Assembly (NCBI GenBank): GCA_026182355.1 | Contig: JAPFBL010000573.1 | Span: forward strand, 152,501-216,500 | Source of the DNA: Hermatobates lingyangjiaoensis | Taxonomy: Eukaryota; Arthropoda; Insecta; Hemiptera; Hermatobatidae | Reading direction: 5' to 3' | Length of the DNA: 64,000 nucleotides | Part shown: positions 1 to 64,000 of the stretch, in pieces | Layout of the letters: every line of letters begins with the position of its first letter | How positions within the stretch are numbered: position 1 is the stretch's first letter | The notes under the pieces: model-generated | The model's input: only the letters and a program-made list of their open reading frames with translations | Told to the model about the DNA's origin: nothing | Database searches by the model: none | Position numbers and translations under genes: made by a program

Positions 1-429
1 CTTGTTAAAAACAATTAGGGTGCTAGAAAGCCGTAATTTCAATTTCCATCCGAGGTCTCCTTCAGGTGAGCCGCTTAACTCTAATTAACTTTATCTTGTC
101 ATTAACATCGTCTCTTAATTAGGGAGTTAATTTAATTATAACTACACGGTGATGTTTATTTCGAGTAAGACGTCTTTCAAGGCAAACTTGATGCCGATTA
201 TTATCTTCCCGCTCTAAAGACATCTTAATTTCTTTATTCTCACCACTTTGTAGTTAGTTGAAGGATGTTTTTTTTTTAATTTTGTTGTAAAACTTCATGA
301 ATGACCATTTGTCTACTCCAATAAAATTACTAAAAATATGTTATTTTGTCATCAAACTCGTAGGTTTCAAGAGATGGACCTCCATAACTATGTATATCCA
401 AAAACTACACATAGAAGGCTACTTCTCAT

Positions 430-477
<48 letters not shown>

Positions 478-484
478 TTACAGA

Positions 485-515
485 CTCAAATTTTCGGGTA
501 TTCCGTCTTCAGGAG
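485..515 (-). ncRNA. Hammerhead ribozyme motif, family F, left arm
   Basis: On the minus strand: stem I CTC/GAG, core CTGAAGA, extra C, stem II GG/CC around a 5-nt loop, GAA, stem III AATT, H17 = T. All core positions are present, but stems are short, so activity would be weak without dimerisation. Confidence 0.6.
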
Positions 516-610
516 AAAAGAGAAAGGGAGACCAAGCTCATTGTAGACGCAACGGCAAGTAACTTGGGTTTACTTGCGTCTACAACGTGCTTGGTCTCCC
601 TTTCTCTTTT

Positions 611-641
611 CTCCTGAAGACGGATTACCCGAAAATTTGAG
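611..641 (+). ncRNA. Hammerhead ribozyme motif, family F, right arm
   Basis: Mirror partner of the motif at 485-515: CTC, CTGAAGA, C, GG-ATTAC-CC, GAA, AATT, T, GAG. One loop change separates the two arms while stems and core are identical. Confidence 0.6.
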
Positions 642-778
642 TCTGTAAGTGTGTTTCCTTACTCTCTGTGTTACTCTTCTTAAATTTTGAACTCGTATTG
701 TGTTCAGTTTGGATCGTGTTTCGTTTAATTAAGTTAATATATATATATATATATATGAAAAACGTGATTGAATATATA

Positions 779-1202
779 CAGGGTGATTGAAAAGTAACTC
801 CCTATTTTAAAAAAACTATAATTTATTTTTAAAATATAATTTCTACAATTAATGAATATGAGAAGGAAGTATAATGCATGGGCTTTTATTTAAAATTCGA
901 TATGGGCGCCTTTATTTGCCACCAGCTTCTCAAGTCGACCAGGAATCGCATCAACTGATTTCGCAAGAAACTCTTGTGGGATGGAAATCATAACTTCTCG
1001 TATTCGCCCTTCAAGTTCTTCCAAATTTCTTGGTTTGGTTGAGTAGACTTACTCTTTCAGCCAACCCCAGAAAAAAAAGTCGCAGGGTGTTAAGTCAAGA
1101 CTTCTTATACTTCCTTCTATAAATTAATTATAGTTTTATAATAATTCTTCTAAAATAAATTAGAGTTTTTTTTAAATAGGGAGTTACTTTTCAATCACCC
1201 TG
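779..1202 (-). mobile_element. Internally deleted mariner-like transposon
   Basis: Terminal inverted repeats of about 30 bp (CAGGGTGATTGAAAAG at the left, its complement at the right) enclose 424 bp. Minus-strand translation gives the C-terminal region of an IS630/Tc1/mariner transposase, with the D-F-F-F-W-G-W motif followed by R-N-L-E-E-L-E. The N-terminal two thirds are missing, so it is non-autonomous. The flanks are TA-rich; the right TA duplication is imperfect. Confidence 0.8.
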
Positions 1203-1276
1203 ATTATATATATTATATATAATACTATATATATATTATATATATTATATTATATATATTATATATATATATATAA
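1203..1276. repeat. AT/TATA microsatellite
   Basis: Imperfect TATATAT/ATTATA tract between the mariner remnant and a PLE relic. Confidence 0.9.
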
Positions 1277-1294
1277 CACTATTTTTCTTTTTTA

Positions 1295-1380
1295 TCGAGG
1301 TTTGGTCTAACTTCAATAGTACAACACCTTTAAGCCAACGTTTCGTCTATATTTGTAGACATCTACAGGGTTACATTAAT
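1295..1380 (-). mobile_element. PLE relic, family M, with near-complete hammerhead
   Basis: The minus strand at 1334-1371 reads CTGTAGA, T, stem II GTCTA/TAGAC (5 bp), GAA, ACGT, T, GGC. The only core change is A6 to T. A second M copy is at 5864-5891. The outer part (TCGAGGTTTGGTC) recurs near 6250. Confidence 0.5.
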
Positions 1381-1403
1381 ACAGAATTTTAATTACTGTA
1401 CAG

Positions 1404-1495
1404 GGTTGGGTTTTGACTCTGATGAAGACCGCTTGTTACGGTTGAAAGATCTTAGTCTTGTTTTCCCATTTCATATTGTGGTTTGATCATTGATA
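1404..1495 (+). mobile_element. PLE-derived unit, family A, single arm
   Basis: Contains the A-family ribozyme at 1415-1457, followed by the family tail ending TTTGATCATTGA. It is the commonest unit in the window and elsewhere usually occurs as an inverted pair. Confidence 0.7.
1415..1457 (+). ncRNA. Hammerhead ribozyme motif, family A
   Basis: Stem I GACT/AGTC, core CTGATGA, extra A, stem II GACCG/CGGTT with a 7-nt loop, GAA, self-complementary AGATCT as stem III, H17 = T. Every core position is present. Confidence 0.7.
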
Positions 1496-1699
1496 TATAT
1501 ACATATGTTTATAAAATTGTATACTTAGGGTCTTTCAAACATATTTCATTAAATTGCTTGCCGTATTTTTTTCATATATTCATTAAATTGCTTCCCGATT
1601 TTTATTTTTTCGTATTTTCATTAAATTGCTTGCCGATTTTTGTGAGCAGGCTTATTCTCTTCCCTGCCAATGGAAGTCCTTAATTTGAAGATTCGAAAA

Positions 1700-1880
1700 G
1701 GTGTCTAGAAACCAGGAAAAAATAAAAATATATCAAATTAAACTCTCAATGCCAACGTTTCGGTTTTTATTTAAAAGCTTTTTCATAGGCAGAAGTATGC
1801 ATTTTGTAACAGAAAAACAAAGTATTACATTACAAATTATTTTGCAAAGAAAAATAGTTTTTCTTTGTAAAATAATCCAC
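1700..1880 (-). mobile_element. PLE relic, family B
   Basis: At 1751-1790 (minus) the hammerhead fold is kept: stem I GCC/GGC, a long AT-rich stem II, GAA, ACGT, T. The 5' core reads TATGAAA instead of CTGANGA, so it should not cleave. The same degenerate core recurs in every B copy. Confidence 0.55.
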
Positions 1881-2159
1881 CACCTTGATTATTGATATAA
1901 CGATTTTCCAGTTATAAATATTGCCTCCATGATTTGCAGTTTCCTGTGTTTGTTTTCTTGGAGTAGTATCACTGTATTTTTGGTAATGATTCCTTTGGTT
2001 AATTTAATTCCATGTACGGTTGAAACGTGTTTTTTTAAGTCCACCTGAAGTTCGGTGCATTTAAGTCTTCGTGAAAGTTATTATTTTATTCCAAAGTTTT
2101 GGTTTGCTTTTATCAATAAGCAGAAAGCAAAGGAATTTATAATATTAAGATAGAATTCC

Positions 2160-2240
2160 AGATAATCTTCGAGGGCCACACAAAAACACGTGTTGGGCCA
2201 CATGTGGCCCGCGGACCGTAGGTTGTCCATGTCTGTCCTA
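2160..2240. mobile_element. hAT-type terminal remnant
   Basis: GGCCACATGTGGCCCGCGG followed by a TTGTCCATGTCTG end resembles the termini of non-autonomous hAT elements, and the hAT at 11067-11518 has a comparable GGCCCGCGGGCC block. No matching opposite end was found. Confidence 0.35.
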
Positions 2241-2540
2241 GATATTTGATTTAGGAGCTAGAAAATCTGGTTTTCACTAATCCTTGAAGAGTCCCTAGCT
2301 TGTTTTCTTCAAAGTTGGCTGCTCTAATATGATTTAGAAGAAACCCTGCACTGCAAACTTTCCTTGCTAAAGTCGGTACCATATAACAAACATACACTCT
2401 TCTTTCTCCCAGTATAGCGTTAATATATAAGCCGGTAGTTGATACAAATATAAACATCTTTAAATACAGTAAGATAAAAACAGCACAAATGACTTGGGTT
2501 TTTTTATTTTTTTGTTATCTCTATACTTTTTTATACTATC

Positions 2541-3434
2541 TCACACTCTCTCTCTCCCTCTCTCTATCTCTCTCCATTTCTCACTCTCTCTCTCTCCCCT
2601 ACTCTCTCACGCCCTCTCTCTCACTCACTCTCTCTTTCTCTCCCCCCCTCTCTCACTCTTCCCCCTCTATCTCTCTCCCTCTCTCTATCTCTCTCCATTT
2701 CTCACTCTCTCTCCCTCTCCCCTACTCTCTCACGCCCTCTCTCTCACTCACTCTCTCCCCCTCTCTCACTCTTCCCCCTCTATCTCTCACTATCTCTCTC
2801 CCTCTCTCTATCTCACACTCTCTCTCTCCCTCTCTCTATCTCTATCCATTTATCACTCTCTGTCTCTCTCCCCTACTCTCTCACTCTCTCTTTTCTCTCC
2901 CCCCTCTCTCACTCTTCCCTCTCTATCTCTCTCCCTCTCTCTATCTCACACCTCTCTCTCTCTCCCCCGCTCTATCTCTCTCCATTTCTCACTCTCTCTC
3001 CCTCTCCCCTACTCTCTCACGCCCTCTCTCTCACTCACTCTCTCTTTCTCTCTCCCCCCTCTCTCACTCTTCCCCCTCTATCTCTCTCCCTCTCTCTATC
3101 TCACACACTCTCTCTCTCCCTCTCTTTATCTCACACACTCTCTCTCTCCCTCTCTCTCAATTTCTCACTCCCTCTATCTCTCTCCATTTCTCACTCTCTC
3201 CCCCTCTCTTTCACCTATCTCTCTTTCTCTCTCTCTCTCTTTATCTCTCTCCATTTCTCACTCTTTCTCCCTCTCTTTCACCTCTCTCTCTTTCTCTCTC
3301 TCTCTCTCCCTCTTTCTCTCACTCACTCTCTATTCTTCCCTCCCTCCTCTCTCTTCCTCTCTCTCTCTCTATTTCTCTCACTCTCTCGCTCATTCTCTTT
3401 CCCTCCCTCCCTTTCTCTCTCTCCCTCCCTCTCC

Positions 3435-3483
<49 letters not shown>

Positions 3484-3485
3484 AG
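2541..3485. repeat. CT-rich compound satellite
   Basis: Almost pure C and T for about 950 bp. Units of roughly 100-130 bp (CTCCATTTCTCACTCTC, CCCCTACTCTCTCACGCC, CACTCTTCCCCCTC) recur, so a higher-order tandem array is built from the dinucleotide. Its two long open frames are low-complexity artefacts. Confidence 0.9.
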
Positions 3486-3799
3486 CCTCATATTTATCTC
3501 TGTGATTGAGAATGCCTTTCAGTGTGTAGGTGCTTCTTTAGATTTCTTGTAGAAAAGGTAATAGAATGAAAGATCTATTTATGGAAAAGTCAGAGTGATT
3601 AAGTGTCGGTAGCAACAAAGGAGGGAATAGTGTTAATTATGATTGAAATGAAACCAGCTTCTTCAAGTCAACTTTGTGACTTGAATACAACTTGAAGTAA
3701 GGAAAGTTTAGTATGAACAATTAATACCAACTTGGATTTACTCAACGAAAGAAACATGTGTGGCAATCCTCCAGATTGACACTAAAGGTTGGGTGATGT

Positions 3800-4036
3800 A
3801 AGTGGCGGCGGCGGCGTTGTTGAAGCCTGCGCGTCTGGACCATTGGGCATTCTCCTCAGTCCTAAGGTGGCTTTGTCACCTAACCACCCAGCCCCGCCTG
3901 GACCTCTGTCCCAGTCTGAGTCACTGCTTAGCATGCCTCCCACGCCTAAGATCCACCACCTTTGATAACCACCCCCCCCCCCCCTCTCATCATTTACATG
4001 CCATTCATTCAGATCTCAACTCTTCTCCAGTCTCCT
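3800..4036 (+). other. GC-richer block, unrecognised
   Basis: A GCG-triplet run is followed by about 170 bp of non-repetitive, C-rich sequence and a poly-C tract. A 78-codon frame from a GTG is open, but it lacks a good start and any known motif. It could be an exon or promoter fragment; I make no functional call. Confidence 0.3.
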
Positions 4037-4399
4037 AAACATTTCATTAATATTCCACACAAGTTAATACTCAATATATTTCATTCTCTTTGGTTAATTC
4101 TTTTCATTAAACAATTATAATTAAACATGAACAACACAATCCAATCATCATCCACCTTTATGAAATTAATCAATCATTATATAAAATATAATTACAACAA
4201 TATCAATATAAAAATGAAAAAAAAAAACTTCAAGACCTTTATAAGTTGTCAAAGACTCAATTTTGTGTCAGTAAGCTATCCCAAAAAAAACTTTTTTCAT
4301 TTTTTTATTAGTTTCTTTTTGGATACTAATATAAAATTTATAACATCCTTTAATTGTAGGCATATGATAAAAGTTTTAAAATAAAACCGAAACGTCGGT

Positions 4400-4554
4400 T
4401 TCTAAAGTTTAATTTTAGAACCTAGAAAATTGAGCGAAAACCGATTACGTAATAGATCCATTTTTTCTCTCCTGATGACCGTTAAACCGAAAATTTTAGA
4501 TTGTAAGTCTGTTTTTCTATTTACTGTGTACCTATAGTTTACTCTCTGAACCGT

Positions 4555-4555
<1 letters not shown>
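4400..4555 (+). mobile_element. PLE relic, family F/H type
   Basis: TCTCTCCTGATGACCG, then CCGAAAATTTTAGA and GTAAGTCTGTTT, matches family F, but stem II is mispaired. It is followed by (TA)n at 4555-4627. Confidence 0.5.
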
Positions 4556-4627
<72 letters not shown>

Positions 4628-4816
4628 GATCAAACCACAATAAGAAACGGGAAAACAAGACTAAGATCTTTCAACCGTAACAAGCGGTCTTCGTGAGAGT
4701 CAAAAACCCAACTGAGTTAACCGTAACCGCTTGTTACGGTTGAAAGATCTTAGTCTTGTTTTCCCATTTCTTATTGTGGTTTGATCATTGATTGTTGTTT
4801 CACGTGTTTATGTGAA

Positions 4817-4821
<5 letters not shown>
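4628..4821. mobile_element. PLE foldback, family A
   Basis: Inverted arms (4628-4711 and 4725-4800) lie between (TA)n tracts at 4555-4627 and 4822-4865. Both ribozyme cores are damaged: the left arm reads CTCACGA, and the right arm lacks the 5' core. Confidence 0.7.
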
Positions 4822-4861
<40 letters not shown>

Positions 4862-4864
<3 letters not shown>

Positions 4865-5115
4865 TGGTATAAATAGGCAGCAGATCCGCTTTTAAACAGG
4901 TATCATTAAAATTAAACGCAGTCTTGGCATTCACAATCTTAAGACTGAGAGATTCGATCCTAAGAACTAACCTCCTCTAACAGGGTTCAACTGGAAAAGT
5001 GACATGTTAAATTAAAATCGATGACTCATGCTTAGTCATTGCTATAAATAGATTAAAAGGATAGTACAGGTTAATATAAAGAGAAGGTCAAAGGTCAATA
5101 ATGAACACGAAACAA
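4862..5115 (-). pseudogene. PLE N-terminal coding fragment, second type
   Basis: The minus-strand translation resembles the fragment at 19430-19690, including R-R-I-E-S-L-S-L and a near-terminal D-L-L-A-x-Y-T-N-I motif before (TA)n. An internal deletion breaks the frame. It is the start of a PLE reading frame, not a host gene. Confidence 0.5.
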
Positions 5116-5239
5116 GCGGTTAGAATAAAAGAGTTGAAAGGTCAAGGGTATAACTGAACTAATAGAGAATAAATAGATTAAGAATATTAAAGTAAATTAT
5201 ATATTAAATTATAATAAAATTAAATGATATTAAAGTAAA

Positions 5240-5501
5240 TATATATATATATATATACTTGTGAATTTTGGTAGCAGTCCTTCTTTTAAGCACATACTAT
5301 TAAAAACATAACCATAGTTGGCAGAAACTTGCTTCTTTATAAGTTTCTCTATCTTTCTAAATAAGGATTTCGTTGTTGTATCTAAACTATATAAGTGTAG
5401 GAAGTTTGTTATATAGTTTAGATACAACAACGAAATCCTTATTAAGGAAGATAGAGAAACTTATAAAGAAGCAAGTTTCTCCCAACTATGGTTACGTTTT
5501 T

Positions 5502-5532
<31 letters not shown>
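5240..5532. mobile_element. PLE foldback, family K N-terminal arms
   Basis: The left arm (minus, about 5258-5400) encodes S-L-D-T-T-T-K-S-L-F-R-K-I-E-K-L and ends C-L-K-E-G-L-L-P-K-F-T before (TA)n. The right arm (plus, about 5408-5508) encodes the same segment and stops earlier, at Y-G-Y-V-F-N-N, also before (TA)n. The arms are nearly identical, so this is a recent head-to-head insertion of the 3' pseudo-LTR of the PLE at 41.9-43.2 kb. Confidence 0.8.
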
Positions 5533-5536
<4 letters not shown>

Positions 5537-5585
5537 TTCATTTAATAATCGGAAAGACGATCCAAACTGGACACAATAACAGTTC

Positions 5586-5714
5586 AAAATTAAAGATAGG
5601 TAGCACACAAAGCGAAGAAACACACCCACAAAGTCAAACCCTCGAGCAGTCCGTCTTCAGGATAAAAGTGAAAGGGAGACCAAGCAATTTGTAGACGGAA
5701 CGGCTAGTAACCCA

Positions 5715-5768
<54 letters not shown>
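5586..5768 (-). mobile_element. PLE-derived fragment, family F, then (TA)n
   Basis: CCGTCTTCAGGATAAAAG and GGGAGACCAAGC match the F-family arm at 500-540 in the minus direction. The ribozyme 3' half is missing. (TA)n at about 5714-5767 closes the unit. Confidence 0.5.
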
Positions 5769-5771
<3 letters not shown>

Positions 5772-5789
5772 TTTTTTTCTTGACCACAA

Positions 5790-5900
5790 CTACTAATAAA
5801 CACTTTTTTCTTCTCGGAATTTGGCCAGGGTTAATATTTAGAATCACCTTTTCGCCAACGTTTCGTTTATATTTTAAGACATTCTCAGGGCTATAAAATA
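5790..5900 (-). mobile_element. PLE relic, family M
   Basis: 5864-5891 (minus): stem I GCC/GGC, CTGAGAA (G8 to A), T, a weak stem II, GAA, ACGT, T. All parts of the fold are in order with one core base lost. Confidence 0.5.
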
Positions 5901-5974
5901 ACAACAACAATAGACATTTATCATATCTACTTTACAATCATCATAAAAAATTCAAAAAAAATTACTTACTCAAG

Positions 5975-6167
5975 ACTAGCTTCTAATACCGAACCAAACA
6001 AACCGTTATCTGTTATTGCATGTGCTGCTACCCAGTGACATTTATTGAAAAAATGTTTTTTAATTTTCAAAATTTTTTTCAATTAATGTCGCTGTGTAGA
6101 AATGACAGATAACGGTTTTGTTGGTTCGGTATTAGAAGCGTTTCTATTCCACGGTCGATACTTTTAT

Positions 6168-6201
<34 letters not shown>

Positions 6202-6392
6202 GGTACTGTTTTCTTGACCACAAAATATTCACAAAACACTTTTTCTTTTTCTCGGAGTTTGGTCAGGGTAAATATATGGAATCACCTTTATAAATAAAGA
6301 CGAAACGTTGGCAAAAAGGTGATTCCATATATTTACCCTGACCAAACTCCGAGAAAAAGAAAAAGTGTTTTGTATATATATATATATATTAT
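5975..6392. mobile_element. Two adjacent foldbacks with (TA)n joints
   Basis: First foldback: arms 5980-6012 and 6106-6140 (TCTAATACCGAACC and complement). Second: arms about 6240-6282 and 6310-6370 (CTCGGAGTTTGGTCAGGG and complement) with a central GACGAAACGTTGGC piece of the M/B ribozyme 3' half. (TA)n lies at 6171-6201 and 6375-6390. Confidence 0.6.
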
Positions 6393-6397
6393 AAATC

Positions 6398-6545
6398 AAT
6401 GATCAAACCACAAAGTCCGGAACAAGCGGACATCGTCAGAGTCAAAAATTTAAGTGATTGATACGGTTGAAAGATCTTAGTCTTGTTTTCCCATTTCATA
6501 TTGTGGTTTGATCATTGATTGTTGTTTCGCGTGTTTATGTGAAGT

Positions 6546-6583
<38 letters not shown>

Positions 6584-6807
6584 GGTTTTGTTGGTTCGGT
6601 ATTAGAAGCGTTTCTATTCCACGGTCGATACTTTTATCAATATATATATATATATAAGTCAATGATCAAACCACAAAGTCCGGAACAAGCGGACATCGTC
6701 AGAGTCAAAAATCTAAGTGATTGTTACGGTTGAAAGATCTTAGTCTTGTTTTCCCATTTCATATTGTGGTTTGATCATTGATTGTTGTTTCGCGTGTTTA
6801 TGTGAAG

Positions 6808-6838
<31 letters not shown>
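6398..6838. mobile_element. Two degenerate family A foldbacks
   Basis: Two nearly identical units (6398-6550 and 6660-6812) share the same deletion across the ribozyme centre, so one was copied from the other or both from a deleted master. They are separated by (TA)n and an AGAAGCGTTTCTATTCC segment also seen at 6130. Confidence 0.65.
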
Positions 6839-7439
6839 CAAAAGTCTTGTTGTTGTCTTGTTACTTTTCCCCTGATGACTATAAATTAGACGCTGCGGGT
6901 GTTTTAAAAACATCTCATAAGACGGTGATTTGAAAACTTGTTGACGAGACGAGACCGGGCTAGAGAGAAGCGAAGACAAGAAGCCGAGAAAGGTGTCTGG
7001 CTCGTTCATCACGACGTCTGTTCTAATTGCAACCCGGCCAGCCTGTCTCGCTTCGCCTACAACAAATGGACCATATTACTGCCTTCTAACCGCTAAGCAC
7101 AATCAAAGTCAATTTCCACCGGCAGCTCGAATTTACGACTTGTCACTGCCTATTTCTGTCACCTAATTAATCGTCTCTCGCTAACGACGAGCCGCGCCTG
7201 TACCAAAAACATCTGCCCTCTTATTCAATTAAAACAAAAACACACTTTCTCTTTAACTAAATTGACTGAAAACGTTTTAAAAGAAATATTTCTGCTAAAT
7301 TTAATCATATAAAATAGTTTTAAATTTAAATCTATGGGTTATTTTCATTCCACGTGGTTCTAAGAACCTGACTTTGTAGCTTCCTTACTCTTCTGTCACA
7401 CACATGTAACTTATTACTCCTACATTGCAACAATTTTTA

Positions 7440-8110
7440 ATTATATATTTAAATATTTTCCTTCAGAATTGAGGTAAACCATAAAAAGATCTAAGTGGAT
7501 ATTAATTACAAAAAATGCTATAAAATATCGAATAATTTTCGGAATTTATTATAAATTAGCAAACGTGCCCGTCTTTGACCGGTACTTTTTCAAAAATTTG
7601 GATATGATGGTATCCCCAAAGATAATTAGAAATTATAGAATAGTAGAAAATATCATTATTAGTACATTGTTCAGAAAATGCATCTGTAAACACAATGCTG
7701 TCTGTTGTTCAGGTACATGGAAGAACAATGAGTTGGAACCTCTTATGGGAGGTTTGGGATAATATTATTATCTTTTACTGAGAGCTTAGATAAAATTGAA
7801 ATTGAAATCAACTAAGAATACCTACTTGCTATACTTGTATATTTTCAAAAAACAAAACATATCTGTGAAGTTAGCTTATGACAGCTTAAAAGTTCATAAC
7901 TTCGCTACTACTTTGAATTTTCAATCCATTCAAAGCTTAGATTTTAAGTTAGTCATACACAAATCTACTCTCAAAGCTAATCTCAGCTTACTATACCTTA
8001 TAGTGACTGAATTTACTTGTGACGAATTTTTGCAAACCGACAGATAGAAATTTTTCTAAGGGTGGATTCGGTTTCTCTCTAATATATGAAACGTAAAGAA
8101 AACTTGAAAT
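7440..8110 (-). repeat. Dispersed repeat, type R1
   Basis: Shares long blocks with 44450-44870, 61430-61925, 62635-62825 and 63190-63560, including AGCAAACGTGCCCGTCTTTGA and the TTTCTAAGGGTGGATTCGG block. No coding potential was recognised. It may be a non-autonomous transposon or Helitron-like repeat; the class is not determined. Confidence 0.6.
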
Positions 8111-8204
8111 GAGTCAGTTCTAAGCAATGTACCGACAAAACCTTTCTGTTATTTACATAGACTTCTTAATAAATAGATAATTTGGAATCTTCGATATATA
8201 TATT

Positions 8205-8357
8205 CTTTAATAAAAAGCTTTCATATAAACACGTGAAATAACAATCAATGATCAAACCACAACAGTTGGGTTTTTGACTCTGACAATGACCGCTTGTTAC
8301 GGTTGAAAGATCTTAGTCTTGTTTTCCCATTTTCTTATTGTGGTTTGATCATTGATA
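8205..8357 (+). mobile_element. Family A foldback, left arm reduced
   Basis: A short inverted left end (8213-8260) precedes a full right arm. Its ribozyme at 8276-8318 has CTGACAA in the core (G8 to A) and otherwise matches the template. Confidence 0.6.
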
Positions 8358-8679
8358 TTCTTTAATAGATATAAGTAGTTTGTATAAACAGAGACAATGT
8401 AGAGTAGAACTCCTAACTGAAGTATATATATATTTATTTTATAAGTAAGATACTACAACTAAACTTGATAAAAAGAAGATTTAAATAAATTAAATTAATA
8501 AATATATGAATATAAAATGAAAATATGAAGAAGTTAGACTTATCACATCATTTACCGTACAGTTACTTAAATTTTAGCCATTATAGATTTCAGTTTAATG
8601 ATTAAAAACAAAAAAACAGTTTAATAAAGTAAAAACATGCATTAGTTTTATATCACGTATTATTCTAGGGTTAAAAGCT

Positions 8680-8895
8680 AATGAAATGGTCTCCACATAT
8701 AAAAATTAATCGTATAAACAACACTTTTTGAACCCGTAGTGTTCAGTCATTAACTAAAAAAAAACACTGATGAACACTATGTGTTTGAAACGCGTTGTTT
8801 ATACAATTAAATTTTTATATATGAAGACCATTTCATTAGCTTTTTACCTGCAATGAGTAAATACCACATAATAACTGATTGCACTACGTTAGTAT
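8680..8895. mobile_element. Foldback, family D
   Basis: Arms begin AATGGTCTCCACATATAAAAA and end with the complement. The right arm continues into AATGAGTAAATACCACA...GATTGCACTA, the D-family outer end. Both ribozyme copies are damaged; the right one lost three core bases after CTGAT. Confidence 0.65.
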
Positions 8896-9639
8896 CATTT
8901 ATTATACCTAATAATGTCATACATGTAATAATACATTGAAGTGATTTATTTTTTGTATTTTCATCTATAATTGAATATATTTTAACAAAATTTTGGCCTA
9001 AATTTCATTTAAACTATAAAATAGAAGTATTGGTACGGAAAAGATCCAAATTTATGGATCCAAAAAGCTTATGGAGCCTAAAAAAATAAAAATGAGAAAA
9101 TCAAAACTAAATTAAACCGACCACATTTAATATATTCAAGTTGTTGTATTTTGTTATTACATCAATTAAACAAAACATATTTGTTATTTATATCATATTA
9201 TTTATTTCAATGGCATAATTGTACATTAGTATATTACAATCTTAAAATTTATGTTTAAATTTCATAGTACATATTCTCTGATCAGAACGATATAAATGTA
9301 AATACAAGTACAAATTTCGGTTACATCTGTTAAACATGCATACATTTTTTTTCCATATCGAATTAATTTTAATCAATTTAAACATTTGGTTAAATTTGTT
9401 TATATTGCTATAAAAAAAAGCATTGTGAAGATAAAATAATACAATATTTTGAGAGATTTATATATTTTGAAGCCTCTTATTTCCGTTTTCTTTTTGGGTA
9501 ATAGGTCAGTGTTTATAGAAGAATAAAAAAAAATCCTTTAGAAATGCCATAAAAAGTAACATCGACGGGCAGATAAGATATAAGACAGCAGTCAGTCAAT
9601 TTCAATGAAAACATCTATTCTAACGTATTGCAATCAGTT

Positions 9640-9905
9640 ATTATATGGTATTTACTTATTGTACGGTAAAAAGATAATGAAATGGTCTCCACATATAAAA
9701 ATATAATCGTATTAAACAACGCGTTTCGAACACGTAGTGTTCTTTTTTTCATGTTGTACCACAGACACTCACACGTAGTTAATGCCTGAAGAAGAACTCT
9801 ACGTGTTCGAAACGTGTTTCGATTACGTAGAATTCTACGTAACGAAAATTACGATTAAATATTTATATGTGGACACCATTTCATTAACTCTTTACCCTAC
9901 AATGA
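9640..9905. mobile_element. Foldback, family D
   Basis: Inverted arms share AATGGTCTCCACATATAAA and CGAACACGTAG. The right arm at 9786-9821 keeps CTGAAGA, A, a mismatched stem II and GAAACGTGTT. The outer end GCAATCAGTTATTATATGG is the D terminus. Confidence 0.65.
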
Positions 9906-10254
9906 AAACATATATCTTTAATTTTAATATATTTTAGCTTTCATTGGAATCTTAAAAGGGATATGACACATACATTAAAAATTAATTTCATTAGCGGAGA
10001 TCATACAACTGTAGGCCTTGATTTTATTATTAGTCTATAAGTGGTTTAACAGTTGATTTCAATATAATCGGTAGTAATATGCTATAGTGACCGGATGAAA
10101 ATAAATCAATTTATTCCATTTACTATCCATTATTTCTCATAATAGGGTTTACTTATATAATTTAAGTGTAATATTACAGACTTTTGCAAGCTAAATAACA
10201 ATCATTTCTATTTTTATTACTTTATTATTACGATTTTTATTACATTAGTAGTAA

Positions 10255-10450
10255 TATTCATCCCTTAGTAGGAACTGAAGTTCAGGTAGTTTTTTCATAT
10301 TCCACCCCTAGTCTTTGTCTATTCAGGTAACTGTCTCATCCATCCCTTAGGTAGGAACTGAAGTTCAGGTAGTTTTTTCATATCCCGCCCCTAGTCTTTG
10401 TCTATTCAGGTAACTGTCTCATCCATCCCTTAGTATGAACTGAAATTCAA
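10255..10450. repeat. 83-bp tandem duplication
   Basis: CATCCCTTAG(G)TAGGAACTGAAGTTC ... CTATTCAGGTAACTGTC is present twice with a partial third copy. Confidence 0.8.
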
Positions 10451-10639
10451 GTAATTTTTGATATCTTAAAAAATATTGTTAAAACATATAAAGCAAAATT
10501 AAATTCCTATTTCTCTATTATAACAGAGAAATACTAGTTTCTTTCATACGATGTACTATTTTTTTTTATTGTTTAAACGATCCCCTAGCGGGTGATAACG
10601 TCAGCCGTTTACCGGCTTTTTGTTTGATCGCTGATTCTA

Positions 10640-10880
10640 CAGATTCTACAGTGGAAGTCCTAAATTTTGCCTAACTCAAATGCATTTCGAGTTGCCAGGA
10701 TCTTTAAAGAGTACCTGGCATCGTACAGGTTTAATATCCTCTCTTTAGGGACAACGTGCTCAGATTTATTCATCTCCTGCGTGAATAAATTGAGGGCCAG
10801 AGTGGGTATTGAACCCAGGATCTACCAGCCCAGAGACAAGCGTGTTACTTACTGGGCTAACTGCGCCCCCGTTGTGTGGT
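10640..10880 (-). mobile_element. tRNA-derived SINE
   Basis: On the minus strand a tRNA-like head has box A TAGCCCAGTAAG and box B GGGTTCAATACC, followed by a body (GAATAAATCTGAGCACG, GTACGATGCCAGGTACTC). Related copies are at 14225, 21245, 38600, 40845, 55205 and 57125. Confidence 0.75.
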
Positions 10881-11066
10881 AGTTAATCTTATTTCAAAGT
10901 TTCATCCTATTGAAAAGCTTCTATTCTTTGTATACTTGATTACTCTTTCTATTTCGAACGCTTATATTTATGCTTACATCTTTAGAGATGTTCTAGAGCC
11001 ACGAAGGATGATCCACGTGTTATTTAACATCCATTTGGCTAAGCACGAGACACATACCGGTTAGAT

Positions 11067-11518
11067 CACAGGTGTGAAACAATCGGCCCGCGGGCCGGAT
11101 CCGGCCCATCTGGGGGGTTTAGTACGGCCCGGCGGATAAATCTGCATTATTATATATATATATTAACAAATATCAGTTTACTCTAATTTCCTTGAAAACC
11201 TGCAGTTCTTATATTATCCACCAGTGTTTTAGTACGCGCTGTATTATCCACTTTTCCTTTGTCGTCGCACCTTGATCAGCGAAATATCTTTGTCAAAATG
11301 GATAATAATGGATACAGAGTGTCGCATTTTAATAAACATTTTTATAATTGACTTATTTTTCTTTGCACTTCTTATTAGTATTAGTCACTGATACAAAGGA
11401 AAAGGTAAACTTATTGTTAGTTATATGTAATTTTGTAATTAGCTGGCTGGCATGGCCCGCTTGAGATCAAACTAAGCTGTATTCGGCTCCCAGAACGAAA
11501 TGAGTTTTTACACCCCTG
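11067..11518. mobile_element. Non-autonomous hAT transposon with intact ends
   Basis: Ends CACAGGTGTGAAAC and GTTTTTACACCCCTG form short inverted repeats. The 8-bp direct repeat GGTTAGAT flanks it at 11059-11066 and 11519-11526, as expected for hAT. A GGCCCGCGGGCC palindrome lies just inside. No transposase frame survives in 452 bp. Confidence 0.85.
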
Positions 11519-11689
11519 GGTTAGATAATCCATCAGAAGTTTTACATTTTAATTCTTTGAAGTTTATTAAAATAGGAAATCTTTAACTAGTACCTGATTT
11601 TATTGTATAAGCTCGGGACCGACTTTACATTATTTTTGAAGAAAAAAACTTGCATAATATTACGCAACATCTATCACCGTCATGAAAAA

Positions 11690-11800
11690 TCTAGGGTTAT
11701 GGCTTAAATTTGAACTTCTAACCTTCTGTACTGAAGACGAGCGGGATATTTACTCGCCCAGACTGGACCCTGTGTGCAGGCAAGTTTAACCTTTTATTTT
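11690..11800 (-). other. Possible tRNA-like fragment
   Basis: The minus strand carries a box B-like AAGTTCAAATTTAAGCC preceded by an anticodon-arm-like segment. It is too diverged to call a tRNA gene; a SINE head is more likely. Confidence 0.25.
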
Positions 11801-12479
11801 CTAAGTGGACCTCACATTGAACCCCCTAGAACAATACAGAAAGGCCCTTTTAATCAAAAATTCGCCGTTAACATAAAAACTGATATTAGCTAAAAGAAAA
11901 AATAATAATAATTTTATCTCCACAAGGGACGAAAAGGACACCTAGTTTTCAAGTAATAATGCAAGACATTTATCCCGCAACTTAAAAAATTAATAATTGA
12001 AAAAGGGGATATAATTAAAAAACAGGGGTATAATCCAGGTTGTCCAACCCAATTATTTTGTTGATATCAATTTTTGATATGGAGTGTAATGAGATCGGGA
12101 AGAGTTAGTGTGGCAAGCCTGATTTTTATATCCCAGCTGTACTGCTAATTATTCTACTCTGTTTTTTTAGGTTTCTTAAACCTTTATTTTGGATTATTAA
12201 GAGTTGTTTTTTTTCCAAAAAATTCCATTTTTTTTGTATTTTATATTTTATTCCAGCATGTTCCACTGTGTATTACATGCATCAATGTCAAATTGTACAC
12301 AAAACTTCTTTCAATTAAGAGTTATTATTTTTTTTTATAAAAAAAATAGCCAGAATAGTTAACTATTTCGAGTTATCTTATAAAAATGTTGTGTTTTATT
12401 AAATGTAATTTAGTTGTTATGTTTGATTTACGGGTCTCTATAGAGCAACAACAGAAAGGAATACTTTAAAATTAAGTTT

Positions 12480-13010
12480 ATTAGTTGAACAGGCTTTGAG
12501 AAGTAACATTATGGGGTGTGAGTTAGAGGGAGGCCACCCTTGATGCATTTAGTGGGGTATTGTTCACAGTTGCTGAACGCATTGGCACGCGTGTGCGCCT
12601 GGCCAAGTCATTAGCTTTCAAAAGGCCACCCACTACTAGGCGATATTGAAATCAAATATTTCCCTTCCACTTAGTCCTATTCGACCTCCCTTCCCCCCAA
12701 ACACACGCACCCCAAAGGGCCGTTTAGCCCTTGATTTATCAAAAACCCCTTGGTGATATCCCATCCCCATCGCACACTCACCCTCCCTTCTTGTTCTAAA
12801 TACGCACCACTTCAACTCCTAAAGCCAGCCAGCGCCACAAACAAAACAGTGACAATGAATTTAAGCTTTTACTCAGCAGGGAGCTTGTGTGCTTGTCGGC
12901 ATGATTGCTGTTTTTATACCCCCCCACCCCTTCAACAACCACGCTTCTCCGCCTAATCCAGTCAACTACCTCTCCAACTATCCCACAACAATTAAAAAAA
13001 AAAACCACCC
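12480..13010. other. GC-richer unique DNA, unrecognised
   Basis: Less AT-rich than its surroundings, with C-rich runs at 12685-12790 and 12920-12950. Open frames in both directions lack motifs and good starts. It may be regulatory or a decayed exon. Confidence 0.2.
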
Positions 13011-13304
13011 TTAATATGATAAAACGAAGATCATTTCTCATTGGTTGACACTTCAACAGTCCTTATTTAATCAACAACTTTCTCATTTTTACCGCCTTGA
13101 CTCTTACGTTTATTCTTATAAATTAAAAACGAAAATCAGATATAACTCATCACGAAGGATCCATATTCAAATTTACAATATGTTTATTGTTTGTTTTTTA
13201 ATATCCATGCTTATAAGCTCTCACTTTTCGTGCTGTTCAAGGGGCGGAAAATAGATGAGCCACGTGACTGTGTTGATACGACATAGGGAAATCTAAATGT
13301 TGCC

Positions 13305-14245
13305 TTGCTCAAGTGTATTTAAAATACAAATCTTTAACGAGTACAGGTTTGGGACTGACGGCTTTATGTTCTCCGAGGGACAGTGTATTTAGAATAGAAA
13401 TCTTTAACGAGTACAGGTTTGGGACTGACGGCTTTGTGTTCTCCGAGGGACAGTGTATTTAGAATAGAAATCTTTAACGAGTACAGGTTTTGGGACTGAC
13501 GGCTTTGTGTTCTCCGAGGGACAGTGTATTTAGAATAGAAATCTTTAACGAGTTCAGATTTGGGACTGACGGCTTTGTGTTCTCCGAGGGACAGTGTATT
13601 TAGAATAGAAATCCTTAACGAGTACAGGTTTTGGGACTGATGGCTTTATGTTCTCCGAGGGACAGTGTATTTAGAATAGAAATCTTTAATGAGTACAGGT
13701 TTGAGACTGACGGCTTTGTGTTCTCCGAGGGACAGTGTATTTAGAATAGAAATCTTTAACGAGTACAGGTTTTGGGACTGACGGCTTTATGTTCTCCGAG
13801 GGACAGTGTATTTAGAATAGAAATCTTTAATGAGTACAGGTTTGAGACTGACGGTTTTTCGTTCTCCGAGGGACAGTGTATTTAGAATAGAAATCTTTAA
13901 CGAGTACACGTTTTGGGACTGACGGCTTTGTGTTCTCCGAGGGACAGTGTATTTAGAATAGATATCTTTAACGAGTACAGGTTTGGGACTGACGGCTTTG
14001 CGTTCTCCGCGGGACAGTGTATTTAGAATAGAAATCTTGAACGAGTACAGATTTGGGACTAACGGCTTTGCGTTCTCCGCGGGACAGTGTATTTAGAATA
14101 GAAATCCTTAACGAGTACACGTTTTGGGACTGACGGCTTTGCGTTCTCCGAGGGACAGTGTATTTAGAATAGAAATCTTTAACGAGTACAGGTTTTGGGA
14201 CTGACGGCTTTGCGTTCTCCGAGGGACAATGTTTTAGGATCTTTG
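13305..14245. repeat. 70-71 bp satellite derived from a SINE body
   Basis: About 13 tandem copies of a unit starting CAGTGTATTTAGAATAG and containing GTACAGGTTTGGGACTGACGG. Start points 13381, 13451 and 13522 fix the period. The unit matches the SINE body seen once at 57125-57190 and runs directly into a SINE head at its right edge. Confidence 0.9.
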
Positions 14246-14345
14246 GACTTTCCACGTGAAAAAATCAAGGCTAGAGTGAGAGTCGAACACTGGATTAAGC
14301 TGTCCAGAGGCGAGGACGCAAGTCAATGGACTACAGTGGCGCCGA
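14225..14345 (-). mobile_element. tRNA-derived SINE head adjoining the satellite
   Basis: The minus strand holds the box A-like region and box B-like GTTCGACTCTCAC, followed by the AATAAATCTG-type body now replaced by satellite. This is the source element of the 71-bp array. Confidence 0.65.
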
Positions 14346-15094
14346 ACAATAGAAAACTATCAAAATCATGATTAATCAATTAAATAAAACAATTTATTGA
14401 AATACGACTAGAAATGTATAACAAAAAATTCTATAATTTTAGCTCATATGAATAGGCTCTAAATCTCCAAATAGGTAACTCTTCAGGGTAATCATCCTGC
14501 TTCTTTACTCTGACCATATTAAAGAAAATTATTATAAAAACAAATGTACTCCTTTAGAACCTCTGTGGTACTTAAAATAATATTTTATTTAAAAAAAAAT
14601 TATTCCGTGTATGTAACAAGTCTTATTTGACTTTTTGTATTGTATAAATAGTCAAAAATTTACTAAAAGTATACTATGTGGATGAAAAAGTTTCGACGTA
14701 AGTAATACATTGTTATAATTGATGATGTGTTGTTAATACTGCTGCTAGAATACTAGTATTTAATTAAAATAAATTACTACAAAAAAAAATTATATCCTAC
14801 AAAATATTAGATAAATACAATAAAACAAATAAACTTGTAAAATTATTATACTTGATGGTATGAGCTAAGGTTTATTTAGCTCCCACCACGGAGAACTACC
14901 ACGAGTGAAGTGAAATCATTCCTAAAGGAAATAAAGCAACAAAATATGAGGTACTAGAGAATTGAACAAAACCAGACAGTTCTAATGTCTTAGTAGACGA
15001 TGCTTTTATAAACAAAAAAAAAACTATTTTAGTAAATAAACCTTAAATTTTTTTTACGAATTTTCATTACCGTAAAAATAAATGAATCTCATTG

Positions 15095-15310
15095 GTTGCG
15101 CAATCCGTAATTGTATGTGTGTTATTTACTTATACTATAATACAAATTATAAATTAAAAGTTACAAAAATAAACCGGTTTGTTCATTCATTTTTTATTTT
15201 TTCATTTTATTGTATATAATTCCGGTTTATTTTTGTAACTTTAATTTATAGCTTATATTTTAGATGTTTTCCTGATGATTAACATGAAATGGCAGAAAAG
15301 TGTTGATGTA
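15095..15310. mobile_element. AT-rich foldback with D-like left end
   Basis: Arms about 15145-15180 and 15218-15255 (AAAGTTACAAAAATAAACCGG and complement). GCAATCCGTAATTGTATG at the left matches the D-family outer end. CCTGATGATTAACATG on the right is a ribozyme 5' core without partner. Confidence 0.5.
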
Positions 15311-15339
15311 ACATTCACTTTGAGGCATGATATATGCTA

Positions 15340-15890
15340 TTCTGTTTTTCTTAACAAAATTCCAATCCTCAAGCTACTGCCACCAAATACTTAGGACTGC
15401 ACCTTGACAGACGTCATACTTGGGCTCTCCCCATACAAAAATGAAAAGAACAGAACTAAACAGACGCTATGGACTTTTAATTCACTTACTTGATAATCGT
15501 TCAAAATTAACAACTGTCAATAAACTATTACTATACAAATCTATGATTATGCCTATTTGGACTTATTGTATTGAAATATGGGGAGCAACAAAATCTAGCA
15601 ATGCCCAGAGGATACAAGCATTTGAGTCAAAAATTCTTAGAAAAATTCTTCATTTTCTTTTTTATATATCAAATCAAACAATCTATTCAGACTTCAGGAT
15701 TTCAAAAGTTCATCAAATAGCAATATCTCGCTACAAAGCCTTCCATAAAAATCTTTTTAGCAATAATAATCTCATAGTCCTAAACATCTCCTCAACAAAT
15801 ATCCCAGGAAATCCCCAAAGGCGTCTAAAGAGAGAAAGTGGCCAAGAGACTTATTGGTGTGAATTAGTCTAGTGACTTATAAACTTATAA
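15340..15890 (+). pseudogene. Jockey-type LINE, reverse transcriptase 3' remnant
   Basis: Translation gives K-Y-L-G-L-H-L-D-R-R, then after a one-base frame change K-L-L-L-Y-K-S, P-I-W-T-Y and I-Q-A-F-E-S-K-I-L-R, ending P-Q-R-R-L-K-R. This is the C-terminal end of reverse transcriptases of the Jockey clade. Only about 170 codons remain and the frame is broken near 15425, so it is dead. Homologous ends are at 38270-38590 and 45170-45490. Confidence 0.85.
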
Positions 15891-16621
15891 CTTATTTTTC
15901 ATATCAGGAAGTATAATTACTGGAATATTTCTTCCCTCCTGCTTCCATGTGTAAATGTATATACTTCTTTCATCATTGTCACTGGTAATGTTACATTTAC
16001 GTTGTTGTGACTATATAAAATAAAAATAAAAAAAAATTAACATAAAGGGTTCGAAACACGTCATTTAGATTAAGAAAAAAAAAAACTTATTTTGTGTAGA
16101 TACTTTGTATTATTAATTTACCTCAATATGAGAACAGTGAAAACTGAAAATCCATCCTGGAATTGAAATAAACCCAATGAAACTCTGTTACAAGCACTTA
16201 TAATTAAATTTCTGTTGACCTTTACAAATATGATTAAAATAAAACTGAAATTGTTCACGTATAAATTGAAGATTAGGATAGCTAATGTTATTCTACTGAC
16301 AATTAAAGTTATTAATTTCAGTTGCAATAATTTAGATTTAATTAAGATGAACATGTGAATTATGAAAGTGTCTCTGAAGAGCGAGAGGAATTACTTGTGA
16401 CTAAATTCGCTATTCGATTTGGCAACTGTTATAATACTGTTAATCTTATACGAGTCACTTGGCTAGGGTCTCGTATTAAACCTTTTGATATTTATTTTAT
16501 TATTTTCTAACCTCGATTAAATCAAGATTAGGTCAATAAAGGTGATACACGTATCACATAAGACCTTTTTATAATGCCATAATGTCAATATGATTCTATA
16601 ATAGAAATGTTTAATTTTCAG

Positions 16622-16695
16622 GCTCAAAACTTCCAGTTCTATCCGAGAAACAAGCCTACACGGAAATCCAAACCATTCCTTTTAACAACAAACAG
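16622..16695 (+). CDS. Candidate internal micro-exon (74 bp)
   Basis: TTTAATTTTCAG precedes and GTATTTATA follows, a plausible acceptor and donor. One frame is open across it: two bases, then 24 codons reading L-P-V-L-S-E-K-Q-A-Y-T-E-I-Q-T-I-P-F, ending at a codon boundary. The composition is protein-like and less AT-rich than its surroundings. The family is not recognised and no partner exon was identified, so this rests on splice signals and an open frame only. Confidence 0.35.
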
Positions 16696-16845
16696 GTATT
16701 TATACCATAATTTTAATGATTAAATTATAAGGAAATAGAAAACTAATTAATACTTTATTTCCACAGTAAACTAAAATAATTAGTTTAATAATAGTATTTA
16801 ATTATACTAATTAATAATTACTAATAGTACTAATTAATAAATCAT

Positions 16846-16930
16846 TAGTTGTGCAATCCGTAATTGTGTGGTATTTACTCACTCTGCGGTAAAGTGGATA
16901 AACAAACAAAAGTCTCCACAGAAATGAAAG
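16846..16930 (-). mobile_element. Family D outer-end fragment
   Basis: GTGCAATCCGTAATTGTGTGG, ATTTACTCACTCTG and AGTCTCCACAGAAATGAA match the D terminus at 51405. The ribozyme is absent. Confidence 0.6.
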
Positions 16931-17154
16931 GTCATTTGACTAATTAATGAGAATGACTTTTATGAAAATTGAATTATTTTAGTACTTAAAATAATTAAAC
17001 TTAATAATTAATCCTATTATCTAACAGTTCAATGATTCCGTAGAATCCTAGGATGAGCTTTCAGTTTTCATAGCTAGTTTTATTCCTTTATTTTACTATT
17101 TAATTGCGTTTAATAACTTTTTATTGTATGAGTAATTTATTAAAAAAAAACAAT

Positions 17155-17460
17155 TAATTCTAATGTAGTGCAATCAGTTATTATGTGGTATTTACTCATT
17201 GTAGGGTAAAAATCTAATAAAATGGTCTCCACATATAAAAATTTTAATGATATAAACAGCGCGTTTCGAACACGTAGTGTTCTTCCTCAGGCAGTAACTA
17301 AGAATGAGTGCCTCTGAATAAGACTGTCTTATTCAGAGGCACTCATCCTTAGTTAATGCCTGAGGAAGAACACTACGTGTTCGAAACGCGTTGTTTATAT
17401 CATTAAAATTTTTATATGTGGAGACCATTTTATTAGATTTTTACCCTACAATGAAAAACA
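17155..17460. mobile_element. Foldback, family D, long perfect arms
   Basis: Arms 17210-17325 and 17330-17445 are almost perfectly complementary over about 110 bp. Each holds a D ribozyme: minus 17257-17294 (stem III ACGCGC, one closing pair lost) and plus 17360-17392 (CTGAGGA, A, GAACAC/GTGTTC, GAA, ACGCGT, T). Stem I is weak in both. Confidence 0.75.
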
Positions 17461-17599
17461 ATTAAGTTAGATTTTTTCACGTTATTTCAGTTTTCTACAA
17501 ATAAACTGTTTATGGTAAGAAAATCATTTTAAAAATCACCAATTTGATTATAATGCCTTTTCTTTCCAAACATATAATTTTAGTAGAAAAGTATTCAAG

Positions 17600-17955
17600 A
17601 TATCATTATGAACCGTCATACCTCGTCTATTGCTGGTGGAATCGCCTAACTGGTTTTGCAATCGCTACATCATCAATGGGATTAACCTTACTTTCCAAAA
17701 TCACGGATATAAATATCTTATTTACTAACCTCTGTGCCACCAACAATAAACATTCACTATTATTTAGTTATAATAAAGTTATAAAGTTTATAGCATTTGG
17801 CTTGCTGTTTACTACCTCATAACTTATATAGTACGTTCACTTTGCAATAGTTCTTATCAAATCTTTACCTTTGCATTATATTTCTACTCGTATTTGAAGT
17901 TTTGCTTAAATGTTTTCTTTTTAGTTTTTTTTTCAATGTGAATTTATTCAAAATA
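17600..17955 (+). pseudogene. Inverted duplicate of 21470-21805, coding-like
   Basis: Matches the complement of 21470-21805 over about 340 bp. Both translate in part to a hydrophobic segment with M-G-L-T-L-L-S-K-I-T-D-I-N-I-L-F-T-N-L, but each is interrupted by stops at different places. It could be a duplicated exon of a membrane protein or an unclassified repeat; the family is not recognised. Confidence 0.4.
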
Positions 17956-18394
17956 CTTCCTAAATGTGTTCAAGTTAGTGTATTATTACTAAATATTCAT
18001 GTATATGAATATACTATATGCATGTAGAAAAGTATTCGTTTCATGACTTTAAAAGTTGCTATTTTTTAGGGATAATTTAATTTGGATCTTTCAAGTGTTG
18101 TGATTTCTATGGTTTGACAAACTTTTAAAATCAGTTATAAGTCAAAATTTTCACATATTATTATAAAAAAAAAATAACTTTTTCATTGTTTTGATAAATC
18201 TGGGTTTTTTTTTCTTTTATAGTTTTTATCAGTTGCATAATAATGTAAATGTTTCAACATAGTTGGTAGGTTAAGATAAAAAAAAGTTGTCTCCTAATCA
18301 TTTTTTGACTAAAAATGTAATTATGTAAAAAAATGTAATAATGAATTATGCCCAAAACCAATAGGACACACCTATAATATAAGAATCAATTTTT

Positions 18395-18600
18395 GATAGG
18401 AAATGTATTAAGTTTCCACACAAAAAAGTTTATTACAATCAACTAAACAACGTGTTTCGAACACTTCATGTTCTTCTTCAGGTTATATCTAGTGTTCGAA
18501 ACGCGTTGTCTAGTTTCTTATAATAAACTTTTTTGTGTGGAGACTTAATACTTTTCTTAACATTAGTATATACCAGACTATAACAGATTGCACAGTTAAT
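18395..18600. mobile_element. Foldback, family D
   Basis: Arms 18412-18480 and 18490-18550 share AAAAAAGTTTATTA and GTTTCGAACAC. The outer right end GATTGCACAGTTAATG matches the other D termini. Confidence 0.7.
18446..18484 (-). ncRNA. Hammerhead ribozyme motif, family D
   Basis: Stem I AAC/GTT, CTGAAGA, extra A, stem II GAACAT/GTGTTC with one wobble, GAA, ACACGT, H17 = T. The core is complete. Confidence 0.65.
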
Positions 18601-18794
18601 GAATCAATTTTTAGTTAAACATTGATTCTTATGGTGTCTAAGTAATTGTTCATGGTTAATATGTTACTTTAACATGAGAAATTATTTCATTTGGTTTGTT
18701 TTGAGGTGTTTAAGACTGATGCAAAAAGAGTTGCAAAGTGCTATATATCTGAGCATGGTAAAATACAAAGAGTTTCAAAGTGCTATATATATAT

Positions 18795-19102
18795 ATATAT
18801 TAGTGTACTTCGGTAGCAGTCCTTCCTTTATACATGATTGGTTATACACGACTGAATATTGTCGATCGATGATCTTAGCACAGCCAATCAGCGCTCACCC
18901 CCCTGACTCTCGGCTATATAAGGAGACCGGTAACCCACCTGTTTTGTGTCTTGAAAATGACTGCAGTAGACAGTCGAAACGCGTCGACAAGAAGAATTCA
19001 TTCCTTGAACCGTTGTTCTCACAACGAAAAATTAATTTTCCGCAAACTTGAAAAGTTGGAGAAGAAGATCATCGATCGACAATATTCAGTCGTGTATAAC
19101 CA

Positions 19103-19148
<46 letters not shown>

Positions 19149-19150
19149 AG
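18795..19150. mobile_element. PLE foldback with promoter, ribozyme relic and N-terminal arms
   Basis: The left arm (minus, about 18805-18875) and right arm (plus, about 19060-19108) both encode I-D-R-Q-Y-S-V-V-Y-N-Q-S; the left continues C-I-K-E-G-L-L-P-K-Y-T-N-I before (TA)n. The right arm keeps about 100 codons upstream, including L-N-R-C-S and F-R-K-L-E-K-L-E-K-K. TATATAAGGAG at 18916-18926 lies about 30 bp upstream of a hammerhead-like motif at 18948-18990, so this is a pseudo-LTR with its own promoter. Confidence 0.7.
18948..18990 (+). ncRNA. Hammerhead-like motif overlapping PLE start
   Basis: Stem I GTC/GAC, core TTGAAAA (C3 to T, G8 to A), T, stem II GACTG/CAGTC, GAA, ACGCGT, H17 = C. 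Stems are perfect but two core bases are lost, so it is probably inactive. The in-frame ATG at 18957 of the PLE N-terminal frame lies inside it. Confidence 0.5.
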
Positions 19151-19429
19151 GATGATGGAATACAAGAAGTTTTAGTACTAGTTCACCCTCTGACATAACT
19201 ATGAGTTACTTTGGATTGGAAATCTGTCAATATCCAGCCCAAAGTAATAGGTAGTATTACATTGTAAGATCAAAATACGATTTATTAAGACCAGAGAAAT
19301 CGTATCTGGCCGAACTATGAAGGCTGCATGAACCAATCATACGTATTCGATACCATTTCAACCAATGCACTATTATATTGAAGTATTCCTGTATATTTTT
19401 GGATGCTATTCTAAGATATTCATTTGAAT

Positions 19430-19690
19430 AATGAAATATATATATATATTGGTATAAATAGCCAGCAGATCCTCTTTTAAACAGGTATCATTAAAATTAA
19501 CTGCAGTCTCGGCATTCACGATGTTAAGACTGAGAGATTCGATCCTACGAACTAACCTCCTGCTAACAGGGTTCAACTGGAAAAGGAGTTGGCCAAGTGA
19601 CATGTTAAATTAAAATCGATGACTCATGCTTAGTCATTGCTATAAATAGATTAAAAGGATAGTACAGGTTAATATAAAGAGAAGGTCAAA
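19430..19690 (-). pseudogene. PLE N-terminal coding fragment, second type
   Basis: From ATG at about 19603 the minus strand reads through R-R-L-V-R-R-I-E-S-L-S-L-N and ends T-C-L-K-E-D-L-L-A-I-Y-T-N-I against (TA)n. This is the standard PLE N-terminal pattern (basic coiled segment, then C-x-K-E-x-L-L). The TATAAATAG read on the plus strand is only the complement of these codons. Confidence 0.6.
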
Positions 19691-19817
19691 GGTCAATAAT
19701 GAACAATAAATATATATATATATATATATACGCAGAAGAATCACAATAAATAAACACATGATGCAATCAATTAAGTTTAGACCACAACGGAAAAAAGAAA
19801 AAAATAGACAAAAATGC

Positions 19818-20065
19818 TTTTTACTCAGAGGTAAAATGGATAAACCAACAAAAGTCTCCAACAACTAGTAGGAAAAACTTTTCCTACTAGTTGTTTTCAC
19901 TAGACCAACCCGTCATTACCACATCTTTGGTGTCTTCCTGATGATGAACACAAAGTGTTTGAAACGCGTTGAATAAAACTTCATTTGTGTGGAGACTTTT
20001 GTTGGTTTATCCATTTTACCTCAGAATGAGTAAATACCACACAATTACGGATTCCACAACTAATG
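19818..20065. mobile_element. Foldback, family D
   Basis: Left arm TTACTCAGAGGTAAAATGGATAAACC, right arm complement at 19995-20035, outer end TTACGGATTCCACAACTAATG. The left ribozyme half is missing and the right is intact. Confidence 0.7.
19935..19973 (+). ncRNA. Hammerhead ribozyme motif, family D
   Basis: Stem I TTC/GAA, CTGATGA, extra T, stem II GAACAC-AAA-GTGTTT, GAA, ACGCGT, T. The only deviation is a G-T wobble closing stem II. Confidence 0.7.
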
Positions 20066-20084
20066 GTTTAATGCTTTTTATGTT

Positions 20085-20190
20085 AGCTTCTAAATTTTTA
20101 CTTTGTTTGCTCTCTGATAACATGCATTGAAAGGCTTCAGAGCATTTTTTCTATTGTTTTCCTTTATCCATTGTGGTTTAAACTTCATAT
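20085..20190 (+). mobile_element. PLE-derived unit, family J
   Basis: Stem I TGCTCT/AGAGCA, CTGATAA (G8 to A), C, ATGCATT, GAA, AGGCTT, C. Downstream TTTTTTCTATTGTTTTCC is the J tail. Confidence 0.55.
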
Positions 20191-20267
20191 ATATATATAT
20201 AGGTGTGTTCGCTAAGTTAGAGAACACACATATTCTATCTAACGCTCGATATATTATTTGTTTATAT

Positions 20268-20298
<31 letters not shown>

Positions 20299-20312
20299 AA
20301 CTTTAAATTATA

Positions 20313-20313
<1 letters not shown>

Positions 20314-20344
<31 letters not shown>

Positions 20345-20460
20345 CGATTAAATTTTCTGCCTACTGTTTTTTAATTAATTTCTTGGATATCTTTACCAAA
20401 TCTTTGAAAAAAATAATTTCAAATCTGCCTAAAAACAATAGGCAGAAAATTTAATCTCAC
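20314..20460. repeat. (GT)n and short inverted repeat
   Basis: (GT)n at 20314-20343, then GATTAAATTTTCTGCCTA, repeated as its complement at 20435-20456. Confidence 0.7.
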
Positions 20461-20668
20461 ATGTATTAATGAAGGACTGTTCGTAACGAAGGAATGTTCT
20501 CCAAATATACGAATATATATTTATATATACATGTATAAACAATGTATATGTGTAGATTATTGATATCGAGGCATACTTAGCATGCAATTATTATTTCATA
20601 TGTAAATGTTAATGGATAGAAACATTTGATGAAGTAAAAGAAATATTGATACATAAATATAATATTAC

Positions 20669-20891
20669 CTTGAGAGGGAAGAGTGGGGGAGATAGGGAAG
20701 GCAGCCGGGTGGGGTGGGTGGTGAAGCAGAAAGGCCGCCCCCGGGGGCGGCAGCCAGGGCGGGTAGAGAAGAGGCAATGGCAAGAGAGGCGGTCTGGGGG
20801 CGGCTCGCTCTTCATCTTCGGCCAGTAATGCTTCTATAGTGAATCTACTTCGAGTCTTTTCCTCCCCTCCAGACGTGTTCATCTCCACCAT
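20669..20891 (-). CDS. Candidate first exon of a homeobox-type repressor gene
   Basis: The ATG at 20891 opens 74 codons that end exactly at CTCTCAAG|GTAATA, a good splice donor at 20668. Residues 17-23 are F-T-I-E-A-L-L, matching the engrailed-homology 1 (EH1, F-x-I-x-x-I/L-L) Groucho-binding motif at the N terminus of many ANTP-class homeobox proteins such as Msx, Emx and Not. An acidic stretch follows, then a proline-rich region with L-Y-P-P-W-L. GC content is far above the surroundings. I found no homeodomain in the window, so the next exon should lie at lower coordinates or outside. Other EH1 proteins (Fox, T-box) are possible. Confidence 0.55.
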
Positions 20892-21245
20892 CGCTGCACC
20901 TGGACATTAACAAAGCGTGAATCAGGCTTTAGGAAAAAGGACTGAGAAAACTATGACAGTGGAGGTCATGGTGTATATTACTCTATCTGGAATAATTATC
21001 AGACAAGGAGTTTTGTTATCTACAGACATGTCTAACTCTACATTGTCTTTTCCCTCCCCTCCAGACGTGTTCATCTCTACCATCGCTGCACCTGGACATT
21101 AACAAAGCGTTAATCAGGTTTATGAATGGACTGAGAAAATTATGACAGTGGAGGTCATGGTGTATATTACTCTATCTGGAATAATCATCAGACAGCTTTG
21201 TTATCTTTGTTATCGACAGACATGTCTAACTCTACATTGTCTTTT
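20855..21245. repeat. 192-bp tandem duplication of the exon 1 start region
   Basis: CCTCCCCTCCAGACGTGTTC begins at 20861 and again at about 21053, followed in both by the complement of the exon 1 start, TGGACATTAACAAAGCG and GTGGAGGTCATGGTG. The duplication carries the 5' UTR and first ten or so codons. The outer copy diverges after residue 10. Confidence 0.85.
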
Positions 21246-21410
21246 CAAATAACGACGGCTTCACGCTCTCTACAACGGATGGAAAGCTCAAATTTTTTCT
21301 CTCACCTCTCGTGTGAATAAATAAAGAGCTGAGGTATCAAATTATATCGGTAGCAATCCAGAAGAGAGCGCATAAGCCACTGAGCTACCCCCAGCTCTTC
21401 CATCAGGACG
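21245..21410 (-). mobile_element. tRNA-derived SINE
   Basis: Minus-strand box A TAGCTCAGTGGC and a decayed box B, then GAGCTCTTTATTTATTCACACG. Family as at 10640. Confidence 0.6.
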
Positions 21411-21469
21411 TTGAAATATGAACTTAGAAAATAATCAGCACGTAGCTAAAAGATCACATTAGGAATTAT

Positions 21470-21805
21470 ATTGAATAAATTCACATTGAAAGAAAAAAAC
21501 TAAAAAGAATACATTTAAGCTAAACTTCAATTACGAGTAGAAATAGAATGCAAAGGTAAAGATTTAAAAAGAACTATTACAAAGTAAACGTATTACGTGA
21601 GTTATGAGGTGATAAAAAAAACAAGCCAAACTCTATAAACAATATAACTTTACTTTAACTAAATAATAGTGCATGCAACTGTTAGTGTCACAGAGGTTAG
21701 TAAATAAGATATTTATATCCGTGATTTTGGAAAGTAAGGTTAGTCCCATTAATGATGCAGCCATTGTGACTCCACCAGCGATAGACGAAGTATGACGGCT
21801 AATAA
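21470..21805 (-). pseudogene. Inverted duplicate of 17600-17955
   Basis: On the minus strand reads R-H-T-S-S-I-A-G-G-V-T-M-A-A-S-L-M-G-L-T-L, open for about 45 codons before a stop. It is the better preserved of the two copies. Confidence 0.4.
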
Positions 21806-21914
21806 TAATATCTTAAATAATAGTAATCATGAAAAAATTCCATCTCAAGATTTTAACGAAGATCCTTGTTTTGAGGTCGACAAACTCCTTTTTTGATGTT
21901 CTTTCGATGATGTC

Positions 21915-22740
21915 TATGTATGTGTCGTGGGCGCGAATACAAAAGTTTGCTACTGTATCCAGTCCATGAATTTGATGGATGGAATTCATATTTTACCCTT
22001 AGATGAGCCATAGAGATTAAATGTGCTCTAATGTTCAATGACCAGTCCATGAATTTGATGGATCGAATTCAGATTTTACTTATAGATGGGCCATAGAGAT
22101 TAAATGTGCTCTAATGTTCAATGACCAGTCCATGAATTTGATGGATCGAATTCAGATTTTACTTATAGATGGGCCATAGAGATTAAATGTGCTTTAATGT
22201 TCAATGACCAGTCCATGAATTTGATGGATCGAATTCAGATTTTACTTATAGATGGGCCATAGAGATTAAATGTGCTCTATTGTTCAATATGTGTCGTGGG
22301 CGCGAATACAAAAGTTTGCTAGTGCATCCAGTCCATGAATTTGATGGATGGAATTCATATTTTACTTATAGATGAGCCATAGAGATTAAATGTGCTCTAA
22401 TGTTCAATGACCAGTCCATGAATTTGATGGATCGAATTCAGATTTTACTTATAGATGGGCCATAGAGATTAAATGTGCTCTAATGTTCAATGACCAGTCC
22501 ATGAAATTGATGGATCGAATTCAGATTTTTCTTATAGATGGGCCATAGAGATTAAATGTGCTTTAATGTTCAATGACCAGTCCATGAATTTGATGGATCG
22601 AATTCAGATTTTACTTATAGATGGGCCATAGAGATTAAATATGCTCTAATGTTCAATGACCAGTCCATGAATTTGATAGATCGATTTCAGATTTTACTTA
22701 TAGATGAGACACGGAGATTCAAAATGCTCTAATCTTCAGT
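21915..22740. repeat. 83-bp satellite with higher-order structure
   Basis: Nine copies start near 21958, 22042, 22125, 22208, 22329, 22411, 22494, 22577 and 22660 (CCAGTCCATGAATTTGATGG). A 38-40 bp extra block (GTGTCGTGGGCGCGAATAC) precedes copies 1 and 5, giving a longer repeat of about 371 bp. Confidence 0.9.
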
Positions 22741-23236
22741 GATAATATTGCATGATTTAAAGTAATTTTTTTATCAAAAATTTTTTTTTTTGGACATTTG
22801 TTTACTCCTAAAGTAATAAATCTTGGGCCTTGAAATTTTGGCATTGTCATAGAAATGACGGAAGTAATAACTGAAAATATAACCTCAGTTATTTAAACTA
22901 ACTGGATTTTTTTTCTTAATAAAACAGAATTCATACTGTTTGACGGAGCAGAATGAAATTATACCTAAAAGTACCACCTTATATGAAGATGAATTGAAGA
23001 GTTTTTTTAAATTACATTACTAAGAAGTAATGGTACACTTTATGATTTCAGAAAATCGTTTTTTAATTACTAATTGGTTAACAAATGAAATTAAATCAAA
23101 AGATTTAACATAAAATTAGCAATTCATGCACAAAATATCTTTAAATTTCGATTAACAAAAAGCTATTAAACCGAAAATTCATCCTGCAATGATGGACACC
23201 CACTGTACTTGACGGATCTGTTTACATTTTTACTGT

Positions 23237-23440
23237 TTATGATTTTTCATAGCCTATAAATTTAGCTCCTGTCCAATCAATATGATGATTTTCATTTTTT
23301 ATATGCAAAAATAAGGCACTAATTTTTTCCTGTCTACTTACGTTGTATTGGTGTTGTTTTACACGTGTTTTTAATGATTTACCTGTTTGACCAATATAAA
23401 TTTTACGGCAATTTTTGCACGGAATTTTATAAAAATCATC
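23237..23440 (-). pseudogene. PLE GIY-YIG endonuclease domain, C-terminal part
   Basis: An open minus-strand frame of about 68 codons ends at TAA 23237. It reads I-P-C-K-N-C then K-I-Y-I-G-Q-T-G-K-S-L-K-T-R-V-K-Q-H: the C-x-x-C spacer and the Y-I-G, G-x-T and R-x-x-x-H positions of PLE GIY-YIG domains. H-H-I-D-W and Y-E-K-S follow. No reverse transcriptase precedes it because an inverted copy of its own tail (23430-23470) replaces the upstream part. It is a different PLE lineage from the one at 23470-24832. Confidence 0.75.
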
Positions 23441-23470
23441 ATATTGATTGGACAGGAGCTAAATTTATTA
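23257..23470. repeat. Inverted repeat within the PLE tail
   Basis: AAATTTAGCTCCTGTCCAATC at 23259-23300 returns as complement at 23430-23470. This is the same head-to-head pattern as the foldbacks, here inside coding sequence. Confidence 0.75.
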
Positions 23471-24832
23471 CCTAATCCTCCGCCTAGCTGAGGATTTTTG
23501 GTTGTTTTTCTAGGATAAAAATAGCTTTCAAAATTTGTAATTTGGTATTGTCATGTTCCTTTTGTAATATCACAGTGTAGTCCGTTAACATTTCCCTTGC
23601 TAATTTTATTCCATGTTGAAACATGCTCTTTTGGTCCTCCGAATGCAAGATACGAGGGTCGTCCGGAAAATAAGTTCCGTTTTGGTCTGTAGGGCGTAGG
23701 AGTGGTTTTTGCCAAATCCGGCAAACACGTCGAAAGAGGAGAGGTGGGGGAATAGAATGAGAGGTGGGGGCTCAGTCGGTCAATTACCAACGTCAGGGCA
23801 GGTAGTTGAAATGGAGCCCTCCATTGTCACGTCCGCCACCTCGATCCCCGTTCCCTCTCGAGTTTGTTTCGAACAGCTCATTTCTGTTTATGGAGAAGGT
23901 GTAATGAGTGAATCAATGGTGAGGAGATGGGTACGTGAATTTAAGGCGGGAAGACATTCAGCTCTCTAGGGACCCACCGGGCGGAAACTTTCCGAAAGTC
24001 AAGTTTTTCCGAGACGATCTCATGGATGAGGATCGTGAGATGTCTGGGAAACTCAGGTGGAGTTCATCCAGGTTGAACGAAGATCTTTGCGAATTGCATT
24101 GTCGATTGCTGCGACAATTTCGTCCGTCACAACTGAGGGTCTGCCTCTCCCACTTTCATCCTCAAGTGAATGTCTTCCGCTTAAATTCACGTACATTCCT
24201 CACGATTGATTCACTCATTTACACCTTCTCCATAAACAGAAATGAGCTGTTCGTGAATTTGAACTGATTTGAAACCCTGTGCATAAAGAAATTGAATCAC
24301 TCCGCGCAAAACAACTCGAGAGGGAACGGGGATCGAGGTGGCGGGACGTGACATGGAGGGCTCCATTTCAACTACCTGCCCTGACGTTGGTAATTGACCG
24401 ACTGAGGTCCCCCACCTCTCATTCTATTCCCCCACCTCTCCTCTTTCGAGCGGTGTTGCCGGATTTGGCAAAAACCACTCCTACCGCCCTACAGACCAAA
24501 ACGGAACTTATTTTCCGGACGACCCTCGTACATGGTGATCCTTGTTAAAAACGTTGTTGTGGTAGAACCAACGTATTTGGAGCGTAAGCACTCGCTGTTC
24601 ATTAAGTTGCTACTAAACTCGTATATAACGTTGGTTTACTGGAGGGGTGCTTTCTTTTATGTGTTATTCTTAATTACCATTCTTGATGTGACAAAGTTAG
24701 TAGGTATAGTAAATTTTAAGTTGCAGTCTGTCATTTGGATTAAGGCATATTACATTTCTCTTGATAATCTCTTTTAATATGAGTTCGTCAATTTTATAGG
24801 CTTCAGAAATCAGAATCTCAACTGATATGAAC
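23470..24832 (-). pseudogene. PLE 3' coding remnant interrupted by a mariner
   Basis: From 24832 down to 24531 the minus strand reads Y-K-I-D-E-L-I-L-K-E-I-I, T-N-V-I-Y-E-F and Y-V-G-S-T-T-T-T-F-L-T-R-I-T-M. After the mariner it resumes at 23650 with L-A-F-G-G-P-K-E-H-V and, after a frameshift, N-T-K-L-Q-I-L-K-A-I-F. This is the linker plus GIY-YIG domain (Y-V-G, T-x-R, C-terminal E/K-A-I) aligned to the PLE at 42.2-42.8 kb. Several stops upstream of T-N-V show decay before or after the mariner landed. Confidence 0.75.
23651..24530 (-). mobile_element. Rearranged mariner inside a PLE
   Basis: Inverted ends CGAGGGTCGTCCGGAAAATAAG with TA at 23651-23652 and 24529-24530. The minus strand (about 24400-24050) encodes the mariner transposase N-terminal region: V-Y-G-E-G-V, G-R-G-R-P-S-V-V-T-D-E-I and A-I-R-K-D-L-R. 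The plus strand at 23820-23970 encodes the same helix-turn-helix start (V-Y-G-E-G-V-M-S-E-S, R-R-W-V-R-E-F). Two N-terminal halves in opposite directions make a foldback; the catalytic D,D34D part is missing. Confidence 0.85.
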
Positions 24833-24838
24833 TATATA

Positions 24839-24872
<34 letters not shown>

Positions 24873-24896
24873 CGTTCCTCCCCCCCCCCCCCCCCA
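24832..24896. repeat. (TA)n followed by poly-C
   Basis: (TA)n at about 24834-24869, then 17 C at 24879-24895. The C run equals the short C/G run at the matching point of the PLE near 42150. Confidence 0.9.
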
Positions 24897-24942
24897 ACAG
24901 CTTTGAACAAACAATCTTAATCCCACTAATTGACTACTTTGC

Positions 24943-24976
24943 TTATATAAAAGGAAAAAGCAATTGAGAATCATTC
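24943..24976 (+). promoter_or_regulatory. TATA box and initiator of the K pseudo-LTR
   Basis: TTATATAAAAGG begins at 24943; TCATTC at 24971-24976 fits the arthropod initiator and lies about 29 bp downstream. The predicted start is only a few bases before the ribozyme. Both elements are conserved in the PLE at 42.1 kb. Confidence 0.5.
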
Positions 24977-24978
24977 TC

Positions 24979-25022
24979 GTCCTGAAGATGGCTCTATGAA
25001 TGTTGAAACCTGATGACTGTTA
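24979..25022 (+). ncRNA. Decayed hammerhead motif, family K
   Basis: GTC, CTGAAGA, T and GAA are kept. Stem II has lost most pairs and stem III reads ACCTGA instead of ACATGT. Confidence 0.45.
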
Positions 25023-25287
25023 ACTGTGTAGGAAGTTTGTTATATAGTTTAGATACAACAACGAAATCCTTATTTTGAAAGCTAGAGAAACTTATAAAGA
25101 AGCAAGTTTCTGCCAACTATGGCTGTGTTTTTATTAACAGGTGCTTAAAAGGAGGACTGCTTTCAAAATTCACAAATATTTATATCAATATTATTGTTAT
25201 ATATATATATATATGTGAACTGATATATATATATATATAATAAAATAAAAAACGAAGGAAACACACAGAAAGACACAGACATAACTC

Positions 25288-25323
25288 ACATCGATATTTC
25301 GACAATCGTCGTCATCAGGAGGT
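25288..25323 (-). ncRNA. Hammerhead ribozyme motif, family G, left arm
   Basis: CTGATGA, extra C, stem II GAC-GATT-GTC, GAA, ATAT, H17 = C. Stem I ACCTC/GATGT has four of five pairs. Confidence 0.6.
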
Positions 25324-25409
25324 GCGAAGAGCGAAGAGCGAAGAGTCCCGCAGGAAGACAGGGCGGTACTGAAGAGTTCCTGCGGGACTCTTCGCTCTTC
25401 GCTCTTCGC

Positions 25410-25445
25410 ACCTCCTGATGACGACGATTGTCGAAATATCGATGT
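25410..25445 (+). ncRNA. Hammerhead ribozyme motif, family G, right arm
   Basis: Identical in core and stems to the partner at 25288-25323. Confidence 0.6.
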
Positions 25446-25545
25446 GAGTTATGTCTGTGTCTTTCTGTGTGTTTCCTTCGTTTTTTATTTTATTGTAAAA
25501 AAGTCCGCTGGACCGTTTCTTTTAATTGGTATATATATATATATA

Positions 25546-25633
25546 TATATATTTGTAAAAGTTGGGAGCAGTCCTTCTTCAATACATGCTTTTAAAAACT
25601 GGATGTCTGGAAACAGACATCCAGTTTTTAAAA

Positions 25634-25672
<39 letters not shown>

Positions 25673-25680
25673 CAAAAACA
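25546..25680. mobile_element. Short PLE N-terminal foldback
   Basis: The minus arm encodes F-L-K-A-C-I-E-E-G-L-L-P-T-F-T-N; the plus arm repeats the first part only. (TA)n is on both sides. Confidence 0.65.
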
Positions 25681-26060
25681 AAACTAAAGTTTATCGGGAC
25701 TCGGTCAGTTCTTCAGGTTCAAATTAAACTCTCATTGCCAGCGTTTCGGTTTTTATTTAAAACCTTTTTCATAGGCAGAAGTATAAATTTTGAAACAGAA
25801 AAACTAAGTATTACATTACAAATTATTTTAAAAAGGAAAATCGTCTGCGGATTTCAACAACTGTAGTTTAAATGAACACGTGACACTGAACGGAAATAAA
25901 CAGTTTTAAATAAAATAAATAAATAATTAAATAAAATTAATTAAATAAATAAAAAGTTTTAAATAAAAACCGAAACGTTGGCAAAGAGAGTTTAATTTGA
26001 ACCTGAAGAACTGACTGAGTCCCGATAAACTTTAGTTGTGTTTGCATTCCACTTTCGATA
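25680..26060. mobile_element. PLE foldback, family B
   Basis: Arms 25690-25800 and 25950-26040: AAAGTTTATCGGGACTCGG, CAGTTCTTCAGG and the B ribozyme relic (TATGAAAAAGG, GAAACG). The centre is AAATAAAT-rich. Confidence 0.7.
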
Positions 26061-26084
26061 CTTTTATCTATATATATATATATA

Positions 26085-26280
26085 TATACAGTGGACGCAT
26101 TTACGTCTCCGTTCCTTCATTCTTTCTCCTTTTATTTTCTCTCTTTCTACTCTCCTGAAGACGGCAAGACGCCGAAATTATCGAGATTCGTGAGTGTTCG
26201 TCCTTTTTCTTGTGTTCTCTAGCTGTAACTTTAATTATTTGTCCGTTTGGACCGTCTGATTTCAATTCAAAGTATATATA
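26085..26280 (+). mobile_element. PLE-derived unit, family E
   Basis: GTGGACGCATTTACGTC, T-rich leader, ribozyme, then GTGTTCGTCC and the TTTGTCCGTTTGGACCG tail. 5'-truncated relative of 36158 and 55371. (TA)n at both edges. Confidence 0.75.
26151..26186 (+). ncRNA. Hammerhead ribozyme motif, family E
   Basis: Stem I TCTC/GAGA, CTGAAGA, extra C, stem II GGC-AAGAC-GCC, GAA, ATTAT as stem III, H17 = C. This is the cleanest member, with a canonical ATC cleavage triplet. Confidence 0.75.
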
Positions 26281-26284
26281 TATA

Positions 26285-26475
26285 TGTATAGCTATGGAGT
26301 TTAAACCTCAATGGAAAAAGGAAAACAATAGAAAAAAATGCTCTATTTGATGACCTGTATGTCATTAAAAAGCAAACAAAGTAAAAACTAATTTTACTTT
26401 GCTCTCTGATGACGTACATTCAAAATCCTCAGAGCATTTTTTTCTATTGTTTTCCTTTTTTCTTTGAGGTTTAAA
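26285..26475. mobile_element. PLE foldback, family J
   Basis: Left arm TTTAAACCTCAATGG...AAATGCTC, right arm GAGCATTTTTTTC...TTTAAAC. The right ribozyme has CAA for GAA, so it is inactive; the left is truncated. Confidence 0.6.
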
Positions 26476-27252
26476 CTTAACTAGTGTCCTACAGGGCTGA
26501 AAGCATTTGTGAGGGGTGCACGAGTCACCCTCCCTGGGTCTCGTCGAATATAACGTCAGACAGCAGTTGAATATAACAGTCCAATACGAAATCACTTGGT
26601 CACTTTTATAAATATTAATAATAATAGCATTTCCATTTAATTATTAATGAAAGTTATTATATGTAAATTGTTAAGATATTAAAAGTAAGTTTAATTAATT
26701 ATGTTAAATAAATTACATATAAGTAATCAAAATCAAGTTTTATATTTTAGGTAATAAATTATTTGGTAATAGGGAGGCTACTTGTTCCTTGTGTTGAGGG
26801 CTTCATATTGTACTCCATCATAGTGGGCAGATAGAACTTAGGGGTTGTATCCGACTTGGATCAATCATTTATATTGGAAAATATCGTTGAACCTTAACAA
26901 AGAGCCGCAAAGATGGTTCTATAAACAACCTTAAAAACCTTTAGGGGTCAAACTCGTTTTGATTTTCACCCTTAGCACAGTTCAATTGATACATATTGAC
27001 CGCATCGAAAACAATTCTTCAGTAATATTTTTAAATCTTTTCTACCTTATTTCACATAATCATTCATCCCGTAAAATAATACCAACTAATAATTGAATAT
27101 TTCAAAGAGTTTGTGTAAAATACTGATATTCATCTCAAATCTTAAGTATTGCACAATCCCTGTTGATGGCTTACAATTCAACGAGCAGAGTTCATGTATA
27201 TTCATACACCAGTACGTCATTACGTATTACATCAATCTGTTGAGTCATGGAA

Positions 27253-27560
27253 TCAGTTGTCTGGGAAAACGAGAAAATCACTTAAAGAACCACAAGAGAA
27301 AATTATCTTCGTCTCTTTAATTATTCCACTAACCAATACTTCATCTAACTTATAAAGTCCTAGGCTATTGTTCATTAATTTCTCATAAAATTTCTTTATT
27401 AGTGCACTTTCCACAATATTTTCTCTTTCTTTCCGAAGATACAAATACTAATTCATTTGCTTTATTCCAATTAATCACATGATTATTGTTTCTTATATGC
27501 ATTAACTTATTGGCATTGTTTCCAAATTATTTTCACTTTGGTATATTAATCCGTCCATTT
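27253..27560 (-). pseudogene. PLE C-terminal coding remnant, family J type
   Basis: The minus strand reads K-L-M-H-I-R-N-N-N-H-V-I-N-W-N-K-A-N-E-L-V and, after one frameshift, V-E-S-A-L-I-K-K-F-Y-E-K-L-M. H-x-I-N-W-x-x-A-x-x-L is the usual end of a PLE GIY-YIG domain. Second copy at 28395-28640. Confidence 0.6.
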
Positions 27561-27589
27561 CATGAAGTGTTATTTTGATTATTATTCAT

Positions 27590-27790
27590 ATATATAATCA
27601 ATGATCAAACCACAATAACAAAATGGGAAAGCAAGACTAAGATCTTTCAACCGTGACAAGCGGTCTTCGTCAGAGTCAAAAACCCAATTGACGAAGACCG
27701 CTTGTTACGGTTGAAAAATCTTAGTCTTGCTTTCCCATTTTCTTATTGTGGTTTGATCATTGATTGTTATTTCACGTGTTTATGTGAAAT
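27590..27790. mobile_element. PLE foldback, family A
   Basis: Arms 27595-27685 and 27688-27770 are nearly complementary. The left arm ribozyme is complete; the right lacks stem I because the joint falls in it. Confidence 0.75.
27635..27677 (-). ncRNA. Hammerhead ribozyme motif, family A
   Basis: GACT, CTGACGA, A, GACCG/CGGTT, GAA, AGATCT, T, AGTC, complete on the minus strand. Confidence 0.7.
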
Positions 27791-27844
27791 CTATATATAT
27801 GTTGATATATGTTGATAAAAGTATTGACTGTGAAGTAGAAAGAA

Positions 27845-28290
27845 AATAAAAGTTTATCAGGACTCGGTCAGTTCTTCAGGTTCAAATTAAACTCTCATTA
27901 CGAACGTTTTGGGTTTTTATTTAAAACCTTTTTCATGGCCCTACAAAACAAAGGAAATATAAGAACTAATATAATCATTGAAAAACCAAACATATATAAA
28001 AAGCATGCTTATTTTGTTTCTATTTTACGGTGGAAGTAAAAAACATTCAAAAAGGTTGGACGTTTATCAACATTTATATATTTAGGACAGTAATTATGGG
28101 TTTTTATGAGCATATAAGAACAACTCATTATGGTTGTCATGTGAGTGAGTGTCAAGTTCTTTGCAACTTTTTGTGTTTTTTATGTATGGTTTATTTTTGA
28201 ATGATTGTATTATTTCTTATATTCCCTCTGTTTTGTAGCCCTATGGATAAAGTTTTAAATTAAAACCGAAATGTTGGCAATGAGAGTTTA
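27845..28290. mobile_element. PLE foldback, family B, long spacer
   Basis: Left arm 27850-27960 and right arm 28210-28290 share the B relic and TACAAAACAAAGGAA. The 250-bp spacer recurs in part at 63665-63760, so it belongs to the element upstream of the ribozyme. Confidence 0.65.
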
Positions 28291-28316
28291 TCATAGTGAA
28301 AATAGTTTTGAAAACA

Positions 28317-28354
28317 ATGCTCTAAGGCCTTTCGTCAACACGTCGTCAGAGAGC
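28317..28354 (-). ncRNA. Hammerhead ribozyme motif, family J
   Basis: Stem I TGCTCT/AGAGCA (6 bp), CTGACGA, extra C, stem II GT/AC, GAA, AGGCCT, H17 = T. It lies about 40 bp downstream of the PLE coding end on the same strand. Confidence 0.7.
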
Positions 28355-28394
28355 AAATGAAGTAAGAAATAATAAATACTTGTTAGCCTGGTTG

Positions 28395-28640
28395 ATTGAA
28401 GTCTGTAGAATTGCTGGTAACTCTGAATGTGTTTAATGATCCTATAATTGAAGAAGTCTTCATCTGTTTAATTATTCTACAAATCAATACTTCATCCAAT
28501 TCATAGAGCCCTAGGCTATAGTTCATTAATTTCTCATAAAAGTTCTTTATGAGTGCACTTTTCACAATATTTCTTCTTCATTCCGAAGAGATAAATATTA
28601 ACTCATTTGCTTCATTCCAGTTAATCACATGACAGAGATT
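28395..28640 (-). pseudogene. PLE C-terminal coding remnant joined to ribozyme
   Basis: H-V-I-N-W-N-E-A-N-E-L-I, frameshift, then S-A-L-I-K-N-F-Y-E-K-L-M-N-Y-S-L-G-L. Same family as 27253. The upstream part is lost into a GA-rich tract. Confidence 0.6.
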
Positions 28641-28745
28641 GAGAGAGAGGAAGATAGACACAGAGAGAGAGAGAGAGGAGAGAGAGAGAGACAGAGAGAG
28701 ACAGATATAGAGAAGGAGTGAGAGAGTGAGAAAGAGAAGACAAGA
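28633..28745. repeat. GA-rich microsatellite
   Basis: Imperfect (GA)n with CAGAGAGA and GTGAGA interruptions. Confidence 0.9.
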
Positions 28746-29540
28746 GTAAATAAGATCAATAACAACAGAAAAGAATACATAAAAAAAATTATCAAATAAT
28801 AAAGATATCAAAAAAAAATTAACTCTTAAAGAAAAGAAAATAAGTAATAATGTTGTTTAGTAAAACTAAATAAATGATACGAAACAATTAATGATTGAGG
28901 TTAAGCTCTGCAGCAGATCAACTTTTTAGAAGATAAAAAAGAGTATCTTCTGAAGGTCTCAAAGTGATATTGTTGTTAGGATCTAGAATCAACCTTAGAA
29001 CCTAAACACAGATGCAGTCATTGAAAGTCAGTCTATTAGAACTGACGTGAATTGAAAGAAGAAGGTCACTTCGTTTACCAACCTGTTTTCATCCTGATTT
29101 GATCTTTGTGGTCCTAAAACTTTCCAATCATTGCACATCTATCAAATCAGGCTGACGTGTTTACGTGTTACCCCTTAGGCGGACAACACGATACTACATC
29201 GCACATGTCACTGATTAATTCACGCAACAACACCTTAAGTCGGTAATATACGTCAATAAAAGTATAAACCTTGGTACTTGTTAGGTGACCAACGACCAAC
29301 GAATATAACCGCGCACTATAGTGCACGTCGTAACTAGCAGTTCCAGACCAGAGGCCTTCTACTGCTTGATTACTGTGCTACTATAACTTGGAATGTTAGT
29401 AATTCATGTCGGATATTAATTTAGTCTGTACAGTAATGATGTCGTATTCACGGTCATGTGGTCTTGTTAGTCATAGTTTTCAATAATTTTAGTCATGAGC
29501 TGGAAAGGTAGTCAGATAGTCACTGGATGAAGTAATTGTT

Positions 29541-29641
<101 letters not shown>

Positions 29642-29820
29642 ATGTACGTCGTCCCTCGAAGAGGACGTTAAGCTGTCGGTCCCGAGCATGTACAATGTCA
29701 GATACATTGTTAAAGAACCCTACTCTAAATACACTTGATTGAAGCAACATTTAGGACTCCCTTATTAGACAACTAGAAAAGTGACAAGAACAAGCATCCA
29801 GAAATCGTTTAATCAAAGAT

Positions 29821-29821
<1 letters not shown>

Positions 29822-29857
<36 letters not shown>

Positions 29858-30025
29858 CTATTGATAAAAGTATCGACCGTGAAATTGAAGTAGAATTAAA
29901 GTTTATCAGGACTCGGTCAGTCCTTTACTATTAAAAAAAAATCTTTTAAATAAAAATCAAAAGGTTGGCATTGAGAGTTTAATTTGAACCTGAAGAACTA
30001 ACCGAGTCTTCATAAACTTTAATTC

Positions 30026-30060
<35 letters not shown>
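29822..30060. mobile_element. PLE foldback, family B, between (TA)n
   Basis: Left arm AAAGTTTATCAGGACTCGG, right arm AACTAACCGAGTCTTCATAAAC. The ribozyme relic is shortened. (TA)n at 29824-29856 and 30030-30070. Confidence 0.6.
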
Positions 30061-30062
<2 letters not shown>

Positions 30063-30125
30063 TAATATATATTCATTTTTTTTCCTTGACAACATATATT
30101 CTACATTATTTTTCCTTATCGAGGT

Positions 30126-30292
30126 TTCATGATATCAATATGAAGTTTGTAATAAACTCTATATTCAGGCTTTTGTGATTCTAATAACTGAAAATGTGGA
30201 CATATTATAATTCCTGTAAATTCTTTTAAAATAATACGTTCAAAGATAGCTATGTTACAGTAATGGCAATAACAGAATAACGATTGATCCAC
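30126..30292. repeat. Direct repeat, copy 1
   Basis: About 165 bp nearly identical to 31823-31985 (GATATCAATATGAAGTTTG through AACGATTGATCCA). Function unknown. Confidence 0.8.
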
Positions 30293-30466
30293 CTTCAAAC
30301 ACTTCTCAATAAAACACCTTTATTTTCTTTAAAACAAAACGATTAGTTTATATTTGTATTCCTAAGGTGTCTGTAAGAGTAGTCAAAACATTAGCTTAGA
30401 TGTATTTTGTTAAAATGTGTTTGAAGTTGGACGGAACATGAATAAAGAAAAATAATATATAATCAA

Positions 30467-30538
30467 ACCACAATATGAAATGGAAAAACAAAACTAAGAG
30501 CTTTCAACCAGCGGTCTTCGTCAGAGTCAAAAACCCAA

Positions 30539-30603
<65 letters not shown>

Positions 30604-30770
30604 AATTCAGAACGAAGGAAACACACAGAAAGACACAGACATAACTCACATCGATATTTCGACCATCGTCGTCATCAGGAGGCGTGAAGAGCAAAGAGTC
30701 CAGCAGGAAGACAGGGGGGTGTGTCTTTCTGTGTGTTTCCTTCGTTTTGAATTTTTTTATTTAAAAAATG
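30467..30770. mobile_element. Family A fragment, (TA)n, family G foldback
   Basis: A-family piece at 30467-30540 with the ribozyme centre deleted; (TA)n 30541-30598; then a G foldback with left arm 30605-30690 and a short right arm 30720-30750. Confidence 0.65.
30648..30683 (-). ncRNA. Hammerhead ribozyme motif, family G
   Basis: CTGATGA, C, GAC-GATG-GTC, GAA, ATAT, C; loop differs by one base from the copies at 25.3 kb. Confidence 0.6.
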
Positions 30771-31340
30771 AATTTTTTTAAGTATTAAAATTTAATTAAT
30801 AAATTAATTATAATTTATTTTAAAATTTAAAAAACTAAATAAAACAAGTAAACCCAAATAAGAAATGGGAAAACAAGACTAAGATTTTCAATAAAATTTA
30901 AAATTTGTTTTTTTATTTCTTTTTTTTGACAAAATATATATTTAATTTTTTTTTGAGGCCACTTTTACGGTTAAAAAACTTATTTCCTTTTTAACCAATT
31001 GTTAAATTACCCTAGTGTGGTTTGATATTATTTTATTAGTGTTTATGTGAAATTTTTAATTTAAAAATTAATAAAAAAAATATAATGTTTTAAAAATGGA
31101 TTCTTTTAAAAGTGAAAAAGGAGCTCCCAACTTTTACAAAATTTTTAATAAAAAATATATATATTAATTAATATATTATAAATTAAAAAACGGTTACGGC
31201 TTTTTTAAATAAAATTTCCGAAGGAAAACACGAAAAACCCCCCCCCTGTTTCCTCTATTTTCTTTAATCCTGTAATTAAATATAAATTATTATTTGTTCA
31301 CTTACACTTTTTTAATTTTATATAAAAATAAATTAAAAAA
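30770..31340. other. Scrambled AT-rich tract with PLE patches
   Basis: Patches of family A (AATAAGAAATGGGAAAACAAGACTAAG at 30858, GTGGTTTGAT at 31017) and of the L-L-P-T-F-T terminus (GAGCTCCCAACTTTTACAAAA at 31121) are separated by homopolymer-rich AT sequence. This resembles an error-prone consensus of a collapsed repeat. Confidence 0.5.
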
Positions 31341-31822
31341 GGTTTGGTTTATTGTTAGGTTTGTCAGGTTAAAACCATTGCCCAGACGAATTTTTGTTAA
31401 GAATAAAAATGAAAGAATGTTTGTTTACTTATATATTTCTAACACTTTTTATACTTTATAAAGTATAATTCTTTATACTACAATCTGTTAATAGAGAACA
31501 ATCCTATATCAATGGAGCAGTCTAAATATGTAAAACATTAGTAAACATTAAGAACATCAATAACTGAAAAAAAAAAGTACTATTTACATTGAAAAAGATA
31601 TTCAAGAAAGTACAGTCCAAAAATAAACAACAGAAAATAGACAATTATTCAATCTAAATCAACTAATATATGAACTAATAATAATGATTCATTTCATAAA
31701 CTAATCATATCAAACTAGTATACATTGGTAATCAACTTCATTTTCGCTCGTTATATATAAATATATTTAACATATTGCTAAAAACATAATTATTTGTAAG
31801 GAAACTTTGAAAACAGTTTATT

Positions 31823-31985
31823 AATGATATCAATATGAAGTTTGTAATAAACTCTATATTCAGGCTTTTGGTTCTCATAACTGAAAATGTGGACATATTA
31901 TAATTCCTGTAAATTCTTTTAAAATAATACGTTCAGAGATAGTTATGTTACAGTAATGGCAATAACAGAATAACGATTGATCCAA
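31823..31985. repeat. Direct repeat, copy 2
   Basis: Partner of 30126-30292, 1.7 kb away in the same orientation. Confidence 0.8.
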
Positions 31986-32009
31986 CTGGAAGTACGAATA
32001 GTACACTAT

Positions 32010-32345
32010 ATATATATAATATACTTTAACACAGGGAAAAGAACACAGAAAGACACTACAGAACTCACTTCAGTGAGAAGTAGTTTCACTTGAAGTGAGT
32101 TCTGTAGTGTCTTTCTGTGTTCTTTTCTCTGTGTTAAAGTGTTTATTGTCCACACGGACCTTTCATTTTATTCGAAGAAATATATATAAATATTATATTA
32201 TATAAAAAAATTGTCACAATAAACGTGTTAAATATTCAGGTAACTCACCACAAATTAAAGAAGATAGTCGCTCTAAGGCCTTTCGTTAGGCCTTAGAGGA
32301 CTATCTTCTTTAATTTGTGGGAGTTACCTGAATATATATATTATA
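32010..32345. mobile_element. Two foldbacks, G-like and family J
   Basis: 32030-32130: CACAGAAAGACACTACAGAACTCAC and complement with TTGTCCACACGGACC tail. 32235-32330: GGTAACTC...AAGAAGATAG and complement around a central AAGGCCTTTCGTTAGGCCTT, both J ribozymes being cut at the joint. Confidence 0.7.
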
Positions 32346-32971
32346 TATATATAATATATATAATAAAAGGTTTTTATGGGTTTCTGGATATTTAATCGCT
32401 ATTACAACGCCAAAATGATTCTGTGTTGTCATTTTTGGTTTCATTTATTGTGTATATGGACTCTGATACTTTTTTTCTTTGTGACGGATTGTCTGTGAGA
32501 AGTGATTTACTTTGTACAGTAGAGATGGTTAGAGGTGGTTAGTATTCTACTATTCCATCATTTTTAATAATATTGGAAAAGTACCTATCATCACAGAATT
32601 TTTGTAAACTACTCTCAGAGACGAGTACGTATGCTAGCTATATCATAAACTTACGTTCACTTATAGCATCAGTTTACAATAATGCTCTATTTAAACAATT
32701 ATTAGAAGTTAAGGAATTTTATCAAATATTTTTGCTACAAAAATGAAATTAGTTGCTGTTTTTTTTTTTGACAAACATATATCTTTGGATGAATTTGTTG
32801 TCTCTATCATCGTCTTAGCGAAGAAATGAAAGTTTCTGTAGAATAAACAGAAAACAGGAATTCACTAATTATGAAAGTATGTCAAAATATGACAAGTATT
32901 TGTCCACTATATTGATTGAAATTAGTAGAAAAAATTGCCAATTAAACTTTTGTAAAATTATAAACAACACC

Positions 32972-33300
32972 ATTTTTCATTCGATTTGCTATAATTATAG
33001 AATGATCGAGTAACCGGAGCTATGTAAAAGTGGTTTACTTTGTGTAGTAGATAACGCTAATAGATAGTTAAGATGACGTAACAAATTATCAAAGTACTCG
33101 GAGCTTGCATAAAGTAAGACTTAAATTTTTTCTAATTGAGACGTTGTTTTGATTTTCCCATAATGATTAAGTCACACAATATAAGTGACGCGTACATACT
33201 GAGTTACTGCTGAAACAGCGAATTTCATGTATCAGTAATCTTTGAAGTTTTTAGATTTTCGGTCGATTAGTCACACTGTGAGAGGGCAATATAGGGTATT
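32972..33300. repeat. Left arm of a large inverted repeat
   Basis: Complement recurs at 34425-34560 and 35080-35165: GAATGATCGAGTAACCGGAGC, CTTTGTGTAGTAGATAACG, GTACATACTGAGTTACTGCTG, GGTCGATTAGTCA. The right arm is split by PLE insertions. Confidence 0.75.
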
Positions 33301-33939
33301 TAGTAATAAAAATGTTCTAAACGACAACTAAATGTCTAAACAATATATATCACATAAAATAACGTATAGTCTAAAAACTTGAAGTGTTTTAGTAAAAAGG
33401 TTTCAATAATATGATGAAATAGTATGTTTCGTTTAAGTATTTATTTTTGTATCGATTTAATGTATTTAAAAGGTATAATTAGATAAAATGTACTAATATT
33501 GGGAAATTGCAGAATATATTGTGTATTGATCAAATTCTTAATGATGAATTGTGGAACGTAATTTTTATTTGTCATTACCCGTAATGATATTGTAACACTC
33601 TGTTGTTATGTTGTATTGTATAGTAAATAGTCGTGAAAACGTATCGGAATTTTTGTGCTAACAAGAGGGTTAATTGAATGAATGCAATTAATAAATTAAA
33701 ATCGTTTAAACTACAAGATGTAAGGATTTCAGCAATGACTGGAATTGGCAATGTGCCATTTCATTGAAAAATGACAATTTGATATTGAAAAATAAGAAAT
33801 ATTTAAAGAGGTTGCATAGTTTTACAGAATTTGTTTCAATTGATATTGTACTTACAATTAGAAAAGCGTTTGGCTCACGTATACATTGCAGGAAATTGGA
33901 TGCAATAGTCGAATCTCTCCAAGGGATTATTTCAGACTG

Positions 33940-34150
33940 TTGTAGGTAGATGGGCGGACTCTATAGGCAGGAGTGGGAGAAAGCCAACTAGCTGCTGATT
34001 GGCCAGACTTTCATCCAATAGGGCGAGGCCCAATTAAATGACGTCGCCCTCCCGTCATAATGTCAAGGGGGGGAAAACCTCTCCTTCTCAAAGCTTAGGA
34101 GAGAGAACCCCTCTCTATCCGACTCCGCCAGGAATTACCCGAGTATTGAT
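33940..34150. promoter_or_regulatory. Promoter-like CCAAT/CRE block
   Basis: GC-rich island with ATTGG at 33998-34002, CCAAT at 34015-34019 and 34030-34034, and a CRE-like TGACGTC at 34039-34045. It lies in the loop of the inverted repeat. No coding frame follows on either strand, so the transcript, if any, is unidentified. Confidence 0.4.
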
Positions 34151-34624
34151 TAATTACGCTGTAATTTGTCCCTAATGCGACCCCCCCCCCCCCCAAACCC
34201 CCCAACCCCACTATGAAGCAGGCTACCAAATTGCTTTGACCCGACTACATTCTACAACCACAACTAAACAGCTCTTAATCTTTCTTATACAAAATAAACT
34301 AGTTTTAAAAGAGATACTTACCCCGCTATAAATCCTTTGCAAAGATATCTAAAGTACCAAGTTCACGAAGAGCTTTAAATCAACATATTTATTATTAAAT
34401 ACCCAACACTGCCCCCTCCACAGTCTGACTAATCGACCAAGAATCTAAAAACTTCAAAAATTACTGATACATGAATTCCCTATTTCAGCAGTACCGTAAC
34501 TCAGTATGTACGCGTAACTTACATTGCGTGACTTAATCATTATAGGAAAATCAAAGGAAAGTCTCAATCAGCAATACAATAGATGTGTATTGCTCCGAAT
34601 ACTGGCAAGGACTATATATTTATA

Positions 34625-34860
34625 TATCAATGATCAAACCACAATAAGAAATGGGAAAACAAGGCTAAAATCTTTCAACCGTAACAAGCAGTCTTCGTCA
34701 GAGTCAAAAACCCTCAGTTGGGTTTTTGACTCTGACGAAGACAGCTTGTTACGGTTGAAAGATCTTAGTCTTGTTTTCCCATTTCTTATTGTGGTTTGAT
34801 CATTGATTGTTATTTCACGTGTTTATGTGAAAGCTTTTTATATTTATATATATATATATA
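34625..34860. mobile_element. PLE foldback, family A
   Basis: Arms 34628-34712 and 34715-34800, tail CACGTGTTTATGTGAAAGC then (TA)n. The left ribozyme is mutated in stem III. Confidence 0.75.
34728..34770 (+). ncRNA. Hammerhead ribozyme motif, family A
   Basis: Complete core and stem I; stem II GACAG/CGGTT has one internal mismatch. Confidence 0.65.
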
Positions 34861-34861
34861 T

Positions 34862-35060
34862 AAAGTAGAATTTTCAGAAGAACTCACAGAAAAGAAATCA
34901 CTGAACTCACTACTATATTTTGATGTTCAAAAAAAAAAAAAAAAAATAGAAAACAAATGCGTAGGGTCTGCCATTTATATGTTCAATTCAATACCAGAGC
35001 AAAATATAAGTTTCGAACTTTTCGATTTTTTTTTTTTTACAAAAAGTTTTGATTTTATCT
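34862..35060 (+). mobile_element. Dispersed repeat fragment shared with 35975 and 38040
   Basis: GAATTTTCAGAAGAACTCACAG recurs at 35990; GCGTAGGGTCTGCCATTTATATG with CAATACCAG recurs at 38050-38100. Likely another PLE-type unit; coding remnants not resolved. Confidence 0.45.
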
Positions 35061-35374
35061 TAACTATATATTAGCGTTATCTACTACACAAAGTAAACCA
35101 CTTTCACATAGCTCCGGTTACTCGATCATTCTATAAGTATACGAAGTCGAATGATCTTGTAAAAAGGGCATTAAAAAAAAAATCACGCAAAAGCTAATGC
35201 TTTAGAATATTTATGAAAAAGACGTTCCTGACACTAAAAAATAAAATACGGAGGAAATGGGATTCAGGGTTGCCAGGCAGCAAATTCAAGAAGGATGTTC
35301 CAGGAATGCAGGCTGAAATAAGAGTCCCATCAGCTTACGAGCTATTATGTCTATGGACCTGAGATCTCTTAGAT

Positions 35375-35710
35375 CAGAGGTTCTTAACCTTTTGGGGGTA
35401 CCGAACCCCACCAGTTTGATAAGCGCATTCACCAAACCCTTCTTTGGTGAACAATAAAGTATGATATTTTTACAAATTCAAGTCATAGGCGTATTTTTTT
35501 TTTACTTGTGCACAAAATGAACCGTGCATGAATATCACTTTGTTCAATGATTTCAATGTACACAGTACATGAAATCACAACGAATTACATACGTGTGAAT
35601 TAATGTGACTTCTGCTGTTGACCAATGTTGGCGGCGGTGGTTCCGCCGAACCCCTGGGACCAACTCTTCGAACCCCTAGGGTTTGATCGAACCCAGGTTA
35701 AGAACCACTG
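35375..35710. mobile_element. Non-autonomous hAT transposon
   Basis: Ends CAGAGGTTCTTAACC and GGTTAAGAACCACTG; flanks TCTTAGAT and CTCTAGAT are a decayed 8-bp duplication of the nTCTAGAn type. 336 bp with no transposase. Confidence 0.85.
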
Positions 35711-35824
35711 CTCTAGATCTATTCCAATTAGCTATATCAAGGATTGGAGAAGTCTGGCCTGGTGCAAGACGGGAGGCGGTAGGAAATCAAGTTATTCCTT
35801 GCCGACCATGGTCTCGAGCCTGGA

Positions 35825-35849
35825 TTCCGGCTAAGTCATCCGATACTAA

Positions 35850-35892
<43 letters not shown>

Positions 35893-36157
35893 ATATATAT
35901 ATATATATAAACATATTCACAAAAAGAACACACAAGATGTGTATTGCTCCGAATACTGGCAAGGACTATATATTTATATATATAAACTAGAATTTTCAGA
36001 AGAACTCACAGAAAAAAAATCACTAAACTCACTACTATATTTTGATGTTCTCATCATCAGGAATAGATGTGAATCGCTCCAAAGGCTGATAATGACCGTT
36101 CTTATAAGCCTTTCGAGAAATTCACAGCCTCAATAACATATAATATATATATATGAT
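35825..36157. mobile_element. (TA)n-bounded PLE-type fragment
   Basis: TATATAATA tracts at 35850-35912 and 36135-36155. In between, TGTATTGCTCCGAATACTGGCAAGG (also at 34587) and TTCTCATCATCAGGAATAG, a ribozyme 5' core on the minus strand without a recognisable 3' half. Confidence 0.45.
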
Positions 36158-36660
36158 GACACCCAGACCACTCTAAGGGCTGCTGAGGAAGCCTTCATTT
36201 GGTTATTGGGTGCAAGAAATTCCCCTGGTCTAAATTTAATCAGATGATTTTTTTATTTTTTATTTTATTTTTAATTAATTTTTTATTTATTTATTTATTT
36301 TTTCCCCTCGTTTAATTTTAGTTAGTTTTATGTTTTTTTCCTTTCCTTTCTCTTTTTTACTTTTCTCCTCCCTTTTACTTAAATATCACTTTTAATATTT
36401 TATTAACTCACAGCCTACACTGGTTCACGTTGGTAAGGTGGCTGCACTGCGTGTCATTGTATCGCGCCAGTTTACATCGGCCAGTGGACGCATTTACGTC
36501 TCCGTTCCTTCATTCTTTCTCCTTTTATTTTCTTTCTTTCTACTCTCCTGAAGACGGCAAGATGCCGAAATTATCGAGATTCGTAAGTGTTCGTCCTTTT
36601 TCTTGTGTTCTTTAGCTGTAACTTTAATTATATATATATATATATATATTATAGGGTCTA
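36158..36660 (+). mobile_element. PLE 3' end with ribozyme, family E
   Basis: The first 30 codons read E-E-A-F-I-W-L-L-G-A-R-N-S-P-G-L-N-L-I-R then TGA at 36245-36247, matching the last helix of a PLE GIY-YIG domain (E-A-x-x-I ... P-x-L-N). About 300 bp of leader follows, then the ribozyme and (TA)n. Almost the same as 55371-55800, but with an expanded T-rich tract. Confidence 0.75.
36544..36579 (+). ncRNA. Hammerhead ribozyme motif, family E
   Basis: TCTC, CTGAAGA, C, GGC-AAGAT-GCC, GAA, ATTAT, C, GAGA. One loop substitution relative to 26151; structure unchanged. Confidence 0.75.
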
Positions 36661-36664
36661 TATA

Positions 36665-36870
36665 TATAATATAAGGTCTCCAACCGTCTCTGAACCAGTG
36701 CGCTTGGTTTCCCTCTCTTATCTCTTCTGAAGACGGTTCAAACCAAAAATTAGAGACTGTAAGTGTGTTCTTTTAATTTCTCTATGTTTCTTTGTCTATA
36801 TTGAACTATATTTGTCCGTTTTGGATCGTATTTCCAACGAAAAAGTGTATATGTATATACTATATATATT
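36665..36870 (+). mobile_element. PLE-derived unit, family H
   Basis: CTGAAGA, C, GGTT/AACC, then AAA instead of GAA, AATT, A, GAGA. Tail TTTGTCCGTTTTGGATCG is shared with E and F. G12 is lost, so cleavage is not expected. Confidence 0.55.
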
Positions 36871-36929
36871 ATGGTACTTCAAGAAAACGATCCAATAACA
36901 GCAACAAATATTAAAATGTATTCTACTAG

Positions 36930-37095
36930 TTACAGTTTCTAAACCCAGTTACAGTTTCGAATTCTGAGTTTTATCCTCATCAGGAGAAAAGAGAGTCAAA
37001 TATCAAACGGAATTTCTTCCTTGATAATGACAGTTAAGGCAAAATATAAACATTGTAAGTGTGTGTATCTATTTATTGTTTATCACAGTTTACTT
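36930..37095 (-). mobile_element. PLE-like fragment with CTGATGA core
   Basis: Minus-strand CTCCTGATGAGGAT ... ATTCGAAACTG gives a stem II GGAT/ATTC without the extra base, but no stem I. Interpretation uncertain. Confidence 0.35.
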
Positions 37096-37379
37096 TTTAA
37101 ATGGTATAAAATAAGTTTTATCCTCATTTGTAGAGAATAACAAAATGAGTATAAACATTTTTGTAGTTTGTAATGAACATAGCTGAGCCACTTGAGTTGA
37201 AAAAAACCAAACTGCATTACGAGAAGCTATGTAACATGTAATTATCTTAAAGACTAGTTAGAGGTGAAATAATTTATTATTTTAGTTTAATATTGAAGGG
37301 TTGATTTGAAGCATCTGTCGACAGAGGCGCATGTCATTAAGGGATGAAAAGTGTTATTAAGTGGGTGTACTGAAGTGAC

Positions 37380-37860
37380 TGGCATATAGTGAGTGCTCGA
37401 TGACTGCAGGTATCCGGTGAGCTGGTGGTCTTATGGTGACCGCACTGACAGCAAAGGGCTGTTCTTAAAGCTGACGATCTGTCAGTGACTGGTGATAGCC
37501 AGTCAGTGTGCTAAAGAATGGTTTTGGTGGCTTTAAATATATATTATTTAAAAACTGCGATATTATTAACAATTTGGCTGCGTATAACAATTATCTTGCC
37601 TTGTAGGTGGTGCAGTCATGGCAGGAAGTGTAGACCCACTGAGTGCCATGAAAAAATAAAACTAACAATAATCTTCAACTTTATAACAAGATCATTGACA
37701 CTTCTGTGTTTGTTTGAAACTGCGATATTATTAACAATTTGGCTGCGCATAGCAACCATCTTGCCTTGTATATATATATTTATCAGTGGCATTCCAAAGA
37801 CAGGAAGAATGGGAGCACTGAATGGCTTGAAAAAGAAAAATTAACAAATATCTGCAACTT
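37380..37860 (+). repeat. Dispersed repeat with internal duplication
   Basis: GATATTATTAACAATTTGGCTGCG ... CTTGCCTTGTA occurs at 37558-37606 and 37727-37770. A diverged copy of the block from GTGATAGCCAGTCAGTG to ATGAAAAATTAAAAC is at 39215-39400. Confidence 0.7.
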
Positions 37861-38269
37861 TATACTACAATAAAATATAGGATGCTATTCTGTTACGTGT
37901 TTTATGCTAAAAAATTATTAGCAATTTGATTGGGATAGTTTGATTTACCGTATTTCTAATCGTCATATCTATTGTATGCATGAAAAAGTACATATACATA
38001 AGTTATTGTAGAGGATATTGAAAATTGAGAAATTCCTAGAAAACTGAAAACAAATGCGTAGGGTCTGCCATTTATATGTTCAATTCAATACCAGGGCAAA
38101 ATATAAGTATCGAACTTTTCGAAAAAGTTTTTTTTTTTTATACTTCGACTACAATTTCATGTATTTAGAAGTAATTTTGATTTCAGGTTTACTCCTTTTA
38201 GCTTTTTGATAATGTAGCGGAAATCGGGTGGACACCCATTGGTGGCACTCCGTAACTATATTTAAGCTT

Positions 38270-38590
38270 TATGGCGACAGAAGGTGACGCGGTCATTGCC
38301 GTTGTAGTCGTCTTTGCGGTGTTTGTGGGGGATTACTAGTTGGGAAAGATTTTGAGCAAGTGGGTTTGGATGAATTGAGAGTTTACTGTGGAATATTTTT
38401 GTAGCAGTATTTTGCGTAGTCGAGAACGAAGGGGACTTTAAGATCTCGGTGAATGATTATATTTGGGACGTAAAATAGGAGATGTGAGAGTTTTTTGAGT
38501 ATTTTTGATTGGATGGTTATCGAAAAAGTAAGAGAAATATTTCTTGCTCCCAATAATTCTACATTGGTTTCTACATTTTCCCTTATAGAA
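38270..38590 (-). pseudogene. Jockey-type LINE 3' remnant
   Basis: I-Q-S-K-I-L-K-K-L, then F-Y-V-P-N and H-R-D-L-K-V-P-F-V match the end of Jockey reverse transcriptases. About 60 codons are clear, the rest is shifted. Confidence 0.75.
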
Positions 38591-38594
38591 GTAT

Positions 38595-38780
38595 ATTTAA
38601 AGAACAGGTATCTTCTATGAGTACCTGCCCTTCGTGCAGGTGAATTTACATCCTTCAAGGGATAATCTGCTCACATTTGTTCACCTCTCGCATGAAAAAA
38701 ATAAAGTCCAGAGTGAGCATCGAACCAGGATTATCCGGTCAAGTGGTGAACACACAAGCCACTGGGCTACCCTAGCCTCT
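38595..38780 (-). mobile_element. tRNA-derived SINE
   Basis: Minus-strand box A TAGCCCAGTGGC and box B GGTTCGATGCTC, then the TTTTTTCATGCGAGAGG body. Inserted beside the Jockey remnant. Confidence 0.75.
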
Positions 38781-39214
38781 TTTAGTTACTATTAAAGAAA
38801 ATAATGCATTTATATAGCTTTATTGTTGAGAAAGAGTTACTAATGGAAAAATGGAGAATTCATACAGCTTTATTCTATATTCAAGTATTATTTGTAAGAG
38901 TTACTGCGAAAAAACAATCAAATTTCCTATTGTTAATTGGATGTTGTTTAGAATAAGGAACAATTGGAAAAATAAATCGAATATATAGAGTTAATAGTAA
39001 ATCAAATTTGATTTATGAAGTTATACTAATGAACAAATTTGAGCCTCATGTACCAGTAATATTAAAGAAAGTTTTGTTTAGAAAAAGTTACATACTTTTG
39101 GCAAATATTGAGGACCGTTATTCAAATGGCATATAGTTATTTTAAGTGTGGTTTAGAAAGAATTATAATTCAAAAATGGATCAATAATTGAGCATTGTCC
39201 ATTGACCATGAAAG

Positions 39215-39400
39215 GTGACTGGTGATAGCCAGTCAGTGTGCTAAAGAATGGTTTGGTGGCTTTAAATACATAACAGGCATCTTGCCTTGTAGGTGGCGCA
39301 GCTATAGCAGGAAGTGTGAACCCACTGAGTGTCATGAAAAATTAAAACGAACAATAATCTTATACCAATAAACGTTATACCAAGATCATGTATACCGCGG
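39215..39400 (+). repeat. Diverged copy of the 37380 repeat
   Basis: GGTGATAGCCAGTCAGTGTG and CTTGCCTTGTAGGTGGCGCAG are shared. Confidence 0.7.
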
Positions 39401-39950
39401 TGTCGGTTTGAAACTGCTATAACAGATTGCAGCTTCCTAGAAGGATCTAGATCAGCAAGTATTTTATTAGATTCTATTGATCCTGTTATGATAGAGTCAA
39501 CTAATCATAACAGAACTAATACTGAGATATGAATATAATTCCAGGAACAAGTTTTATAATTCCTGTAACACATTCTTCTTCAATTAGTTATTGAGTAACC
39601 ATTGAAGGAAGTGGTACAAAAGAGCTTCTTAGCAATTGTTTTTCTTTTTTGTGTATTCGTTTTATATATATTTGAAAGTTGTGAAATTTTGATTGTGGAT
39701 ATTTAAACAATATTTAAAAAGAAAATTTAAATTTTTCAAAATCACCAGAAACTACCAGTTTTGGCATAAAGTATGAAAGACTTTTCCCAAAAAACAATGA
39801 TAGATGGCTTCTTGTATACTGGTAACCCTATAAACCTGATAAATATACATGTATATATGCAAATGGGAATAGTTATTCTCTCCTTTTAGTGGAAATAAAA
39901 TAATGTTTTCATGGGGGAAACATTGTCTAAAAATTATACAAATTATTTAC

Positions 39951-40044
39951 ACTGTTAGGCAATGTTTCTTCTAATTTTTCACGTATCCAGGCATTCACAC
40001 AAGCTCCCTGAGCAAACTGAGGACCATTGTGAGTAACATCACCA
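39951..40044 (-). CDS. Candidate internal exon (94 bp)
   Basis: On the minus strand a strong polypyrimidine tract (TCTTTTTTTTTAG) precedes and GTAAAT follows. The frame is open: one base, then 31 codons including T-H-N-G-P-Q-F-A-Q-G-A-C-V-N-A-W-I-R and E-K-L-E-E-T-L. Composition is balanced and amphipathic, unlike translated AT-rich DNA. The family is not recognised. Flanking exons were not found, so introns must be longer than the neighbouring repeat-filled DNA. Confidence 0.5.
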
Positions 40045-40384
40045 CTAAAAAAAAAGACGAACAATCGGAAAAATTGAATGAGTAGATGTTATATGTGAGA
40101 GTCCTGCTTTGGCCTAACTGAGGGTCTTATTCTAAGAGATATGAGACATAAACCTTTCAGACTTAACATTTTGCTCACATTAAAACATTCATATTTTGCA
40201 TAATGACTTTTGTTGTAGCTTATGATACAGTTCAAATTCCTGTAACACATTGTCCTTAAAATATCTAATTACAAAGTTTTTCTTGGCATTTCTACTACCC
40301 ATAAATGATCTAATAGTAACAAAATTTAATGATTAATATCAATATGTCTATTATTAGATATGGGTTAATAATAATAATAATACG

Positions 40385-40490
40385 CCAGTTAGGTTTTTGA
40401 CTCTAAAGAAGACCGCTTGTTACGGTTGAAAGATCTTAGTCTTGTTTTCCCATTTCATATTGTGGTTTGATCATTGAACGTTTATGTTGA
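40385..40490 (+). mobile_element. PLE-derived unit, family A, single arm
   Basis: Core reads CTAAAGA, otherwise A-type. Preceded by (AAT)n rather than (TA)n. Confidence 0.6.
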
Positions 40491-40844
40491 TTTTTTTATG
40501 CACTGGATAGATTTTTTTGTGCGACGGTAATGTGCGGGCAGTGCGCGATTGCACATGCGCGCAGCTTAGGGGAAACATTGCTGTTAGGGCAGTTTCTTTA
40601 TAAAGTATCAAAGTGCGTCGTACAAAAGCTACAGTGTGCTCTGTAGCAAGTTCACAAACTATTTAGGATGAAAGCCCACGTGCCGGAACTTTTACACAAA
40701 TATCAACACAAAAAGCTGTAAAAATGTGTTTTGATGACTTAGGTTAGTATCTGTACCAATAGCTAGAACAATTAGCTACACTAACTGTATTAAGTGGTAC
40801 CAATAAGCCATAGACTTAGCCTTTGGAAAACACAATATAATAAA

Positions 40845-41035
40845 CATTCTACATTGGAAGTCCTTTTTACTAAATTAACTAGAGTTCTTTAATGAATACC
40901 TGATGTAGTATTGACTCACAACCGATTGCATAACGTTCTCTCCAAAGGGTTTCATCTCTCGAGTGAATAGATAGAGAGTAATGTCAACCCAATTCAGAGA
41001 TGTGTACGCAAACGACTGGGCTACCTTGGCTACAC
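40845..41035 (-). mobile_element. tRNA-derived SINE
   Basis: Minus-strand TAGCCCAGTCGTTTGCG box A region and a GGGTTGACATTAC box B, then ACTCTCTATCTATTCACTCG. Confidence 0.6.
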
Positions 41036-41287
41036 TCAGACGATCTAAACACGTGTGAATTGTATCATTTCAATACCAGAAATTTAAAATCCTCAGTAAC
41101 TTAAATGATAATCTATAGTTATAACGGCTGAGTCTTTCGACAATTATCAGCTTAGAAGGATCCAGATCACCAAATATTTTATTAGATTCTATTGATCTTG
41201 TTATGATAGAGTCAACTAATCATATACTGAGCTATTAATATAATTCCAGGAACAAGTTTTATAAATTTAATAAATTTGTTAAAGCTA

Positions 41288-41612
41288 CAATAATATATAT
41301 ATATATATATATATATTTGTAAAAGTTGGAAGCAGTCCTTCATTTAAACATATATTGTTAAATAACGCCCCATATTTGGCTTGTATCTGTTTCTTACACA
41401 ATTTCTCCAGTTTCCGGAATTCCTTCCTCGTCTCTTCATTAAAACTAAATTTAATTAAATTAAATTCATTAAACTTTTAAACATTAAAAAACTTAAACTA
41501 GTTTTAATGAAGAGACGAGGAAGGAATTCCGGAAACTGGAGAAATTGTGTAAGAAACAGGTACAAGCCAAATATGGGGCGTTATTTAACAATATATATAT
41601 ATATATTATATA
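41288..41612. mobile_element. PLE N-terminal foldback, third type
   Basis: Both arms encode R-K-E-F-R-K-L-E-K-L-C-K-K-Q and A-K-Y-G-A-L-F-N-N. The left (minus) continues I-C-L-N-E-G-L-L-P-T-F-T-N to (TA)n at 41290-41315; the right (plus) is cut at F-N-N by (TA)n. Arms are nearly identical over 120 bp. Confidence 0.75.
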
Positions 41613-41619
41613 TAAAAAT

Positions 41620-41900
41620 TTTTATTTAGTTCCCTTGAGTGAACAGTGTTGAGGTTATTTGTAAAGTAATCTTAACAGTCTAGTCGAAGGTTTTGTCCTG
41701 TTAACATTGTTGTTCTTTTAAATAATGTAAATTTCATTTTCTTAGTTAAAAAATTCTTACTTCTGCCTATGAAAAAGGTTTTAAATAAAACCGAAACGTT
41801 GGCAATGAGAGTTTGATTTTGTATCCTGGAAAATTGACGGGACCCCGATTAGAGAAAACACCTATTCTATCAAATGGTTGATATATTATTGAATCAGTTA
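41620..41900 (+). mobile_element. PLE-derived unit, family B
   Basis: GTCTAGTCGAAGGTTTTGTCC, ... TATGAAAAAGG, AAAACC, GAAACG, TTGGCAATGAG, then a second decayed motif CTGGAAAATTGACGGG. Same order at 61030-61212 and, inverted, at 63590-63905. Confidence 0.7.
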
Positions 41901-41904
41901 TATA

Positions 41905-42036
41905 TATATTATTAAAAATGTAACCATAGTTGGCAGAAACTTGCTTCTTTATAAGTTTCTCTATCTTCCTAAATAAGGATTTCGTTGTTGTATCTAAACT
42001 ATATAACAAACTTCCTACACAGTTAACAGTCAACAT
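41905..42036 (-). pseudogene. PLE N-terminal coding start in the 3' pseudo-LTR
   Basis: ATG at 42036-42034 opens M-L-T-V-N-C-V-G-S-L-L-Y-S-L-D-T-T-T-K-S and continues to Y-G-Y-I-F-N-N before AT repeats. The ATG sits in the stem III loop of the ribozyme. Family knowledge: PLE pseudo-LTRs can include the beginning of the reading frame. Confidence 0.65.
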
Positions 42037-42069
42037 GTTTCAACTCTTTCATAGAGCCATCTTCAGGAC
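42029..42069 (-). ncRNA. Hammerhead ribozyme motif, family K
   Basis: Stem I GTC/GAC, CTGAAGA, extra T, stem II GGCTCT/AGAGTT (two G-T wobbles), GAA, ACATGT, H17 = T. About 100 bp downstream of the GIY-YIG stop, on the same strand. Confidence 0.75.
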
Positions 42070-42084
42070 GAGAATGATTCTCAA

Positions 42085-42105
42085 TAGCTTTTCCCTTTAT
42101 ATAAG
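42085..42105 (-). promoter_or_regulatory. TATA box of the PLE pseudo-LTR
   Basis: TTATATAAAGGG on the minus strand, with TCATTC about 29 bp downstream, immediately before the ribozyme. Conserved at 24943-24976. Confidence 0.5.
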
Positions 42106-42164
42106 CAAAGTAGAGTCAATTAGAGGGATTAAGGTGTTTGTTCAAAGCTGGGGGGGTGAGTGAC

Positions 42165-43215
42165 CTAAGGGGTCGCTGTTATTACCTGGGCCGCGTCTAT
42201 TTGGCCTTGTATTTCAAATAGCTTAAGGCTCCTATGGCTGTTTTCTAATTGAATGTTGATATGGGGTTTCATGTTTTGTATACATACAGCCTGAATAATT
42301 TCAAGTTCTTGTTGATCTCTTTCTCTTTTAATTATTTTAGTGCCTGCCACAATAATGTCCCTTGTCAATTTTGTTTTGTGAACTTGCTCCATGTGTTTCT
42401 TGGGAGTTCCAGACATCAGATGCATTGTGAGCCTCCTTGACAGAGTGGTAGTGGTTACTCCAATGTACGAATGTTTTCAGTTTTCACAGTCACCGTAGGT
42501 ACAAGTATATTCGTACACTAGATTAGTTTCTTTGAGTGGAGTGCTCTTAGTTTGGCTATTGTTTTTCATAAACAGACTGCTGATTGTGGGGCTTTTATAA
42601 TAAGTAATCAGAGAAACTCTGTCGTCTTTGTTCGTACACTTTATATTGCTGTTTATGATATTCTTAAGGACCCAATCAATTTTGTACTGTTCGGAGTATT
42701 GATTTCTATAGTAAATTTTATGAATAGTTCCAGGTGTTTCTTTATTCATTTCTTTGCGTTCCTTGTCATGTAGATATGCCTTGAGAATATTGTCGAATTT
42801 TTTATTAGAGTATATCATTTGTAAACTTTATCATTGTTTACGAAAGCCTGTTTTGTTCCGTTTATGTTACCATGAAAAATCTTCCAGTCTGAAGCTATTT
42901 TATAAGTTCGATGAATCAGAGCTTTTATAGTTGTATCCTTGTAGCGTTCTGGACACTCACTCAATACATTGAGGTATGAAGCTGTATTGGTGGCTTTTAC
43001 GTAAACTGAAGTTTCAGTTTTTTGGTTTTGCATATTGATGTTTACGTCAAGGAAATTGATTTTCTTATTTATTGATTTCTCAATTGTGAATTTTAAACAG
43101 GACTCTTCTTCAAATGCTTTCTTTAAGTTTTCAATGTCGTTCATATTTTTTGATACAATGAAGCAGTCATCCACGTACCTACAATAGACTGTTGGTTTGA
43201 TCTCTGGTCTGTTTA
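42165..43215 (-). pseudogene. PLE reverse transcriptase and GIY-YIG reading frame, broken
   Basis: R-Y-V-D-D-C-F near 43170 is the catalytic Y-x-D-D of reverse transcriptase motif C. F-L-D-V-N and Y-L-N-V-L-S-E-C-P-E-R-Y-K follow, typical of PLEs. Then Y-K-I-D-W-V-L-K, T-N-L-V-Y-E-Y-T-C and the GIY-YIG block S-Y-I-G-V-T-T-T-T-L-S-R-R-L-T-M-H-L, with the C-terminal E-I-I-Q-A. A frame change at 42815-42818 and an in-frame TGA at 42477-42479, just before Y-I-G, break it. N-terminal fingers and palm are missing. The product would prime reverse transcription at nicked DNA; this copy cannot. Confidence 0.9.
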
Positions 43216-43221
43216 ACCACG

Positions 43222-43244
43222 ATCAAGATCAAGTGTGTGTGTGT

Positions 43245-43276
<32 letters not shown>

Positions 43277-43310
43277 GTGTGTGGTGTGTGTGTGTGTATG
43301 TGTGTGTGTG

Positions 43311-43365
<55 letters not shown>

Positions 43366-43372
43366 TTTAATC
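43222..43372. repeat. (GT)n microsatellite
   Basis: About 150 bp of GT with a few TGTTG interruptions, marking the 5' truncation of the PLE. Confidence 0.95.
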
Positions 43373-43807
43373 ATATACCATTAGAATAAATGAAAGGTAT
43401 CCATTACTTTATTTATTCAAATCGTGATCACTTCCTTCATTCATCGTGATAGTTTAAAAATGTACTGTGAATTGTGAATCATATTTGATTCTAGTCAATT
43501 TTTATATTTTGATTCATACGTTATGATTCATGTTACCATAAAAATCCCGTTAGTTATTTATTTATTGGCATCATTAGTTTAATAATAACCAAAAAAGTAA
43601 TAATTTCTATAGATTTTAGTTTAAAAGGAGAAGGTTGTGTCAGAAAATATCATTTGAATAACAAAGTTAATTAAGATCTTTAGTATTTTCATATTGTCAA
43701 TTTCCATAAGGTCAAAAACGAAAAAAATATTTGGCTAAAGAAAAATCATGATTTATCCTGTAAGAGCTGCTCATGAGTGGAATAAATTATTTATAAATTC
43801 ATCCAAC

Positions 43808-43811
43808 ATTT

Positions 43812-43852
<41 letters not shown>
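43808..43852. repeat. (TA)n microsatellite
   Basis: About 45 bp, no PLE unit attached; an empty site of the kind the foldbacks occupy. Confidence 0.9.
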
Positions 43853-43854
<2 letters not shown>

Positions 43855-44449
43855 CAAATATACTCAGAGGATCATACATGTAAAAAAATGTAGATTCAAA
43901 ATACATTTCTTTATTGTTACTCTACTTTACAAAGTAAAATGTATGGTAACATATAAGTTAGAGAACTGTGTGAGAAATCACCTTTAGATGTATTATTAAT
44001 ATTAAAATTGCATAATGAAAAAATGCATGAATTTAGATGTATTGATTCAAAAAATATAACTGGTTCGTATCAGTTAGAATTTGCGACTAGATATATTTAT
44101 ATACATCAATAATTATTTAAGCAATTCGTTTTCGTTATGAAGAGTGAGATGTTATGTCCTGTGCTAAGTTTCTTTCTTAGGTTTAGTAGCGTCAGCACAC
44201 TGAATGGTTTTGCATTTTTTCTAGGTCATCTACTTAAAAGTGCCACAGTCTCAGGCACTTTTTAAAATAATATCTATATAGCTGACTAAACATAGCTTAA
44301 AAGTACATATATTTGCATGTACGTTGTACGTACAATCCATTTCAAATCTAGCTCGTTTCACAAAATCCATTATTTGCTTGTTCACAAATCCAGTTATTCT
44401 GAATAGATGGCACATCTTGAACTCCGGGAAACATCTTTTCAATTATCTC

Positions 44450-44870
44450 TTCTTAGGAATGTAAATGCAAATGAATTTGAAAACAACTAACAATACCTAC
44501 TTGCTATACATGTATATTTTTAAAATAAACACATCTGTAATGTTAGCCAATGACAACTTCAAAGTCCACAACTCGCTTCTACGTTTAATTCCAATCCATT
44601 CAAAGTTTAGATTTTAGATTAGACATACAAAATTCTACTGTCAAAGTTTAGATTTTAGATTAGACATACAAAATTCTACTGTCAAAGTTTCAGCTTATTA
44701 TGCCTTATAGTCGCTGAGTATACTTGTGACAAATTTTGCGGACAAAGAGGCAAACAGAAATGTTTCTAAGGGTCTATTCGGTTTCTATAATGTATAAAAC
44801 ATAAAGATAACTTGAAATGAGTCAGTTTGAGGTAACAGAGAAAATCTTTCTTTTAGTTATATAGATGTTC
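44450..44870 (-). repeat. Dispersed repeat, type R1
   Basis: TACCTACTTGCTATACATG, TTAGATTAGACATAC (twice, a 45-bp internal duplication) and TTTCTAAGGGTCTATTCGG match 7796-8110. Confidence 0.65.
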
Positions 44871-44914
44871 CTACAGATTGATCTACACAGTGGTTCAATT
44901 GTAAACTAGTACAA

Positions 44915-44975
44915 TTCATTGATTCATTGATTGATTGATTGATTCATTGATTCATTGATTGATTCAATGATCCAA
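44915..44975. repeat. (GATT)n-like tract
   Basis: ATTGATTGATTGATTCATTGATTC repeats over about 60 bp. Confidence 0.85.
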
Positions 44976-45169
44976 TGTACATTCATAAGGAGATAAATGA
45001 GAGATATCTCACACCTTATTTTTCATTATATTTCATCTTTTTTTTTTAGCATATTCATTAAAATATATAACTACGCATATGTTGCATAACAAGCATATGT
45101 AGTGTGAGTAATACAAATAACTTTGACAAACATGAGCAAAGAATGAAACCTATTGCTTCAACTTTTCAC

Positions 45170-45490
45170 TTTGTTTCCTGATTGTGGATCATCATGGCAG
45201 TAGATCCCTCGGTCATCTTCTCTTAAGTCGTCTTTGGGGGATTCTGGGAAGGTGAGGAAGAAGCAAGGTTTTTGTACGAGTGGATTTGAGGTGAGAGGAA
45301 AGTTTAGTATGAAACGCCTTGTAACGATCAGAGGCTAAGTTATGTATAAAAGCGATTTATAGATCTATATTAAGAGCGTGATTTGTGACATAATAAGGTG
45401 CATTAGTGATAGTACGGAGGATTTTTGATTGTAATGATTGTATTTTATAAATGCTCATTAATTTCTCTAGAGCTTGTTATCGTAGATTCA
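45170..45490 (-). pseudogene. Jockey-type LINE 3' remnant
   Basis: I-Q-S-L-Q-S-K-I-L-R-T-I-T-N-A-P-Y-Y-V-T, then a stop, R-Y-K-A-F-H-T-K-L and P-Q-R-R-L-K-R before the final stop. Closest in layout to 15340-15890. Confidence 0.8.
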
Positions 45491-46179
45491 ACTTCTTCAC
45501 ATTGGTGTACATTTAACATTATTTAAACTAAAAATTGGCGCTAAATAGTCAAACATACTTATAATAGTTCTTCTAATTAATCCAATATTATTAATTTCTT
45601 GAAATATAAGATAATTATAAAATTCTTCTGTAAAGAAATTAATTCTAAAAGTCAGGCTATAAAAAAAAAACTGGAAGACAGTCCAATTTGTCTGTGTTTT
45701 ATTTAAAGTGCTTGGATTAATAGTTTTTGTAGTCTCTTTTCTTCTTTTTTTTTTTTTTTATCAAGTCAACTAAAAAACTCCAAAGGGAAATCAAAGGTGG
45801 TAAATTCATTAGGTGTAAAACGTTGAAGTGTTAATGTGTTACTTTATTTAGTCAGCTGTCAGTTTTAAAGTTTGAAAGTGATAATTCATTAAATATAACG
45901 GACCATTTGAAAAGAACCACCTGGGCCGAGTGCCAGGGGGAGGGGACTGCTTTGTAAACGATTTATACTGCAAGCTCGCCTTCGATTACTACTTCTTCCA
46001 ACCTGCTTCTTCACTAATTTCAAAACACTTAGATATAATCATTATTATTCTTTATTATTGTTCCTAACTGAGGTTAAATCAAAACATTCTTTTTATTGAA
46101 TGAATAAACTATATTTAAAAATAACATAATATCGAAACTTGAAATTCTTAGTATTTATTTAAATTTCAATACAGTTGGT

Positions 46180-46411
46180 CATATATATATATAAAGCTTT
46201 CACATAAACACGTGAAATAACAATCGATGATCAAACCACAATATGAAATGGCAAAACAAGACTAAGATCTTTCAACCATAACAATATATATATAAACTTC
46301 AAAATTGAAGAAAGTAAAGAAACACACTTACAGACTCACATTTTTGGGCAATCCGTCTTCAAGAAAAAAGAGAAAGGGAGACCAAGCACGTTGTAGGCGC
46401 AATAGCTAGTA

Positions 46412-46435
<24 letters not shown>
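46180..46435. mobile_element. Family A arm and family F arm between TA tracts
   Basis: A-arm 46196-46283 (minus) truncated in the ribozyme; F-arm 46310-46412 (minus) with CTTGAAGA core and CCCAAAA in place of CCCGAAAA. Confidence 0.6.
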
Positions 46436-46437
<2 letters not shown>

Positions 46438-46442
<5 letters not shown>

Positions 46443-46632
46443 CAAACTACAATAAGAAATGGGAAAACAAGACTAAGATCTTTCAACCGTAACAAGCGGT
46501 CTTCGTCAGAGTCAAAAACCCAAAGAGTTGGGTTTTCCCATTTAGTCTTGTTTTCCCGTTTCTTATTGTGGTTTGATCATTGATTGTTATTTCACGTGTT
46601 TATGTGAAATCTTTTTTTTTTTATATATATAT
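46438..46632. mobile_element. PLE foldback, family A
   Basis: Left arm complete (46438-46520), right arm 46535-46612 with a deletion. Right tail CACGTGTTTATGTGAAATC then TA. Confidence 0.7.
46471..46513 (-). ncRNA. Hammerhead ribozyme motif, family A
   Basis: GACT, CTGACGA, A, GACCG/CGGTT, GAA, AGATCT, T, AGTC; complete. Confidence 0.7.
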
Positions 46633-46654
46633 GAATTAAATACCACAATGAACA

Positions 46655-46800
46655 ATTATATATTAATTAAAATGCTCTAAGGCCTTTCCTGATTATATCA
46701 AGAGTTATTGTTTATTATTAATTTATATATATATATAATATATATATATAATATATATATTATATATATATTATATATTATAATTATTAATGTTTGTAAT
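46655..46800. repeat. AT tract with J-family stub
   Basis: AATGCTCTAAGGCCTTTC is the J ribozyme 3' half (minus); followed by TATAATATATA repeats. Confidence 0.6.
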
Positions 46801-46899
46801 TTTTTAATTATTTAATTATAATTCAATTTCTTACTGTTGGACCTGCTTTGTTTAATTTTATAGGGTATTTCTTCTTATCAAGCTATACGGTCATAATGA

Positions 46900-47060
46900 G
46901 TTTCCAGCTGTTTTGTTACCTTCCTTCTCCTTTACCTTTATGTTAGCTTCTCAGTTTATACTTTGTTTGCTCTCTGATGACATAAATTGAAAGGCCTCAG
47001 AGCATTTATTTCTGTTGTTTTCATATTTACATTGTGGTTTATACTATAATACTGTAATAG
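46900..47060 (+). mobile_element. PLE-derived unit, family J
   Basis: Leader TTTATGTTAGCTTCTCAG, ribozyme 46966-47002, tail TGTTGTTTTCATATTTACATTGTGG; same layout as 20085-20190. Confidence 0.65.
46966..47002 (+). ncRNA. Hammerhead ribozyme motif, family J
   Basis: TGCTCT, CTGATGA, C, weak stem II ATAAATT, GAA, AGGCCT, H17 = C, AGAGCA. Core complete, stem II poor. Confidence 0.55.
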
Positions 47061-47074
47061 TAAAAAAATATATA

Positions 47075-47325
47075 TATATAAAGATTTCACATAAACAAGT
47101 GAAATAACAATCAATGATCAAACCAAAATAAGAAAATGGGAAAGCAAGACTAAGATCTTTCAACCGTAACAAGCGGTCTTCGTCAGAGTCAAAAACCCAA
47201 CTGCCAAAAAACCAACCAGTTGGGTTTTTGACTCTGACGAAGACCGCTTGTTCTTAGATCTTAGTCTTGCTTTCCCATTTTCTTATTGTGGTTTGATCAT
47301 TGATATATATATACATATAGTTATA
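47075..47325. mobile_element. PLE foldback, family A
   Basis: Arms 47085-47205 and 47217-47310. The right ribozyme has a deletion after CTTGTT. Confidence 0.75.
47148..47190 (-). ncRNA. Hammerhead ribozyme motif, family A
   Basis: Complete, same as 46471-46513. Confidence 0.7.
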
Positions 47326-47339
47326 AGATTTCACATAAC

Positions 47340-47535
47340 CACGTGAAATAACCAAATAAAGTTCAATGTAGACAAGAAGCATAGAAAAATTAAAAAGACA
47401 CACTTAGAGTCTCTAATTTTCATTGGTCTTGAACCTGTACGCAGGTACAATGGTTCCCTGTCATATCTCTCCCGAAAACGGTTCAAACCAAAATAGACTG
47501 TATAATTTCCTATATAATTGACTACGTAATTACTA
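47340..47535. mobile_element. PLE-derived foldback, family H
   Basis: Minus arm GAGTCTCTAATTTTCATTGG and plus arm GGTTCAAACCAAAATAGAC; CCCGAAAACGG replaces the CTGAAGACGG core. Confidence 0.5.
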
Positions 47536-47559
47536 TATAATTTACTATATATATATACA

Positions 47560-47970
47560 CTGTTAACACATATAACAGATTCACAGAAACACTACAGAAC
47601 TCATTCGATATTTCGACAGGTCCGTTCGTCTAATCGGGAAGATTCGGTGCGAATTTACTCAGCGATAAAGAAGCAAACTGCTACTCGCACTTCGTTGCCT
47701 GGATGACGACGAGATGTCGATTTTTTATCCTGGAAATTGACCGATCCTGATTAGAGAACTTTCTGTGTACTCTAATTATATGTGTATATATATATATATT
47801 CATATTATTGCATATATATTAACTGGTTCAATATTCACAGTTCAATACAGTACTCGCAGTTTGCTTCTCGACCGCGAATACTTCGCACTTCTTCCCTATG
47901 ACGACGGATGTCAAAAAATCGAAGTGATTTCTGTAGTGACTTTCTGTGTTCCTTCCTATGTGTTAAAATT

Positions 47971-48001
<31 letters not shown>

Positions 48002-48010
48002 TATATATTT
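47560..48010. mobile_element. Degenerate G-type units between TA tracts
   Basis: AACTCATTCGATATTTCGAC (minus arm), ATGACGACGAGATGTCGA and CTATGACGACGGATGTC (plus). No complete core. (TA)n at 47968-48008. Confidence 0.5.
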
Positions 48011-48294
48011 GTTACGATAGTGACCAGTAGGAGAGTAGAGTTTGTAGGTCAGAGAGTGCGGTTCTTAGAAAGACCCAGTTGCCCGCTGCCCAGCGAAGCC
48101 TCCGTTATTCCGCCAATGGCTATAGAGGTTTGCACAGTCCCTCTGTGATATAAGAATATTGGTAGAAAACATGAGCCTCACTTTGCAGTAAGCTCCTGTT
48201 CCCTTTCTATTTCTGATTTTTTTTTTTTTATTGTATGGATTATTTTGATATTGCTGAGTATATTTTTCTTGATACTTGTTTATTCTAGGAAAAT

Positions 48295-48415
48295 CCTTTC
48301 TTACAATGGGATAGGTTTGTCTTCTATTAATTTAACTATATATTCTTTCCGACAACTTGAAATATCATTCTTCGGGTATGTTTGATAAACTCTTCTAAGA
48401 GGTAAAATGTCAGAG
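48295..48415 (-). pseudogene. Short coding-like remnant, unrecognised
   Basis: About 40 open codons: L-P-L-R-R-V-Y-Q-T-Y-P-K-N-D-I-S and E-Y-I-V-K-L-I-E-D-K. Composition is protein-like but no convincing splice sites; may be a transposon or exon fragment. Confidence 0.25.
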
Positions 48416-48999
48416 ACTATTGTTTTCTAACTTTATCCTATTTATTTTTTTATTTCTTATTTTATTTTTTTAACTTGTGCAAATTAGTAAGACATTAATA
48501 AATTTTTTGTAGATATTTGCAGGTTAATAATAAAATCTTATTATTAACATTCTTGATTTAAAAGATTATGATACATATACTTTTAATATATAATTACCTT
48601 AATAAACTACATACTGGAAACAGGTTTTTCATATTGAATTTACAATTATTAATTCATTTATCGTTATATGTCGTTTTCATCGGTTTGAATTGAAAATCTA
48701 TTTAAATCATTGTGAGTTGAATTTGTACGGAAAGACTGGCGATATACAGAACTCAGTGTTTGTAGAAACCTATGCTTAAGTCTGGCAAGTTATCTAATTA
48801 TTTTTAACTAGAGTTCTTTCAAGATACATTGTATATATATTTATTATCAATGTTCTAAACTTAGTACTCAAAAGCGTTGGCATTGAAACGAAAGTGAATA
48901 TTTCATAAACTAACTTAGTAATTAATTTATAATGTGCATAAAATAATATATATACATGCATATATATTAATTCAAAACATTAAACTTTCCATAAAGACA

Positions 49000-49222
49000 A
49001 AATATCTAAAAAATTGAAAGAAAAGAACACGTAAAAACAATATACAACTCACTTCAATATTTTGGCCTAATCGTCGTCATGAGAAGGAGAAGAAGAAAAA
49101 AATGAATTCTGATTGGCTGGCAAACAGGAACTGAACAGAACTCATCTTCTTCTTTTTCTTCTCCTGATGACGATGAGGTCGAAATAATGAAGTGAGTTGT
49201 GGATTTTTTCTTCGTTTTCATT

Positions 49223-49250
<28 letters not shown>
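49000..49250. mobile_element. PLE foldback, family G
   Basis: Minus arm 49030-49110 and plus arm 49140-49210. CTGATGA and GAA persist on the right, but U16.1 is lost (ATAATG). Confidence 0.6.
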
Positions 49251-49253
<3 letters not shown>

Positions 49254-49579
49254 AAGTTTATTAAACTTTATAATAACTATATAATATTCAACCAATAAGA
49301 AAGGCCAAAAAAATAAGACCTAGGTTTCTGTTACCATTTCTTATTGTGTTATGATAATATATATATAACATTTCGAAGTTATTTAATTAAAGTTAATTAT
49401 AAATATTCATTAAAGGCCAAAAATAGCCTGGTTTTGTACCCTAAATAAATATATAAATACTGGACGTTGAATTAACAGAGAGTTCATTTCTAAGACCTAA
49501 GCCTTAAATAATAATAATAAATATTCTTATTAACATAAATAATAATATAATAATTATATATATATATATTCATAATATA

Positions 49580-49750
49580 TTATATATATACACACTTAAA
49601 ATAAACTGTGACACATAGACTGAATCATATCAAAGACTCACTTTTCAATATTTTGACTGTAATGGCGGTCATTCTCAGGAGAAGAAGTGAATTGATGGAG
49701 GGACGACAGTCAACTGTCTTAATAAGTAATATATATATATATATATGATC
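49580..49750 (-). mobile_element. PLE relic, family O
   Basis: Minus strand: CTCCTGAGAATGACCG, CAGTCAAAATATTGAAAAG; G8 and G12 changed. The same terminus is at 63905-63985, fused to family B. Confidence 0.45.
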
Positions 49751-49965
49751 AAACCACAATATGAAATGCGAAAAAAGACTAAGATCTTTCAACCATAAGA
49801 GGCTGTCTTCGTCAAAGACAAAACCTGACTGACTCTGACGAAGACCGCTTGTTACGGTTGAAAGATCTTAGTCTTGTTTTCCCGTTTCATATTGTCGTTT
49901 GATCATTGATTGTTATTTCACGTGTTTATGTTAAATCTTGTTATATATATATATATAATATCTAA
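49745..49965. mobile_element. PLE foldback, family A
   Basis: Left arm 49746-49828 (degraded), right arm 49829-49938 intact, TA on both sides. Confidence 0.75.
49831..49873 (+). ncRNA. Hammerhead ribozyme motif, family A
   Basis: Complete: GACT, CTGACGA, A, GACCG/CGGTT, GAA, AGATCT, T, AGTC. Confidence 0.7.
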
Positions 49966-50186
49966 CCACAATATGAAATGGGAAAAAAAGACTAAGATCT
50001 TTCAACCGTAACAAGGAGCTTTCGTCAGAGTCAAACCCCAACTGAGGTTTTGACTTCGTCAGATTCAGTTGAGTTTTGACTCTGACAAAGACAGCTTGTT
50101 TCGCTTGAAGAACTTCGTCTTTTTTTCCCAATTTATATTGGAGTTTGATCATTGATTGTTATTTTACGTGTATATGTGAAATCTTG

Positions 50187-50229
<43 letters not shown>

Positions 50230-50240
50230 ATCAGTTGGGT
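49966..50240. mobile_element. PLE foldback, family A, decayed
   Basis: Arms 49968-50045 and 50065-50185. Left ribozyme lost stem II pairing (GAAAGCTCC), right has CTGACAA. Confidence 0.65.
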
Positions 50241-50318
50241 TTTTGACTCTGACGAAGAACGCTTATTCCGTTTGAAAGATCTCGGTCTCGTTTTTCCATT
50301 TCATATTGTGGTTTGATC

Positions 50319-50322
<4 letters not shown>
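50231..50322 (+). mobile_element. PLE-derived unit, family A, single arm
   Basis: TCAGTTGGGTTTTTGACTC through TTTGATCATATATA; (TA)n on both sides. Confidence 0.7.
50245..50287 (+). ncRNA. Hammerhead ribozyme motif, family A, covarying stem II
   Basis: Stem II is GAACG/CGTTT instead of GACCG/CGGTT, so the third pair changed from C-G to A-T on both sides. H17 = C; stem I GACT/GGTC keeps pairing through a wobble. Confidence 0.7.
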
Positions 50323-50353
<31 letters not shown>

Positions 50354-50399
50354 ATAAATTATATTATAATTAATAGACTAATTAAATAATTATTTCAAT

Positions 50400-50850
50400 A
50401 ACCTAATCTACTGTAGCTAATCATAGAAATAAATTTTGTATAAGGTACAAAAAAGTGATTTATTATTTAAGTAGGATAAAAAATGAATTGTTAGAATATA
50501 AAAGGTAAAAGAGATGAATGCAAGTGGTATATGAGGAAGGCAGATTGTGTTTGTGGAGACGATAATCGACACTATAGACAAATTTGTTTTGACCCCACCA
50601 AATAGGTGTTTAGTGGGTTTATGCATAGAGGAGGAGGGTGTGTTACAATAGAGCCGAAGCCTGAGAGAGACTGAATGACCTCTCAGGTAGCAACAAGACA
50701 TGGGAGGTCCCTGCATCATGAATAATAGCCCCACACACACACATTGACCCACACAACCCCTAGGGTCTTTACTTCTCAACATATTTTTTTTTTCCTCACC
50801 TTGGTCAGGATGGAAGTCTTTAATACCTATCATCTTTACTCAACCATCTG
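50400..50850. other. Unique DNA with a chance open frame
   Basis: A 138-codon minus frame (50417-50833) has no motif, no codon bias I can see and a poly-T stretch near its start. I do not call a gene. Confidence 0.3.
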
Positions 50851-51199
50851 TTGAAACATATTTCACTAAAAGGAATCACAAATATCACTGAATAGTGCTC
50901 AACCAGCTTTTAAACGTCAAATAAAATGATTTATAACCTGCTTTGTAGAAAAGGTTATTTTTCCTTTATAACTATTGGAGCCTATTCATCAAATCAATTA
51001 TGCTTCTGTTGCTTTGTAATCTCACAATTAGATGATTTTTGTTTTCGTTAGTGGATAGAAAGTCTGGTCTATTTACCATTCAAAATACACTAGTATTTTG
51101 TCATTCTACGAGCGTCATTCTACGAGCAGCCATTCATAAAAATTTTCGTCACGTGTGACGAAGGAAAGTTCGTAGTACGTAGTACACCCAGAAGGTCTC

Positions 51200-51265
51200 C
51201 GTTTTGAATTTATTTTATTTAAAAAAGTCCGTTGGACCGTTTCATTTAATTGTGGTATATATATA
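51200..51265 (+). mobile_element. PLE tail fragment
   Basis: AAAAAGTCCGTTGGACCGTTTC is the G-family tail; the ribozyme is missing. Confidence 0.6.
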
Positions 51266-51399
51266 CACAATTACTGGTATATATAAAGTTGGTATATTTA
51301 ATGTGGTATATATAAAGTTTAGTACTTTAAAAAAAAACATGATTATTTCTTGCATGCATTTTTATTATTCATATTACATGTAAAATATTGTTTATTTCA

Positions 51400-51720
51400 T
51401 CATTAGTTTTGCGATCCGTAATTGTGTGGTATTTACTCATTCTGAGGTAAAATGGATAAACAAACAAAAGCCTCCACACAAATGAAGTTGTATTCAACAA
51501 TAACAACGCTGAAGGGTTGGTCCAGTTGTTTTCACTGGACCAAACCTTCAGCACCACATCCTTGGTGTCTTCCTGATGATGAACACAAAGTGTTCGAAAC
51601 GCGTTGAATAAAACTTCAATAGTGTGGAAACTTTTGTTTGTTTATCCATTTTACCTCAATTTGAGTAAATCACGCATTAAGGTTTACCACGCAATTACCG
51701 ATTGCACAACTAATGATTTA
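51400..51720. mobile_element. Foldback, family D
   Basis: Left arm GCGATCCGTAATTGTGTGG to GGTTGGTCC, right arm from 51535. Outer ends are present on both sides (GATTGCACAACTAATG at right), so this is the most complete D unit. Confidence 0.8.
51570..51608 (+). ncRNA. Hammerhead ribozyme motif, family D
   Basis: TTC, CTGATGA, T, GAACAC-AAA-GTGTTC, GAA, ACGCGT, T, GAA; every position and pair intact. Confidence 0.75.
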
Positions 51721-51744
51721 ATAATACAATAATATAATGTGTAT

Positions 51745-52029
51745 ATACATATAAAATTGATAAAAGTATCGACCGTGGAATAGAAATAAAACTAAAGTTT
51801 ATCGGGACTCGGTCAGTTCTTCAGATTCAAACAACTGTCAGTTGTTGTTAAAATCCACATACTATTTTTCTTTGTAAAATAATTTGTAATGTTATACTTA
51901 GTTTTTCTGTTTCAAAATTTATACTTCTGCCTATGAAAAAAGTTTTAAATAAAGACCGAAACGTTGCCAATGAGAGTTTAATTTGAACCTGAAGAACTGA
52001 CCGAGTCCCGATAAACTTTAGTTTTGTAT

Positions 52030-52094
<65 letters not shown>

Positions 52095-52095
52095 A
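51745..52095. mobile_element. PLE foldback, family B, then long (TA)n
   Basis: Left arm CTAAAGTTTATCGGGACTCGG, right arm with TATGAAAAAAG, AAAGACC, GAAACG and ACTGACCGAGTCCCG. (TA)n at 52035-52092. Confidence 0.7.
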
Positions 52096-52440
52096 TAATC
52101 AAACCACAATATAAAATGGGAAAACAAGACTATGATCTTTCAACAGTAACAAACAGTCTTCGTCAAAGTCAAAAACCCAACTGAAACACTAGATGCAGAA
52201 AACATCTGGTGAGGGGTTGAGAAGAGTGGGAGAGAAGAGTGGTATTTTATGGTTGAAGGATCTTAGTTTTGTTTTCCCATTTCATATTGTGGTTTGATCA
52301 TTGATTGTTATTTGACCTGTTTATGTGAAATCTTTTTATCTATGTTACGGTTGAAAGATCTTAATCTTGTTTTCCCATTTCATATTGTGGTTTGATCATT
52401 GATTGGTATTTCACATATTTATGTGAAATCTTTATATATA
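52095..52440. mobile_element. Family A foldback plus a further A tail
   Basis: Left arm 52098-52183 (core CTTTGACGA), right arm 52248-52335, then a tandem partial A unit 52345-52432 starting in stem II. Two A 3' parts in the same direction is a head-to-tail pair. Confidence 0.65.
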
Positions 52441-52538
52441 TATACGTATATATATATATATATAGAAATAAAAAGATTTCACATAAACACGTGAAACAAC
52501 AATCAATGATCAAACCACAATAAGAAATGGGAAAACAG

Positions 52539-52581
52539 GACTAAGATCTTTCAACCGTAACAAGCGGTCTTCGTCAGAGTA
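52539..52581 (-). ncRNA. Hammerhead ribozyme motif, family A
   Basis: Core complete; stem I TACT/AGTC has lost its outer pair. Confidence 0.6.
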
Positions 52582-52623
52582 AAAAACCCAACTCTGACGA
52601 AAACCCAATAACGTTGGGTTTTT

Positions 52624-52666
52624 GACTCTGACGAAGACCACTTGTTACGGTTGAAAGATCTTAGTC
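52624..52666 (+). ncRNA. Hammerhead ribozyme motif, family A
   Basis: Core and stem I complete; stem II GACC/GGTT with one mismatch next to the loop. Confidence 0.65.
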
Positions 52667-53714
52667 TTGTTTTCCCATTTCTTATTGTGGTTTAATCATT
52701 GATATATAGAAATATAGTAATATAATCATATGATTTTAAAATCAAAGATGACATTTATTAACAAAAATATGTTGGGGTATTTTAAGGTATGTTTTTGCTA
52801 ACGAGTTATCTCAATCGATGTTAAAACTTGCTTTATTTAATTTTTTTTTAATTTTTTTTTCTTACTCGTTATTTATTCAAAACAATTTACTATTAGGTTT
52901 TCAAATGATTTTAACTTGAATAACGTTGTATTGTATGACTCATTCCAGAAATAACTTGCATATTCTTAGTTCTATTTTCCACTTAGTGAAGAAAAAGTTT
53001 GCGAAAAGTAATTAGAACTAGTTGATTACAGACCAGAAAGGTAAAGCAAACGTTAAACTGTCTGTGTACTGAAAAATTAATTTCAGCAGGAATTTACCCT
53101 TTGCCAAATTACTATCTGGAAAAAAAAACAAATTGGGATTTAATAAAAGACCATCGTTTTTTTTTTTGACCAGAAAAATAAAATTAGTGGTTTCTGTACA
53201 ATAGAAGAAGGTTCAACTCATATAATATTTTTTTCCAAAAACTGTAATTATTTTCTCTCCCCCGTTGTTTGCTGACAAGCCATTTGTGACAGTTGGCTAA
53301 TTGTATAGAATTTTTGCAAGTGTGATACCAAAAGTGGAGTTGGTCAAATTATTTTGTCATTCAATGATGACAAACAAAATGTTTTACCGAAAAAAAAAAC
53401 AGCAATTAGATTTGATCAGTAATTGTGTTTAATTAAAAAAACAGTTTAATTTACAAAGCTGAACTGTTACTAATAGTTACCGAATGACAATAAACTATAA
53501 TTTTTTTTAACCTGCTTTTTTTTTTCTTTTTTTTTTTTAATAAATAAACTTGTACTGGCAGAACACTGTGAATGTTTTAATTCAAGCTGTTTTTAATTAA
53601 AGCCCAGGAAAGTTTTAGTTTTCCACTCTATCCCACCTTTAGAATATCTTATTTTTCAACTCATTTCATTTGAAACTCACTTAAAACTTGGTTAACTCAT
53701 TAAATTGCAATCTG

Positions 53715-53760
53715 GAATTGCACCCCCCCCCCTCCATCACCCCCCCCCCCACCACGACAG
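53715..53760. repeat. Poly-C tracts
   Basis: Two C runs of about 10 separated by CTCCATCA. No gene nearby. Confidence 0.85.
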
Positions 53761-54699
53761 TGGGCTAAGGGTGGTTTAGAGGGAGGAGGCGGAGAGGGGT
53801 TGAAAAAAGAGCCTTGCATACTGTTCCTTGCTAGTTGAATTATTCCTAACTCTTAGATAATGCGTGATCTCCTACACGAACTAATGAAGTTTTTCATCAT
53901 TCATTATGCTTCTTCATGTTCCACAAATGCCCACTCAAATACATTATTTAATCACAGATATGTGTCATTAAAACTCAAAAAAAAAAACTTCTTTAACATG
54001 CAAGTGTTTTCCGGGGAATTTCACAAAATTAAATCTTGACTATTTACATCGATTTTTGTTTTGGGTCAGGTTTTCTTTTTAAAAGTTGTTCATTTCGTAT
54101 TAGTAGAAGTTATAAATGTATATCTAACAAGTTAAAATAGTGTATAACGAAGCAAAAAAAGTATGATTGAAAACTTTTACCTAAAGTTATCTTTTAGGAA
54201 ACAACCAAATCTTTTACAGTAATTCCTCAAGATTTAAACAATTATTTCTCTTTTTTACTTATTACTTTAGACCAATGAAACTTCAATCTTTTTTTCTTTT
54301 TCTTCAACTACTTGTACCTTATATTTGCAAAACCTAACCTACCATAATCTCGTTAAAAAAAATACCTAATATTCCTTACACGACTTTTATTTTCTTTATT
54401 GCAAAAGAAAAGCCCATTCACCATAAAATAATAATAATACTTATTATTAGTTAACTTCTTTCTGTTTAAGTAAAAGCCAATTTAACACATTTAAAGTTTT
54501 TTTTAAGTATTTTTATATGAAGTTACAAAGAAAACTAATTGAAAGAAAAGTTATGTAGACCAAAATTTATAGCCCATTATTTATGTTCTCAGTTATTTAC
54601 TGAATATGCTGTAAAAAATATTTTATATTAAATATATTTCTATTATTAATTGCATATTTAATGGGTTAGTTCTACTGAGGTTAGTAATATTAGAATTAG

Positions 54700-54905
54700 T
54701 AGTAATACTGTCCGTTATACTTCGTAAATTCTCAGAAAAGCTCGACCGGTTTCGGGTCTGTCCGGATCCTATCTTGAAGAGCAACTAACTCTTGTTAGCA
54801 GTTAGTTGCTCTTGAAGACGGGATCCGGACGGACCCGATACCGGTGGAGCTTTTCTGAGAATTTACGAGGTATGACGGACAGTATTACAACTAATTCTAA
54901 TTATA
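54700..54905. mobile_element. PLE-like foldback, family N
   Basis: Arms 54705-54790 and 54803-54895 are complementary over about 85 bp. Plus: TTGAAGA, C, GGG/CCC, GAT, ACCGGT, G, GAGC. Minus: TTCAAGA, T, ..., GAA, ACCGGT, C, GAGC. Stem I GCTC/GAGC is kept in both. Each arm has decayed at different core positions. Confidence 0.55.
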
Positions 54906-55204
54906 TATTTTATCAGTTTTGTTTTAACGAAATTAAATGTTCCAAAATAATCCAAAAAGGCTTTCAAATGCTCCTCTTTAAAACATAATTGGAACTATCG
55001 ATTTAGTTTACAAATTAATTAATTTTTAAACAAACAATTAAAGTGATTAAATGGTTATAAAGTGATTACTAATTAAAATCAGTTATTATGCATTACTGAT
55101 CTAATTAGTTAATTAGTTGTGTACAGTTTGAGAGTATAGTAGTCAAATTTATCAAAAATAATGACAAATATGTGCATTTTATTTAAAAAAAAGCATTATT
55201 TGTG

Positions 55205-55365
55205 ACCGAGTTGCCAGGTCAGTTCAGTATCAACGTGACTGCCTCTCGACTAGTAGATTCAGGGTTCAATAGCCACTTTCGTTCTAGATTCATTCACGAG
55301 GGAGGTAAATAAATCTGAGCAGGTCGTCAACCTGAGCAGGTTGTCATAATTTGAGAGTGTCATCA
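55205..55365 (+). mobile_element. tRNA-derived SINE
   Basis: Box A-like GACCGAGTTGCCAGG region, box B GGGTTCAATAGCC, then ATTCACGAGGGAGG and AATAAATCTGAGCAGG body; only plus-oriented full-length copy here. Confidence 0.7.
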
Positions 55366-55370
55366 CTGTC

Positions 55371-55830
55371 AAATGATGACACCCAGACCACTCTAAGGGC
55401 TTCTGAGGAAGCCTTCATTTGGTTATTGGGTGCAAGAAATTCCCCTGGTCTAAATTTAATCAGATGATTTTTTCCCCTCGTTTAATTTTAGTTAGTTTTA
55501 TGTTTTTTTACTTTTCTCCTCCCTTTTACTTAAATATCACTTTTATAATTTACTTACTCACAGCCTACACTGGTACACGTTGGTAAGGTGGCTGCACTGC
55601 GTGTCATTGTATCGCGCCAGTTTACATCGGCCAGTGGACGCATTTACGTCTCCGTTCCTTCATTCTTTCTCCTTTTATTTTCTTTCTTTCTACTCTCCTG
55701 AAGACGGCAAGACGCCGAAATTATCGAGATTCGTGAGTGTTCGTCCTTTTTTTTGTGTTCTCTAGCTGTAACTTTAATTATATATATATATATATATATA
55801 ATATATATATAATAATATATATATATATAA
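55371..55830 (+). mobile_element. PLE 3' end with ribozyme, family E
   Basis: Starts at the same GATGACACCCAGACC position as 36158 and carries the same E-E-A-F-I-W coding end, leader, ribozyme and tail, closing in (TA)n at 55780-55830. Confidence 0.75.
55694..55729 (+). ncRNA. Hammerhead ribozyme motif, family E
   Basis: Identical in core and stems to 26151-26186; H17 = C. Confidence 0.75.
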
Positions 55831-56381
55831 TATTACATGCAATCGAATCTATTTAACAATAAAATACATTACATTAAGATTAAATTACACCTTTCCTTAT
55901 TTTAAATTAAACATTGAGATAGACACTATCAAAGTTTTTGAAAGTCTATAAGGTCTAAGAAATTTTTTAAAATGTTGAAATTGTTGACTGTTTTGCACTA
56001 TCATACTATTTGCTTCAGGCTAGCCACAGCCGGTTATTCTTGTTGTTAATTTCATAAATCGTTGTCGTACTTGGTCAAGAATTGTGCAGTTGAAGAGTAT
56101 TTGGTTTCAAGTCTGTGGTGCATTGTAAGTGTTAAATTCAAGTCATAATATTTTTAGGGCGATATGTTCTTTTAGTACGAGCGTTATGTTTAGTTGTCAT
56201 CGTGGTCCACTTCTGTCATATGCCAATCTAGATTCAAAGGTCACAGTCCCAATTGGATCAGAAATTTGACAGCTGATATCTGATTGTTTACTTAGAACTC
56301 ATGACTGACTTTTTTTCCAAGGCCAAGTAGAAAGTCTACTGGAATCTATTCCTCTGACGCTAATATTGCATCTCTCTAATG

Positions 56382-57082
56382 CAGAGTTTTTCAAACTTTT
56401 TTCGACGCGGAACTCTTTTTGGTTCCAGTAACTTTCCCGGGAACCCCAGATTCTAATGATTTCATACAATCATAATATAAATATTTGCATATGCCTTTTT
56501 AAATAGTATGTATGTTTAAAAACAATTAAAAAAGTAATATTACTGCAATGTGTATTTTTCGAAAAAATATTCAAAACTAATAGATTTTAATTTTCATATT
56601 TATCACAAGTGCATAACACATAAAACAGAATTACTAGCAATTTTAACACAGAGTTTTTTTTGTAATCATTTTTGGCTTTATAGTTGAGGGTTTGATTCTC
56701 AAGTTAGCCCCAGCATTAAGTCTACTTCGGTATTTGGCTTTTATGGCAGTTTAGAGGGAAAATCCAGTTTCACACAAGTAGGTATTGGGAAACGGTAGCA
56801 ATGTGTGAAGTGCTACTTTTGCAATAGCAGGAAATACGGGAATCAGATATGGTAGTTCAAAAAACTGACTAGTAATTCATCCTAAGTATGAATAAAATTT
56901 TGACGACTTCTACTTATGGGTATATGTAGATATAAACATTATTCGGTTTCATGATTCACAAGAAATGTAGAATAAATCCATACCCACAAAAAAAAATTTA
57001 GAAAAATGTTTTTACTAAATGTTTTTCACGAACCGTAGACAGTCCGTTAAGGAACCCCTGGGTTCCACTTTGGGAACCTCTG
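56382..57082. mobile_element. Non-autonomous hAT transposon, 701 bp
   Basis: Ends CAGAGTTTTTCAAAC and GGGAACCTCTG with subterminal GGGAACCCC and its complement. Flanks CTCTAATG and CTCCATTG are an 8-bp duplication with two changes. No transposase recognised. Confidence 0.8.
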
Positions 57083-57124
57083 CTCCATTGATTTTATGAT
57101 AGGTAGTCTAAATGTTATATATAC

Positions 57125-57300
57125 AAGTGTATTTAGCTGACATCGTACAGGCTTAGGACGAACTTCTCAGAGGAACAACGTACTCAGACCTTTTAACATT
57201 CTGAATGCTTGAAAAAAAATTGAGGGCTAAAGTCAGAATCGAACCTGAGATCTGCCAGTCCTAGGGCGTGTATACAAGCGAATGACCTACCTTGGCTCCT
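57125..57300 (-). mobile_element. tRNA-derived SINE
   Basis: Box B GGTTCGATTCTGAC on the minus strand and a body (GTGTATTTAGCTGACATCGTACAGGC) matching the 71-bp satellite unit. Confidence 0.7.
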
Positions 57301-57699
57301 ATATGGCTGTCCTTACACCCAGCTTGTTTACATTGTTGTACTTTATTTATGTGGAAGTCAAATTAGTTGGTAGGAAATTAGAAGAAATATTAATTTAGTG
57401 GGCAAAACCACAGACCTACCAATGTTGAGGGCTCACTATTTGATGTTTGTTTTGTTTTTTAAGTATGGTTTTAAGGAAACAATTAGCTTTCTTGCTTCGT
57501 GACGTTGTTATACGTAAGCCAATACTAATAGGGGTGTTTTTATGTTATTGATTTAGTGTTTGAAGATAGAACATGGCATTTAGAATTGTGCTTATATAAT
57601 ATGTACTTATGCATAATATTTTGGGGCAGTTTCCCGCTATCTTCAGACATAAATTTAAATATAGCAAAAATATTAACAAATTTCAATGTTTTTTTAAAT

Positions 57700-57845
57700 C
57701 ATTATTTGTGCAATCCGTAATAGTGTGGTATTTACTCATTCTGAGGTAAAATAAAAAAACAAACAAAAGTCTCCACACAAATGAAGTTTTATTCAACGCT
57801 TTTCGAACACTTTGTGTTCATCATCAGGAAGACACTATAATACAA
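57700..57845 (-). mobile_element. Family D unit, single arm
   Basis: Outer end GTGCAATCCGTAATAGTGTGG, ribozyme, then cut at GAAGACAC, the position where the fold centre lies in other D copies. Confidence 0.7.
57792..57830 (-). ncRNA. Hammerhead ribozyme motif, family D
   Basis: TTC, CTGATGA, T, GAACAC/GTGTTC, GAA, AAGCGT (one stem III pair lost), T, GAA. Confidence 0.6.
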
Positions 57846-58579
57846 ATTATATCTAATCAGTTACAAAATTAGAGTGAAATAATAAAATTCAATTAACAGA
57901 ATTCAAGACATACCCAAGGATTTTTTTTTATATTTTCAAACAGTTTTTGATCTTTAAAGGTACTTAAAAAAGGCGATGATGGAACCAAAAAGAAGGTATT
58001 TTTCTGTTCTCTGTAAACTCGTCTGTTTTCATCGTTTCAACTTTAAACTAACATGCTGTAACAAACAGCATGAATTTTTCTTTTCACTTTGTAGAAATTA
58101 CCCTTAAAGAGACAAAAGATGACATGTTTCCAAGTCTCCAATAATTTTTTTATTCCAAAAAAAATATTAATCACAGAGTACTTTTTTTTTCCTTTATTAA
58201 CTTTAATAATAGTACCAATTTATTTCTTTTTTTCAAATTCCACTTTTCTTAAGAAATAAGTGACGCATTAAAAATTATCAAAAAAATAATTGATAACATG
58301 TTTCTCCTTATTAGTCCGAATTAAGAAAAGTTTGGGGTTCGTTTGCTTGATGGTTGAAGAAGACGAATAAGAAAGGGGGGGGGGGACAGAGGGTGAATAA
58401 TAGGTCCATAGAGAAGGGGTTGATTACTGTTAAGAAAAGGAAGTGACTAAAGGGATATGCAATTATGTAATTACTTGTACAAAGGGTTTTTTAAATAGTA
58501 GCCTAGGTAGAGAAGGAAAGACATCTGGTTTGGGTCACGTGACTGAGGTGGCAGTTTGAAGCGAGGAGTAGAGGGCCCT

Positions 58580-59725
58580 TTCAGGAGCATGCGCCCTTAA
58601 CCCAAACAAAAATGCTGAAAAAAAAATCAAAAATGATTTCGATAATAAATCATTGATAAGATAGTTTTAATCAAATTATAATGTTTATTTTATAATAATC
58701 TTCAAATGTAGTTTGTTTTAGATGATGGTAACACTGAATATATGCATAATAATTATGACCAGCACAACCTATACTGACTATGGACTACCTTACGACTCTT
58801 AGGAGTTGGGTCATCCCTCTCCGATGAGGGAATTCCCGTTACCCCGGGATGAGGGTTGCAATGGCAGTTAATTTGGCCAATCAGGGTCTCATTATGGGGC
58901 GTCTTGGTACATTGTGAGACTGAAAATGGAGAGATTAAAAATCTCTCGTTAGCTAAAAGCCACCTGGAAGATACAAGTCCAGACAGAGTAGATCCAAAGG
59001 TCTCTCTTTATGAATATAAGGGCATGAGATAGGGTTGCATCCATTCTTCCCCACTCTGAGTAGCCCATCAAAAGCCAAAGCGTCTATTAAAGCCACTACC
59101 AGTATTCCACCTCACTTAGCTGAGATCGTGGTCCGTTCGTATTGGTCAAGGTTTGGGGCTCTAGCTCCCCGGTATGCTAAGCAGTCAGCCGACCGAGAAG
59201 TTACTGCTTCTCACACAGCGACCAAAAGGGTCTATCCAACTTGGGTGAGAACCAACAGCCACTACTAGTCCAACCTCAGTTGGCGGGATGAAGAGAGAAC
59301 CACTCCATGGGTCCCCGCCACCCGTAGTACCGACTTATTTTGAGAGTCGGTTCTACTGAACCTGCTCAACTGCAGGAAGGAGCAGTGGCCCATGTATAGC
59401 CACCGGTTCGAAGAACCACGTGGAAATAAAGCCAATGCAACCTACAGTATAGCTGCATGGCCTCACTAAGGGCGGGTGGATGAGTATATGCATGATCAAT
59501 GATCAATGATTAAGTTTGATGACTCTTGTATACTTGCTGTTCCTGTACTGCACCAGTTAGTCTTGTATGGGGCATGCGCCCTTAAGGCACAGCTAAATGC
59601 AGAATAAATTAAAATGATTTTAATGTAATAAGCAGATCTTATAATACCTTAAAATGTAGTTTGTTTTAAATGGTGGCAACACTGAGTATATCGGTGATCA
59701 ATGATCAATGATGCAGTTTTGACGA
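58580..59725. other. GC-richer block flanked by direct repeats
   Basis: About 58770-59510 is near 50 % GC and non-repetitive in this window (CCGTTACCCCGGGATGAGGG, CTCCCCGGTATGCTAAGCAG). GCATGCGCCCTTAA and TGTAGTTTGTTTTA...ATGGTAACACTGA flank it at 58587-58740 and 59573-59685, and TGATCAATGATCAATGAT occurs at 59491 and 59695. The layout suggests an inserted element with a short-repeat 3' tail such as a non-LTR retrotransposon fragment, or a segmental duplication. No reading frame with a known motif was found. Confidence 0.4.
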
Positions 59726-59859
59726 TATAGGGTACTCCTGTTTACATACTACCTATATGATGGTAACAATGCACTGGACTAATTATAAGAATAGCAACAA
59801 ATAAAACAATGATGATTAGAATAATAACTAACAGTAGTGTTAATAATGATAATGATAGT

Positions 59860-59940
59860 AAACTTTTTCGATGAGAATACGATCTGAAACGGACAAACAA
59901 AGTTAAATGTAGATGAAGAAACATATTGAAACAGCATCAG
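59860..59940 (-). mobile_element. PLE tail fragment, family H
   Basis: Minus strand TTTCTTCATCTACATTTAACTTTG and TTGTCCGTTTCAGATCG match the H tail at 36785-36835. Confidence 0.5.
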
Positions 59941-60799
59941 TTAGTCTTGTGAATAGCAGGATAGTCAATCATGGAAATGATAGTATTCGAGGACTATGGC
60001 AGCACACAAGTGCTAGTCATTGTGTCATATGATATCAGCCCGCCCGCAAACCCAAAACAATCAATTAATACCGTTTATTGATTATCACAAATTAAAAAAA
60101 TGTTTCACTTTAAACATAAATTGACTCGTTTTTATCAGAAACGTTTTTAACATACAAATCATTAAATAAGCCCAGAATAGCTAATACAGTTTTTTATGTG
60201 AAATTATCAACAAATTAAAAATAAAGGATTTCCAACTATTCATTGCGGACTACAATGAGATCAAATGCCTCATCCAAAACTTTTCACTTTATACATCTGA
60301 TAATTGAAAACAAATTACAATATAGCACCAGAATACTAGCTAAAACATAGATTAATAGTAATAGTATCTATACAATAATAAATATAAGTAACAGGGTTAC
60401 TAGCCATTGCGCACGACTTAGTCTCACATCTCTTTATCTGAGATGAATAGCACGAAACTTTGAGGATTCTAATTATACCTTACTCCAACAGTTCATTTTT
60501 CATTTTCATGCTAATAATATGAAAACAATATATACCATAGTTATAATACAATTAATACTACAAATATGTAGATAAAAAATCATAGTGTTATCTATTACAA
60601 TAACATATACATATAAGTAACAGGTATACTAGCCATATAGGTGCGTATAAATTAGTACAATTATAAATACGATATACTCTTATATTCATAGAATAGAGGA
60701 TGTAAAATCCCAAACTTTAGTTATCTGAATGAATATTACTATATACTTAAGTATATCATTATCTATCATATTATAATCTACATAAATAAATAATAATAA

Positions 60800-60905
60800 C
60801 AAGACTAAGATTTCATTGGGATTTTGACTCGGACGAGGACCGCTTGTTATGTTAAAAAGATCTTAGTCTTTTTTCTCATTTCTAATTGTGGTTTAACATA
60901 TATCA
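60800..60905 (+). mobile_element. Family A relic
   Basis: CGGACGAGGACCGCTTG, GTTAAAAAGATCTTAGTC; core and GAA damaged. Confidence 0.6.
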
Positions 60906-61029
60906 TATAATATTATAGTTATATCATGATATGGTAGGTATATGTAAAATACAATTATAAATAGATATATATATATATTATATAAATATAGTAATATATA
61001 CAGTTATAATATATCGGTTCTATAAATAG

Positions 61030-61212
61030 GTTCTCAATAAATTCTAATTGTTGTTTCTTTAAATAATGTAAATTTCATTTTCTTAGTTAAAAAATTCTTA
61101 CTTCTGCCTATGAAAAAGGTTTTAAATAAAACCGAAACGTTGGCAACGAGAGTTTGATTTTTTATCCTGGAAAATTGACCGAACCCCGATTAGAGAACAC
61201 ACCTATATATAA
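61030..61212 (+). mobile_element. PLE-derived unit, family B
   Basis: Near-identical to 41695-41880, including TATGAAAAAGG ... GAAACGTTGGCAACGAG and CTGGAAAATTGACCG; ends GATTAGAGAACACACC then AT. Confidence 0.7.
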
Positions 61213-61380
61213 TTAAAGTTACAGTTAGAGAACACAAGAAAAAGGACTAACACTCACGAATCTCGATAATTTCGGCGTCTTGGCGTCTTCAGGAGAGAAG
61301 AAAGAAAGAAAATAAAAGGAGAAAGAATGAAGGAACGGAGACGTAAATGCGTCCACATATATATATATATATATATATAT
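61212..61380 (-). mobile_element. PLE-derived unit, family E, inverted
   Basis: Complement of the E unit from tail (TAATTAAAGTTACAG) to GGACGCATTTACG; (TA)n at the right. It abuts the B unit tail to tail. Confidence 0.7.
61261..61296 (-). ncRNA. Hammerhead motif, family E, stem II broken
   Basis: TCTC, CTGAAGA, C, GCC-AAGAC-GCC (no pairing), GAA, ATTAT, C, GAGA. Core intact but stem II cannot form. Confidence 0.5.
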
Positions 61381-61429
61381 ATTAGATTTTGTATATCTTT
61401 ATAAATAAAATAATGATTTTGTCTGTACA

Positions 61430-61925
61430 TTGCTTAGAACTAACTCATTTCAAGTTTTCTTTACGTTTCATACATTGGAGAAACCGAATCCACCCTTAGA
61501 AAAATTTCTGTCGGTTTGTCGGTTTGTCGGTTTGTCGGTTTGTCCGCAAAACTTTGTCACAGGTAAACTCAGCTACCATAAGACATATAAAGCTGAAACT
61601 TTTACAGTAGATTTGTGTAGGTCTAACTTAAAATATAGGCTATGAATTGATTGGAAATTCAACGTAGAAGTGAAGTTATGGACGTTTAACGCAAAAATGT
61701 TTGTCACAAGTAAACTCAGCCACCATAAGACATAGCGAGCTGAAACATTGACACTGGATTTGTGTGTGCCTAACTTAAAATATGGCTCTAAATATATTAT
61801 TAATTCAGTACAGAAGCGAAGTTATGGGGCTTTTAGCTGTATTTTCCTAACTTCACAGACAAGTTTGTTTTGAAAATACACAGGTGTGGCAAGTAGGTAT
61901 TGTTAGTTGATTTTAATTTCAATTG
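61430..61925 (+). repeat. Dispersed repeat, type R1, with 9-bp tandem
   Basis: Complement of 7796-8110 extended; TCGGTTTGT is repeated four times at 61512-61546. Two related sub-blocks (CATAAGACATA, TTTGTGT, AACTTAAAATAT) occur in tandem. Confidence 0.65.
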
Positions 61926-62480
61926 AGCATATGAATATATTGCGTATTTGACATCATTGAAATGGTGTTTCACAGAGTTAAGGATGTACTATCTATTGAG
62001 AATAAATGTTTTGTAAACGAGCAATTCTCAACTCTTAATATGAACAGGGAGGAAAAATCAACAAACAAGTTCTTACGCTATATGAAGCCGAGGAAAGAAC
62101 TTACAAGTCAGTAAAGAGATTGGATTAGTGACGAAGAAGCAGTTCATTATCTAATTGAATTTCTTGACTCTGAATTTATTCTCCTGGACTGCCTGCTCAT
62201 GAGTAAAAACTTAAAGTAGAGCACCAATCATGCTACAATTTAGTAGCAGTAACAAATTTCATGTTACGAAACATGAGTGCCCCAAAACTGTGCAACGGGA
62301 CACGACTCTGAGTTCGTGCTCTACACAGATATGCCATAGAGGCGGACATAATGACTGGATGTGGTATTGGGGAGTCTGTGTGTATACTTCACATACCATT
62401 GATTCCGAGCCACTGTCTGTTTACGTTGAAATGATTGCAAAGTCGGGTCAGAGTCTATTTCGCAATGACGTTAACTAAGT
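61925..62480 (+). pseudogene. Coding-like remnants, unrecognised
   Basis: Three open pieces in different frames: about 57 codons ending E-K-S-T-N-K-F-L-R-Y-M-K-P-R, about 32 codons with S-D-E-E-A-V-H-Y-L-I-E-F-L-D-S, and 62230-62478 with W-M-W-Y-W-G-V. Flanked by type R1 repeat. It could be a decayed transposase; no family assigned. Confidence 0.25.
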
Positions 62481-62634
62481 CGCAAAGGGAGACTTCACCT
62501 AACGCAGGAATACAAGGTAGCAAAACCAAGTTTTTCTCACATGGTCAAATGTAGTTTACATGCTCAACGGTCAGAGGTTTCAACTCTTTCTTCTACCATG
62601 AACCTGAAGGACAGACAGCTAATGTAGTGTATAA

Positions 62635-62830
62635 GCTGGAGGCATTTGTTTAACACTGTAGTAATATTGGTATTTTCTACTATTCTATAATTTCTAATGA
62701 CATTTTGAAATACCAAAAATGACGGAACTTCTGATTCCTCCGTGGTATAGCCGAAAGGCAATAGGCACACGGCAATAAACCAAAACAGGAACTTCTGATT
62801 CCGTCAAAGACGGGTACGTTTGCTATGTAT
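62635..62830 (-). repeat. Dispersed repeat, type R1, other end
   Basis: ATTTTCTACTATTCTATAATTTC and GTCAAAGACGGGTACGTTTGCTA match 7558-7660 in inverse and 63420-63556. Confidence 0.65.
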
Positions 62831-62859
62831 TATATATAACTGTCAACTTTTTTTTAATT

Positions 62860-63210
62860 TAATATTTGCTTAATAAATACACTGGTAATAATGTAAGGTA
62901 TGGGACCAGAGTAGCCCAGTGGCTTGCGTGATCGCCGATGACAGTAGTGCAAATGTATTATAAATAAATGTAACAAACAAATATTTTTTTGAATTTAAAA
63001 TGTGGATAATATAAAAGATGGTAATAAAGTAAAGGGATCTTGCCAGGGTTGCCAGTAGCTTGCTTGCTCGCCGATGACAGTAGTGCAAATGTATTATAAA
63101 TAAACACAACAAAAATATTTTTTTTTAATTTAATATTTGCGTAATATAAACACTGGTAATAAAGTAAGGTATGGAACCAGAGTAGCCAGTGGCTTGCGTG
63201 CTAGCTTTTG
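62860..63210 (+). repeat. Three tandem SINE-head units of about 130 bp
   Basis: CACTGGTAATAATGTAAGG, AGTAGCCCAGTGGCTTGCG and CGATGACAGTAGTGC recur in three successive copies. The TAGCCCAGTGGC segment matches the SINE box A; box B is absent. Confidence 0.6.
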
Positions 63211-63214
63211 ACTG

Positions 63215-63555
63215 GGAGCACGTTAATTAGAACTAACTCATTTCAAGTTTTCTTTACGTTTCATACTTCAGAGTAGCCACATGTACCCTTAGAATAATTT
63301 CTGTCTGTCGGTTTGTCCACAAAATATTGTACCATAAGACATATAAAGCTGAAACATTGATTGTAGATTTGTGTATGTCTAACTTAAAATCTAATCTTTG
63401 TATACAGAGGCTTTTTTTTAGCACTGTACTAATAATGGTATTTTCTACTATTCTATAACTTCTAATTGTAGTATTAGTATAATACTATAATTGATATTTT
63501 GGAATACCAAGTATAATAGAATTTTTGATTCCCTCAAAGACGGGTACGTTTGCTA

Positions 63556-63560
<5 letters not shown>
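63215..63560 (+). repeat. Dispersed repeat, type R1, deleted copy
   Basis: Starts AGAACTAACTCATTTCAAG as at 61435 and ends GACGGGTACGTTTGCTAG; internal half is missing. Confidence 0.65.
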
Positions 63561-63590
<30 letters not shown>

Positions 63591-63908
63591 TGTGTTCTCT
63601 AATCGGAGTTCGATCAATTTTCCAGGATAAAAAATTAAACTCTCGTTGCCAACGTTTCGGTTTTATTTAAAACCTTTTTCATAGGCCTACAAACAAAGGA
63701 TAATAAGAAATCACATATCAACATCAAACATATACACAATATGAAAATGGATTGTTACAACTTATGAATATTACAAGCAGAAATATTTCAGAGATACATA
63801 AAACAATATTACTTACAGAAGTAAGAATTTTTTAACTAAGAAAATGAAATTTACATAATTTAAAGGAACAACAATGTTAACCGGACAAAACCTTCGACTA
63901 GACTGTCT
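63556..63908 (-). mobile_element. PLE-derived unit, family B, longest copy
   Basis: After (TA)n, GGTGTGTTCTCTAATCGG begins the unit in inverse. It carries both decayed motifs and about 250 bp of upstream sequence (CAACAATGTTAACCGGACAAAACC) also at 41665-41710. Confidence 0.7.
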
Positions 63909-64000
63909 AGAGTCTAAATATTGAAAAGTGAGTCTTTTGTTATGTTTCAGTCTATGTGTCACTGTTTATTTTAAGTGTTATATATATATTCTATAAGAAG
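63908..64000 (+). mobile_element. PLE-derived unit, family O, fused to B
   Basis: AATATTGAAAAGTGAGTC, CAGTCTATGTGTCAC and TTTATTTTAAGTG then TATA match the complement of 49590-49680. A hybrid foldback of two families. Runs off the window. Confidence 0.5.

Follow-up and report, generated by a model that had tools for sequence, protein, structure and literature searches.

The 64-kb window, by which we mean the whole stretch of DNA analysed, contains 22 hammerhead-like motifs in seven sequence families (K, B, D, E, F, H and J), each with a single extra base between CTGANGA and stem II. We read them as predicted hammerhead ribozymes of type I, which mostly sit in short copies likely to be pseudo-LTRs (pLTRs) of Penelope-like elements (PLEs); this reading is probable. 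The extra base itself is likely to be ordinary natural variation and not the mark of a new ribozyme type.

CTGANGA occurs 70 times in the window, against 21 expected. Our descriptor ran from stem I through CTGANGA, a single additional base, stem II and GAA to a self-complementary A..T box, followed by a non-G base and the second strand of stem I. Under strict settings (stems I and II of at least 3 bp) we obtained 17 matches with one extra base, one with none and none with two, and zero in all 60 first-order Markov control windows. The sole match without an extra base is the locus 50249+, where the one-extra-base register gives a longer stem II; among the 17, 52594+ represents a further CTGANGA that uses the 3' half of 52628+, and lies beyond the loop limit of the relaxed scan. 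Relaxed settings (stem II of at least 2 bp, shorter loop limit) returned the 22 one-extra-base matches listed in Table 1, and none in 100 Markov control windows. The other registers gave ten matches with no extra base and two with two, all 12 at loci of the 22 and with a shorter stem II; the control means per window (n = 100) were 0.01, 0.00 and 0.01 for none, one and two extra bases, respectively. All 22 motifs carry CUGANGA, GAA, A15.1-U16.1, H17 and stems I and II, although GAA is present by definition of the descriptor, and stem II is only 2 bp long in B and H. In one respect all 22 depart from the textbook form, which has no base between A9 and 10.1.

Given these matches against empty controls, two claims of an earlier, sequence-only reading of this DNA hold: that the window has more than 20 hammerhead-like motifs, and that the extra base occurs in every family, here K, B, D, E, F, H and J. 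Its list of at least seven families (A, D, E, F, G, J and K) stands only in part; our letters are our own and may differ from the earlier ones. A hammerhead-like core does recur in several unrelated families, seven by our count, but G (17360+, 17290-, 18481-, 9786+), with an extra A and a 2-bp stem I in its folded representative, falls outside the 22. Additionally, a family with CTGAAGAACTGAC..GATAAACTTTAGTT, probably the earlier family A, was rejected as a hammerhead, as its eight aligned copies have GAT for GAA (CAT in one) and no core-adjacent stem II. In Rfam no hammerhead family matched the window, whether at gathering score or with E values of up to 10. MIR474 at 52549-52654, the only Rfam family above gathering score, is the palindrome of a K pair.

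Table 1. Predicted hammerhead motifs and the PLE gene remnant in the window.
Positions	Strand	Family	Extra base	Box	Remarks
480..520	-	B	C	AATT	tail-less arm of head-to-head pair
606..646	+	B	C	AATT	tail-bearing arm; tail motif GTTCAGTTTGGATCGT at 702-717
1411..1461	+	K	A	AGATCT	
19930..19978	+	F	T	ACGCGT	
25285..25326	-	D	C	ATAT	tail-less arm of head-to-head pair
25407..25448	+	D	C	ATAT	tail-bearing arm
26147..26190	+	E	C	ATTAT	copy with tail, GTCCGTTTGGAC at 26241-26252
27631..27681	-	K			tail-less arm of pair
28316..28357	-	H	C	AGGCCT	
30645..30686	-	D	C		
34724..34774	+	K			tail-bearing arm, paired with 34701-
36540..36583	+	E	C		
42024..42074	-	J	T	ACATGT	just 3' of PLE gene remnant; frame-opening ATG within box
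46467..46517	-	K			
47144..47194	-	K			tail-bearing arm
49827..49877	+	K			tail-bearing arm
49986..50036	-	K			tail-less arm
50241..50291	+	K			50249+; both sides of one stem II pair changed, C-G to A-T
51565..51613	+	F	T		
52535..52585	-	K			tail-bearing arm
52620..52670	+	K			tail-less arm
55690..55733	+	E	C		
42168..43222	-				broken PLE gene: reverse transcriptase piece (RYVDDCF) and GIY-YIG-like piece (YIGVTTTTLSRRLTMH)

Minimal type I hammerheads of PLEs, with a weak or missing stem III, expected action as dimers and a location in pLTRs, were reportedly described by Cervera and de la Pena in 2014 and by Lunse et al. in 2017, and many of the published ones may carry the extra base. The motifs of the window resemble them in the weak or missing stem III, in the dimer action expected of them and in their likely place in pLTRs, and the link to PLEs made by the earlier reading is supported in two ways: J lies beside a PLE gene, and B, D, E and K have the expected anatomy. 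About 90-100 nt separate the J motif from a broken reverse transcriptase gene that lies 5' of it on that strand. Eleven of 15 candidate proteins match the reverse transcriptase piece of this gene at E up to 1e-3; the Pfam matches of the gene pieces lie below curated cut-offs, GIY-YIG (E 0.0072) being outscored there by PIH1 (E 0.0012). Among the seven families in the window only J adjoins such a reverse transcriptase/GIY-YIG gene, and no intact PLE was found in the 64 kb. For the other families the link is drawn from anatomy, which offers good grounds for assigning B, D, E and K to PLEs; for F and H the link is conjectural. The window also has a LINE-like frame and a Mos1-type helix-turn-helix match, and is low in G+C, features that would fit arthropod DNA.

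Motif copies occur singly or head to head, and many form inverted-repeat elements, often between TA runs; inverted copies are also present in F, G, H and L. PMC3846280 describes PLEs as inverted pLTRs placed head to head, with a tail optional on one of them. We compared tails in pairs of K, D and B, and in 11 of 11 pairs (K 9, D 1, B 1) exactly one arm carried the tail motif. Tail-bearing arms match it with 0-2 mismatches, against 6-11 for the best match in their partners. In 26 copies of B, D, E and K the 200 nt that follow the C of CTGANGA include a TA run, lying at 68-83 nt in 14 copies, at 105-128 in nine and elsewhere (38, 135 and 143) in three, such that two distance classes hold 23 of the 26 (TA)n runs. 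Over all 49 copies examined such a run was present in only 30, compared with 18% of random positions, and in none of the seven copies of F and G.

A close parallel is Poseidon of Anolis (PAc), whose hammerhead, according to PMC11167929, marks the junction of pLTR and ORF and itself contains the start codon, much as in J. PAc insertions end at two downstream sites in AT-rich targets, as do copies of B, D, E and K in the window; unlike in PAc, no coding frame was linked to families B, D, E, F, H and K. That paper also places the start of PLE reverse transcription 111-118 bp into the ORF, with AT-rich cuts on both strands, and defines the tail as the stretch between two reverse-transcription start sites. 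Against the model proposed below, it reports that in the anole element start sites were equal on both strands, that hammerhead mutants still inserted and that the cleavage site was neither the start nor the end of any read.

We propose that likely pLTR copies of several PLE families reached their AT-rich, often (TA)n, target sites probably through the action of PLE reverse transcriptases. The enzyme would begin reverse transcription at an internal point of the RNA, on the 3' side of the ribozyme. In a head-to-head pair one arm would have started at the distal site and the other at the proximal site, so that only one gained a 3' tail. Since the box is short and self-complementary, stem III would arise between the boxes of two RNAs, and the dimer would cleave after H17. 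The motifs, their register, the tail rule, the two end classes and the PLE gene next to J are observed; self-cleavage, dimerisation and movement by PLE enzymes are what we infer. The additional base that follows A9 is present in the sequence and is likely a recurrent natural variation.

As regards the head-to-head pairs only, the inverted arms may have been made not by two starts but by self-priming of one cDNA or antisense template, which is how PMC3846280 reads the palindromes at inverted PLE junctions. This is possible, and we incline against it, as a consistently tail-less arm is not predicted by self-priming alone, and the arms of a K pair can differ by up to 30%. When K arms were re-paired, 451 of 5040 re-pairings were as good as the actual pairs, which gives no demonstration that both arms of a pair derive from a single RNA.

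It is quite unlikely that the copies are animal retrozymes, a class of small, non-autonomous elements that carry type I hammerheads and spread in the form of circular RNAs. Their description in PMC7229834 fits the small units, type I order, weak stem III and low G+C seen here, but retrozymes are described as tandem repeats, whereas the window copies are single or head to head. The one direct duplication noted, at 6368-6838, bears damaged motifs.

Family K has A as its extra base, F and J have T, and the remaining four (B, D, E and H) have C. That an insertion is the better reading, as had been claimed, is supported by stem II: wherever a different register passes as well, which is the case at 11 loci, stem II is longer with one insertion. 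Under this register its closing pair is G-C or G-T in every family, and A-T in one K copy (50028-). Furthermore, of the 48 proximal pairs that stems I and II could have in eight representatives (the seven families and G), 44 form; 20,000 between-family strand re-pairings gave a mean of 31.5 and a maximum of 43 pairs, none equalling 44. A compensatory change affects a stem II pair of the K copy 50249+. All six box bases pair across strands in the predicted two-RNA duplex of F and H, at most three do so in seven of nine representatives, and the drawn dimer fold was the predicted optimum in none of the nine.

The extra base might, alternatively, be paired with G12 and not inserted, leaving the motifs dead or plain hairpins, and for three of the four C families (D, E and H) the monomer fold is indeed predicted to contain a C9.1-G12 pair. 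This is rather improbable, as the extra A of K can form no standard pair with G12, and most of the aligned K, D and E copies retain GAA, the box and stem I (GAA in the 22 by definition). The earlier reading had argued for insertion from its family A, in which it considered G12 pairing impossible; if A is the GAT family it is not a good hammerhead and that argument falls, but K and G, both with an extra A, make the same point. The extra C of B, D, E and H is an unusual feature, and it can pair with the catalytic G12. A speculative extension, which we regard as doubtful, is that this C acts as a latch: pairing with G12 would extend stem II and so hold a lone RNA inactive, until a second copy or a PLE protein freed G12. 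The base would then be a built-in switch differing between element families, open with A or T and locked with C.

One extra base in 22 of 22 matches and seven families could also suggest a lineage-specific hammerhead core with a fixed insertion at 9.1, as first proposed. This is decidedly unlikely in view of hammerheads from other sources. According to PMC3705267, the chrysanthemum chlorotic mottle viroid (+) hammerhead has one extra base between A9 and G10.1, as do the window motifs; there the base is an A and a C after A9 is strongly harmful, whereas C is the rule in B, D, E and H. Small insertions after A9 have also been noted for known hammerhead alignments (PMC10085705). We additionally scanned IMG/VR contigs for predicted type I hammerheads, using a descriptor that required stem III to be a hairpin with 4 bp or more. 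In their best register, 285 distinct predicted viral three-helix hammerheads comprise 184 with no extra base, 101 with one and none with two (186, 103 and 15 before choosing the register), in a set enriched for one extra base by the search patterns; among those matching no search pattern, 13 of 87 have one. The 101 cases share the extra base after A9 with the window motifs, but unlike them have the stem III hairpin, and the base is T in 96, A in three, G in two and never C. Only the hairpin descriptor revealed viral hammerheads, the loci of the first viral pattern scan having given zero one-insertion matches, one with none and one with two under the palindromic-box descriptor. Protein-based scans of viral contigs and GTDB genomes for PLE DNA yielded pattern stretches, none confirmed by tblastn. 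As the extra base occurs naturally elsewhere, we do not count this departure from the textbook form as exclusion from the hammerheads.

Finally, although inverted-repeat elements are many and often lie between TA runs, it is very improbable that the copies are DNA transposon relics (MITE or foldback) with inverted ends that are hammerhead-like by chance, as stems match within families while the core stays, one-insertion matches are absent from controls, and the tail-less arm of every pair tested departs from the symmetric terminal inverted repeats of a MITE.

The insertion of PLEs is still poorly understood, and the rule of one tail per head-to-head copy provides a simple constraint on models of it. 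More generally, a single 64-kb stretch with seven hammerhead families, most of them Penelope-type, offers a compact natural series, with A, C or T after A9, in which the role of that base can be tested.

According to the sequence-only reading, the window holds more than 20 hammerhead-like motifs that fall into at least seven families and share one inserted base between A9 and stem II; both counts are borne out. A relaxed descriptor returned 22 matches with one extra base, distributed over seven families (Table) and absent from all 100 control windows, while a strict descriptor returned 17 (0 in 60 control windows). CTGANGA itself occurs 70 times, against 21 expected. Damaged relatives outnumber the descriptor hits, with 26 copies aligned for family K alone. 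No Rfam hammerhead model matches the motifs. A separate MIR474 match above the Rfam gathering score coincides with the palindrome of a K pair, and is probably a false positive.

The single-extra-base register fits all 22 hits. Alternative registers were found only at these same loci: ten hits, every one in K, have no extra base and two have two, and in both cases stem II is shorter than with one extra base. In the favoured register G occupies 10.1, the first stem II position, in 21 of the 22; copy 50028- has A there. The partner is C or T. Within a family the two sides of stem I and of stem II fit each other: eight representatives, drawn from the seven families and from G (a further family outside the 22 hits), form 44 of their 48 proximal pairs. 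When strands were re-paired between families 20,000 times, the count averaged 31.5 and never exceeded 43. In the predicted dimer folds of F and H, all six of the self-complementary box bases pair across to the other strand. In none of the representatives was the dimer as drawn the predicted optimum fold, and folding energy is no proof of a dimer.

Motif families and other features of the window
Feature	Position	Strand	Box	Extra base	Hits	Unit
Family K			AGATCT	A	10	
Family D			ATAT	C	3	
Family E			ATTAT	C	3	
Family B			AATT	C	2	
Family F			ACGCGT	T	2	
Family H			AGGCCT	C	1	
Family J			ACATGT	T	1	
Broken PLE gene	43222-42168	minus				
MIR474 match	52549-52654					
GTRAGT sites	645-650, 25444-25449, 26190-26195, 36583-36588, 36759-36764, 49192-49197, 55733-55738 and others					
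Tandem repeats	13207-14268, 21836-22836					about 71 and 83 bp
Mos1-type frame	23700-23969					
Region of Mos1-type frame with an inverted relative nearby	23651-23960, 24167-24530					
Presumed LINE-like frame	15408-15872					

Self-comparison of the window revealed small repeats, many arranged as inverted pairs with outward-facing motifs. A TA run (ten or more alternating T and A bases, no farther than 200 nt downstream) follows 30 of 49 copies examined, compared with 18% of random positions. Of the 26 TA-run distances in B, D, E and K, 23 fall in 68-83 or 105-128, the longer form carrying an additional tail with a small hairpin. In head-to-head pairs the tail lies on exactly one arm in 11/11 tested (nine K, one D, one B), a count that does not include 52166-/52246+, possibly a further K pair, or the inverted copies of F, G, H and L. 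The tail-less arm is damaged in K pairs 6439/6444 and 6702/6707, two of the nine. Among other copies, the tail is absent from eight of eight K and two D copies and present in one of four E copies; of four B copies, 5660- has it with 1 mismatch, 36727+ more loosely (4 mismatches) and two lack it. From 47234+ onwards, a tail-less K arm is followed by TA repeats and an inverted piece of tail.

This arrangement of head-to-head arms, one-arm tails and downstream TA runs matches the anatomy of Penelope-like elements (PLEs) in the available text of two papers (PMC3846280, PMC11167929). The former describes head-to-head pseudo-LTRs, attributed to self-priming, with junction palindromes and an optional tail on one pseudo-LTR. 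According to the latter, the anole PLE cuts in AT-rich DNA on both strands and begins reverse transcription at two adjacent positions within the template; the tail corresponds to the segment that separates them. The anole paper (PMC11167929) saw no strand difference in start site, and the reading that paired arms may use different sites is drawn here from the sequence alone.

Pieces of a broken PLE gene give Pfam matches below curated cut-offs, but of 15 candidate proteins 11 match its reverse transcriptase piece (E up to 1e-3). Motif J follows about 90-100 nt after this gene, and an ATG within its box opens an 89-codon frame, which may represent a PLE amino terminus. The placement resembles the anole PLE, in which cleavage falls 3' of the start codon.

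Other features were also recorded. The splice-donor-like GTRAGT lies a few bases past the predicted cleavage site in families B, D, E and L; over the whole window it is not enriched (63 versus 59 expected). Two tandem repeats are present, as is a frame with a Mos1-type helix-turn-helix match. Another frame, which we take to resemble the end of a LINE reverse transcriptase, has one relative at 51% identity and no Pfam match of note.

The proposal that the extra base is a lineage-specific core variant is not supported: as far as tested it is not special, occurring also in a viroid hammerhead and in predicted viral ones. In the available text on a viroid hammerhead (PMC3705267), an extra A follows A9; at that place C or G is strongly detrimental, and cleavage is better with U. 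From viral contigs we assembled at least 317 loci using three patterns. Among the matches listed, 285 are distinct predicted three-helix hammerheads, of which 101 carry one extra base and 184 lack it, a share that is not a prevalence because two of the three patterns required, and so enriched for, the insertion. Outside every pattern, 13 of 87 among the matches listed carry it. Shuffled versions of 150 viral loci yielded no predicted hammerheads. Viral contig loci L003, L270 and L275 show three to five hammerhead-pattern matches on one viral contig.

The identity of the base is another matter. Of the 101 viral extra bases among the matches listed, 96 are T, 3 are A, 2 are G and none is C, versus C in four of the seven families here. 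When the monomers are folded in prediction, the extra C pairs with G12 in D, E and H but not in B. The predicted extra-C ribozymes would be either slow or dependent on a partner or protein; the available text on the anole PLE hammerhead reports cleavage only with its protein, and cleavage dispensable for insertion in vitro (PMC11167929). The oddity of this window is thus the extra C of four families, able to pair with G12.
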